From Neocallimastix lanati (nom. inval.) (Eukaryota > Neocallimastigomycota > Neocallimastigomycetes > Neocallimastigales > Neocallimastigaceae): a DNA stretch of 64,000 nt. Positions 1 to 64,000 of this stretch are shown here, in pieces. The notes below the pieces were generated by a model, which saw only the letters and a program-made list of their open reading frames with translations, was not told the origin of the DNA and did not search any database. The DNA is taken from the NCBI GenBank assembly GCA_016946835.1, contig JACVTC010000056.1:675001-739000 (forward strand), in the 5' to 3' direction. Positions within the stretch are counted from its first letter, which is position 1. Each line of letters opens with the position of its first letter. Made by a program: the position numbers and the translations under genes.

Positions 1-817
<817 letters not shown>

Positions 818-1546
818 TTAACATTTAAATGTAATTGTTTGAGGCACACTATGACGAGAGAATGCATTAATTAAAAATTTTATTACATCTTTTGAAGTTA
901 CATTTTCAGTTGGTTCATCTTCTACCCATTTAGTAAAGAAGTCCACGATTACCAAAATATATTTATTATTGTTTGATGTTTTCTCTAGAGGTCCAATTAT
1001 ATCTAAATCTAAACGTGTGAAGGGTCCTTCAACTTTCGTAGGAATATCTTCTATTGGTTCTGGGTATGTTTTGGGTCTACTTAACTGACATTGTTGGCAT
1101 TTTGAAATTATTCTTTTAATATCGTTTACCATATTATTCCAATAGTAGCATTTTCGTAATCGTTGGTAAGTTTTATTATACCCTTCATGTCCTATGCAGT
1201 GAGCTTCAAGAATAAGTTTGACCTTTTCATTAATATCAGAAATTAATTTCCTATAAGTATTTCCATCTACAAAGTATTCAATTCCATCAATTGTTGAAAT
1301 TTTTTCTTCCAAAAATTCTTTTACAACTCTAGATAATAAAGATTTGTCAACTTTTGAAGAGAGTTTTGTTGCCAATATTTTCTTATCATTTATACTTTTC
1401 ATTTGAGAAAGAGCATCAGCCACAACATTCTTTTTGCCAGGTTCATATCGAATTTCTACACCTAAAAGATTTACAGCTAAACACCATCTGATTTGTTGAG
1501 CACTTGTTGGCACTTGTTGGTTCTTTCTTGTTGAATAATCCTGCAA
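818..1546 (-). mobile_element. Ty3/gypsy pol fragment: end of RNase H plus integrase, truncated
   Basis: The minus-strand open frame (242 codons, no ATG; the first codon is TTG) starts inside the end of RNase H. This is recognised by a motif of the type VVADALS (residues ~41-47). It continues into an integrase with an H-H-C-C zinc-binding motif (GHEGYNKTY ... CQQCQ, residues ~115-155) and the start of the catalytic core (LDLDIIGP, first Asp, residue ~180; then DFFTKW). The frame ends before the second Asp (TDNG) and the Glu, so the integrase cannot be functional. Directly upstream on the same strand lies an LTR-like sequence (1547-1668). Gag, protease, reverse transcriptase and most of RNase H are therefore missing between the LTR and the integrase. 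Family assignment rests on the integrase motifs. Confidence 0.85.
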
Positions 1547-1668
1547 ATATTAAATTTAATAAATTTACATGCTTTTATATTAATACATTGTGGCTCATAC
1601 ATTACATATATTACAATACATTTCAATACATTTGACGTATATTTCACATTTATTTCACTATTCTAACA
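1547..1668 (-). mobile_element. LTR-like segment abutting the Ty3/gypsy fragment
   Basis: Read on the minus strand it starts TGTTAGAAT and continues with repeated AATGTATTG-type words, a GAGCCACA box and a TATAAAAG box. This closely follows the LTR-like sequence at 27773-27940 on the plus strand, which has the same start, the same GCCACA box and the same TATAAAAGC. The boundary with the RNase H-integrase frame is estimated. Confidence 0.6.
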
Positions 1669-1674
1669 AATCTT

Positions 1675-1914
1675 TAGTAATAAATAATAAATAATGAATA
1701 AATGAATAATTAATAATTATTAAATAATGAATAAATAAATAAATAATAAATAAATAATAAATTATGAATAGTAAATAAATAAATAATAAATAAATAAATA
1801 ATTAATAAATAAATAATAAATAATAAATAATAAATAATTAATAATAAAAAATAAATAATAAATAATTAATAATAAATAATAATAATATTTATTAATAAAT
1901 AATAAATAATAAAT
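1675..1914. repeat. A/T minisatellite (AAATAAT-type units)
   Basis: Irregular runs of AAATAAT, AAAT and AATAAAT units without coding potential. This is the left part of the array that continues at 2105-3075, interrupted by an LTR-like fragment. Confidence 0.85.
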
Positions 1915-2031
1915 AAGGGAGTTTACATGTATTTATATGAATAATATGTGGCTTATAGATTTAATTTAATACAATATGTGTTAATACATTATAAATACAC
2001 TTGATACTTATATATTTCACATATTCTAACA
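1915..2031 (-). mobile_element. Solo LTR-like fragment
   Basis: Minus-strand start TGTTAGAATATGTG, then an ATAAGCCACA box (complement of 1948-1957) about 15 bp before a CATATAAAT box. It matches the layout of the LTR-like segments at 1547-1668 and 27773-27940 and is embedded in minisatellite DNA. No internal region is attached. Confidence 0.5.
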
Positions 2032-2104
2032 TTAATAATAATTAATAAATAATAAATATTAAATATTAATATTAGAAGTTAAAAATGGGTTTTATGATAA
2101 ATGT

Positions 2105-3075
2105 TTATTATTATGTATATATAATAAATTATAAATAATAAATAATTGAATAATAAATAATAAATAATAAATAATAAGCAATAAATAATAAATAATAAAT
2201 AAAAAATAATAAATAATAATAAGAATATTTATTAATAAATAATAAATAATAAATAATAAATAAAAAATAATAAAAGAATATTTATTAATAAATAATAAAT
2301 AATAAATAATAAATAAAAAATAATAAATAATAAATAATAAATAATAAATAAAAAATAATAAATAATAAATAATAAATAATAAATAAAAAATAATAAATAA
2401 TAAATAATAAATAAAAAACAATAAAAGAATATTTATTAATAAATAATAAATAATAAATAATAAATAATAAATAATAAATAAAAAATAATAAATAATAAAT
2501 AATAAATAATAAATAAAAAATAATAAATAATAAATAATAAATAAAAAACAATAAAAGAATATTTATTAATAAATAATAAATAATAAATAATAAATAATAA
2601 ATAATAAATAATAAATAATAAATAATAAATAAATGAATAATAAATAATAAATAAATGAATAATAAATAATAAATAAATGAATAATAAATAATAAATAAAT
2701 GAATAATAAATAATAAATAAATGAATAATAAATAATAAATAAATGAATAATAAATAATAAATAAATGAATAATAAATAATAAATAATAAATAATAAATAA
2801 TAAATAATAAATAATAAATAATAAATAATAAATAATAAATAATAAATAATAAATAATAAATAATAAATAATAAATAATAAATAATAAATAATAATACATA
2901 ATAAATCAATAAATCAAATAATAAATAAATAATAAATAATAAATAATAAATAATAAATAATAAAATAAAAAGAGTATTTATTAATAAATATTAAATAATT
3001 GAATAATAAATAATAAATAATAAATAATAAATAATAAATAATAAATAATAAATAATAAATAATAATAATAAATGA
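2105..3075. repeat. Heptanucleotide (AAATAAT)n array with a 22-bp higher-order unit
   Basis: Long tandem array of the 7-bp unit AAATAAT. Three units make 21 nt, so the minus strand yields spurious open frames of repeating Ile/Tyr/Leu/Phe. Between about 2634 and 2775 seven copies of a 22-bp higher-order unit, marked by GAAT, are regularly spaced. Variants carrying AAAAAATAAT interrupt the first half. Confidence 0.95.
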
Positions 3076-5646
3076 AAATAGAAGTTTCGTAATTATATAA
3101 TTAGTATTTATAAATTTTTATTATTATATATATATATAATAAATAAATAAATAATAAATGGAATGATTTAAAATAATGATATAAAAGTTTTTCATTACAC
3201 ATCTTCTAAACAATCCAAAACCGTTTAAATTGATTTAAAACAAATATGTGTAGTAACATATTTGTATATTTATTAATAATTATTAAATATTAAATTTATA
3301 TCTTTTAATAAAAATTTTTATAATATATTATTAGTTATTCATTATTATATTATAATTAATATTATAATATATATTAAATTATAAAATAAATATATAATTC
3401 AATAGATTATAAAATAATATATAATATATATTAAATTATATAGTTATTTTATAATTATATTAGAATATAATAATATTCTTATATTTAACTTTAATAAAAC
3501 TTAAATAATCTTATTTTATATTATATTATATAATATATTATTATGTATTATTTTATATTTATTTTATATTTTTACATATAATATACATTTATTATTTAAA
3601 TATAGATATTATATTTTTATATATATATTTTATATTATATGTATTTCATATTATTAAATTTATAATTTTAAAATGTAATTTCTTAATAACAACCAATTTC
3701 TAATAAAATTAATTTATAATAGTTTTTAATTATTTAGGAAAAGTAATAATAAATTAAATAGAAGATATAACTCTATTATTATAATTAAAATATAGCACAT
3801 AAAAGTTCCATATATCATAAATAAAAATCAGGTTTTAAAAATTAAATTTAATAGATTATAAATTAATAAAACACGTTTAAGATATTTATTAATTAAATTT
3901 AATTAAATATTATAATATATTATATATATTATATTAACAATTACTTTAATAAAGATTAAAAATAAACAATTTTTTAATTAAATAATTTTAACTATGATTT
4001 AAACAATTTAATTAAAAATTTTATTATTATTATTATTATTTTTATTATTATTGTTATTATTTTTATTATTACTACTATTTTTTTAATAAAAAATATTTTA
4101 ATATACATAATTAGAAATGGCATCCACATCTATGATTCATAATTTTATTTTTATTTTATTTTATTTTGTTTTTTTTTATTTTTTAAATAGATAAAATAAG
4201 AAAAGATTATACACAAGCTTTAAAACAAAATATATATATATATTTTTATAAATTTATAATTTATATTTTTTATTTTTATTTTATTTTTTTTTATTTTTTA
4301 TTATACAGGCTTATTAATTATTTATTTTTATTTTTACTTTTTTTTTTATTTTTTATTATAAAGGCTTATTAATTAAATATTTTTATTTTTAAAAATATAT
4401 TAATTAAAAATTATGTTGGGATAAATATGGAAAAATATTATTTAATTCTAAAATAATATTGTTATTAAAAATGAAAAATATGTAAAAAAAAAAAAAATTA
4501 AAATAGAATTATATTTTATATTATTATAATAAAAATTATTGTATGATTTCTAATTTAAAAATGAAAAATATTTAAAAAAAAAAATTATAATAGAATTATA
4601 TTTTATTATTATAATAAAAATTATTATATGATTTCTAAAGTAAAAAAAAATAATATGAATATAATTAAGTAAAAAAAAAAATTAATATGAATATAATATG
4701 ATTTTTATATTTATATAATTTTTTTTTAATTAGTTCGCTATATGTAATTAAAGGTATTGTTTAAATATAAAACCGATAATATTTCTTTAAAAGATATACA
4801 AAAAAAAAAAAAAAAAAAAATAGTTCTTTTTTTTTTTTTTTTTTTTTATTAATCGATATCATTTATAATGCTTTAATATATGAATACTTTTTATATAATT
4901 TTAATTTCATCATTTTAAATGATTAATTAATAAAAAAAAAGGCATTGAAATTCATGATATTAATTGATTAATTTTAAATTTTGATTTTAATAAAAATCAA
5001 ATTTTTTAAAAAAAAAATGGATCATTAAACTGTATTTCAATATAGTTTAATGATTTATTTTTCTTATTAAATCTATATGTATGCATTACTCCATTATTTA
5101 TAATGATGAATATTTAATGTAATATTGCAAACTCTTGTATTATAAATTGAATTTTCTGATGTAATAGTAATTTTGAATATAAAAATAAAATAATAAAAAA
5201 ATAAAATAATAAAAAAATAAAAAAATTATAATTTTTTTATTTTTTTTATTTTATTTTTATTATATATATTTATATATTTAAAAAAAAAAATCATTAAAAT
5301 GATATATATATATATATATATATATTTTCTATGGTATCTTTATTTTTTTTTATATATTAATTTAGATTATTAAATCTTTTTTATCTGGTATATGTTCGAA
5401 AATTCTCCATTAAATATAAATAATTATTTTAAAGTTTTTATAAAAACTAAAAGGAAATAAAATATTAACAGCAATCTTTTTTAAAAGACCAGTCTTTTTG
5501 TTTTTGTTTCTATTTTTCTTCTCCTTTTTTTTTTTTTTTTTTTTTTATATATTTTCACTTAAAATGCTGTAATTATTTCCATGAATGAATGATTTTGAAG
5601 AAATAATTAAATTAATTTATATTAAAATAAATTAATAAATTATTAT

Positions 5647-5688
<42 letters not shown>

Positions 5689-5770
5689 TTTAATAATTAT
5701 TGAAATTATATATTATATATTTTCTTCTTATTATTTATAATAGTCTATTCTTAATTATCATTAACTATGT
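3076..5770. other. 3' flank of gene A; AT-rich, no gene seen
   Basis: Low-complexity A/T sequence with no supported gene. From about 4020 to 5770 it is recognisably homologous to 35110-36726 downstream of gene B. Shared words in the same order include GATAAATATGGAAAAA, ACCGATAATATTTCTT, AAGGCATTGAAATTCATGA and ATTACTCCATTATTTATAA. It includes a poly(A)-short loop-poly(T) pair (4799-4848) and poly(T) tracts near 5530-5550 and 5649-5687. Confidence 0.7.
4799..4848. repeat. Poly(A)/poly(T) inverted homopolymer pair
   Basis: About 20 A, a short spacer, then about 20 T, able to fold as a hairpin. A counterpart sits at about 35799-35842 at the matching place downstream of gene B, both in the gene 3' flanks. 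Confidence 0.75.
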
Positions 5771-8700
5771 TTAAAATAGACGTTGGAAAAATGTACCTAA
5801 GATGGTAAGAATAATAATGGTAATGAAAGATGGCTTCAATAAAGCAATGGCACCACTAACAGTACACTTTTCTGGATTATCTTCATCTTCCATACATTCG
5901 ACATAACCGAGTTGCTCCACGGAACAAATCTTCATTTCATCAGTTTCATCATCGATCTTGACATAGTTATTCACACAGACGAGATCGAATGAGGACATGG
6001 TTTCCTCAACATTGTAGGTACAGTTTGTGAAGACACCACTGACAGCTTCAAGGTAGTTCTTTCCACGAAGACTGACAATGGCAGTAGATTTATTATTCTT
6101 TTGAATGTCATCTACTGCTTGCTTAATCTCATCAGGGAATTCTTCTGTGAGGGCCAATGGGAAGTTGACAACGACGTTATCATCGTAGGAACAGTAACGA
6201 GAAACCACTGGAACGAGAAGAGAGCCGACTTCACAGCGGTAGTAGGCATCATCAATGTAGTAGTATTGTCCATTGACACAGTTTTGTTTGACACATTCGG
6301 TGGCTTCCAATCCTTCAGAATCATGGACACAAGAGAAGACTTCTCCGGTATTAGTGAAGTAGTAGCCCGATTCATCAATTGGCTTACATTCATCATCTTC
6401 TTGATCACAGTGATACATTTCATTATCGACAGTGTAGTAGTATCCGTAGTTAGCTTTACCTTGAATGATGATTTCATCACCCTTCTTAACAAACTTGTAG
6501 ACATAGGTGTTCGTTGGATCAATGGCAATGTAGGCATATCCAGAAGTACTTGGAGAAGACCAGACACCATTTTTGTATCTTAAGATGTTTCTGGCTTGAG
6601 CATCGTAGTAGTAGGTATCTTCATCAGGTTCGTAGACACGACAAGAAGAAAGGTTACATCCATAGACAACAATACTGTTGTTCTTATTCTTGTAGTTCTT
6701 ACTAACGACGGTGGTGTTGGTGGAGAGACTGATGATGTAGAAGCCGGTTTGATCGACCATTTCGGCAGCAAATTGGTTCATATGGTAGAGGTGTTGAGAG
6801 TATCCGTAGATGTAGTTATTGATGTTACCGGCACGATAACATTCACCCGTTTCACGGTTCTTAATGTCAGTGGTGGCAAGAACAATTTCACCCTTGTAGG
6901 TGATACAGAATTCTTGGTTCTTCAAATCAGCATTTGGAGTACATTTGTTGTTGGCAAAGATACAGATGATATCCTTTTCATAGGCAAAGGAGAAGACATC
7001 ATTATTTACATTGTACTTCAATATTCTCTTGTTGACATCAGCATAATAAGAATTGGCTTCTGGTTTATCGATGATGCTACAGCTACTTCCGTTACAGCGG
7101 TAGAGTTTGACATTTTCATCATTGTAGGCATCAATTTCATTGCCACTAACAAGTTCGTTTTTGGCGACATTAATGAAGTAGTAACCAGTTTCGTAGAATT
7201 GAAGGATACTACCTTGATCAAGAGTGTAAATGTTGGATCCGACAGTGAAGTACATATCACTGTAGGAATCGTTGACTTCAAGACAGTTAGAGTTGGTGGT
7301 AGTGTAGACATAGGTGGAGGTGACACCAGAAATGACATTTGGCTTAACAACGACGGTATCGGTAGCGAAATAGAAGACGGAACGATCACTGTTAGTACAA
7401 ATGTTACCAGCAGCAATAGAAGTAGTTGCAGATTTAGTCATGGCATATTCAAGGGTGATGTAACACTTGTTGTTGTTAAATTCACACATTGGAATGGCAG
7501 CTAATTCACTGGCGGAGAGGGCAGTACATTTACCGGCAACACAACGAATAATACCATAGGCATCATCAGAATTATCTCGTAAATTGATCCTCTTTCCATC
7601 TTTCTCCAAGTCACCATCATCACGTCCATGGACATTTTGAACATTTTGAGCGTTATCGGAACGTTTATTAAACGTGAGACCCTTGAGGGCACCTCTAAAG
7701 AAACCGTTCTTGACAGTGATAGTCTTACACTTATGACCCGCCTTACAACGAATTAAGACATTCGATAAGCTTGACATATAGAAACCATTATTGGTAGCTT
7801 CAGAAGAACAGGTGACGACATTACTATTTTGGACACAATTAATAATGGTGTTGCTACTTTCAGAGGAATCAGCATTATCATAGTAGTTAACGGTTGGAGT
7901 AAATTCAGCACAAGAAGTTGGACTGGTACATTGAATTAAAAGAGTACTGGTATGAGTGAGATAATATCCGGATTTAGCCTTGGCAACATTACATTTACCA
8001 CCCTTACATTCAATGATGGCATTATTTCTCTTATCAAATCCAGCATTGACATACTTCACCTTATTCTTGACTTGACTGTAAGAACAGTTAGTAGCCGTAG
8101 TACATTTTATGATACCATTGTTATCAGTATGACCGTGAGCGACATAATAACCGACTTCAGCAGCGACAGTCATACAATTACTATTATTACATTGAATTAA
8201 ACTGTTGGTAGTGGAGTCATAGCCACTGTTTTCGTAATAGGTAGAACTCTTTGGCTTTAGGCTGATACAATTTTCACCTTTTTCACATTGAATAATGTAT
8301 GGATGTTTAGTACCACTGGTGACACGATTACCATCGACCACATAACCAGTGAATGAAGCGTATTCCAAGTTACCTTCATTACAGAAGACAGCCTTGCGAT
8401 TTTCAGAATCAAACATGTAGGTATTTGAGGTACATCTTGGACGCATAGCACAGACCTTAGTAGATTCATTACAATCATAGAGTGAGATATCTGAGGTATC
8501 ACCACCTAAAGAATCGACTAATTTACCATTCTTATCGATCATGATGACACCACTTCTGTAGAAGCGATTAATGAAGTAACGAGAAATTTTGAATAAGGAA
8601 CCGGTTTCAGACCTTATACCTGGGAATCCATTACTTGGAATGGTAGCGAAGGCATAGGTATCATCCGATTTAGAAGCCGTAATGGCAGTACTGTTATTAG

Positions 8701-11700
8701 CAGTGAAGAATTTCAATTGACTATCTTCATAACAGTAGTTTCCTGGAACAGCTTTTTCAGCCAATGGACATGATTTGGTGTCTTCTTCCTCACACTCCTT
8801 TCCTTCCTTTTCACACTTGATAATTTTCTTTTCCTCATTACCGGCATTGGCATAGTAACCGAGATCGACTTTAACGGTACTACAACCTTCAGTGGAATCA
8901 CAAATGATGGTTTGATTGATTGACTTGTTGTAGCCACTATTCAAGTAGTAACCTTCGGACGTGAAGGCTGTGGTCAATGTACATTTTTCTTCTTCATCTC
9001 CTCTCTTTCTACGTCTTTCTGTTGCTGGTGCTGGTGGAGTGGATTTAATACATTTAATTAAACCATCGACATTATCACCATCCTTACCAATATAGTACAT
9101 TGGAACAGCAGCTGGAGTTTGTTTTGCACATTTCTTTTTGGAACAGAAAATAATAGCATTGGTTAAATCGGCACTTTCAGCATTGACATAGTACTCTACT
9201 TCCTTTTCTGAAGTAGCCAAACCAACACATCCATTATCAGAGGAACATTGAATTAATTGGTTATTGTCACCGGATTCAGAGTAGTTGGAATTGATGTAGA
9301 CACCTTCGGTGGTATCTGCTTCTGCCTTACAGGTACATTTCACAGTATCATCTTCAAGGGCACATTCAATGATATCATAATTCAATGGAGTTTCATCGAT
9401 ATCACCAGCATTGATATAGTATTCCTTACTTGTTTCCGTGGCAGCACTGGCCATCTTACTACAGGCATTCTTGGCACACTTGATTAATGGGACCTTGGCA
9501 TTATCAATAGTATTGCTATTGACATAGACCTGATATTGATCGGCCTTGTAGAGATCACAGGTGACGGCATCACCATCTCCGCTAGCACATTGAATAAGGG
9601 CATATTCAAATTTATCTTTACCTTCATTTCCTGAATTAAGGTAATAGTTTGGAGCAGGTGAGGATGAGGATTGTTCTTCAACTGTTATTGTATAAACTGT
9701 TGGATTTGCTTCTGTTTCTGGTGTTGCATCGGCTTCTCTTCTTTCTTGATTTGCAGTATCTATTGCAGATGGAGTTTCGCTTTCATCACCAAGGGTAACG
9801 GCAGTAGCTATACATCCATCAGTTTCTGAACAAATAATCAATTGATTATTTGGGTCGTCACTGTTACCGTTGAGGTAGACATCCCCTTCTTTTCCGTCAG
9901 TAATATCACAGGAAATGGATCCTACAGCGCCAGCTTTACCACTACTTTTTTTAAGGGAACATTTAATCAAGTCCAATTTGAGTTTATCACCGTCAGGTAG
10001 ATCTCCTCCATTAACAAAGAATTGAGGTTTGTTTGCTTCAGCGGTTGAGTTAGTCGCACTACAACCTGTACCACTTATACATGAAATAACGGTAGATGAA
10101 TCAAATGAATTGATATAAACCATTTTTTCTTCTCCATCTGCGGGTTCACAAATGATAGTACCATCGTCATTTGGAGAACATTTAATGAGATCACCGTTAA
10201 CGGGATCGTTGCCATCAGATTTCAAATCACTTGAATTCAAGAAGTATTGATATTTATCAGCCGTTGCCGTACTTGGAACAGCCATACATCCAGTGGAGGC
10301 ATCCTTACAAATAATAAGTTGCAGGTCAAGAGCATTGATATAGATATCTTTTGCTTCAGCTACGACTACTTCACATTTAATATCCGAACTTTCACATTTA
10401 ATTAAGGTATCGGTTAACTTTTCGGAATTGGAAGCTCCAGCATTAACATAGTATACAATTGTAGCTGTTTCACCCTCTGCAAAAGCAGCCTTTTCAGTAC
10501 AATCTTCATTGGTACATACAATAATTTGTAATGGAGTAGCTGAGTCGAAATTGGCATTTATAAAGACATCATTTTCCTTGGTTGTTAAATTGGTATCACA
10601 AGTTTTTTTATCATCAGCATCAGCAACACATCTAATAATTTCAGTTTTAGTGGCTCCGTCATAGTCCTTTCCTTCGCTGTTCGTATCGGCATTAACGTAG
10701 AATTCTGTCTTTTCGGTTGTTGCGGCACTTGCTGTTAAAGTACATGAACCTTCGGCAGTACATTTAATAAGATGATTTGCGTTATCCGCATTTTCGCCAA
10801 AGTTTGCATTCAAAAATACCTTCTTTCCTGGTACAGCCTTTAATTCTTCTTGAGTTACCTCAACACAACCAGTGTCATTATAACATTTAATAAGACTGCT
10901 GTCTGTTTCCTTACTAACATAGTATGCCGATGTAGTTCTAGTGGAACTGTTTAGGACAGAGGTACAACCAGGGGTGGTAAAGCAACGAATAATATTCTTG
11001 ACGTTATAGGAATCAATGTAAACATCCTTGTCTTCTGATGCGGTAATAGGTGAACATGGTGCCGATGCATTTGACAAATCACATTCAATTACTGCGTTTG
11101 CTAATATATTATCTGTGTCTGGTTCACCGTGTACGTAATGTTCCTTCACACCATCAACAGGAGTAGGATTCTTGAATAATTCACATTTTTCTGCTGTACA
11201 TTTGATAAGGTAGTTTACGGCATCCTTAGGAGCTTCACCATAATTACCATTAACAAAGAAGTTTTCTGTGGCAGTACCGGCAAGGGTAACGCTTTGAGCA
11301 GTACAAGTATTGGTGGCGGTACACTTTATTAAGTTATAACTGGCATTCGTACTATCGGTATAAGTTCCAGCATTGACGTAATATACATTAGCTGCAGAAG
11401 CAGCGGAAGGAGTACAAGCCTTACTGGTACCAGCACATATAATTATAGGATTAGCAGTGTCCGTTGCGATATAACCATTGAGATAGATGTCATTTTCGTT
11501 AATTTCTGCCACTGGAGTACAAGCCGTATTAGTACATCTAATTATTTTATTGGTATAAGCAGTGGTATCAGCGGCAACGGCAGCATTTCTGTAGAAGGCT
11601 GGCACATCAACAGCTCCAATTCCTGCATACGCTTCACATTTACTACTACATTGAATTAATAATCCAGTAGAGGCATTAATATAGATGTCATTAGCAGCAA

Positions 11701-14618
11701 CTCCAGTAGTAACAACTTCAGATGTAGCAACTAAAGCAGCAGCACCATTACCACGTCTTCTTGCTGTTGGAGCTGCAAAAGTGACTTTAATTAAAGTGTT
11801 GTTTATTCCAGTTCCAGCACCATTCACATAGTATTCAACATCACCGGCAGCTTGTCCTGTCTTTCCAAAGGGAACACATCCAGCAGCATCAGTACATTTA
11901 ATAAGATAGTTCACAGTATCAGTTCCATAATTTTTATTAATGAAGATTAATTCAGTGACGGGAGTTGTAATCGTTTGAGCTGTAGGTGTACAAGAGCCAT
12001 TACATACAATCAATGTATCCGTCAATTTTTGAGTTCCAGCTGCATTAACATAATATTCAATTGCTGATGTTGATCCAGCGCTTGGTTTTGCTTCACATTT
12101 TTTGTTACTACATATGATTAAATGGTTAGTATTATCACCGGCACCGCTAGCAATGTAATTAGCATTAATAAAGACATCATTTTCACTGGCATCAGCGGGT
12201 TCACAATTAGTTTCACATTTAATTAACAACTTTTTATAGTCGTTATCTGTTTCTACGGCGGCATTAACATAATAAGCAGGAGTTGTAGTGTTGGAAGGAT
12301 CAACACCAGTACAACCATCACTAGTACATTGAATTAACTTTTTATCGGTGGCATTATTGATATAGATGGCATTTTCAGCAGCTTGAGGTAGAATGGAACA
12401 AGAAACAGTAGTCGTACCGGTACATTTAATGATGGCATTCTTTAATTTATCGGTGTCAGGAACAGCATGAATATAGAAACCTTCGGTGACATCAGTGGCA
12501 GGAGCACAAGTTGATGCAGTGTCACATAAAATTAATCCAGAATAGGAAGGTGGCGTGGCGTCAGCTCTTGTTTTAGTGGTCGTTGTAATGAGTTTACTAG
12601 CATCAACATAATAACCAGTAGCTAAAGTGCCAGTTGGATTAGCACATGCTCTATCGTCCTTACATTCAATTAATTTGGCAAATTTATTTGATTCATCCTT
12701 ACTTCCTTGATCAATGAAATATCCAGTGACAGAATATGGTTTAGTTTCACAGACTGTCGTAGTACATAAAATTAATGGCTTTGGGGCAGTAGTGGAAGTA
12801 GCATCAGTTCCCGAATTTAAATAGTAACCCACTTCTCCTTTGGATGCTTTACATTTCGGACCAGTAGAATCATAGGTAATAAGAGCATTATCTATACTGG
12901 AAGCACCCGAATTGACATAAGTTTTATTTTCGGCACAAGTAGCCTTGGCACAACTATCATTTGTACAAGAAATAAGACCATCTGCAGCAGCACTTGGGAC
13001 GGCAGCATTCAAATAGGTAGTGTCATTGGTAGCGGTTTCAGCCGTACATTTAGTACCATCACACTTGATAAGGGCATCAGTTAAGCTGTTAGCGGCAGCG
13101 GCTCCATTGAGGTAGACAGAACCAGCCGCTGGGGTACTTGTACTTGTATCACATGAACCAGCGGTGGCACAAGTAATGACTTTGGTGTAAGTAGTGACGT
13201 TTTGAGTAGTTGATTTTGTACCAGCATCTAAAAAGATACCTGTGGAAGTTGTATCCTTATCACATTTATTTTGTGTACCGTCACATTTAATTAAAGTCTT
13301 AGCATTGTTTTCACCATCAATTAAAAAGTAATCATTGGCGACGGCATCGGTGGCGTCACAGCTATCGCTATCACAAATAATCATGGCCTTCGTTAAACCG
13401 GAGGCCGCTGAATTAAGGTAGATTTTACCATCGGTACCACCCGTGGCAGAACATTTATTAGTGGCACAGGTGATGAGTTCATCTGTACCAAATGTTTTTT
13501 TGTTGGCATTGACAAAGGTAACATCCGTAGCAGTAGCAGCACCAGAAACACATCCAATTTTGCCATTAGCGTCTTTTGTACATTTAATGAGATTGGTGTG
13601 ATCGGTGGTTGTAGTTTCATCTTGAGTATTAGCATCCAAGTAGACTCCTTCATCAGTAATTTCCTTTTTTTCACATTTACTATCACATAATATGAGTTGT
13701 TTGGTGTCCTTGTCACTACCGCTGTTAGTATAGTAACCCGCCACCGCCGTTTTAGCTTCACATTTATCGCCAGATTTACAAACAATAATGGCATTGTCAA
13801 GACCTGAGGTGACCGCAGCATTCAAGTAAACGGCATCCGCCAAAGCCACGACATCACAACCTAGTGTACCGTCCGTTGTTTTGCATTCCAAAACATTCTT
13901 ATAATTACTAGCATAGGTGTTTCCATCTAAATAGACATCGCCTTCAGTAGGAGTGACAGCGGAGGCTTTCTTTTGATTGTCAACCTTGAATAAGAGGGTG
14001 GTGGCGGCGACATTGGATCCCTCATTTTTATAGTATCCTTCTGTTTCAAGAAGGGTACATTCCCCAGAAGTACATTTAAATAATTTCTCTTTACCGCTTG
14101 CTTCATTTAAATATTGAGTAAGGGTGGTCTCCAGTGTCAACTTAGTACCAGATTCAGTATATTTATAAAGGTATAATTTATCATCAGCTGCTAAGGTGGA
14201 ATAGTCATATTCTAAACATGTTCCTGTTGATGGACATTTATAAACATAATAGCCAGCGGTTGTTATGGATTTTGGAGCACATGATGAACTAGTACTTTCA
14301 TATAATACATCATCAATAAGACATAATCCTGTAAAATCTGTAGCCGGATCACCAGTAGTACATGCTGGGTTCGTAGCATCTGCAGCAGGAGCTGAACATG
14401 TCGGTATACCTATAGATAAAAGTAATTATTATCATTATTAATTATTTTTTTTTATATTCAATAAATGTATATAATTAAACAAATAATTTATTAATTATTA
14501 ATAATATTTTTTTTATTTAAAAAAAGATTTTTAATATTTCTATCTATATATCTATTTATTATTATGAGTCATACCTGAAGCTGATATTCTATTAGCAATG
14601 AAGAGTAATCCTAGAAGT
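5771..14618 (-). CDS. Gene A: giant secreted Cys-rich repeat protein, candidate scaffoldin (ScaA-like)
   Basis: Two supported exons: 14575-14618 (hydrophobic signal core, LLGLLFIANRIS) and 5771-14409, joined by a 165-bp GT-AG intron in matching phase. With an inferred 5-nt start exon (15194-15198) the product is about 2,895 residues. The large open frame has no ATG near its upstream end, because the true N-terminus is spliced. After the signal comes a Cys-rich head (C...YESTSSSC), then dozens of ~30-35-residue units: aromatic pair, N-x-G, L-I-x-C, second Cys. The non-repeat C-terminal block (about residue 1,900 on; DNA ~5771-9000) is nearly shared with genes B and C. The end is S-G-A plus a hydrophobic tail, suggesting a GPI or membrane anchor. 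Dibasic runs sit at ~9000-9015, 9733 and 11755. Repeats, secretion and anchoring fit my memory of gut-fungal cellulosome scaffoldins, which bind dockerin-bearing enzymes. Adhesin or other wall protein is the alternative. Confidence 0.88.
14410..14574 (-). other. Intron of gene A between signal exon and main exon
   Basis: On the minus strand the donor is GTATGA at 14574 and the acceptor is TATCTATAG ending at 14410. Splicing joins the last G of the signal exon to GT of the main exon, giving a Gly codon and keeping the frame. Homologous introns in B (48610-48986) and C (62937-63058) sit at the same place with the same phase. Confidence 0.85.
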
Positions 14619-14701
14619 CTAAATAAAAAAAAATATATATAAATAAATAAAAATAAAAAAAGAAAAGTTAAAAAAGGAAGTAAAAATAATTAATAATTAA
14701 A

Positions 14702-14702
<1 letters not shown>

Positions 14703-14784
<82 letters not shown>
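14703..14784. repeat. (AAT)n microsatellite
   Basis: About 27 uninterrupted AAT units. It lies inside the proposed long first intron of gene A. Confidence 0.95.
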
Positions 14785-14786
<2 letters not shown>

Positions 14787-15193
14787 TTTGATTTGCTATT
14801 AAAAAAAAAAATAATTTTTTTCTTTCATTAAAACCATTATTCTATACTAATATCATATGACTAATTTTGTGGCTTATTTAAATTTATATTACAATATTCA
14901 TTAATTAAATAAATATTATAAAATTAATAATATTATATGGCTTATATATTATTATCATAAATTTATGTTACATTTATCATCAAACTATTTATTTTATATT
15001 ATATTAAATTAAGGAGTAATACTATATATTTTAATATGTGACTAATAATAATAATAATAAACCACATGCCACATGTTATTTTAACTATAATAACCACTAA
15101 TTGATTTTTTTTTTCAAGAATAAAAAATTTTATATAGCAATAATTGATATATAATACATTATAATATATACTATAATATATGATATATATTAC

Positions 15194-15198
15194 TTCAT
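15194..15198 (-). other. Candidate 5-nt start exon of gene A (ATGAA)
   Basis: The signal exons of A, B and C all need an upstream exon ending two bases into a codon. At 15194-15198 the minus strand reads ATGAA followed by a GTAATA donor, giving Met-Lys when spliced to 14618. It lies just downstream of a block (15278-15412) conserved with the 5' flank of gene C. No equivalent was found for B or C, so this remains a proposal. Confidence 0.4.
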
Positions 15199-15277
15199 TC
15201 TTTTATTTATATATTATATTCTATATAAATATATTATTCTATATATTATATATATATAATCCATTATATTTTATTAA

Positions 15278-15412
15278 TGTAATGAATTTAAATTAACGTA
15301 TTGATCTATTTGATATTACTATAAAAGCAATATATCTGTATAAAATATAATATACTGTAATCTATGGTGAATACTATAACTGATATAAAAATTATTTGAA
15401 TGTAATATATAA
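15278..15412 (-). promoter_or_regulatory. Conserved 5' block of gene A (putative promoter or 5' UTR)
   Basis: This segment aligns along its length with 63495-63636, at the matching position upstream of gene C. Shared runs include GATATTACTATAA / TATATTACTATAA and TGTATAAAATATAATATACT. Conservation outside coding DNA in such AT-rich sequence suggests a promoter or leader carried along with the duplicated gene. A start site or TATA element cannot be fixed by eye in this composition. Confidence 0.5.
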
Positions 15413-17251
15413 AATAATATATTAATTATATTTTTTTTAATTTTTTTCAAATTCTCATTAAAATTTTTAGTGTTTTTAAAATGTTGTAGATTATTTCAAA
15501 CGCATTATTTAAATTTTAAAATATTTTTAAAAATGGAATTTTAAATTATTTCATAATAATTAAAATACATTTTATTGGATAAAATCTGTTTATTAAAATG
15601 TATTTTATTTTTATTTTATTTTTTAAAAGAATTAAATTTTTAAATCTTTTTATATTAAAAAAACGTTTTGTATTTAAAAAATTGTTCATTGGAAGTTTAT
15701 ACATTATAAAATTAATGTTACGTAATTTAAAAACTAGTTTATACAAAGTTAAAATGTACTTTATATTTAGTAAATTTTATTATTGAAAGGAAGTTTAGTT
15801 TGTATATAAAAAAAAAAGAATTTTTGCATTTAAAAAAAAAAATTATTATTTTGTATATTAAAAAATTTTTTTTGTATTTAAAAAGATATTCATTGAATAA
15901 ATATATTTAGCATTGGAAAAAATATTATTATTTTATGAAGTTGTATTTTATATTTTTAGAGAAATATTTATTAAATTAAGCAATGTTTACATTTTTAATA
16001 TATAATTATTTATTTATTGAATTTGAAAAAAAAATTATTGGATAAAAAAAATATTATTCATTACAATTTTATTATTATAAAAATTATGTTTAATTTGTGG
16101 CTCTAAAAATTTTAAGAATATAAAATTTATTCTTTTATTTTAATTTAAAATTGATTATGTGGCTGAAATATTATCACGTGTTTCAATCACCGTTTTTTTT
16201 TGTTAATTTTATTGTAAATATTTATCCATTTCTTTAATTTTTTATCCATTGAATTAAATCTGAAAATTCTTTAAATTTTATTTTTTCATCCATTCATTTT
16301 AATAATAATTAAAAAAAAAAAAATAATTATTTTTTTCTTTTTATGATAACCTACCTATAAAATTTCCAACCCATTTTTTTTCTCTAGTTATAAAATGAAA
16401 TTGTTGGAAATTTTTTTACTTTTTTTTTTATTATTGTTGTCTTTTATATTTATTTGTTTGTTATAAATGATTATATATTCTTTATTGTTTGAAATATATT
16501 ATTTTTTTGTTTATAAATTCAAAAAAATTTTTTTTTCTTTTTTTCTATTCAATATTATATAATTTTTATTAAATTATAAAAAAAGAAAATCAAAACAAAA
16601 AAGTTTCTTTTTTTTTATTATTATTTTTAAATATTTATAAATTTTGTTTAGCTTTTAAAAATTATTTTTTTTGTTTTTGTTATTTTTTCTTTTTTTTTTA
16701 ATTTAATAAAAATTTTTTTATCTTTTGTAAAATAAAAATTCTTTTTTTCTTTTTTTTTTTTTTTCAATGTGAAAAGTTATCTTTAAATAAAAAAAAATTT
16801 AAAATAATTTTTTTTTCATTTCTAAATTAAAAAAAATAAAAAATAATTAATAATTAAAAAAAGTTTATTTTTATTTTATTTTTTTTTTTTTATATATTAT
16901 TTTTTAAATTTAAAAGTTAACTTGTTTTTTTTTTTTTTTTTTAATTTTTTTTTTAATTTTTTTTTTTAATTAATCCTCAACATAAACAAAAATAAATTTA
17001 ATTAAAAAAAAAAAAAAAATCACAAATAAAAATTTAAAATTATTTATTTCTTTTTTTTTTTTTTTTTTTTTTTTTATAAATTAAGAATCACCTTTTATTA
17101 CATGAAAAATATTAAATATATTAGAATGGTAGTAAATAAAAATGTGTTATTAAACTAAATAATTTTAAAATAATGTAAAATAATTTAAAGTTAGATAGTT
17201 ATAATATATTTTTATATTTAATTTTTATTATATTGAATACTTAAATTTCAT
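15413..17251. other. AT-rich spacer upstream of gene A
   Basis: No supported gene. Small open frames overlapping on both strands near 15546-15786 are Lys/Ile/Phe-rich and fit chance in A/T-rich DNA. Homopolymer tracts are dense, especially 16500-17080. The only structured signal is the inverted repeat at 16360-16413, listed separately. GTGGCT motifs occur near 16096 and 16160. Confidence 0.6.
16360..16413. promoter_or_regulatory. Inverted repeat AAATTTCCAAC / GTTGGAAATTT
   Basis: Perfect 11-bp arms (16360-16370 and 16403-16413) around a 32-bp spacer, about 1.2 kb upstream of the proposed start of gene A. A related imperfect pair with the same TTTCCAACC core lies at 50222-50277, about 1.2 kb upstream of the signal exon of gene B. 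The recurrence at matched positions suggests a regulatory site. Confidence 0.4.
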
Positions 17252-17289
17252 GTCTTTTGCTCAATCTGGTAAGACTGAGACTCTTAATC
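17252..17289 (+). other. 5'-half tRNA-Lys(CTT)-like sequence, or extended primer-binding site of a minus-strand LTR relic
   Basis: The plus strand reads like the 5' half of a lysine tRNA: GTCTT, then GCTCAATCTGGTA (D-arm type), then GAGACTCTTAATC with CTT as anticodon in a canonical loop context. The resemblance stops right after AATC; the following 40 bp do not look like a variable loop or T-arm. The complement begins GATTAAGAGTCTCA, the sequence that directly follows the copia 5' LTR at 20328. Read on the minus strand it follows an LTR-like segment (17290-17436), so it may be a long primer-binding site. A truncated tRNA pseudogene is the alternative. Confidence 0.55.
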
Positions 17290-17436
17290 TTTTGGAAATA
17301 AGAATCTCCTTTGTTCTATGAAAATATTAGAATAGTAAATGAATGTAATAATGTATATTTTATGGTATTTATTGTTAATATAATATGTGGCTTATTAGTC
17401 ACTTATTTTACATGAATATATTAAAATACATTAACA
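17290..17436 (-). mobile_element. LTR-like remnant with adjacent lysine-tRNA primer site
   Basis: On the minus strand it starts TGTTAATGTATT, contains AATAAGCCACA followed by ATTATATTAA, and is followed at once by GATTAAGAGTCTCA at 17289. Start, box and downstream primer site match the arrangement at 27773-27953. No retroelement coding sequence follows on that strand. Confidence 0.5.
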
Positions 17437-17595
17437 AAACTCCTTAAATTAATATAATTATAAAAGTTCATATTTTTATTTCTAACACTTTTAAAGTATT
17501 TTAAGTTTTAATAATGATAAAACAAATTTTTGTTTTTAATTAAATTTTAAAAAAAAAAAATAAATTAATAAATAATTAAATAATTAAATAATTAA

Positions 17596-17630
<35 letters not shown>

Positions 17631-18565
17631 AAATTAGAAAGGTAAAAATTTTTTAAAAAATATAAAAATTTAATTGAAATAAAAATTATGTATAAATGTA
17701 AATGTATATATGGAGTTTTATATAATAAGAAAAAAAAATTAAAAAAAAATTAAAAAAAATTAAAAAAAATAAAAATATTTAATATTGAACATATCATTTA
17801 ACACATAAACAAAGTTTTAAATAATTTATATATTATTATCAAAAAATATATATATATATTATTTATATATATATAATATTTTATATATATAATATTTTAT
17901 ATATATAATATTTTATATATATAATATTTTATACATTAATTTCGTTGTTAAATGAAAAGATTTTAATTTACAAATTTAAATAAATATTAAATGAATAATA
18001 TTTATTTAAATTTGTAATTTAATTTTAACTTTTGTTTCCTTTATGAAATTAACATGTTAATAACATCGTTTTATCTCTTTTTTTAATAATAGTTTAATTT
18101 AAAAGAAAAAGATAAAATATATATTTTATTAATTATTCAATATCATATAATTATTTTTATTTTTATTATTATTTTTTAAATTTTTTATTATTATTATTAA
18201 TTTATTTTTATTATTATTATTTTTTTATTTTTATTATTATTATTATTATTATTTTTTATTATTATTATTTATTTTTATTTCTATTATTTTTTATTATTAT
18301 TTCGTTTATTTTTATTTTTATTTATTTTTATTATTATTTTTTTTTTTTAATTTTTATTATTATTTAATTTTCTTTTTTTCTCTTATCATTTCATATAATC
18401 AAATATGTATATTTGATTACTTTTTTAAAATTTTTGTAAAAATTTAATTTATTTTAAAATTTTTATAATTTTTAATAACATATTTTAACAACATTTAAAT
18501 TGAAATTTAATAAATTCTATTGGTAATCTAATAGAATTGTATACATTTAATTATTAAAAAAATAT
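17437..18565. other. AT-rich spacer with simple repeats
   Basis: No gene seen. It contains an (AAAT)n run near 17575-17632, an ATATATATAATATTTT tandem repeat (17856-17933) and TTA-type microsatellite blocks at 18150-18370. Confidence 0.65.
17856..17933. repeat. Short tandem repeat, 16-18 bp A/T unit
   Basis: Four consecutive copies of a unit close to ATATATATAATATTTT. Confidence 0.8.
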
Positions 18566-20070
18566 ATATGAATTATAAATAATAAATAATAAATAATAAA
18601 TAATAAATAATAAATAATAAATAATAAATAATAAATAATAAATAATAAATAATAAATAATAAATAATAATAATTTATAGTAAATAATAAATAATAAATAA
18701 TAAATAATAAATAATAATAATTTATAGTAAATAATAATAATTTATAGTAAATAATAAATAATAAATAAATAAATAATAAATAATATATAATAAATAATAA
18801 ATAATAAATAATAAATAATAAATAAATAAATATATAGAATAAATATAAATAATAAATAAATAAATATATAGAATAAATATAAATAATAAATAAATAATAA
18901 ATAAATATAAATATATATAAATAATAATTCATAAATAATAAATAATAAATATTAAATATTAAATAAATAAATATATAGAATAAATATAAATAATAAAATA
19001 ATAAATATATAAAATAAATATAAATAATAAATAAATATATAGAATAAATGTAAATAATAAATAAAAAATAAATAAATATATTGAATAAATATAAATAATA
19101 AAATAATAAATATAAATATATATAAATAATAAATATTAAATAAATAAATATATAGAATAAATATAAATAATAAAATAATAAATATATAGAATAAATATAA
19201 ATAATAAAATAATAAATATATAAAATAAATATAAATAATAAATAAATATATAGAATAAATATAAATAATAAAATAATAAATATATAAAATAAATATAAAT
19301 AATAAATAAATATATAGAATAAATATAAATAATAAAATAATAAATATAAATATATATAAATAATAAATATTAAATAAATAAATATATAGAATAAATATAA
19401 ATAATAAAATAATAAATATATAAAATAAATATAAATAATAAATAAATATATAGAATAAATGTAAATAATAAATAAAAAATAAATAAATATATAGAATAAA
19501 TATAAATAATAAATAAAAAATAAATATAAATAATAAATATTAAATAAATAAATATATAGAATAAATATAAATAATAAAATAATAAATATATAAAATAAAT
19601 ATAAATAATAAATAAATATATAGAATAAATGTAAATAATAAATAAAAAATAAATAAATATATAGAATAAATATAAATAATAAATAAAAAATAAATATAAA
19701 TAATAAATAATAAAATAAATATAAATAATAAATAATAAAATATATAGAATAAATAATAAAAAATATATAATAAATATTATATAATTAATAAATATATAGA
19801 ATAAATAATAAATCATTAAATAAATAATTAATAAATAAATAAATATAAATAATAAATAAATAAATGAATATACATAATAAATAAATATATAGAATAAATA
19901 ATAAATAAATGAATATACATAATAAATAAATAAATATATAGAATAAATAAATATGAATAAATAAATAAATATAAATAATAAATAATAAATAAATATATAT
20001 AATAAATAATATAATAAATAAATAATAAATAAATAAATAGAATAAATAAATAAATTTATAGAATATAAAT
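18566..20070. repeat. A/T minisatellite, left part
   Basis: Begins as pure (AAATAAT)n and from about 18770 becomes longer units containing ATATATAGAATAAATATAAATAAT and AAAAAATAAATAAATATAT variants. The same sequence type resumes at 25846; for example TAATAAATCATTAAATAAAT occurs just before the copia element (near 19805) and just after it (25847). The copia element therefore landed inside one array. Open frames here are repeating Ile/Tyr/Leu and not genes. Confidence 0.92.
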
Positions 20071-20327
20071 TGTTATTAGTGTCAAATTAATTAAATATAC
20101 TTTAAATAAATTAAATTATATTATTTCTTTATTATAATTTATCTCTTTGTATTTGAAATACATTTACATATTCATTGTTAAAATTATTTCATTGTATTAC
20201 TAATAAGCCACAATTAGTATAAAAAGAAAATCTTTTCATACATTTTTTAGCATCGTAATTACCAAAACAAATATATTAATAAATATACTTTAATTAATAA
20301 TAAAACGTTTTATCTAATTTATTTTTA
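20071..20327 (+). repeat. 5' LTR of the copia element
   Basis: Starts TGTTATTAGTGTC and ends TTTTTA. It holds an ATAAGCCACA box at 20203-20212 followed by AGTATAAAAAG (TATA-like) and differs from the 3' LTR at only a handful of positions. It does not end in the usual CA. Confidence 0.9.
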
Positions 20328-20341
20328 GATTAAGAGTCTCA
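20328..20341 (+). promoter_or_regulatory. Primer-binding site complementary to the tRNA-Lys(CTT) anticodon region
   Basis: GATTAAGAGTCTCA begins at the first base after the 5' LTR. Its complement TGAGACTCTTAATC is the anticodon stem-loop of a lysine tRNA (CTT), not a tRNA 3' end. This implies priming by a tRNA cut in the anticodon stem, the mechanism known for Drosophila copia with initiator tRNA-Met. The same sequence follows the LTR-like segments at 17290 and 27940. Confidence 0.65.
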
Positions 20342-20352
20342 TTTTAATCAAA

Positions 20353-21329
20353 ATGTCTGAATTTCAACTTTCACCAGAAAACCGACTTAACAAGACTAAT
20401 TATGAAGAATGGTTTTTCCAAATTGGAAATTTCTTAACTGCCAAAAATGTCTTTGACTATGTGACTATGTGGAATAAAATATAATTCATAAACTGGAAAC
20501 CCAAATGGCCACTATACCAGCAGAAGAAGTTGATGCTGTTGAACAATTCACAAACCAATTGAGGATAGCAATCTCTAATGATGCATTAACCAAGACAATT
20601 ATTTGTAATAATGTGACTAATGAAGCCGTTAAACACATTAAAGGATTAAGAACCGCTTTTGAAATTATTGAAAAGTTAAAAAGCAATTTACAAAGGAAAT
20701 GAATCTGCCGACATTCATCTCTTAATAGAAAAAACTCTATACTCTTAAGGCCAAAGATATATCTAACTGTAAGGACGTAAAAGTTGAGAATTATCTACCT
20801 TTCTTTCCAAAACGAATTAAAATATCACTTACGACCAAAAGGAAACGAAAATGTGGATAACTCCATACAACAAGCCTATGATGTCATTCATTTTCAAATG
20901 TACTTAAAACATAATACTAAATATAAAGATAGTAATATTAAACAGAACTCTCAGACCAACGATTATATGGATACTGATCTCGCTTATAAAACTAATGGCG
21001 ATTCCAGAGGAAGAGGATCCTCTACGCATCAAGAACTCCATAATCATGAAAACCGAAAATATTGTCATATTTGTAATATGGACTATCCCGACACTAAAGA
21101 TTGCAATTATAATCTTTTAAACAAGAAAAGAAATAGTAATCAATTTAAAAACAATAAAAATGATCAAAATACAAAACATAAAAATAAAAGGTTTAGAAAA
21201 TACAAACAAGTATCCAACATCGAAAAGGACAAAAAATCTGGAGACGAACTTACCTTTGATGAGTTAAAAGCCATGTACGACAATGAATTAAACAGCTTAG
21301 AAAGGACCGACCATAGCCAATCAAAATAA
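20353..21329 (+). pseudogene. copia Gag, broken
   Basis: An ATG at 20353 starts a copia-type Gag N-terminus (NYEEWFFQIGNFL). It stops at an in-frame TAA near 20484 and continues in other frames (20505-20702; 20784-21329). The last part carries a decayed zinc knuckle (YCHICNMDYPDTKDC; two Cys, spacing to the third Cys kept, the His of the CCHC motif not evident) and a Lys/Asn-rich tail. At least two frame disruptions separate the three parts. Confidence 0.85.
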
Positions 21330-21417
21330 CGAAGTTATCGTTATCAATACTGACAGAGAATCAAATCAAATGAACCATAATGATGATGACAACTCCATAA
21401 ATATTATGGAAGCCAAT

Positions 21418-22757
21418 TCTGATGGATAGACTACATGGACTTTTGATACAGGAGCATCCGAACACATGACATGTCATAAAGATATATTAAACTAATTTCA
21501 AAAAAAAAAAAGAAAAAGTTATTTTAAAATGTGCTAACCATTCTCTTTGCGAAATTCAAAGGAAATGGTACCTACGAAGAAAATATTTAAATGGTTTCAA
21601 TTTAAAATTAAATAATGTTTTATACTCTAGTAAAATCAATAAAAATTTAATTAGTGGAATCAAGTTACTAAAAGAAGGAATGGTTTTGCAAAATTATCCC
21701 AAAAAAGGACAAGATATTCCTAACCTTAAAGTCAAACAATCAGAAACAGAAGAGAACTTTAGGACCTTTCAAGCCTGATAAGAATAATATTATTAGATTA
21801 ACTACAATAGATTATTCAATATGAAGATTCAGTGGTTAACAATATTTTATCTTCCAAGTGAAACAGAATTAGATAATAAAAATAAAATGTTATGGCATCG
21901 CAGGACTGGGACATTTCTATCATGAAAATCTTGATAAATATTTAAGTAGCCATGCTATAAAAGTACCAAAGTATATAGATTTGCCAAAATTTCAAAACTC
22001 AGAAGAAAACCTCATAATGGAGAGACCCCAAAAGCCAATAGCATTCTAGAAGTAATCCATTCTGACTTTTAATAGGACCTATTTAACAATCTTTCACTGG
22101 AAAAAGAGTACATACTTACCTTTTATCGATGATTTTTCAAGAAAAAAAGTTGGATTTTTCTAATTGAAAATAAAAACCGAAGTCCCCAAGATAATAATAA
22201 ATTTCTTTACTTATTTTAAATAATCAATTTGAAAATAAAATCAAAATTTTCAAACCTGACCAAGGAAAGGAATACGTCAATAAAAAAAGGTTGGAACAAT
22301 TTTGTAGAAGAAATGGAATTAGGAAATTGTACTTACCACCACCTTATAACCCTCAAAATAACAGGCAAATCCGAAACGTTTTTAATTAATACTTTAGTGA
22401 GCTGCGCTAAAACATTGCTATATTGGAACAAACTCGATACAAAGGGCAGGGACTATGCTGTTAAAATATGCCAACCTATTATATAACAAAGCTCCACATC
22501 AAGGTATCGGAAATAAAATTCCAGAAGAAGTGTTTTATAATCAACCATCAAATCTCAAATATATTAAGGTATTTGGCGGTAGAGCTTATTTCAAGGACTT
22601 TTCTAAGGAATAAAATGAAATTCAAAACCAATGCTATTCAAGGTGTTTTTTTTCTTGGATTCAACACAGAATCATACTGCTACATAGTAATGGACTACAA
22701 AAATCTTAAAAAAATTCACTATGTAAGAGAAGTTGTATTTGATGAATCAACTCTATA
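21418..22757 (+). pseudogene. copia protease and integrase, broken
   Basis: Starts with an aspartic-protease active site (WTFDTGASEHMT) and the typical NLISGIKLLKEG stretch, then an integrase zinc-finger remnant (LWHRR) and core fragments (HSDF). It ends in the integrase C-terminal region (APHQGIGNKIPEEVFYN; VFGGRAYF). Stops and frameshifts occur throughout, including frames 22229-22486 and 22468-22758. A deletion joins the integrase end to the reverse transcriptase start near 22760. Confidence 0.8.
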
Positions 22758-22779
22758 GCAGCAAAATTCAAGTGGGATA

Positions 22780-23094
22780 TCATGTAACCTGATATTAAAG
22801 CTGCATATCTTAATGCGCCTTTAGAAGAAGAAATTTATGTATTCATACCCCCTGGAGATAAAAATTTTGGTCATAGCTACTGGTTACTAAAGAGAAAGCT
22901 CTATACGGTCTTTAAGCAATCTGGCCGTTAATGGTATACTCATTTTTCAGGATTTTTTAAAAATAATAGTTTCATTCAGCTCTCTTCTGAACCATGTATT
23001 TTCAAGAAAATGGTCGGAGGTAAGACTATTTGTATTAATTGGAATATACGTAGATGATATGCTCATAACAGGAGTACAATCTCAAATAAAAAAA
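22780..23094 (+). pseudogene. copia reverse transcriptase, N-terminal part
   Basis: Recognisable reverse transcriptase blocks: DIKAAYLNAPLEEEIYV, then KQSGR-WY, then the catalytic YVDDMLITG at about 23047-23073. In-frame stops and a frameshift break it. The reading is interrupted at about 23095 by a foreign A/T-rich insertion and resumes at 24686. Confidence 0.85.
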
Positions 23095-24685
23095 AAATAT
23101 AATAAATATTATTAAATATAACAAAATATTATAATAAATATAATAACACTCAAAAAAAAAAAACAAAAATTATTTTATTTTTTATTTATTTTTTTTTATT
23201 CTAATTATTTTATTAATTATATTTATTATAATACTATAAGCCGCAAGGGTTGATATAGTATTAATATTAAAAAAGTTTTATTAAAAAATTAAGTTTTATT
23301 AACTAAACAAAATTAAAATAAAAAACACAAAGAAAAGAATATTTTTTAATAAGAATTTTACTCATATTTATATTTTTTTTCAAAAGTTAAAGTTATTAAA
23401 AAATAAAAATAAAAGTTTCTAAAAAGTTCTTAAAAATTGAAAAATTTAGAAAAAATATAAAACAATAGAATTAAGAATTTAATAGAATAAATTTTAATTA
23501 ATTAAACACAAGAATTATCAAGAAATTCTAGTAATTTCTTGAACTATAAAGAATCTTCTAGATATTTTTTAGAATAAAACTATAAAATAATAATAAATGT
23601 GAATCGAACCCTAAGTAGTTTGATTTATGGTATTAGTTACTAACAACTATACCAGAAATAATATTTTTTAAATTTAATGTTAAGGAATGAATAAATAATG
23701 TTAATTTTATTATTTTTCATAAAAATAACTTAACCACTAAAATTAAATTATTTATTTCCTTACTTGGGGAACTTTCTTATGTTCTATTACTGCCAAATTA
23801 TTACTAATATTAAATTTATTAATATAAATTCTTTATTTAATATCAATACTTTATTATTAAAATTAATACTATATTATTAATATCAATATTATTATCAATA
23901 TCTAGTTTTATTAATATGATTTATTCTATCAATATTTTATTATTAAAGAAAATTTTATTTTACAAATATTACTAATACAGATTATTTATTATTAATAAAA
24001 ATTAATATAATTAATAATGATTTAAAAATATTTTACTTAAATCCATGATCCTTGTCATTAAAATTAGTAATACTTCCTTCCAAAATACACCCTATTTATA
24101 ATAAGATTAATAATAGATAATAATCTAAAATACTTTTATTTAAAAATAGTATAAAATTAAATAATACTCTATTACTAATAGTTCTGTAAAAGTAATAAAA
24201 TTATTTTTAAAATATATTATCACTACAATTAATAATAAATAGTTTAGAATTTAATAATATGTAATAATTATTTATTATAATAGAATAGATTATGAATTTA
24301 TAATTTAAATACAATTCAAACATGTAACTCTAAGATATTCTAAAGAAATGGCTTGACCATTTCTAACGATAAAAAAAAATATAAATAGATGAGAAAATTG
24401 TATTTTAGAAAAATAATCGGAGAAAAAAATATAATCTTATTAAAGAAATTAATTAATTTTTAGTTTTTAATTGAATAATTTTTATTAAATAAATAAATAA
24501 AATATTTTAAAAAAAGATATATTTTAATTTTTAATTTTTTTTTATTTTAGTGTTTATTTCTATATTTATTATTATTCTGTCCCGAACCTCAACATTAATT
24601 ATTTGTTTTAAAACTTTATTGAAAAATAATACTAAATATTAAAATAATAAAATAATTGTAATTATTGATTCTGTTATATTAAAAA
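23095..24685. mobile_element. Insertion inside the copia reverse transcriptase gene
   Basis: About 1.6 kb of A/T-rich sequence separates YVDDMLITG and the next conserved block (VDYLLGINV). It holds no recognised coding region. On the minus strand a tRNA-like or Pol III-promoter-like sequence lies at 23595-23657, and a weaker one at about 24305-24365. An ATAAGCCGC box lies at 23235. The element type is unknown; a SINE-like or decayed LTR element is possible. No terminal repeats were found by eye. Confidence 0.55.
23595..23657 (-). ncRNA. tRNA-like relic (Pol III A and B box)
   Basis: The minus strand reads TGGTATAGTTGTTAGTAAC, similar to a tRNA D-arm and A box. About 20 nt later comes GGGTTCGATTC, a near-perfect B box. 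Stem pairing is poor and the anticodon loop lacks the expected T33, so it is not a functional tRNA. A tRNA-derived SINE head or tRNA pseudogene would fit. Confidence 0.5.
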
Positions 24686-25495
24686 AGAATTTTAAAGTTT
24701 CAAAATGCAGCGAAGTAGATTATCTATTAGGAATTAATGTGGAAAAGAAAAATAATAATTACTTCATTTCACAAACACAATTAATCAATGATATTTTTGC
24801 AGAAATTTAAAGTAACAAATATTAGAAAAGCAAAAACACCCTTGTACTGATGAAAATGGATTTAACGAAGGACAACACACCGTTTGATAAAACAACTTTT
24901 AAAACTGAGGTCGGATCATTAATCTACTTTTTCAAGGTGTACAAGACCAGATATTTCATATGCAATTGGAAAAGCAGCAAGAAAAGCCGAAAATCCAACA
25001 ATGAATGATTGGAAAAAAGGTAATTAATATATTAAAATATTTAAACTACACTAAAAATTATAAAATTGAATATAAAGGAAAGGGGGGAAATTTTAGCATA
25101 CACAAATTCAGACCTAGCCGGAGATCCAGTTGATAGAAAATCTACCTCTGGATATATCATTCTAATGAATAAAGACCCAATTTGTTGGCAGTCGAAAAAA
25201 AAAAAAAAACAATCTGTGGTAGCAACCTCGACTACTAAAGCTGAATATATTGCCACAGGAGAATGTATAAAGAAAGCACTTTGGATCAGAAATATACTTA
25301 TTGAATTATTTAATATTAAAAAAAAAAAAAAAAACAATTAAAATTTTAACAGATAATTTAGCTAGTAAAACAACAATTGAAAATGGAGAAATTAATAATA
25401 AATTAAAACATATTGATATAAAATATCATTTTAATTATGACAATATTAAAAAATAATAAAGTTCTTATGGAATACATTAACACTAAAAAAAAATG
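24686..25495 (+). pseudogene. copia reverse transcriptase C-terminus and RNase H, broken
   Basis: Resumes with VDYLLGINV, then RPDISYAIGKAARKA across a frameshift. The RNase H domain (25066-25341) has YTNSDLAGD, RKSTSGYI and STTKAEYIA in the canonical copia order. A terminal motif HIDIKYHFNYD and a degraded A-D-P-L-T-K follow. An A-run expansion in the lysine codons at 25194-25209 keeps the frame; another at 25319-25333 breaks it. Confidence 0.88.
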
Positions 25496-25578
25496 TTAGC
25501 CGACCCATTAACCAAAAACATAAATGGATCGAAAATGACACAATTAACAGATCAAATATTTTACAAAACATTCTGATC

Positions 25579-25588
25579 TGAGGGGGAA
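25579..25588 (+). promoter_or_regulatory. Polypurine tract of the copia element
   Basis: TGAGGGGGAA directly before the 3' LTR start TGTTATAAG, the expected place for plus-strand priming. Confidence 0.8.
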
Positions 25589-25845
25589 TGTTATAAGTGT
25601 CAAATTAATTAAATATACTTTAAATAAATTAAATTATATTATTTCTTTATTATAGTTTATCTCTTTGTATTTGAAATACATTTATATATTCATTGTTAAA
25701 ATTATTTCATTATATTACTAATAAGCCACAATTAGTATAAAAAGAAATTCTTTTCATACATTTTTTAACATTGTAATTACCAAAACAAATATATTAATAA
25801 ATAAACTTTAATTAATAATAAAACGTTTTATCTAATTTGTTTTTA
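25589..25845 (+). repeat. 3' LTR of the copia element
   Basis: 257 bp, near-identical to 20071-20327, with the same ATAAGCCACA box (25721-25730) and TATA-like AGTATAAAAAG. Confidence 0.9.
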
Positions 25846-27772
25846 ATAATAAATCATTAAATAAATAATTAATAAATAAATAAATATAAATAAATAATTA
25901 TATAGAATAAATAATAAATAAATAAATAATAAATAAATAAATATATAGAATAAATAATAAATCATTAAATAAATAATTAATAAATAAATAAATAAATATA
26001 ATTAATAAATAAATAAATATAAATTATAAATAAATAAATATAAATAATAAATAATAATAAATAAATATATAGAATAAATAATAAATCATTAAATAAATAT
26101 AAATAATAAATAATAATAAATAAATATATAGAATAAATAATAAATCATTAAATAAATATAAATAATAAATAAATAAATATAAATAATAAATAAATAAATA
26201 ATAAATAATAAATAATAAATAATAAATAAATAAATATATAGAATAAATAATAAATCATTAAATAAATATAAATAATAAATAAATAAATATAAATAATAAA
26301 TAAATAAATATAAATAATAAATAATAAATAAATAATATGTATAATAAATAATAAATCATTAAATTAATTAATAAATAAATATAAATAATAAATAAATAAA
26401 TAATTAATTAATTAATAAATAAATAAATATAAATAATAAATAAATATATAGAATAAATAATAAATCATTAAATAAATATAAATAATAAATAAATAAATAT
26501 AAATAATAAATAAATAAATATAAATAATAAATAAATAAATAATAAATAATAAATAATAAATAATAAATAAATAATATGTATAATAAATAATAAATCATTA
26601 ATAATTAATAAATAAATATAAATAATAAATAAATAAATATAAATAATAAATAAATAAATATAAATAATAAATAAATAAATATAAATAATAAATAATAAAT
26701 AAATAAATAATTAATAAATAAATAAATAAATATAATTAATAAATAAATAAATATAAATTATAAATAAATAAATATAAATAATAAATAAATAATTAATAAA
26801 TAATAAATAAATAATTAATTAATAAATAATAAATAAATAAATATATAGAATAAATAATAAATCATTAAATAAATAATTAATAAATAAATAAATAAATATA
26901 ATTAATAAATAAATAAATATAAATAATTAATAAATAAATAAATATAAATAATTAATAAATAAATATAAATAATAAATAATAAATAAATAAATAATAAATC
27001 ATTAAATAAATAATTAATAAAAAAATAAATAGATATAATTAATAAATAAATAAATAGATATAATTAATAAATAAATAAATATAAATTATAAATAAATAAA
27101 TAAATATAAATAATAAATAAATAAATAAATATAAATAATTAATAAATAAATAAATATAAATAATTAATAAATAAATAAATAATAAATAATAAATAATAAA
27201 TAAATAATAATATGTATAATAAATAATAAATCATTAATAATTAATAAATAAATATAAATAATAAATAAATAAATATAAATAATAAATAAATAAATATAAA
27301 TAATAAATAATAAATAATTAATTAATTAATAAATAAATAAATATAAATAATAAATAAATAAATATAAATAATAAATCAATAAATATAAATAATAAATAAT
27401 AAATAAATAATTAATTAATAAATAAATAATTAATTAATAAATAAATAAATAAATATAAATAATTAATAAATAAATAAATATAAATAATTAATAAATAAAT
27501 ATAAATAATAAATAAATAAATATAAATAATAAATAATAAATAAATAAAAAATAAATCATAAATAAATAATTAATAAATAAATAATAAATAAATAATTAAT
27601 AAATAATAAATAAATAAATATATAGAATAAATAATAAATCATTAAATAAATAATTAATAAATAAATAGATATAAATAATAAATTATTAAATGAATAATTA
27701 ATAAATAAATAAATATGAATAATAAATAAGTAAATAAATATAAATAATAAATAAATAAATATATAAAACAAA
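25846..27772. repeat. A/T minisatellite, right part
   Basis: Continuation of the array at 18566-20070 beyond the copia element. Recurrent words are AATAAATCATTAAATAAAT, AATTAATAAATAAATAAATAT and ATATATAGAATAAATAAT in irregular higher-order order. There is no coding potential. Confidence 0.92.
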
Positions 27773-27940
27773 TGTTAGAATATTCAAATGTATTGAAATA
27801 TATTGTATTATAAATAATGTATATGCCACAATGTATTAATATAAAAGCATTTAATTTAGAATAATTAAGTAACTCTTTATCATAAAATATTTTATTAAAA
27901 TTGACATAATTATAAACTATAAATTACTGACTCTTAATAT
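27773..27940 (+). mobile_element. LTR-like segment with adjacent lysine-tRNA primer site
   Basis: Starts TGTTAGAATATTC, has GCCACA followed by AATATAAAAGC, and ends at a sequence immediately followed by ATTAAGAGTCTCA (27941-27953), the primer-site motif seen after the copia LTR. It closely resembles 1547-1668. It is not of the same family as the copia LTR, yet shares the GCCACA-TATA layout and the primer site. The exact 3' end is uncertain. Confidence 0.55.
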
Positions 27941-27953
27941 ATTAAGAGTCTCA
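27941..27953 (+). promoter_or_regulatory. Second tRNA-Lys primer-binding site
   Basis: ATTAAGAGTCTCA, complement of the tRNA-Lys(CTT) anticodon arm. The LTR end just before it carries ACTGACTCTTAATA, nearly its inverse, so 27926-27955 forms a near-perfect palindrome. Confidence 0.5.
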
Positions 27954-27972
27954 GTGACTCTAATCATGAAAA

Positions 27973-27996
27973 CAAAATAATGTTTTCATTATTTTG
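27973..27996. other. Hairpin CAAAATAATG-TTTT-CATTATTTTG
   Basis: Perfect 10-bp stem with a TTTT loop, 20 bp downstream of the primer-site motif in the LTR relic. Confidence 0.6.
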
Positions 27997-29200
27997 TGAA
28001 TTACCGATTTATGTTACTCAGACGGACACGATCCAACAACTCTTTACTTAGTCAAACATAAGCCATGCCAAAAACCTCAAAATCTCAAGATCTCAAAATT
28101 GAAATTCTAAAATTCTGAAACCTATGGATATACATAGGTCTTACTGGAAAGCCTCTATGAAACGCTTAAGGAAGAAGAAGATGAAGAAGGAAATAAATAC
28201 ACCACTGGATTTTTCTTGAATTACCATATTAGATGAAATTAATTCCATACTACCACTATTTATTTACATGTAATACTGAATTACTAATATATGTTACTAA
28301 CTAAATGAATTTAAAAAGCTTATTATCACAATAAAATAATTATGATATTTATTCTAATTACAACTGACATTATATTAGTGTTATATTTTATAAAATAAAT
28401 TATGAATAATTTTATAAAAAATCTAATGATTCATTTTAATACAAATTCTTCTATGTCTTATACAAATAAAATAAGCATAATTGTTTCATCAAACATAATA
28501 CAACTACTACACTATACGCAATCTTAAAGTTCGTACTAAACCTACAAAAGAGAAGATATAAAAAGTTTCAACTTATCCACAAAGAGTGACTCTTTGGTTT
28601 CCTCTTACCAACAAAAGTATAAAACTTGAATACTATTGCTAAGCCGTCCAAAGCATATACTTATACAATTAACTATACACGAGTTACTACAAGCAAAGAT
28701 TGCTAGATGCTTCAATACAAGAAAGCATAATATTTAACTATTGAGTTATATAATTCGATGAAGTTTTAATCTCATTTGACTCTATTTGAAACTATTCAAG
28801 ATAACTAATTGCTTATTATAGCAAAAAAAATCTTATTGACGTTACCATAAGATGATATGTAATTTACATTACATTCACAATCACCAGTTATTGCTAATCT
28901 AAAAGCATCAGTTATTGCTAATCTGATCTGAAAAAGCATTACACTTAACAACATACGCGCTTATCTACAACTATTTTAACAAATACGTATAAGAATTATA
29001 AGTTAATAACAACATAACATGGAAGAGTTATAACTCATTAAACTACTAAGTGTGATTGTAAGATACCTTCGAGTGAAGAGCATTATATAACCTAAAGTTA
29101 TTTATGATAAATAATATACATACACAAGATATTACATAAAGATGTTATAACAAGAAAATCCAAAATTCAATTGATATAAAATATTTGGATTTTAGGGGGA
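27997..29200 (+). mobile_element. Decayed LTR-retroelement interior, unclassified
   Basis: About 1.2 kb of less A/T-extreme sequence with only short, stop-riddled frames, for example an acidic stretch LKEEEDEEGNKYTTGF near 28165-28215. It ends in a polypurine tract, TTTTAGGGGGA (29190-29200), followed by TG. Primer site at one end and polypurine tract at the other suggest a non-coding or heavily decayed LTR element. The sequence after 29201 (TGCGAGTCAAGG) does not match the LTR at 27773, so the two ends may belong to different elements. Confidence 0.4.
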
Positions 29201-29339
29201 TGCGAGTCAAGGGTTACGACTTTAATCAAGTAATTGAAATGTTTATGGCATAACAAAATATTCAATATGATAATACGCGAATCATTACATTGAATTAATC
29301 TATGTATTTTTGATATGGAGAAGTTGCTGGCATCACACT

Positions 29340-29765
29340 ACTCTTGTTAATTTTGGGACTTCGCTTACTAACATCGTAGTCGGTACGGGGTTATTATTGC
29401 TTGAAAAAATTCTACTTGGTCTTCTGAAATTTCCTTTGTTCGACGTATGGTTGTCATTCAGGTGAATTTTTCATTTTCCCTGGGTGTCTTCCTTGCTTTT
29501 TTCCTTATAAGGAGGAAATCGTTTGTGCTTTAACTTTCCGTTTTCCTTTCTACCGTTTTCTTCTTTTTCCCATTCGTTTACAAAAATTCGATATTCAGTG
29601 CTGTAAATTCCTAACAAGGCGGCAATTAAGGCTCGGTTATCTTGGCAACTATCTCTTTTTTTTCCTGTTTTTCATCATAGTACCTTTTCTGGTCAATATC
29701 ACAGCGGATCAGGCAGCGAGTAAGGTCTTTTAGAGCGATCTTCGTAGGGTTGTCATAATTTCATA
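29340..29765 (-). pseudogene. Ty3/gypsy Gag, C-terminal part, broken
   Basis: Minus-strand fragments in alternating frames read like a Gag C-terminus. There is a basic and acidic stretch (IALKDLTRCLIRCDIDQ), then an Asn/Arg/Pro-rich tail ending TTMLVSEVPKLTR. Stops and frameshifts (for example at 29650-29680 and 29480) rule out function. It belongs with the Gag N-terminal half at 30481-31163, separated by about 700 bp of A/T-rich sequence. Confidence 0.6.
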
Positions 29766-30480
29766 AATTTCTTTTGTACTAATTCAATATACCTTCTGTA
29801 AAGATTTAATAAAATCTTTAATAATAAATTATTACATAATTAATTAATATAATAAAATTACATAAATTTATGGTTTACGTATATGAAAATTAATTATAAA
29901 TTTATGTAAACTTTTCATAAAGGATAAATTATTATTTAAATAATTTTGGATAATAAATTTAATTTAAATAATTTATTTAAGTTAGTTAATTTAGTTTATT
30001 TAAAATAGTTATTTTATTTAACTTAGTTTAGTTAGTTTAAAATACTTTAAAATTAATTTCGGAATAGTTTTAAATAGTTTATAAAAATAGTTTTGAATTG
30101 TAAATATATAAACATTAGTATTAATAATATTTATATAATAAATATCTAATAAATGAGTTTTTATTGAATTTAATTATTATTGTAAATAAATTGAAAGTTT
30201 ATTGAATTATTGTATAGTTTTAGTTAATTTTTATTTAATAAAATTACTGAAAATTATTTTGTTCATAAATAGTAATATATGTAAATTAGATAGAAATAAT
30301 ATATTATAATATAATCATAAAAATTTATAAATACATGAAAATTTCTATAATTAAATTGATGTATTAGTTATTGACTATCAAATAGTTAATAACGAGAAGA
30401 GATTTATTTTTAAATTTAATAAAAGATTATTTATTAAAAAAGGAATTTTTTTTTACGTGTTTTAAACTGTTTGTGTATTT
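29766..30480. other. A/T-rich block between two Gag halves, possible insertion
   Basis: Homopolymer-poor but A/T-rich sequence with no coding signal. It sits between the N- and C-terminal parts of the minus-strand Gag and probably represents an insertion or decayed Gag. It begins with AAAGATTTAATAAAATCTTT, a short palindrome. Terminal repeats are not evident. Confidence 0.4.
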
Positions 30481-31163
30481 TGTTATTTGTAATCTGTTTC
30501 TTCTAAACTCTTTACACCTTTCCTTTGTTCTTCAGTACATCCAATCACCCTAGTAAGTCGGTTTAACTCCATTAAATAATCATAAACTTCTTCGTTCATG
30601 CTTCAATTTTAGGAGCTTAGATTTCATTAGCTTCTTATTTTCTTCTAATTGGAAGTCATCCCTCATTTCTTCGAACTTCGCTACCTCGGGGCGTCTTTCT
30701 TGGGTTTCCTTCTGGATTGTGGATGAGTTGGTGCCATAGAGCAGCATTTTCCATTAGGCAGTCTGTAACGTAGTATACCTTTGCCTGTTCGTCATAAAGG
30801 TATCTAGCGTATCGATAGAAATGGCTTTTGCATCTATCGATAAAGGTATTCACATCTATTGACTTCATGGAAGTAAGTATTCCTCATAACGAAGTCTTCA
30901 GGGTCTCTTGGTATCTTCGGAGACTGGCTACTTTTAAGTTATTGATATAGGTAACTACTTGTTCCTTAGCGTCTTCGATAATTTCCAGGCTTTTTTTTTA
31001 TACCTTGTCAAGCCTAGAAGTATCTTCCCGAAACTTGTCTTGTACCGCTTTCTCAAAGGAATTGAACCTCTCTTCCAAGGAGGTTAGATGCGAATCTACC
31101 TAAGTTGTGTGGTTATTTATAACATCCACAGTTGAGGCTAAGCCTTGTATCATCTTTTTTAGC
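30481..31163 (-). pseudogene. Ty3/gypsy Gag, N-terminal and capsid part, broken
   Basis: On the minus strand the order is a coiled-coil-like start (SLEERFNSFEKAVQDKF, about 31030-31090), IPRDPEDFV, then a capsid-type block FIDRCKSHFYRYARYLYDEQ ... LMENAALWH in the open frame 30656-30868, and QLEENKKLMKSK-type sequence near 30640. At least three frameshifts or stops break it. The plus-strand relic at 31421-31640 carries the same LEENKKLMKSK segment, so both belong to one family, arranged head to head. Confidence 0.75.
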
Positions 31164-31222
31164 AAGTTATATAAATAAATAAATTAATTTTTTGTATAAT
31201 AATAATAAATTAAAAATAAATT

Positions 31223-31322
31223 AAAAAAATTTTGTGATCCAATCATATAACAATTTTTCTCCAATCATATTAATAAAAATTTTGTGGACCAATCAGATAA
31301 CGATTTTTCTTCAATTATATTA
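31223..31322. promoter_or_regulatory. Tandem ~50-bp repeat with CCAAT boxes between divergent Gag relics
   Basis: Two adjacent copies of a unit beginning AAAAATTTTGTG and containing CCAATCA-type boxes lie between the minus-strand and plus-strand Gag 5' ends. CCAAT motifs occur at about 31239, 31261 and 31289. This is a candidate promoter or leader region of the Ty3/gypsy family. Confidence 0.5.
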
Positions 31323-31420
31323 AATCTTATTTATTATTTTACATCAATTTTGACATTGTTAACGCTTTAAAATAAATTCACCGAATTAAAAAATCAAATT
31401 ATATAAGTATCTATTAAAAG

Positions 31421-31640
31421 ATGTCCGACACGCCTTAGGCCTCAAGTAGCAAGGAAACAAAAAAGGTTGCGAAGATGTTGAATGAAATGAGGTCTGGCTT
31501 CCAATTAGAAGAAAATAAGAAGCTAATGAAATCTAAGCTAAATGGGGAAAGGTCTATGATTATTTAGTGAAATTCAACCGACTGAATTATCCCTCCAAGA
31601 TTGGCTAATGAATTATATTAATGTAAAAGTTTACTTCGGT
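31421..31640 (+). pseudogene. Ty3/gypsy Gag N-terminal relic
   Basis: The ATG at 31421 is followed by a stop after five codons. Downstream the frame continues with KKVAKMLNEMRSG, LEENKKLMKSK and, after a shift, VYDYLVKFNRLN, matching the minus-strand Gag at 30560-30650. The body of Gag is deleted. Confidence 0.65.
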
Positions 31641-31689
31641 TAAGGTAATTGGAAATAACCCAACCCTACGTACCATGACAGACAAGATA

Positions 31690-32330
31690 AGTATTAACAT
31701 CCATCTTGCGGTTAAAGACTCTCACGATAAAAGAACCAAACCATTCATATTCACTACTTGCTTTAACATAGCAGAACATTTTGAACATACGATACTCTTA
31801 GGACAAAACTTTATTGAGAATACATAGCAGAACATTTTGAACATACAATACTCTTAGGACAAAACTTTGTAAAGAAGCACAAGATCTATTGTAGTTATAA
31901 CCAAGGGAAAAGAACCATGAAGATAGTTTGCCAGGGAAGACAGCCAAGGCTACCCTACGGAAGATAATACATTCTTAATAACAGTCGCTACTAGTGAAAG
32001 TACAAATTTTAAAGAATTAATAACCACAAAAGGCTTACACGAACTTCTAATAAAACAAACCAGATAGGAGAAAACTCTGCCTACGTAGATTATTCCAAAT
32101 CAGGATTATTAAGACTACCCTCCGGAAATCAGATAGGAGAAATTTTGGCCAGTAAAAAAATTCCTGAGCCAGAAGTGAAACGACGACCCTACGGAAATAT
32201 TCTAGGCACCGCTTCAGCCAGAAATAATCTTCCCAGACTACAACTAGAAGACAAACCTACAGGAAAAGTTCGAGACATCGCTGCGTTCTTAGTACTAAAG
32301 GACCATTACCCCCAGAAGAATTAAAATTAA
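31690..32330 (+). pseudogene. Ty3/gypsy protease region and spacer, broken
   Basis: Contains HTILLGQNFI, typical of the region after the active site of gypsy-type proteases. A 49-bp segment is duplicated in tandem (31766-31814 and 31822-31870, period 56) and introduces stops. Downstream, imperfect repeats of a proline/glycine motif (LPSGNQIGE, RRPYGNILG, KPTGKVRD) cover 32100-32280. The catalytic D-S/T-G motif was not identified. Confidence 0.5.
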
Positions 32331-32369
32331 CTACTGAAGAATTAGTGAAGAAATATTACTCTACTTGGA

Positions 32370-33090
32370 TTGAAAGTCCAAAGTATTGCTCTATGGGATA
32401 ATCCAATAGATGTAAATGAACTCAGATCATTCTTAGGTCTACAAAGCAACTACAGAAAGTTTATTAAAAATTTCTCTATAATTGCTGATCCACTTTTTCA
32501 ATTACTAAAGAAAAATACAAAATTTGTATGGTCAACTAAATGTCAAGAAGCTTTTGAAACTATTAAAGAATTTTTACTTTCAGACCCAATTCTTATTTAT
32601 CCCGACTTCGAAAAATACTTTATTATTAGAACCGATGCCTCTACAAAAGATATTAGAGGTGTTCTTTTACAGAAGGAAGGGATAATCAAGAACATCCAAT
32701 ATGATGCATATGTAAAATCAAAAAAAATTACTCAGTTACTGATCTAGAAGAATTAGTTATAATATTTAGTATATATCATTTTAGACAACATATACTTAGC
32801 AGTAAAAACCCAACCAATTTCATAGCTGACCATAAACCATTACATGGTCTTTTTAAGAAAAGCATTCCAACCTCAAACAGACACGCAAGATGGATAGAAG
32901 AATTTAATAAATATAGAATTGATCTAGTATATGAAAAAGAGAAGAAGAATGTTTTCGCAGATGCCTTATCAAGACTCCCTTCGAAAAATTCCAATGAAAT
33001 TGTATATTGCGCTAATGCCATATTAGCTGATTTTAATCCTAGAGACCTAGACTTACCTAGAAGTATTATAAAATATTTTACTAAAATTTA
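32370..33090 (+). pseudogene. Ty3/gypsy reverse transcriptase connection and RNase H, truncated
   Basis: The open frame 32370-32747 begins at the reverse transcriptase thumb (LRSFLGLQSNYRKFIKNFS) and enters RNase H (DPILIYPDFEKYFIIRTDAS). A frameshift near 32735 leads to the rest of RNase H (FRQHILSSKN, IADHKPL, VFADALSRLP). The palm with the catalytic YVDD-type motif is absent: the preceding sequence is the protease spacer, so an internal deletion removed it. Confidence 0.85.
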
Positions 33091-33135
33091 TCAAGTTGTT
33101 AATAATACTTCATACTACAAAAAAAAGACTTCTAC

Positions 33136-33732
33136 TTGAAAGTTATTTATAAAGATGAAGATAAGAAAGATATCATTAACCGCACTCACCTAATCGGTCA
33201 TGAGGGTGCCGAGAAAACAACATATTGTATAATGCAATCTTACTATTGGTTCGGGTTTTGGAATGACGTAAAAATGTGGATAAAAAGTTGTCACAAATGC
33301 CAAACTTTTAGGCCTAAACCACAAGCTAAAGATACAGAAAACCATACAACACCAATAGAACAACCTTTTACTAGAATGGGACTGGATATAATGAGCCTAC
33401 TTCCAACAACTAAAAACAGAAACACTTATATAATAACTTTAGTCGATTATTTCACCAAATGGGTCGAAGTTAAAGCAATAACCAATATGCGATCTGAAGA
33501 AGTAATTAAATTACTTATCGATGTATTCGCAAGACAACGAACCATGGAAATTATAATAACAGATAATGGAAGCTCCTTCATTTCAGAAGTAACAAAAATA
33601 ATGATTGACCTCTACGGATCATGGATACATTATGTTTCACCTCATCATCCAGAATCAAACGGAATGATAGAAAATAGAAATCGTGAAGTTGGAAAACTTT
33701 TGAGACTTTTAGTTGATAATGAAACTGAATAA
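33136..33732 (+). CDS. Ty3/gypsy integrase, core intact, C-terminus lost
   Basis: An open frame of 198 codons holds the zinc-binding HLIGHEG ... CHKCQ and the catalytic core with all three acidic residues: GLDIM (first Asp), TDNGSSF (second Asp) and ESNGMIEN (Glu). Spacing is as expected for a DD35E integrase. It is joined upstream to RNase H across a stop near 33135. It ends early, in LLRLLVDNETE, where an unrelated minus-strand coding relic begins, so the C-terminal DNA-binding part is missing. It is more complete than the fragment at 818-1546. Confidence 0.85.
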   Translation: MKVIYKDEDKKDIINRTHLIGHEGAEKTTYCIMQSYYWFGFWNDVKMWIKSCHKCQTFRPKPQAKDTENHTTPIEQPFTRMGLDIMSLLPTTKNRNTYIITLVDYFTKWVEVKAITNMRSEEVIKLLIDVFARQRTMEIIITDNGSSFISEVTKIMIDLYGSWIHYVSPHHPESNGMIENRNREVGKLLRLLVDNETE

Positions 33733-33925
33733 AATATTATTTAAATTCACTATTAATTTTGAAATGTCCTTTATGCTTTTGACCTTCAGATCAACAATCC
33801 TATTGTCCTGATAAAGCATATCAGTATTGTCTTCTCCATATTCACCATTAAGATATTTTAATTTAGAATATGAAGATTCTAAATCTGTAACATCTTTTAC
33901 GATGTTTGGACCAAAAGATAAGAAG
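33710..33925 (-). pseudogene. Unidentified coding relic, minus strand
   Basis: An open stretch of about 70 codons reads DFLSFGPNIVKDVTDLESS and, further on, LKVKSIKDISKLIVNLNN. Acidic residues are regularly spaced, unlike chance A/T-rich translation. A related upstream piece (SETEMKKAKVDNNK, about 33930-33975) lies in a shifted frame. I do not recognise the family. It overlaps the 3' end of the integrase frame, marking a recombination junction. Confidence 0.4.
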
Positions 33926-34260
33926 TCTTTATTTATTATTATCTACTTTTGCTTTTTTCATCTCAGTCTCACTTGTCGATTAATTATCCTTTAATTCCTT
34001 AATAACATCCTATATTCGGTATATTTATCAAGATTATTTATATATAGTATATCACTAATTATTGTGTACCATATATTAAAATTATTCCCTGTAAACGGAT
34101 GGTACTTTCATATAAGGAGTTATTATTATTCATTATATATTTTATTTATTATTTTAAAATCTTTTTTTTTCATTGACACTCTTAGTCTATTAATTTTTAT
34201 ATATATTTGATTATATTTATATATTAAAATATTTTCATAAATCCCAATTTTAATTTTAAA

Positions 34261-34560
34261 TATAAATTTTAATCGGGGATTAGTGCATTTCGGACCCGCA
34301 CGCGTTATATATAAGCCACATATTTTAAGATGGCCTATTATATATAAATTTTTTATATAAATAAATAAATAAATAATAATTAAATAAATATTGTATTTTA
34401 TAATAATTTAAAATAATTTAATATATATGTTAGATATGTGTCATTTTATTTTAATGTTTCAAACATTATTTCATATATAAAAATTTACATAAATTAATAT
34501 AAGCCACGTTCCGAAATGAAATTTATGTATATTTTAAAGCCACATTCCCTCGTTTTAATC
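34261..34560. other. LTR-like stretch with three AAGCCAC boxes
   Basis: Contains a GC-richer patch (ATCGGGGATTAG and CGGACCCGCACGCG, 34270-34303) followed by ATAAGCCACA (34311-34320), then AAGCCACGTTCCG (34501) and AAGCCACATTCCC (34541). A polypurine-like GGGGAT next to an ATAAGCCACA box recalls the LTRs elsewhere in the window. No pair or coding region defines an element. Confidence 0.35.
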
Positions 34561-35109
34561 ATGTGAATTTATTGTTTAAATTAATAAATGTATAAAAATA
34601 AGAAATGAATTTATTTATGATATGTGGGACTTTTATGTGCAATAATTTATAAGCAGTGGGTTTTAAAATATAGTTTAGTAAATTTTATTAATAAAATTAT
34701 AATATTCGTACAATTAAAATAATAATTCTAATTCCTAAAAATTTACAAGAGAGTTCACTATTTCTAATATAAATAATCTAATCTATTTTATATTTTTTAT
34801 ATTTTATTTTTTATATTTTATATTTTATATTTTATATTTTTATATTTTTTATATTTTTTATTATTTTTTTTTTTTTTATTTTTTTATTTTATATTTTTAT
34901 ATTTTTTATTTTTTTTTTTATTTTTTTTTTTTATTTTATTATTTATTTATCTATTTATTAAAATTTTGCGAAATGAAACTTTTCCGAAATGAACTTTTGC
35001 GAAATGCCACACACTCAAAAATAATATTTTATTTTTATAAGAAGTCTCTTCAATAAAATATCTTAATATATAATAAATAAATGTATAATTAAATATAATT
35101 AAACAAATT
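34561..35109. other. A/T-rich spacer, no gene
   Basis: Long TATTTT-type runs occupy 34785-34960. The only structured part is the short tandem repeat at 34964-35008. Confidence 0.6.
34964..35008. repeat. Triplicated CGAAATG motif
   Basis: Three consecutive copies of TTTTGCGAAATGAA / TTTTCCGAAATGAA / TTTTGCGAAATGCC with 16-17 bp spacing. A single related CCGAAATGAA lies at 34510. Confidence 0.75.
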
Positions 35110-35270
35110 ACCTTTAATTATTATTATTATTATTATTATTATTGTTATTGAAAATTGTCAAAAATTATGTATAAAAGAATCATAAATACAAGTGTGTTAT
35201 CAATTATTATTATTTAATTAAAATTATTTCAATATATATAAGTAGAAATTACATCTACATCAATGAATAC

Positions 35271-35301
<31 letters not shown>

Positions 35302-36726
35302 TCAATAGATAAAAAATAGAAACATGATATAAACAAGCTTAAAAACAAAATATTTTTTTTTTTTAATATAAAAGTTTATTTTTTTTTTTTTTTATTTTTT
35401 ATTTTTTATATTTTTTTTTTTTTATTTTTTATTATACAGGCTGATTTATAAATTAAATTTCTTTTATTTTTAAAATATGTAAATTAAAAATTATAATGTG
35501 ATAAATATGGAAAAAAATTTATTGGATTATAAAATAATAATATTATTAAAAATTGAGAAAAAAAAATTGTAAAAAAAAAAACTAATAGAATTAAATTTTA
35601 TTATTATATAATAAAAATTTTTTATATGTTTTCTTTAATAAAAAAATTAATACGATAATAATATGAATATAATATGATTTTTAAAACAAAAAATATTGAA
35701 TGATGAATAATATAAAATTATTTACTTATTAATTTGTTATATGCAATTAAATGTATTATTTAAATATTAAACCGATAATATTTCTTCAGCGATTAATTAA
35801 AAAAAAAAAAAAAAAAAAACTATATTTTTTTTTTTTTTATTTCTTGGATATAATTTATATTTCTTTAATATATGAATGTTTTTTATATAATTATAGTTTC
35901 ATCATTTTAAATGATTAACTAATAAAAAAGGCATTGAAATTCATGATATTAATTGATTAATTTTAATTTTAATTTTAATAAAAATCAAAATTAAAAAAAA
36001 AAAAAGACTCATTAAAATACATTTTAATGATTTCTTTTTCTTATTAAATTTATATGTATGTATTACTCCATTATTTATAATGACGAATTTAATGTAATAT
36101 TGCAAATTGTATTATTATTTGAGTTTTCTGATATAATAGTAATTTTGAATATAAAATAAAAAAATAAAAAAATTATAATTTTTTCATTTTTTCATTTTTA
36201 TTTTTATTTATATATATATTTTGAAAAAAAAATAATAATTTCTTTTTCTTTTTCATCTAAATTATTGTAAATTTTTTTTTTAATTATAAATAATCATTAT
36301 AATGATATAAATATATTTTTATTATCTTTGGTATCTTTATTTTTTCTTATGTTAATTTGGGTTAACAATACTTTTAAATTTTATATATATATTCAAAAAT
36401 TCTCCAGTAAATATAAATAATTGTTTTAAAGTTTTTATAAAAACTATAAGTAGAAATAAAATATTAATAACATTCTTTCTAAAAGAACAGTCTTTTTGTC
36501 TTGTTTCTATTTTTCTTTTAGTATTTTTTTTATTTTTTACTTAAAATGTTTTATTTTTATTAATGATTGATTTTGAATAAATAATTGAATTAATTTCTAT
36601 ATACTAAAAAAAAAATAATAAATTATTTTTTTTTCCTTTTTCTTTCTTTATAATTATTGAAAATATAAATAATATATTTTCTTATTATTATTTATAATAG
36701 TCTATTCAAATTATCATTAACTATAT
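35110..36726. other. 3' flank of gene B, homologous to the 3' flank of gene A
   Basis: No gene. It shares with 4020-5770 an ordered series of words (ACCGATAATATTTCTTC, AAGGCATTGAAATTCATGA, ATTACTCCATTATTTATAA, TAGTAATTTTGAATATAAA) and a poly(A)/poly(T) pair (about 35799-35842). Homology continues into the coding end of gene B. Confidence 0.75.
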
Positions 36727-39700
36727 TTAAAATAGACGTTGGAAAAAGGTACCTATTAGGGTAAGAATAATAATTGTAATGAAGGACGGCTTCAATAAGG
36801 AAATGGCACCACTAACAGTACACTTTTCTGGATTTTCTTCATCTTCCATACATTCGACATAGCCGAGTTGTTCAACGGAACAAATCTTCACTTCATCGGT
36901 TTCTTCATCGACTCTGACATAGTTATTCACACAGACGAGATCGAAAGTGGATTTGGTTTCTTCTACATTGTAGGTACAGTTGGTGAAGATACCACTGACG
37001 GCTTCAAGGTAGTTCTTTCCACGACGATTGACAATGGCAGTGGAATTATTGTTTCTTTGAATGTCATCAACCGCTTGCTTAATCTTATCTGGATATTCTT
37101 CTGTGAGGGCAAGTGGGAAGTTGACAACGACGTTATCATCGTATGAACAGTAACGAGAAACAACTGGAACGAGAAGAGAGCTAACTTCACAGCGGTAGTA
37201 GGCATCATCAATGTAGTAGTATTGTCCACTGACACAGTTTTGTTTGACGCATTCGGTGGCTTCCAATCCTTCAGAATCATGGACACAAGAGAAGACTTCT
37301 CCGGCATTGGTGAAGTAGTATCCTGTTTCATCAATTGGCTTACATTCACCATCTTCTTGATCACAGTGATACATTTCATTATCGACAGTGTAGTAGTACC
37401 CATAGTTGGCTTTTCCTTGAATGATGATTTCATCACCCTTCTTAACAAACTTGTAGACATAGGTGTTCGTTGGATCAATGGCAATGTAGGCATATCCAGA
37501 AGTACTTGGAGAAGACCAGACACCATTTTTGTATCTTAAGATGTTTCTGGCTTGAGCATCATAATAGTAGGTGTCTTCATCGGGTTCGTAGACACGACAA
37601 GAAGAAAGGTTACATCCATAGACAACAATACTGTTATTCTTATTCTTGTAGTTCTTGCTGACAACAGTAGTATTGGTGGAGAGACTGATGATATAGAAAC
37701 CTGTTTGATCGACCATTTCGGCAGCAAATTGGTTCATATGGTAGAGGTGTTGAGAATATCCGTAGATGTAGTTATTGATGTTACCAGCACGATAACATTC
37801 ACCAGTTTCACGGTTCTTAATGTCAGTGGTGGCAAGAACAATTTCACCCTTGTAGGTGATACAGAATTCTTGGTTCTTCAAATCAGCATTTGGTGTACAC
37901 TTGTTGTTGGCAAAGATACAGATGATATCCTTTTCATAGGCAAAGGTGAAGACATCATTATTCACATTGTATTTTAAGATACGCTTATTGACATCAGCAT
38001 AGTAAGTGTTGGCATCTGGTTTATCAATGATGCTACAGCTACTTCCGTTACAGCGGTAGAGTTTGACATTTTCATCGTTGTAGGCATCAATTTCATTACC
38101 ACCAACAAGTGTGTTTTTGGCGACATTGAGGAAGTAGTAACCAGTTTCGTAGAATTGAAGGACACTACCTTGATCAAGAGTGTAAATGTTGGATCCAACA
38201 GTGAAGTACATATCATTATAGGAATCGTTGACTTCAAGACAGTTAGAATTAGTGGTGGTGTAGACATAAGTAGAAGTAACACCAGAAATGACATTTGGCT
38301 TGACAACGACGGTATCTGTGGCGAAGTAGAAGACGGAACGATCACTATTAGTACAAATGTTACCTGCAGCAATAGAAGTGGTTGCCGATTTAGTCATGGC
38401 ATATTCAAGGGTGATGTAACACTTGTTGTTGTTAAATTCACACATTGGAATGGCAGCTAATTCACTGGCAGAAAGAGCAGCACATTTACCAGCAACACAA
38501 CGAATAATACCATAGGCATCATCAGAATTATCTCTTAAATTGACCATCTTTCCATCTTCCTCCAAGTCATCATCATCACGTCCATGGACATTTTGAACAT
38601 TTTGAGCATTATCTGAACGTTTATTAGAAGTGAGACCCTTGAGGGCACCTCTAAAGATACCATTCTTGACAGTGATGGTCTTACACTTATGACCAGCCTT
38701 ACAACGAATTAAGACATTCGATAAACTAGACATATAGAAACCATTGTTAGTGGCTTCAGAAGAACAAGTGACAACATTACTATTTTGGACACAATTAATA
38801 ATGGTGTTGCTACTTTCAGAGGAATCGGCGTTATCATAGTAATTGACGGTTGGAGTAAATTCAGCACAAGAAGTTGGACTGGTACATTGAATCAAAAGAG
38901 TACTGGTATGAGTGAGATAATATCCGGATTTAGCCTTAGCAACATTACATTTACCACCTTTACATTCAATTATGGCATTATTTCTCTTATCAAATCCAGC
39001 ATTGACATATTTGACCTTATTCTTGACTTGACTGTAGGAACAGTTTGTAGCAGTAGTACATTTTATGACACCATTGTTATCAATATGACCATGGGCGACA
39101 TAATAACCGACATCAGCAGCGACTGTCATACAATTACTATTATTACATTGAATTAAACTGTTCGTAGTGGAGTCATAGCCACTGTTTTCATAATAGGTGG
39201 AACTCTTTGGTTTGAGGCTAACACAATTTTCACCATTTTCACATTGAATAATGTATGGATGTTTAGTACCACTAGTGACACGATTACCATCGACAACATA
39301 ACCAGTGAATGAAGCATATTCCAAGTTGCCGTCATTACAGAAGACAGCCTTGCGATTTTCAGAATCAAACATGTAAGTGTTTGAAGTACATCCTGGACGT
39401 TCAGCACAGACCTTGGTAGATTCATTACAATCATAAAGTGAGATATCAGAGGTATCACCACCTAAAGAATCGACTAATTTACCATTCTTATCGATCATAA
39501 TGACGCCACTTTGGTAGAAGCGATTAATGAAGTAACGAGAAATCTTGAATAAGGAACCAGTTTCAGACTTAACACCTGGGAATCCGTTACTTGGAATGGT
39601 AGCAAAGGCATAGGTATCATCCGATTTAGAAGCCGTAATGGCAGTACTGTTATTGGCAGTGAAGAATTTCAATTGACCATCTTCATAACAGTAGTTTCCT

Positions 39701-42700
39701 GGAACAGCTTTCTCAGCCAATGGACAGGATTTAGTGTCTTCTTCCTCACATTCACTTCCTTCCTTTTCACACTTGATAATCTTCTTTTCATCATTACCTG
39801 CATTGACATAGTAACCGAGATCTACTTTAACGGTACTACAACCTTCTGTGGAATCACAAATGATGGTTTGATTGGTGGATTTGTTGTAACCACTATTCAA
39901 ATAATAACCTTGAGAGGTTAACGCTGATTTTAAGGTACATTTGTTCACAGTATCTCCAGAAGCTCTTCTTCTGTCACCTCCAATGGCAGGTGTTTCTGGT
40001 TCTTCTGGAGTTTCTGGTTCTGGATCTTGGGATTTCGTGGTCTCTACACATTCAATTAAACCGTCGACATTATCACCATCCTTACCAACATAATACATAT
40101 TGATATTTGATGGAGTTTGTTTTTCACACTTCTTATTAGAACAGAAAATGATGGCATTCATTAAATCGGCACTTTCAGCATTGACATAGTATTCCACACC
40201 CTTTTCTACGGTTTTAACACCAATACATCCATTATCTGAAGAACATTGAATCAATTGATTGTTATCTCCAGATTCAGAATAATTGGTGTTCATATAGATA
40301 CCTAAGCTAACTTCATCTGCATTAAGACATTTACAGGTTACTTCATTCTTTTCAGTATTACCTTCTCTTTTAGAAGGAGGAGTGGCAGGTTCTTCAGTTT
40401 TAATGGAACATTCAATAATATCATATAGAAGTGGGGTATCGGTGGCCTTTCCGGCATTAATATAGTATTCCTTACTAATTTCGGTAGCAGCACTAGGCAT
40501 AGCAGAACAGTTATTCTTAGTACATTTAATAATTGGTTTTTCTAATTGATTTTCATTACTGTTGACATAGATTTCATTGGCCTTGGCTTCAAGGATTTCA
40601 CAGGCTTCTCCAGCTTTTACACATTTAATAAGGGCTTCAGTTAACTTATTCTTGGCCTTATTACCTGAATTAATATAATAGAGAGGAAGATCTTCATCCT
40701 CATTTTCAACTTCTGCAATAACACATCCATTATCAGTGGTACATTTAATTAATGGATTGGTGTCATCTCCAATTGGACTATCCTCAATTGTAGTGGTATT
40801 GAAATTACTATTGATATAGACATCACCAACATGACCATTAATGACCGAACATGTAATACCAGAATCATTCTTTTTACATTCAATTAAATCACCATTTAAT
40901 GGATCTGAATCTACTTCTTCCTCCTCAAAGTCAATATCATCTCCATTCACATAGTATTCTGGACGATTAGCAATGGCATTTGAATTCTTAACAGCACATC
41001 CTACGTCTTGAAGACAATAAATTAATTGTGAGGTATTGTAGGAATTAACATATACCTTTTTGTCTTTTCCTTTGTAGGGTTCACATTTTTTAGTCTTTGT
41101 CTTTTCTTCATCATCGGAAATCGAAATGGAACACTTAATCAAATCATTAATTAATTTTTCTTCATCATTTTGAAGATCACTAGAATTCAAATAGAACTCA
41201 TTTTTATCATCGGAGGCTTTAGTAATACTACCAACACATCCCTTATCTGAGTAACAGAGAATTAATTGATTATCAAGGGCATTGATGTAAATTTGTTCAG
41301 CATCTGCGTCTTTTTTAATAGCACATGAAGCATCGGCAGTGGTACATTTAATCAAAGTATCCTTAAGTTTATCACTTTCTACACTTCCAGCATTGACATA
41401 GTAAATTAAACCTGTGACACCATCAGCGTATGCGACATCTTCAATACATCCTCCCTCTGATGTACATTTTATTATTTGGTTAGGGTTATTGGTTTGATCG
41501 AAGTTAGCATTCAAATAGACACCATTTTCAACTCCATTTATTGTTTCACATGGTTTTAATGGGGAAGCCATTGCTGGACATTTAATTAAAGCATTGGTTA
41601 AGGAAGAAACATCTCTTCTTTGTATGTTTTCAGCTTCTCCTTCAGCTTCTATATTATTACCATTAACGAAATAGCTGATACCTGTAATTTCTGATTTAAC
41701 TTCAGCGGGTTCACATTTCTTTGAATTTTTATCACATATAATTAATCGTTTTTCTGTTACACCATTTGGATTTGGATTATTGCTAGTAATGGAGGCATCC
41801 TTAAAGTTACCGTTGATATAAACTGCATTCTCTATTCCATCGACAATTTCACAACTGCTTCCACTACATTTAATTAACTGACCAGTATAATCTGTAGAAG
41901 TTGATGCAGCATTGACATAATAAGTTGGATTAGTAGCACTTCCAAGGACACCACTGAAGGCTTCACAAACAGTACCGTAACATTGAATTAACTTTTGATT
42001 GAAACTATTAATATAGATTTGATTAGCAGCTGGGGTAGTAACGAATTTACAATCGGAAGAAGTAAATTTTTTAGGTTCTTCTTGTTCTCGTTTTCTTGCA
42101 GCAGTTACCTCTGCTAATGTACATTGAATAATAGCATCTGTAAATTCAGTTTGGGCGCCATGGACATAATATTCAACGTCATCTTTGGCAGCCAAGGGGT
42201 TAGTTGTCGTGAAAGGTTCACATCCATTACTGGTACATTTAATGAGGTAGTGAACGGCATCTTTGGCAACATTACCGTTGATATAGAAATTTTCAGTTAC
42301 TCCTGTAGCTATTGTAACATCAGAAAGGCTACATTTAGGAGTTTCAGATGAAGAACATTTAATTAATGCGGATTTAGTTTTATCAGTAGCATTTGAATCT
42401 ACTCCGCCATTGACATAGTAATTAGTAACAGTACCTGTACCTGTATCTTCTGAAGGATCACATTTTCCTTCATTGCAAATAATTAATTGATGAGTAGTGT
42501 CACCACTATTAGCATTAGTTATTGGATCTGTAGTAGCTCCATTTGATGTATCTTTTAGATTAGCATTTAAATAAACCTTGAATTCACCAGCCTCGGCAAG
42601 TTCACATTCCCTGTCAGTACAACGAATTAAAAGATCTTCATAACTAGTTTCGGTGCTACGAGTTGTGGCTGGAACGACAAAGCTTCCAGCTTTTCCACCG

Positions 42701-43370
42701 TTGATATAGAATGCAGGGACCGTACTTGTTCCTGTACTGGCAAATTCTTTACAACCATTAGTACCTTTATCAATACATTGAATTAACTTGCTTGTATCAT
42801 TATTGATAAATATGGAATCCTTATCTTTATCTTCGACTAATGTTTTTACTTGACAGGCAACATTTGTACCTTCACCTGTACATTGAATTAAGGATTCAGT
42901 AAATTTATCTGTAGTAGTAATGGCATTGATATAGAAACCGGCTTTTGGAGATGGATATAAAGTACATACTGGTGGAAGATTATTGTTATTTTCATCCTTT
43001 TCAACAGTACATTTAATTAATTTGGAATAGGTAGTCACTGCTGAAGTTCCATCTGCTTGAGTAGTAGTTTTTGCTGAGCTAGCATCTATATAAAATCCTG
43101 GAAGGATAGATGCAGAGGCGAGAGAGGTACAGACACCATCATCGGTTGGACAACTAATTAATTTAGCATAAGAAGTGGTAGCAGAGGTTGTTGTCTTCGT
43201 GGCTGGTGTGCTACCTCTTCTTCTACTGGTAGTAGTAGTGACAGTTTCACTTCCGGAATCTACATAGTAACCCTTAACACTAGCGATGGTTTCACAGTCA
43301 TCACCATTACAATGAATGATTTGATTTTTGCTACTGGCAGCTCCATTGTAATTAATGAAATATCTTTCAC
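36727..43370 (-). CDS. Gene B, last exon: repeats, C-terminal block, anchor
   Basis: The acceptor CTTTTAG precedes GT GAA AGA, so the exon opens inside a repeat unit (GERYFINYNG) and lacks the N-terminal head present in A and C. This is why it must be spliced to upstream exons. It carries dozens of repeats, a Pro/Glu-rich linker before RRR (about 39960-40020), the non-repeat block starting CPLAEKAVPGNYC near 39690, and the tail FITIIILTLIGTFFQRLF. Confidence 0.85.
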
Positions 43371-43700
43371 CTAAAAGTCCGTATTTAAGTATATATAAAT
43401 ATATAAACAAATTAATTAGAATAGCGATGTTTAAAAGATAAGATTAAATTAATAAATAATAGAACAAAAAAAAAAAAAAAAAAAAGAAATATAAGGTAAA
43501 AAAAATTATAAGAGATTAAAAAATTAAATTTATAAAAAAAATATATATTTTTTAATATCTGATTTAAAAAAGAAATAATAATAATAACAAACCATAATAT
43601 CATTAAAATTTAATACTAATTCATTTATTATTATTATTATAATTATTATTATTATTAACATTAAAATTATTATTAATACTATTATTTTATATTGAAGTAC

Positions 43701-43735
<35 letters not shown>

Positions 43736-43759
43736 TACTATTATTTCACATTGAAGTAC

Positions 43760-43821
<62 letters not shown>

Positions 43822-43904
43822 ACTATTTTTAATATTATTTAATATTATTATTGCTATTATTATTATTATTATTTTGTATTGTTTTATTAATTACTCAAAT
43901 TAAT

Positions 43905-43944
<40 letters not shown>

Positions 43945-46900
43945 TATTTCTTTTTTAATTTTTACCTGATCCTAATGGTGTAGTATCAACGACGGCCTTG
44001 GAGGCAGAGAGAGAAAGGAAGACTACGTCATCCTTTAGTGCACCATAAGCTGTACTGATGTCTGTTGAATTGAAAGCAATCTTACTAACCTCTGTACCTG
44101 TTGGTAAATCTGGATTTTCCTCAGCTGTTGCGCTGAAACAAACCTTATTACTAACACCTACTTTACCATTATCACCAGCTACACAAGCTGCTAATGTAGT
44201 AATTACTTCACATTTCTCACCTTTCCAACCATTACATTTTATATTTTTCGTTCCAATATCGGTAAAACCTTTTACTAAAGCACAATCTTGATGTTTCTTT
44301 CCTGAATCAAGAGTACATTCATATACTATATACTCAGTATTAGTTACAAGACTACCAGAAGCCACTACAGTATAATCTGCAGCAGCAAAGTAGGATATGA
44401 CTTTATCCCCTTCAACATTCGATGATGCAGAATCTTCAACTAATTGTTCACATTTATTAGTTGCAGTTGAATCAGCCTTATAAATTTTATTTTCTTTGAT
44501 ACAGTGTCCACCATCAGCAAGAGTACCCGAAGTAATTGTACATACGTTAGTGGCAGTCACACTATCACAAATTGGAAGACTAGCCTCCTCTAATAAGGCC
44601 ACATAACCATCTAAACTTACTTTAACAGCCACTTTGGCACCAATAGTAGTGTCTGGGAAGACGCCATCTTCAGTAATTTTAAGAGTCTTATAGGCATCAG
44701 CGGTTAAATCAACTGCCGTAGTACTATCACCAGTACAAAGTTTAACAGCACTACTTTCATAAATAATTCCAACTTTGTTTTCTTGACAAGCAGTAGCAGT
44801 GGCAGGGATTGTATATGGTTCACAACCAGTATTACTGCATTTTAATACTTGATTGGTAGTAGTAGTAGCATCTTTTCCTTTATTAACATAGAAACCACTA
44901 AGGGCATCAACAGCTTCACAAGTCGGACCACTTTCACATTTAATTAAAGCTTTTGTTTTGTCTTTAGCAACAGCATTAATTTGAAATCCCACAGTTAATA
45001 AACCTAATGAATTATATTAAGACATAAATTAACATTTAAATTAAATATTAAAAAATATAAAAGTTATAAAAAAAGTCATTAATATCTATGTATTTATTAT
45101 ATATAAATAAAAAGATCATATTACGTAAAAGTAAACTATAATTTAATAATAAAAAAAAAAAAAAGGTATAATAATATACTATTTAAAAATAAATGAAATA
45201 AAATTTCTATTATTCTAATATTTTAATAAATAATTTCATATATTATCAATATATTAAAATTTAATAAACATAACTATTTATATATTCTATTTTAATATCA
45301 TATTTTTATATTATATAAAATTTTATATTGATTTGATTCTAATCATTTTATATTAGCATTATAATATATTTATATTACTATTTCATATTATTATTTTATT
45401 TTATATTAACTTTAATTTATAATATATTTATATAACTATTCCATATTTATTATTTATTATATTTTATATTTTTACTATATATTTATTATATATCTTCTAT
45501 ATATTTATTATATATTTACTATTTACGATTTATTATTCATATATATTTATTATTCATTATATATATCTATATATTAATTATTTACTATTTATTATATATT
45601 TACTATATTATATATTTACTATATTATATATTTACTATTTATTATTTAATATTTATTATATATTATATATTTACTCTTTATTATTTAATATTTAATTACT
45701 ATTATTTATATATTTATTATATTATATATTTACTATTATATATTTATTATTTACTATTTATTATATATTATATATTATATATTATATATTTACTATTTAT
45801 TATTTATATATATTTATATATTAACTATTTTCTATTTATTATATATTTACTATATTATATATTTTACTATTTATTACATACACTATTTATATATTTATTA
45901 TTTATTATATAATTACTATTATTTATATATATACTATTTATTATATATTGACTATTATTTATATATTTAACATTATATATATATAGTTATTTATAATTTA
46001 TTTACTACTTATTTTTTATTACATATTTATATATTTCAATTTATTATATATTATATATTTAATATTTATTATATAATTATTATTTTTATATAATTATTAT
46101 TTATTATATAATATTATTTATTTACTATTATTTATATATTTATTATTTATTATTTATTCACTTTATAAATTTACTATTTATTATTTATTATATATTTACT
46201 ATTATTTATATATTTACTATTATTTATATATTTATTATTATTTATATATTTATTATTTTTTCTATTTAAATTTCCAAATAAAATAAAATATATTTTATTT
46301 TTTTTTTACCAGTGTTTAAAAAGTTTCCAATAAAGAAAAAAAAAATAAAAAATATATAAAAAAAAAAAAAAAAAAAAAAGAAAAATAAAATAAAGATTTT
46401 TTTTTTTACTTACTTGTATCTTCGGTAATGATAGCTCCATTGGCAGTTAACTGGATAAAGGTAACTGCATCCTCAAAGATACCATAGAGTTCATTCACCT
46501 TGGTACTCACAAATCCAATATAGGATGGGGTGGTAGCTGAGGCAGCTGGAAGACTAGTGCCATTAGTATTGAAACAAACCTTATTACCGGTACCCATTTT
46601 ACCTTCATCGCCATCAGCACAAGCTGAGAGTGTGGCAATGGTACAACCTTCCTTCTTCCAACCACTACATTGAACGACTGTACTTCCAGATATAGCATAT
46701 CCCTTTATAAGGGCACAGGAGTCAAGGGCAACGCTACCTCCACTTCCAGTAAAAGTACATTGATAACCGACTACATTTTTAACACTTCCAGAGGCTGGAA
46801 CAGTAACTTTATGACCATCTGAATCAAATAAAAGAACGACAGAACCAGCGGCTGTTCCGGTAATATCGGAACAAGTGCCGCCGGTTCCGGTTTGAATCTT

Positions 46901-48929
46901 TTTACCTGTAGAATCTAATCCAAAAACAGTAGCATCGTTGCATGAGGTAATTGCGCTAAGAGCTCCATTCTCAAGAAGAATGACACTTCCATCACTGTAA
47001 AGCTTGACATGAGCAGTTGAACTGGCAGTAGTACCAGGGAAATCATTATCTGCAGTAATGGTGAGGGTTAAAATTTGTTCCGTAGCTCCGGTTTTAATTT
47101 CTACGGCATCGGTAGTTCCTGAGGATATACAGAGTTTTACTTTTCCATTATCAATTATGTATTTACCAACAGTACAAGTAGTACCAGTCGGATCAGTAGC
47201 TTCTGAACATGTATCACCAGCACATTGAATGACGTGTTTCGTAGAGGAATCCTTTCCAGAATTCACAAAGTAGCCGTTCAACGAGACATCTTCATAGTGA
47301 CAACCTTCTGTGTTGGAGGTACAAGTGATAACTTTAGGATTAGAGGAGGCGGCTTGAAGATAATGTTTTGGAGAGGTGTCCGTTGCTCCGTGAAATTTCG
47401 ATTCACAAGTGGTACCGGTACTTTCAATGATTTTTGATTTATTTGAGGCATCAATTTCATATCCAGCGGTAGAAGCAGTTGCAGAAGTACAACCAGTGGC
47501 ATCACAGGTAATAATATTGGTCGTCTTTCCAGTAGCGTCGAGGACACCTGAATCCACATAGGCCCCAACGGTGGATGGATTTTCGGCCTTGGCACAACGG
47601 TCGGCATCACATTCAATTAAGAATTTATTGGTGGTAGTGGCTTTATCATCATTGAGATAATACTGTCCTTCGGATGCAGGATTTGCAGAACAGTTAGTAC
47701 CATCGCATTTAATTATTGATTTTGTTGTTCCTGAATTTAATAAAATAGTACTGGCAGCAGCTGCTGTAGCCGTACATGAGTTTGTATTAGAAGAGGACTC
47801 TTTTTTACAAAGTAAATATTTCGTATATTTTCCTGGATTTGTGGAGTCATAATTTCCTTGATCCAAATAGTAGAAAATACCTTCTTCCGCAATTACTTGA
47901 GCTGTACAGGCCGTCGCTGTACATTGAATGTATGGCTTGGTGGTACTGTCACTTCCGGCATTGGCATAGTATTGATTGGCATTGGCAGGACTGGCAACAC
48001 AAGAACTAGCAGTGGAACATACAATAACCCCTTGAGTCCCTGAATTGACAAAGACACCAGCTGTAGCAGCGGCAGAACTACATGTAGATGCATCAGAACA
48101 AGTAATTATATTAGTATAAACATTACTACTATTAGTACTTTCATCCAAATAATAGGTTCCAGCAGTAACCGTTGAAATTGGAGTGACCGTCGATCCTTCT
48201 ATCTTTATTAATAAAGTGCCAGCGACGGCATTAGTATTTGTTCCTACAGTATAATATCCAGGGCTGGTCTTTTGTGCACAACCGCCCGATGTGGCACATA
48301 TAACTAATTTATTATTGCCTATATAGGTATAATCCGATTTAGCAGTAGCTTCACCATTTTCAGCAATACCATATACTAATAAAGTTTTTGAGTCTTCAAT
48401 AGTATTACTACAGGTTGTAGGATTACTATCATTGTCACATGAAAAAATATAAGCCCCTGCTTGCTTTATTTGTGTACATGATCCTGATCCAGCTGCTGTT
48501 CCAGTAGATTCATATATCTTACTACTCTCTATACAGTATGTAGCTATATTTAGACTACCACATGGATCATTGGTACTTTCTGTAACACCAGTACCACATG
48601 AAACCAAATCTATAATTATTTTAATTTTAAAAAAATAATAATAATAATTGAAATAACAAATAAATATTAATAAATATTAATAATATTAAAATAATAATAA
48701 AAATATACAATTTTTAGTAATAAAAAAAAATATATTTAAATAAATAAAAAATAAATAAATAAATTACATAAAATAAAATTAAATAAATAATTATATTCTT
48801 GTTTTAATAATAGTAATAATAAAAAAATATATTTTATTAAAGAAAAATAAACAAAATAAGAAATATAAAATTTCCTTATCTTTCCAAAGTAATAATTAAA
48901 ATAAATTATATAAATATAAATAATAAATA

Positions 48930-48969
<40 letters not shown>

Positions 48970-49042
48970 AAAATAATAAAAATTACCTGCTGAAACAGAT
49001 GATATTCCTAGCCGACTAACCAAGAATAGCAAGCTAATATTT
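36727..49042 (-). CDS. Gene B: giant secreted Cys-rich repeat protein, candidate scaffoldin (ScaA-like), at least four exons
   Basis: Exons 48987-49042 (signal core, SLLFLVSRL), 46414-48609, 43966-45003 and 36727-43370. All junctions are GT-AG in phase 1, so the three large open frames, none opening at an ATG, splice into one product of about 3,312 residues if exon 1 adds five bases as proposed for A. The second exon holds the mature head (C...IYEST...C) and repeats. The second and third exons each end in a homologous ~260-residue non-repeat module, and the last exon holds most repeats plus the C-terminal block and hydrophobic anchor. Basic runs occur at about 43220, 42088, 41612, 40368 and 39965. 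Gene B is nearly identical to C in the last ~1,000 residues but diverges in the middle. Secretion and wall or membrane display are inferred, and the scaffoldin role is a hypothesis. The start exon was not found. Confidence 0.8.
43371..43965 (-). other. Gene B intron 4 (595 bp)
   Basis: Donor GTAAAA at 43965, acceptor CTTTTAG ending at 43371, phase 1 on both sides (G joined to GT gives Gly). It contains poly(T), a TTA microsatellite (43625-43880) and a 23-nt A run. Confidence 0.75.
43625..43880. repeat. (TTA)n-type microsatellite in a gene B intron
   Basis: ATT/TTA runs including a ~60-bp uninterrupted stretch and a duplicated TTGAAGTACTATTTATTATT segment (about 43694 and 43752). Confidence 0.9.
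43966..45003 (-). CDS. Gene B, third exon: repeats plus non-repeat module
   Basis: 1,038 bp, a multiple of three, phase 1 at both ends. It opens with GLLTVGFQINA-type repeat sequence and two repeats. A non-repeat module of about 260 residues follows (KVGIIYESSAVKLC ... DGVFPDTT ... KCNGWKGEKCEV ... NKVCFS), homologous segment by segment to the end of the preceding exon (HVKLYSDGSVILLENG, QCSGWKKEGC, NKVCFN). Because the exon is symmetric it could be duplicated or skipped without a frameshift. Its frame opens at GTG, not ATG, which argues against an independent gene. Confidence 0.75.
45004..46413 (-). other. Gene B intron 3 (1,410 bp, minisatellite-filled)
   Basis: Consensus donor GTAAGT at 46413 and acceptor CATTAG ending at 45004. 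The join A + GT keeps phase 1. Between about 45190 and 46260 it is almost entirely TATTTATTATATATTTACTATT-type repeat DNA. The length is unusual for a fungal intron, so repeat expansion is likely. Two separate genes would be the alternative, but neither flanking exon has a start or signal peptide of its own. Confidence 0.6.
46414..48609 (-). CDS. Gene B, second exon: mature N-terminal head, repeats, non-repeat module
   Basis: 2,196 bp, a multiple of three, phase 1 at both ends. It starts with the Cys-rich head DLVSCGTG ... KIYESTGT ... C shared with the main exons of A and C. About a dozen repeat units (GYYxNxG ... IxC ... C) follow, then the FPG-containing module that recurs in the next exon. 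The open frame runs nine bases past the donor to a TAA (46406-46408) created by the intron sequence. Confidence 0.8.
48610..48986 (-). other. Gene B intron 2 between signal exon and second exon
   Basis: Donor GTAATT at 48986, acceptor AATTATAG ending at 48610. A ~39-nt poly(A) run lies near 48932-48963. Same position and phase as the introns in A and C. Confidence 0.8.
48987..49042 (-). CDS. Gene B signal-peptide exon
   Basis: 56 bp in phase with the next exon, encoding a hydrophobic stretch NISLLFLVSRLGISSVSA with a plausible signal-peptidase site after Ala. Its length equals that of the corresponding exon in gene C. The exon with the start codon was not found. Confidence 0.75.
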
Positions 49043-50779
49043 CTATAAACATTAAGTTGTTATAATATATAAATTTATTAAAAAAAAAAAATGGAAAGTT
49101 AATTATTAAGTTATTATTAATAATATAATATTTGAATGAAATTATGTCTTTTTTTTTTAAAAAATATTAATAATAAAATCAAAAAAAAAAAAAAAAGAAA
49201 ATCTATTCGTAAATTAAAAAAAATTTTTTTTTTCAATTTCAAAAAAATGAATGGTTAATCCTTCTTTTAAAGCCACACAATTTACCAATCCTATTAACTA
49301 TAATAAAATGTTGAATGACTAATTTCAATATATAATTTTTTAATTAATATTTTCAATCCTATTTCTAATCTAATTTTAATTATTATTAAATGTCATTTTA
49401 TAATATTAATTATAATTTTTATTATTTATTGCGGCTTATTGATAAAAAAAATATATTATTATTAATTGTGTAACTAAAAAATAAAATTTTTTTTCTATTA
49501 TTTAAACTTTTCTTTTAAAATTCAAATTAAACTAATGATTCCATTGGTTAATTTAATTCAATATCAATGAATATATAAATAATAATTTAAATAAATAATT
49601 TATGATTGATTAATTTTTTTTTGTGGATGATCTAAAAATCATTGATAATTAAATTTTAAAAACTTTAAATATTTTAAAACTTTTAATATTTTTAAAATTT
49701 TTAAATTTTAAATGGACAAAAAATTTAAAAATCATATAATTAAATGTCTATTTCCTTTTAAAATTAGTGTTGTACGAAATTTTATCGTGATCACATATAT
49801 TTTATGTTAATTATTGATATATTTATTATTTTAATGATTGTATCATGAATTCTTATATTTTATGGCAGATTAGTATAAATTTTTAATTATTACTTTATTT
49901 TTTTTTTAATTTTAGAATTTTATATCTATTATTTATTTTATTTAGTTATGTTATCTATTATTGAATTGATCTCAATTTCTTTTGAATTTATAATTATTAT
50001 TTTTTCCTTAATATGAAAAAAAAACTTTTTTTCCTTTAATTTTGATTTTTTTTTTTTTTTTTTTTTTTTTACTAATGCTACATAAAATTTTAATTTTCTT
50101 TATTTATTATTTATTTTAAGCTATTTCCATTTACAAACCAAATATAAAAAATTAATAAAAATAAAAGTAAAAACAGTAAAAATAAGTATTAAATATTTAT
50201 TATCTTTCATGTTTTTTACCTCAAATATTTCCAACCCAACATATTCAAAGTGTTATTCAAAAGGTCGGAAATGTTTGAATAATAATAAGAGTAATTTTTA
50301 TTTTAATAAATATTTTATATTTAAAAAAAAATTATTTTTTTTTTATTTAATTAAAAAAAAATAAAAATAAAAATAATATTGTCTTTAAAATATATATATG
50401 TAAATTTTTTTAATAATAGAAATATAAAAAAAAATATTCTATATTTTTATGGGTATATTAATGTTGAATTAATCTTTAAATAAATAAAAAAAAAATAAAA
50501 AAAATAAAAAAATTAAAAATTAAATAATTAATAATAATCTATTTATTTTTATTTTTTTCTTTTTTTTTATTATTATTATTTTTTTTTTAAATTTCTATTA
50601 TTATATATTAAATGGAATGAATAATAATATAAATAAATATTTTTTTTTATTTGTTGTATTTTTTATTCTTTGATGTCATTTCTCTTTTCTTTATATATTT
50701 TTTTAATTTATTTTTTTCTTAACCACGAAAGATTAGATTTTAATTAAGAAAAAATTTAACATAAATAAATTTATAATAA
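49043..50779. other. 5' flank of gene B; AT-rich, no gene
   Basis: No coding region seen. On the minus strand an ATAAGCCGC box (complement of 49432-49440) precedes TATAAAAT at about 49397. The inverted repeat at 50222-50277 is listed separately. The rest is A/T-rich with homopolymers. Confidence 0.55.
50222..50277. promoter_or_regulatory. Imperfect inverted repeat with TTTCCAACC core
   Basis: CAAATATTTCCAACC (50222-50236) and GGTCGGAAATGTTTG (50263-50277) are inverse complements at 13 of 15 positions, with 26 bp between them. It is the counterpart of the 16360-16413 inverted repeat upstream of gene A. Confidence 0.4.
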
Positions 50780-51648
50780 AAATTTATAATAATAATAATT
50801 ATTAGTTTAATAGTTGATAATACAAATTTGAATTAATAATAAAAATATTATTATTAATTATTATTAATTAATAATAATAATAAATAATAATTCCAATAAT
50901 TAATAATAAATAATAGATAATAAATAATTATTACTATATAATAATAAAAATAATTTTAATAATAATAAATAGTAAATAAATAATAATAATTATAATAACA
51001 ATATTAAATAATAAATAAATAATAAGTCTAATAATAATAAATAATAAATAAATAATAATAATTTTTATTATAAATTATAAAAAATAATAATTCTAATAAA
51101 GTAAATAAATAATAATAATTCTAATAATAATTAATAGTAAATAAATGTTAATTCAAATAATAATAATAATTCTTATAATATAAATTATAAAAAATAATAA
51201 TTCAAATAATAATAAATAGTAAATAATTATTATAATTCTTATATTAATAAATAAATAAATAAATAATAATTCTATTAATAATAAAAATATAATAAATAAT
51301 TCTAATATTGATAAATAATAAATAATTAATTCAAATAATAATAAATAGTAAATAAGTATTAATTCATATAATAATAAATAAATAATTATAATTATTACAA
51401 TAATAAATTATAAAAAATAATAATTCAAATAATAATAAATAGTAAATAATAATTATAATTCTTATATTAATAAATAATAATTCTAATAATAAAAAATATA
51501 ATAAATAAATAATACTAATATTGATAGATAATAAATAGTAATTTTAATAATAATAAATAATATAATAAATAAATAGTAATTCTAATAATAAATAATAAAT
51601 AAATAATAATTCTAATAATAATTATAAATAATAAATAAATAATTATTC

Positions 51649-51681
<33 letters not shown>

Positions 51682-51946
51682 TAAGTAATAAATAATTATT
51701 CTAATAATAATAATAATAATAATAATAAAAATAAGTAATAAATAATTATTCTAATAATAATAATAATAATAAAAATAAGTAATAAATAATTATTCTAATA
51801 ATAATAATAATAATAAGTAATAAATAATTATTCTAATAATAATAATAAAAATAAGTAATAAATAATTATTCTAATAATAATAATAATAATAATAATTATA
51901 ATAATAATAATAATAATAATAAGTAATAAATAATTATCTAATAATT

Positions 51947-51977
<31 letters not shown>

Positions 51978-52004
51978 TAAGTAATAAATAATTATTCTAA
52001 TAAT

Positions 52005-52037
<33 letters not shown>

Positions 52038-52070
52038 TAATAATAATTAATAATAAAATTAATGAATAAA
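50780..52070. repeat. A/T minisatellite with AATTCTAATAATAATAAAT units
   Basis: Irregular AAT-rich units with interspersed AATTCTAAT. From about 51640 to 52030 a unit of roughly 35-70 bp recurs about seven times, marked by AAGTAATAAATAATTAT followed by variable AAT runs. Confidence 0.9.
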
Positions 52071-53568
52071 TAATTATTATATATATAAATAAGTTTAATA
52101 TAATTTTAATGCATAAATTAATATAATTTAAATAAATTGTATGTTATTTAAATAAATAAAGTATTATTAAATAAATATTTTTCAATTTAAATTTAATGAA
52201 CAAATAAATTATATATAAATAAATATGTTTAGTATAATATTAATTTATAGATTATTATAATATAAATAATTATTTAAGACTAACCTAAAGAAACTTTTTT
52301 TTTTTTTTAAATAAAGAATAGTTTAAATTATTATTAAACTAAATATATTTAATAAATATATTATAATTATTATTTAAATAAATATATTTTATATTATTTA
52401 AATAAAGTATCCTATTAAATAATTATTTTTTAATTTAAATTTAAAGAATAAATAATTATTACTTAAATAAATATTTTTAATTTTATATTAATGTATATAT
52501 TTTAATAAATTAAATAAATATATTAATAAAATTAAATATAAATATTAATAATTTAAATAAATAAAATTAATTTAAATTAACTGAATAAATTTTATAATTT
52601 TAATAAATGTACTTTTTTTTTAATAAAAATTTTTTTTAATGTTTTAATTCATATATATTATATATTAATATTTTTTAAAAAAATTTTATTTTATTATTTT
52701 AAAATTTTTTTTATTATATTTATTTTTATTTTCATTTTTTTTTTTATTATAGGCAATTACGATATAAACATAAATAAAAAAAATATGTATCTCTTTATTT
52801 TTTAAAACTTTTAGTTTTAATTAATATTATACATAATGATAATTACTTTATTAATAAATACATAATTGTAAATTATTGCTAAGATAAAAAATTAATTATA
52901 TAAAAAAAAAATATAATATAATAATACTATTTTTTTTTTTTTTTTTTTTTTTTGGAAAAATAAATAAGATATGAGTATATATAAAATTTTTTGATTTATT
53001 ATTGTTATTTTTTTTTATATGTATATAAAAAATGAAAAATTGAACGTGTAGTTGACAAAATTGATTAATTTATATTGAAATATAACTAATAGATTGATTT
53101 ATTAAAAATCTTTTAAATAATATTTTTTTTTTTTTATTTTTTGTTTTGTTTTTTAAAAAAAATGTGCGTTGCTAAAATAATATTTGAGAAAAATTAAAAA
53201 GGCAAAGAGAATTCCAAAAAAAAAAAAAAAAAAAAAAGAAAAATACTAATAAAAAACAAAAGTTCCACTTTGATTTTATTGCTTTATATTTATATATATT
53301 TTTATTTCTTTTCTACGTTCTTTAGTTCCTTTTCAATCGGAATTCCCACTTCTTCCTCATTTTTCCTTTTTAGTTGGATTGCATTATATATAATTTGTAT
53401 TTTATCTTTCATTTCCATTATTATAATAATATGATTTTGAAAAATGAAAAAAAAAAAAAATTGAAATGAATGTATTGAAAATATGCTTGATATAAGGTAA
53501 ATATATATTTTAATAAATAAAGATAAAAATTATAATTTAAATTTCCATTATTTTAATAATGAATATTC

Positions 53569-53604
<36 letters not shown>

Positions 53605-54315
53605 TTTGGCATTGCGTTATAAGTTATGCTATTTAAAGTTATATGATAACTTGGGTGAATTAATAATTAAATGAAATTAAATAAATTTGAATAATAATTG
53701 ATAAAAGAAATAAGTAAAAAAAGAAAATTTTTTTTCTTTACTCATTTCTTTTATTTGAATAAATTGCTATATTGAAAACTTCTATTAAACTACATTGTTG
53801 CGAATTGTTTTTCTTTTTTAAAAGAAAATGGTATTGATGAATGATGATTTTAAAAGTTTTTTTAAAAAAATAATGAATATTTTTTTTTTTTAAAAAAAAC
53901 TTTATTCATTTCTAGTCCCTTTAATGACTGATTGTATGCTATAATGACAGTTTTTGAATAATTATAAACTTTTTGATTAATAAATCAAATATGTTTTCTT
54001 CTTTATTCCATCTTCAAAATGGATTGTTTTTTTTTTATACTTTTTCAAATATAAATAATTTTTTTTATATAATTATAAAATAACAAGGAATTTTTAAAAT
54101 TCCTTTCGATTATTGGGTTTCATAAAAATTTTTTAATTAAGTAATACTAATATAATAAAAAAAAAAGATATGATTTATTTTTTCCTTCAATATTTTCCTT
54201 TATTAATGATATTTCCTATTAAATAATAGGATTGGTATATAATTTTTTTTTTTTTTTTTTTTTTTGTTTTTGTTTATTTTTTTTTTTTTTTTTTAATTAA
54301 AAAAAGGCTAATTCA
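52071..54315. other. AT-rich spacer between genes B and C
   Basis: No gene seen. A less A/T-extreme patch at 53265-53420 (GTTCCACTTTG, GGAATTCCCACTTCTTCC) stands out but has no open frame or splice pattern I can support. Poly(T) tracts lie at 52931-52953, 53572-53602 and 54245-54292. The sequence does not resemble the 3' flanks shared by A and B. Confidence 0.6.
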
Positions 54316-57300
54316 TTAGAACGAGCTGAAAAGTATAGAAAGCACCATTCCAATAGCAAGAAGTATGATGGATGGCTTCAATAAAGCGTTAGCTCCACTA
54401 ACAGTACACTTCTCTGGATTTTCTTCATCCTCTATACATTCAACATAGCCAAGTTGATCGACGTTACAGATCTTCATTTCATCGGTTTCTTCATCAACTT
54501 TGACATAGTTATTCACACAGACGAGATCGAAAGTGGATTTGGTTTCTTCGACGTTGTAGGTACAGTTGGTGAAGATACCACTGACGGCTTCAAGGTAGTT
54601 CTTTCCACGACGAGTGACAACGGCAGTAGAATTGTTGTTTCTTTGAATGTCATCAACCGCCTGCTTAATCTTATCTGGGAATTCCTCCGTGAGGGCCAAT
54701 GGGAAGTTGACAACGACGTTATCATCGTAGGAACAGTAACGAGAAACAACTGGAACAAGAAGAGAGCTGACTTCACAGCGGTAGTAGGCATCATCAATGT
54801 AGTAGTATTGTCCACTGACACAGTTTTGCTTGACGCATTCGGTGGCTTCCAATCCTTCAGAATCATGGACACAAGAGAAGACTTCTCCGGCATTGGTGAA
54901 GTAGTAGCCAGTTTCATCAATTGGCTTACATTCACCATCTTCCTGATCACAGTGATACATTTCATTATCGACGGTGTAGTAGTATCCGTAGTTGGCTTTT
55001 CCTTGAATGATGATTTCATCACCCTTCTTAACAAACTTGTAGACATAGGTGTTCGTTGGATCAATGGCAATGTAGGCATATCCAGAAGTACTTGGAGAAG
55101 ACCAGACACCATTTTTGTATCTTAAGATGTTTCTGGCTTGAGCATCATAATAGTAGGTGTCTTCATCAGGTTCGTAGACACGACAGGAGGAAAGGTTACA
55201 TCCATAGACAACGATACTGTTATTCTTGTTCTTATAGTTCTTACTGACGACAGTGGTGTTGGTGGAGAGACTGATGATATAGAAACCAGTTTGATCGACC
55301 ATTTCAGCAGCAAATTGGTTCATGTGGTAAAGGTGTTGAGAATATCCGTAGATATAGTTATTGATGTTACCGGCACGATAACATTCACCAGTTTCACGGT
55401 TCTTAATATCGGTGGTGGCAAGAACAATTTCACCCTTGTAGGTGATACAGAATTCTTGGTTCTTCAAATCAGCATTTGGTGTACATTTGTTGTTGGCAAA
55501 GATACAGATGATATCCTTTTCATAGGCAAAGGTGAAGACGTCATTATTCACATTGTACTTCAAGATTCTCTTGTTGACATCAGCATAGTAAGTGTTGGCA
55601 TCTGGTTTATCAATGATGCTACAGCTACTTCCGTTACAGCGGTAGAGTTTGACATTTTCATCATTGTAGGCATCAATTTCGTTGCCACCAACAAGTGTGT
55701 TTTTGGCGACATTGAGGAAGTAGTAACCAGTTTCGTAGAATTGAAGGACACTACCTTGATCAAGAGTGTAAATATTGGATCCAACAGTGAAGTACATATC
55801 ATTGTAGGAATCGTTGACTTCAAGACAGTTAGAGTTGGTGGTAGTGTAGACATAAGTGGAAGTGACACCAGAAATGACATTTGGCTTGACAACGACGGTA
55901 TCTGTGGCGAAATAGAAGACGGAACGATCACTGTTTGTACAAATATTACCAGCAGCAATAGAAGTGGTAGCCGATTTAGTCATGGCATATTCAAGGGTGA
56001 TGTAACACTTGTTATTGTTAAATTCACACATTGGAATGGCAGCTAATTCACTGGCCGAGAGGGCAGCACATTTACCGGCAACACAACGAATAATACCATA
56101 GGCATCATCAGAATTATCTCTTAAATTGACCATCTTTCCATCTTCCTCCAAGTCATCATCATCACGTCCATGGACATTCTGAACATTATGAGTATTATCG
56201 GAACGTTTATTCGAAGTGAGACCCTTAAGGGCACCTCTAAAGATACCATTCTTGACAGTGATGGCCTTACACTTATGACCAGCCTTACAACGAATTAAGA
56301 CATTCGATAAGCTAGACATATAGAAACCATTGTTGGTGGCTTCAGAAGAACAAGTGACCACATTACTGTTTTGGACACAGTTGATAATGGTGTTGCTGCT
56401 TTCAGAGGAATCGGCGTTGTCATAGTAGTTGACGGTTGGAGTAAATTCAGCACAAGAAGTTGGACTGGTACATTGAATCAAAAGAGTACTGGTATGAGTG
56501 AGATAATATCCGGATTTAGCCTTAGCAACATTACATTTACCACCCTTACATTCAATAATGGCATTATTTCTCTTATCAAATCCAGCATTGACATATTTGA
56601 CCTTATTCTTGACTTGACTGTAAGAACAGCTTGTAGCCGTAGTACATTTTATGACACCATTATTATCAATATGACCATGGGCGACATAATAACCGACATC
56701 AGCAGCGACTGTCATACAATTACTATTATTACATTGAATTAAACTGTTCGTAGTGGAGTCATAGCCACTGTTTTCATAATAGGTGGAACTCTTTGGTTTG
56801 AGGCTAACACAGTTTTCACCATTTTCACATTGAATAATGTATGGATGTTTAGTACCACTAGTGACACGATTACCATCGACAACATAACCAGTGAATGAAG
56901 CATATTCCAAGTTGCCGTCATTACAGAATACAGCCTTGCGATTTTCAGAATCAAACATGTAGGTGTTTGAAGTACATCCTGGACGTTCAGCACAGACCTT
57001 AGTAGATTCATTACAATCATAGAGTGAGATATCTGAGGTATCACCACCTAAAGAATCGACTAATTTACCATTCTTATCGATCATGATGACGCCACTTTGG
57101 TAGAAGCGATTAATGAAGTAACGAGAAATCTTGAATAATGAACCCGTTTCAGACTTAACACCTGGGAATCCATTACTTGGAATGGTAGCAAAGGCATAGG
57201 TATCATCCGATTTAGAAGCCGTAATGGCAGTACTGTTATTAGCAGTGAAGAATTTCAATTGACCATCTTCATAACAGTAGTTTCCTGGCACAGCTTTTTC

Positions 57301-60300
57301 AGCCAATGGACATGATTTGGTGTCTTCTTCCTCACATTCACTTCCTTCCTTTTCACACTTGATAATCTTCTTTTCATCATTACCTGCATTGACATAGTAA
57401 CCGAGATCAACTTTAACGGTACTACAACCTTCTGTCGAATCACAAATAATGGTTTGATTGGTTGACTTGTTGTAACCACTATTCAAGTAGTAACCTTCTG
57501 AAGTGAAAGCTGAGGTCAACGTACATTTTTCTTCATCATCTCCTCTCTTTCTACGTCTTTCAGCTGGTGGTGGAGTGGATTTCACACATTTAATTAATCC
57601 ATCGACATTATCACCATCTTTACCAATATAGTACATTGGAACAGCAGCTGGGGTTTGCTTTTCGCATTTCTTATTGGAACAGAAAATGATGGCATTTGTT
57701 AAATTGGCACTTTCAGCATTGACGTAGTATTCCACTCCCTTTTCAGCAGTGGCCATACCAACACATCCATTGTCAGAGGAACATTGAATTAATTGCTTAT
57801 TGTCACCGGATTCAGAGTAGTTGGAATTGACATAGACACCGTCATTGGTATCAGCTTCGGCCTTACAGGTACATTTAACAGTATCTCCATCTAGGGCACA
57901 TTCAATGATATCATAATTCTTTGGAGTTTCGTCAATATCACCAGAGTTAATATAGTATTCCTTACTCGTTTCAGTGGCAGCACTGGCAGTCTTACTACAG
58001 GCATTCTTGGCACACTTGATCAATGGGACCTTGGCATTATCAATAGCATTGCTATTGACATAGACTTGGTATTGGTCGGCCTTGTAGAGATCACAGGTGA
58101 CGGCATCACCTTCTCCGTTAGCACATTGAATAAGGGCATATTCAAATTTATCTTTACCTTCATTACCTGAATTAATATAATAGTTTGGTGCAGGTGAGGA
58201 TGAGGATTGCTCCGAAGTTGGTGTTGTGGTTGATGTTGCTGTTGTGGTTGTAGTTGTTGTAGTAGTGGATGGATCGGATCTTTTTCTCGCTGGAGTGGTT
58301 GCAGCTGCTGTTGCAGATGTTGTTACAGATGGAGTTCCAGATGGAGTTGCACTTCCGTCACCAAGAGTAACGGCAGTAGCTACACATCCATCATCTTCTG
58401 AACAAATAATCAATTGATTTGAGGCGTCGTTACTGTTACCATTGAGGTAGACATCACCTTCTTTACCATTAGTAATATCACAAGAAATGGATCCTTCAGA
58501 GTCAGCTTTACCACTACTCTTTTTGAAGGAACATTTAATCAAGTCCAATTTGAGCTTATCACCGTTAGGTATATCACCATCATTAACAAAGAATTGAGGT
58601 TTATTTTCTTCAGCGGTTGAGTTGGTAGCACTACAACCTGTACCACTTACACAAGAAATAACTGTTGATTTATCGAATGAATTGATATAAACCTTTTTGT
58701 CTTTTCCATTAGCTGGTTCACAAATTCTAGTATTATTGACATCTGCAGAACATTTAATGAGATCATCGGTAAGAACTTCTTGACCTGTTGTTTTTAAGTC
58801 ACTAGAGTTCAAGAAGTATTGATATTTCTCATTCGTTGCTGTATTTGGAACGGCCATACATCCGGTGGAGGCATCCTTACAAATAATAAGTTGCTTGTCA
58901 AGTGCATTAATATAAATATCTTTTTCTGTAGCTTCGGCCACTACACATTTATCGGTTTTGCTAGCACATTTAATTAAGGTATCCGTTAATTTTTCGGAAC
59001 TAATGGCACCAGCATTAACATAGTATACAGTGGTTGCTGTTTCACCATCTGCAAAAGCAGCCTTTTCAATACAATCTTCATTGGAACATACAATAATTTG
59101 TAATTGAGTAGTTGAATCGAAATTGGCATTTATAAAGACATCATTTTCCTTAGTTGTTAAATTGGTATCACAAGTTTTTTTACCATCAGTATTAGCAATA
59201 CATTTAATAATTTCAGTTTTAGTGGCTCCATCATAGTCCTTATTTTCTTTATTTGTATCGGCATTAACATAGAATTCAGGATTGGTGGCTGTGGCCGCGC
59301 TTGCTGCTAAAGAACATGCTCCTGTAGCATCACATTTAATAAGATGTTTTTCGGCATCAGCATTTTCGCCAAAGTTTGCATTCAAAAATACCTTCTTTCC
59401 TTCTACAGCCGTTAATTCGTCTAGAGTTACCTCAACACAACCGGTGTCATTGTAACATTTGATAAGGCTTCCGCTTGTTTCCTTACTAACATAGTAGGCT
59501 GATGTGGTTCTAGTAGAACTGTTAAGGACAGAGGTACAACCAGGGGTGGTAAAGCAACGAATAATATTGTTGACATTATAGGAATCGATGTAGACATCCA
59601 AGTTCGTTGCAGCAACAGGGGTACATGCTGCAGATGTAGTTATTTCACATTTAATTACTGCATCGGTTAATTTAGTTGTTGCATTTGGTTCACCATGGAC
59701 GTAATATTCAGTCGTACCCGAAGCAGAAGAAGGATCCTTCTTGTAAGGTTCACATCCATTGCTGGTACATTTAATAAGGTAATTTTGGGTGTCTTTCGCA
59801 GCATTGGCGTTGATATAGAAATTTTCGGTTACGCCTGTAGCTAATGTGGCGTCTCCAGGTGAACAAGTAACTGGTGAACCTGTACATTTAATTAAAGCCG
59901 ATATAGTTTTATCAGTAGCATCTGAATCTACTCCACCATTGATATAATAATTAGTAGCGGAAGCGGTATCTGCTAAAGTTTCACATTTACCATCATAGCA
60001 AATAATTAATTGTTTTTCGTCAGTACTATTGGGATTATCTGTTCCTTTAAGATTAGCATTCAAATAAACCTTGAATTCACCGGCTTCGGTAAGTACACAT
60101 TCGGCGTCGGTACAACGAATTAAAAGATCGGCATAGCTGACGGTTTCATCTCTACGAGCAGCGGCTGGGGCAAAGCTTCCCGCTTTTCCACCGTTGACAT
60201 AGAATGCAGGAACGGTACTGGTTCCTGTACTGGCAAATTCTTTACAACCGTCAGTATCATCTTTACATTGAATTAATTTATTGGTATCATTATTGATAAA

Positions 60301-63114
60301 GACCGAATTTGCATCTTTACTAGCATTCAAATCCTTTAATTCACAGGCAATGCTTTCCCCTTCACCTGTACATTGAATTAAAGATTTTGTTAATTTAGGA
60401 GAACCTGGATTGGCATTGATATAGAAACCAGCGGAAGGAGTATCGAAAAGTCCACATTTCAAATTCTCAACACATGTAATTAATCCTGAAAAAGTTGCAG
60501 TGGCCGTACTTCTTTTTGTAGGAGGAGTAGTAGGAGTAGCAGCAACTTTAGTATCTTCATTAATATAATAGCCCTTAACAGCAGTTACAGTAGTATTATC
60601 ACAAGTAGTAGTAGCTGTACAGGTAATTAATTTAGCGAATTTATCACTACTCTCTTTACTTCCATAGTCAAGGTAGACTCCAGTGGTTACTTCGGCTACA
60701 GCAGTGACACACTTATCGGTACATTTAATTAATGGATTGGAAGTTCTGTCACTACCAGAATTTAAATAATAACCTTTATTGTCACCAGATTCCTTAGTAC
60801 AAGTAACAGTAGGATTAGCAGGATCAGTCCTACGTGTGGAGGTAGAGCCTATACATTTAATAAGCGCTCCCTCTAATCCGGTTGTGACGGCTGCATTAAC
60901 AAAGATATTACCGCCTGCTGGAACTATTGATGTATTTTCACAGGTAAGATCAGTAGCCCCTTGAGCAATTGTACAAGCAATAATAGCCGTGTAGGTACCC
61001 GCGGCACCATTGGCACTTTCAGTGAAGGTACTACCATCAAGATATTGACCAGCAGTGTTGACCTTTACATCTTGACAACCTTCCGCTGTGGTACATTTAA
61101 TCAGTTGAACATTGGTATCCGAATTCAAATAGTATTGTTCATTTTTGGCTGTGTCCGTTGTACAGGTGAGAGAACCAGAACCACCTGTTGGGGTTGCACA
61201 TTTAATAAGGGCATTGGTTAATCCGGAAGTGACGGCTTTATTAATATAGGTTGCACCTTCTGTAGGAGCTAATGTATTATTACAAGTCGTTGGATCAGTA
61301 GCGGCAGTACCAGCCACACAGGAAATTAATTTAGTTGAGGCGCCATTGGCATCTTGAACACTGCCATCAAGATAAACACCAGCCACACCAGGATTTGAAT
61401 CACATTGGACTGTATTAGTACCACTCTTTGTACAAGTAATTAAATTTTTATAGGTGACAGGATTTGCCGTAGTAGCTGAACCGGCATCCAAATAGACACC
61501 TTCTGTGGCTTCGGAGTTACAGGTACTGACAGCAGAACATTTAATGATTGGCTTTGCGGCGTTATCTACGCCACTATTCAAATAGACCGCACCTGCGGCA
61601 CCTTCAGCGCTCGTACAACCCGTCGTGGTACATGTGATGACAGAGCCATATTTTTCAGCAGTTGATTGTGCAGCATTGGCAGCAGTATAAGTACTTTTAT
61701 CAAGATAGGCACCCGATGTCACTGTATCTGAATCACATTCTACTTTATCATTATTCGTAGCACAAGTAATTAAATTGGTATAAGAGGGAGGAGTTGTTGC
61801 AGGAGTTACAGCTGAACCAGCATCCAAATAGACACCTTCTGTGGCTTCTACGGTACAACTTGAGGCAGTACAATTAATGATCGTCTTATCCCCAGCACCA
61901 TTGATATATGCTCCTGCTGTAGTAGTGGCGGGAATTTCACAAAGTACAGGAGAAGAAGCATCTGCTTTACTACAAGTAATCAATTTGGTATAAGAGGCAG
62001 GATCTGTTGCAGGAGTTGCAGCTGAACTGGCATCTACAAAGACACCTTCTCCTGCTGGAGAGGAACTACATTCGACGTTTTGACCATTCGTAGAACAAGA
62101 AATTAAACTTTTATATTTAGTACTTTCGACACTACTTTCATCTAAATAATAACCGCTGGTACTGGGGCTGGCTTCATCGGCACAACCGCTACTAGTACAT
62201 TTAATTAAACCTTTCGTTCCTGCATTGGCATAATACTTACCATCTGTACCACCAGTCGCAGTACATGAACTTGTGGTAGTACAATTAATTAAACCATCGT
62301 TAGTTACAGTAGTCGAAGTTGAACCAGCATTAATATAAATACCAGTGGCCGTAGGAGCGGCGGCCGTACAAGTAGGAGAGGCATTGGCTTCAGAAGATTT
62401 GGTACATGTAATTAATTGACTATAGGTCGTACCCGATAGACTTTCACTATCAAGATAATAGGTCGTTCCTACTGCAATGCTAACTTCAGAAACCGTAAGT
62501 GATCCTCCACTAGTGGCCACATTCACTAAAGCCAAAGTATTAGAATTAGAATTAGAGCCATCAACGACATAATTACCATCCGTTGCTGCGGTACAGGCCC
62601 CGGTAGTACACTTATATAATCTTTTTGTTGAACCACTATCATAATAGTAAGTTTTTGGGTTTTGTGTTACTCCTGAAGCGGTTACTTCATATACTAAGAT
62701 ACTTCCAGTATAGGCACTAGCATCTTTACAACCATCAGCTTCAGTACATTCAAACAAATAAGTATTAGCTGCTTGTTTTGCACAAGAACTGCTTGTTGAT
62801 TTATATATTTCAGTTTTCGCACTATTTATACAGTATACACCATCTCCAAATGTTTCATTTGGTGTTGATTTATTACAAGCTGCAGAGGTACTTTCTGGAG
62901 TATCCTGTCCTGTTTGATTTAAACAAGTAGGTAATTCTAATTTATAATATCACATTCATACAATATTTATTTATTAGTTTTTTTTTAAAAAAATTTAATA
63001 TAAAATTTATATTTATTTATGTAAACCTATTTATATTAAAATCATAATAAATAATTACCAGTTAGATTAGCCTTTACATTTGCAAAACAATAGAGTGAAA
63101 GCAAGCCAAAAAGC
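54316..63114 (-). CDS. Gene C: giant secreted Cys-rich repeat protein, candidate scaffoldin (ScaA-like)
   Basis: Exons 63059-63114 (signal core, LFGLLSLYCFANVKA) and 54316-62936, joined by a 122-bp GT-AG intron in phase 1. The product is about 2,893 residues if a short start exon as in A exists. The Cys-rich head (LPTCLNQ ... EIYKSTSSSC) is followed by dozens of repeats (YY-N-x-G ... L-I-x-C ... C). A Thr-rich linker with a run of eight Thr lies at about 58230-58265. The non-repeat block from CPLAEKAVPGNYC near 57290 is almost identical to that of B. The last ~20 residues (IILLAIGMVLSILFSSF) are unrelated to the tails of A and B. Basic runs lie at about 57545, 58275, 60157, 60510 and 60828. 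Middle repeats match A, while more N-terminal ones match B. Role as for A: anchored extracellular repeat protein, possibly a cellulosome scaffoldin. Confidence 0.87.
62937..63058 (-). other. Gene C intron between signal exon and main exon
   Basis: Donor GTAATT at 63058 and acceptor TAAATTAG ending at 62937. The join G + AA gives Glu, and the frame runs from the signal core into ELPTC. Confidence 0.85.
63059..63114 (-). CDS. Gene C signal-peptide exon
   Basis: 56 bp, acceptor TGGTAG just upstream. It encodes LFGLLSLYCFANVKANLT, a hydrophobic core with a plausible cleavage site after VKA. An upstream exon must supply the start. No ATGAA followed by GT was found between 63115 and 64000. Confidence 0.75.
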
Positions 63115-64000
63115 CTACCATAATAGATAATTCAAATATATATATATATATAAATTAATATATAAAGTTTTCATTTTTTTTTTCCATCTTTCTTTAATAT
63201 TTTCTTTTTAATAATAAATAATATTAAAGTTTTAAAAAATTTTTTTTTCAATTTTCCTTTCAAAATTAAATTTTTTTTTTAATTAAAAATATACTATAAA
63301 AAAATTTATTTATTCCATAATTATTTATTCATTTATATACTATTGAAATAATTTATTAAAAAATGTCCATTCATTTATTTATTTCATTCATCTACTTCTA
63401 TATAATTATTAATTTTTTATTTATATTTAAATTTCTATTCATTTATATATTATTGAAATAATTTATTTAAATTCTATCTATTTATTTATTATTCTATGTA
63501 ATGTAATGTATTTAATATACTTATTAATCTATTTTATATTACTATAAATTTTAATATTTTCCTGTATAAAATATAATATACTATAATATATGTTAAATAC
63601 TATTATTTAATTAAAAATTATTTAATTGTAATATATTAAATTATTTATTGTTTATATTTATTATTTTTTATTATAAAAAATATATTTTCAAATGATTAAT
63701 AATAATTTTTTTATTTTTTATTCTCTCTATTTTCTACTTATAATTTTATATTATATATAATTTATATTTGATTTATATGATTCTATTCTTTTATAATTTT
63801 CTCTTTTTTTACTTTTTTATTTGTTCATGAAATATAAAAAAATATATTTAAAATGAATATTGAAATTGAAATTTTTTTAATTATTATAAATAAAACTTTT
63901 GAATATAAAGTAAAACTGTTCTTTTTTTTATTTTTTTTTTTTATTTTTTTATTATTAATTGAAATTTTAAAATTAAAATAAAACAAAATTTAATTTATTT
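63115..64000. other. 5' flank of gene C
   Basis: AT-rich, no separate gene. It contains the block 63495-63636 conserved with gene A. The start exon of gene C may lie here or beyond the window. Confidence 0.6.
63495..63636 (-). promoter_or_regulatory. Conserved 5' block of gene C
   Basis: Counterpart of 15278-15412 upstream of gene A, sharing TGTATAAAATATAATATACT and flanking words in the same order and orientation. Likely promoter or leader. Confidence 0.5.

What the first reader, a model, noticed from the sequence alone, without database searches (positions are those of the whole stretch)
5771..63114. Array of three giant anchored Cys-repeat genes, possible cellulosome scaffoldin cluster
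Seen: three same-strand paralogues of about 2,900-3,300 residues, each with signal core, Cys-rich head, dozens of aromatic-N-x-G / L-I-x-C repeats, a shared C-terminal block and a hydrophobic tail. Known from memory: gut-fungal cellulosomes use very large repeat-bearing, membrane-anchored scaffoldins (ScaA). Inference: this window could be a scaffoldin locus, with repeats serving as docking units for enzyme dockerins. A clustered arrangement would make dosage and repeat-number evolution visible at one site.
Basis: partly seen in the sequence, partly recalled or inferred. Interest (0 to 1): 0.75.

Follow-up and report, generated by a model that had tools for sequence, protein, structure and literature searches.

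The report
Gut-fungus cellulosome scaffold gene array
Three neighbouring giant genes of a rumen fungus encode already recognised scaffold proteins of the fungal cellulosome, and they sit in an unusually dense genomic neighbourhood of such genes.

Summary
It holds three same-strand paralogues of 2,900, 3,318 and 2,899 residues, each with a signal exon, 36-40 N-terminal repeats, a ~990-residue C-terminal block with 8 more, and a hydrophobic end. Gene 2's C block is 100% identical to a protein named 'scaffoldin' in Neocallimastix sp. 'constans'; 20 of 120 listed relatives bear that name. The scaffoldin reading is supported. That each repeat docks an enzyme was not tested.

New detail: (1) a fourth copy lies beyond the window, and 30 of 50 full-length scaffoldin ends counted in the genome lie on four contigs, 1.6% of it. 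(2) AlphaFold2 predicts a three-stranded beta unit with paired cysteines in 12 of 12 complete repeats folded; no confident PDB match. (3) The tail resembles a GPI signal. (4) A dibasic site sits in a disordered linker in 44 of 45 relatives where the linker was found. Known family, informative locus.

The parts
5771..14409 (-). Gene 1, main exon (repeat array plus C block); protein 2,900 aa
   Evidence: Open frame without stop; spliced model; 97% over 2,773 aa to P0006
14575..14618 (-). Gene 1, signal-peptide exon
   Evidence: Reads LLGLLFIANRISAS between AG and GT
16355..16374 (-). Gene 1, putative start exon (MGWKFYR)
   Evidence: 20 of 27 bases match the start exon of genes 2-4; frame joins the signal exon; weaker than for the others
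5771..8743 (-). Gene 1, conserved C-terminal block (990 aa)
   Evidence: Marker motif and near-constant length in relatives
36727..43370 (-). Gene 2, exon 5 (repeats plus C block)
   Evidence: 98.4% over 2,220 aa to P0004, named scaffoldin
43966..45003 (-). Gene 2, exon 4
   Evidence: 93% to P0004 residues 751-1096; P0004 crosses the junctions on both sides in the predicted place
46414..48609 (-). Gene 2, exon 3 (Cys-rich head and repeats)
   Evidence: 82% to P0004 residues 28-750; GT-AG
48987..49042 (-). Gene 2, signal-peptide exon
   Evidence: NISLLFLVSRLGISSVSA as in P0004
50220..50242 (-). Gene 2, start exon (MLGWKYLR)
   Evidence: Only match in the window at up to 3 mismatches, none in 100 shuffles
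36727..39699 (-). Gene 2, conserved C-terminal block (990 aa)
   Evidence: AlphaFold2 model of the 1,063-aa end, pLDDT 82.2, pTM 0.56
45004..46413 (-). Gene 2, intron 3, AT minisatellite, 7% GC
54316..62936 (-). Gene 3, main exon (repeats plus C block); protein 2,899 aa with its start exon outside the window
   Evidence: 91% to P0005
63059..63114 (-). Gene 3, signal-peptide exon
   Evidence: RLFGLLSLYCFANVKA, as in P0005
54316..57285 (-). Gene 3, conserved C-terminal block (989 aa)
58069..59700 (-). Gene 3, repeat stretch folded here (544 aa)
   Evidence: AlphaFold2 pLDDT 82.6, pTM 0.77; 12 of 12 complete units with three strands, counted by eye on the printed strand string
7661..7666 (-). Gene 1, dibasic KR in linker of C block
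38617..38622 (-). Gene 2, dibasic KR in linker of C block
   Evidence: linker pLDDT under 50
56203..56208 (-). Gene 3, dibasic KR in linker of C block
5771..5863 (-). Gene 1, GPI-signal-like tail
36727..36819 (-). Gene 2, GPI-signal-like tail
54316..54405 (-). Gene 3, GPI-signal-like tail

Best explanation
A tandem group of scaffoldin genes (ScaA-like) of the fungal cellulosome. Each protein is secreted (signal exon, shown by sequence), carries a long row of about 36-40 N-terminal repeats, and ends in a conserved ~990-residue block with a C-terminal signal for surface attachment (sequence shown; attachment inferred, GPI-like). The repeat is predicted as a three-stranded beta unit with one cysteine pair. 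Most likely the repeats are the docking sites on which dockerin-bearing enzymes assemble, while the C block holds the protein at the cell surface (both inferred). More repeats mean more enzyme seats (inferred). A dibasic site in the flexible linker of the C block may let a Kex2-type protease release or trim the scaffold (inferred). The confidence given is for membership in the fungal scaffoldin family; for docking by the repeats I would give about 0.55.
For: 20 of 120 listed relatives named scaffoldin, one 100% identical over the C block. Dockerins abundant in the genome. Length varies by N-terminal repeat number (rho 0.83 in the 68 of 123 proteins with the marker) while the part after the marker stays at a median of 989 aa. 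Structure models. Tails: the 119 of 123 proteins with an NxxKC motif before a tail of 15 or more residues have tails of 27-55 residues, all hydrophobic, median 2 residues and median 0 K/R after the hydrophobic window. Dibasic linker: 44 of 45 found linkers against a shuffled mean of 14 and maximum of 23. Published, read in passages: >500-kDa repeat-rich fungal scaffoldins bind recombinant dockerin with KD 994 nM, and mass spectrometry found ScaA in the P. finnis cellulosome (PMC8262932); N. lanati has 93 (PMC8665504) or 98 scaffoldins (PMC12341934).
Against: No binding was tested. PMC8262932 (passages) says a conserved fungal cohesin remains elusive and that its anti-ScaA antibody bound no cellulosome protein on blots and gave no specific staining. 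No Pfam family matches at E<=1, so there is no domain-level support for a cohesin. The GPI reading differs from the published wording 'membrane-anchored' and 'transmembrane anchors'. The four N. lanati relatives with a source name (P0008, P0012, P0013, P0014) are annotated only 'hypothetical protein'.
Confidence: 0.88

Rival explanations
1. They are cell-wall adhesins or glucan-binding surface proteins: the hairpin repeats hold the fungus to plant or fungal wall polysaccharide and carry no enzymes.
Confidence: 0.15
2. The C-terminal block, not the repeats, binds dockerin; the repeats are a passive spacer.
For: The C block is the conserved part: 95-100% amino-acid identity in four windows although 13-22% of four-fold sites differ between genes 1-3; it is kept in short scaffoldins of about 1,400 aa.
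Against: One block per protein gives few seats for a large complex; the block itself holds 8 of the same repeat motifs, so both may bind.
Confidence: 0.25
3. The cluster is partly an assembly artefact or two haplotypes of one locus.
For: C511 and C212 are collinear and 90% identical over 11.5 kb; several contig ends fall in scaffoldin sequence.
Against: The three window genes differ too much from each other (four-fold sites 13-22% in the C block, N-terminal thirds 22-47% identical) and each has its own closest relative elsewhere (P0006, P0004, P0005).
Confidence: 0.05

Closest known systems
Fungal scaffoldins / ScaA of Neocallimastigomycota (Haitjema 2017, known here only through citing papers)
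   Same: Size class, repeat-rich make-up, signal-type start, C-terminal anchor-type end, sequence: P0004 100% over the C block; P. finnis scaffoldins P0041, P0044, P0054 at 71-73%
   Different: Nothing that excludes membership. Details added here: GPI-like tail, three-stranded repeat model, dibasic linker, dense genomic grouping
Bacterial scaffoldins with type I-III cohesins (e.g. CipA; recalled)
   Same: Works like: a large non-catalytic backbone with repeated modules and surface attachment
   Different: No Pfam match of any kind at E<=1, so no cohesin or SLH domain; not a member
Choline-binding / glucan-binding hairpin repeat proteins
   Same: Aromatic-rich hairpin repeats; weak local fold match of the C block
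   Different: Three strands and a cysteine pair per unit in the repeat model; TM at most 0.25; no Pfam match

Membership tests
Fungal (ScaA-like) scaffoldin | Sequence homology to annotated fungal scaffoldins | tested here: met
   134 relatives at E<=0.001, 120 listed, 20 named scaffoldin in five gut-fungal taxa
Fungal (ScaA-like) scaffoldin | Very large, repeat-rich | tested here: met
   2,900 / 3,318 / 2,899 aa; 48 / 44 / 48 repeat motifs. By residue count smaller than the >500 kDa quoted for ScaA-type proteins
Fungal (ScaA-like) scaffoldin | Secretion-type N-terminus | tested here: met
   Judged by eye: basic start and hydrophobic core encoded by two short exons, as in P0004 and P0005; no signal predictor was run
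Fungal (ScaA-like) scaffoldin | Hydrophobic C-terminal anchor-type sequence | tested here: met
   Present in all three; anchoring itself not shown
Fungal (ScaA-like) scaffoldin | Binds fungal dockerin | not testable with these tools
Fungal (ScaA-like) scaffoldin | Dockerin-bearing partners in the same genome | tested here: met
   150 of 150 scored PF02013 matches over cut-off, out of 1,440 candidates
Bacterial cohesin scaffoldin | Cohesin domain | tested here: not met
   0 Pfam families at E<=1 in the three main frames and 0 at E<=0.01 in gene 2 exons 3 and 4
Choline-/glucan-binding repeat proteins | Same solenoid fold | tested here: inconclusive
GPI-anchored fungal surface proteins | C-terminal GPI signal (small residues, spacer, terminal hydrophobic run; recalled) | tested here: inconclusive
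   Layout present in the 119 of 123 tails measured; the small-residue test used was lenient and no trained predictor was run

The most novel reading that the evidence does not exclude
Scaffoldins are concentrated in one or a few dense neighbourhoods (30 of the 50 full-length C-terminal ends counted, on 1.6% of the assembly), where tandem copies keep an anchoring block under strong purifying selection while their repeat arrays diverge in number and sequence: a repertoire generator for cellulosome backbones, comparable in layout to contingency gene families, with the proteins GPI-anchored and released by a Kex2-type cut in the C-block linker.
Probability: 0.35. Interest if true: 0.62.

Novelty: new member of a known kind. 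Interest (0 to 1): 0.42.

Why it matters
How gut fungi hold hundreds of dockerin enzymes is open: a 2021 paper read in passages calls a conserved fungal cohesin elusive (PMC8262932). A locus with several complete giant scaffoldins, a fairly confident repeat model and clear unit borders gives concrete constructs to test, and the grouping gives a place to watch repeat number change. [quoted passage not shown]
Full report
OBSERVATION. The window is very AT-rich outside the genes (down to 3.5% GC in 2-kb steps), with no tRNA and no Rfam match at gathering score. Splice models: gene 1, exons 16374-16355, 14618-14575, 14409-5771 (2,900 aa); gene 2, exons 50242-50220, 49042-48987, 48609-46414, 45003-43966, 43370-36727 (3,318 aa); gene 3, start exon outside the window, then 63114-63059 and 62936-54316 (2,899 aa). 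The four gene 2 introns are GT-AG, and the related protein P0004 crosses the last two junctions in the predicted place. The start exon ATGTTGGGTTGGAAATATTT(G/A)AG|GTAA is shared by genes 2 and 3 and a fourth gene beyond the window; gene 1 has a weaker version. Motif counts are far above shuffles. No transcript evidence was available.

SOURCE. The window is C511:675001-739000 of its genome. C511, C212 and C75 are 1,066,414, 1,513,079 and 344,419 bp, the same lengths as the contigs of proteins P0008, P0012 and P0013/P0014, which NCBI names Neocallimastix lanati. I take the source to be N. lanati, an anaerobic gut fungus (taxonomy). The held genome has 199.05 Mb in 762 contigs against 200.97 Mb in 970 published (PMC8561657, passages). 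The species is inferred from the contig lengths.

IDENTITY. With the last 1,048 residues of gene 2 as query, 134 proteins were found at E<=0.001 and 120 listed (only the 7,978 candidates sharing most words were scored); 20 of the 120 bear the name scaffoldin (Neocallimastix 'constans', N. californiae, Piromyces finnis, Piromyces sp. E2, Anaeromyces robustus), the rest have no functional name. P0004 (constans, 3,314 aa) is 98.4% identical over the last exon of gene 2, 93% over exon 4 and 82% over exon 3; gene 1 is 97% identical to P0006 and gene 3 91% to P0005. Each window gene thus has its own counterpart elsewhere. No Pfam family matches the three main frames at E<=1, and the main frame of gene 2 matches no PDB sequence meaningfully (best E 0.93). 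Published counts put 93 or 98 scaffoldins in N. lanati (PMC8665504 and PMC12341934, passages), so these genes belong to a recognised, counted family.

ANCHOR AND LINKER. In 119 of 123 proteins the motif NxxKC precedes a tail of 27-55 residues (median 29) that ends in a hydrophobic run with a median of 2 residues and a median of no K/R after it. That is the layout of a GPI signal (general knowledge), whereas a membrane-spanning anchor normally has a cytoplasmic tail. In the C block a linker with pLDDT under 50 (residues 430-465 of the model) carries KR or RR in 44 of the 45 proteins where my pattern found the linker, against a mean of 14 and a maximum of 23 in 300 shuffles. Relatives are not independent, and 78 of 123 proteins were not captured by the pattern; still, a Kex2-type site (recalled) is a fair hypothesis.

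EVOLUTION. Between genes 1 and 3, four-fold sites differ at 27% (43 of 159) in three windows of aligned repeats with 70-77% amino-acid identity, and at 17% (52 of 299) in four windows of the C block with 95-98% identity: the C block is under strong purifying selection, the repeats much less. The very end of the block is less conserved (77-87% in the last 128 columns). N-terminal thirds are only 22-47% identical and alignment there is unsure.

NEIGHBOURHOOD. A fourth scaffoldin lies just past the window (86% to gene 1 over 2,590 aligned residues; incomplete because part of the flank reads N). Contig C212 carries a collinear group in opposite orientation (90% over 11.5 kb, which includes one whole intron of gene 2 and most of another). 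With the last 357 residues of the C block as query, the genome search listed 103 matches (114 of 136 candidates scored, so a lower bound). From that list I counted 50 matches over 330 or more residues (one with a stop inside) and 8 split or partial loci, leaving out secondary short matches in the same genes and short relics with stops. 30 of the 50 (33 of 58) lie on C511, C212, C75 and C102, 1.59% of the assembly, where 0.8 of 50 would be expected; counted as clusters, 21 of 43. The contigs were chosen after seeing the result and two are collinear, so the nominal p-values (4e-41, 1e-26) overstate the case, though the effect is large. Scaffoldin sequence is also found at 5 of 8 ends of these contigs (two of the five slight), so the assembly may break inside such genes. 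Among the 150 dockerin matches listed I saw none on these four contigs (about 2.4 expected by length, so not significant). Three P. finnis scaffoldins share one contig length of 269,528 bp and two A. robustus ones 98,910 bp, which suggests grouping in other genera too. Retroelement remains (integrase, RNase H-like) lie between and beside the genes.

MECHANISM. Shown by sequence: secretion-type start, repeat array, conserved end, terminal hydrophobic tail. Predicted: repeat fold, disordered linker. Inferred: repeats seat dockerins, tail gives a GPI anchor, linker is cut. Published and read in passages only: repeat-rich fungal scaffoldins bind recombinant dockerin with KD 994 nM, ScaA was found by mass spectrometry in the P. 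finnis cellulosome, yet a conserved fungal cohesin remains elusive and the anti-ScaA antibody failed on native material (PMC8262932). Haitjema 2017, the founding paper, was not seen.

VERDICT. The family is known, so novelty is modest; the added value lies in complete gene models, a repeat model, the anchor and linker hypotheses and the genomic grouping, for which searches gave no report (one search was not usable; the library is limited).

Noticed in passing
G000 C212:966459, 274700, 614390, 670161; C102:225375, 58553, 5506; C75:6219; C511:801470; C320:17800; C415:3001; C154:3921: A second giant scaffoldin class: 12 places 62-66% identical to the query end, 10 of them in open frames of 3,253-3,264 aa, the other two in frames of 1,081 and 443 aa; contig ends match its likely relatives P0063/P0064.
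   Followed up: partly
C511:~701-761 kb and C212:~702-745 kb: Two largely collinear, inverted regions, 73-90% identical in matched pieces: diverged haplotypes or a segmental duplication.
   Followed up: partly
window 818-1546 (-), 22201-22758 (+), 32349-33729 (+): Remains of LTR-type retroelements (integrase, RNase H-like, SH3-like matches, several under the Pfam cut-off) between and beside the scaffoldin genes.
   Followed up: partly
P0061: A scaffoldin relative (58% over the C block) is filed under a Methanosphaera stadtmanae MAG: probably a fungal contig binned with the archaeon (inference).
   Followed up: no
window 43371-46413: Gene 2 introns 3 and 4 hold AT minisatellite, TTA arrays and homopolymer runs (7% GC for the 1.4-kb intron 3) between exons of 37-40% GC.
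   Followed up: partly
window 43966-48609: Exons 3 and 4 of gene 2 are less conserved with P0004 (82%, 93%) than exon 5 (98.4%), a gradient from N- to C-terminus.
   Followed up: no
window 2092-2990, 18573-20086, 26024-27774: Long AT-rich stretches translate into repeated IYYLLF-like frames on the minus strand; they look like minisatellite, not genes.
   Followed up: no
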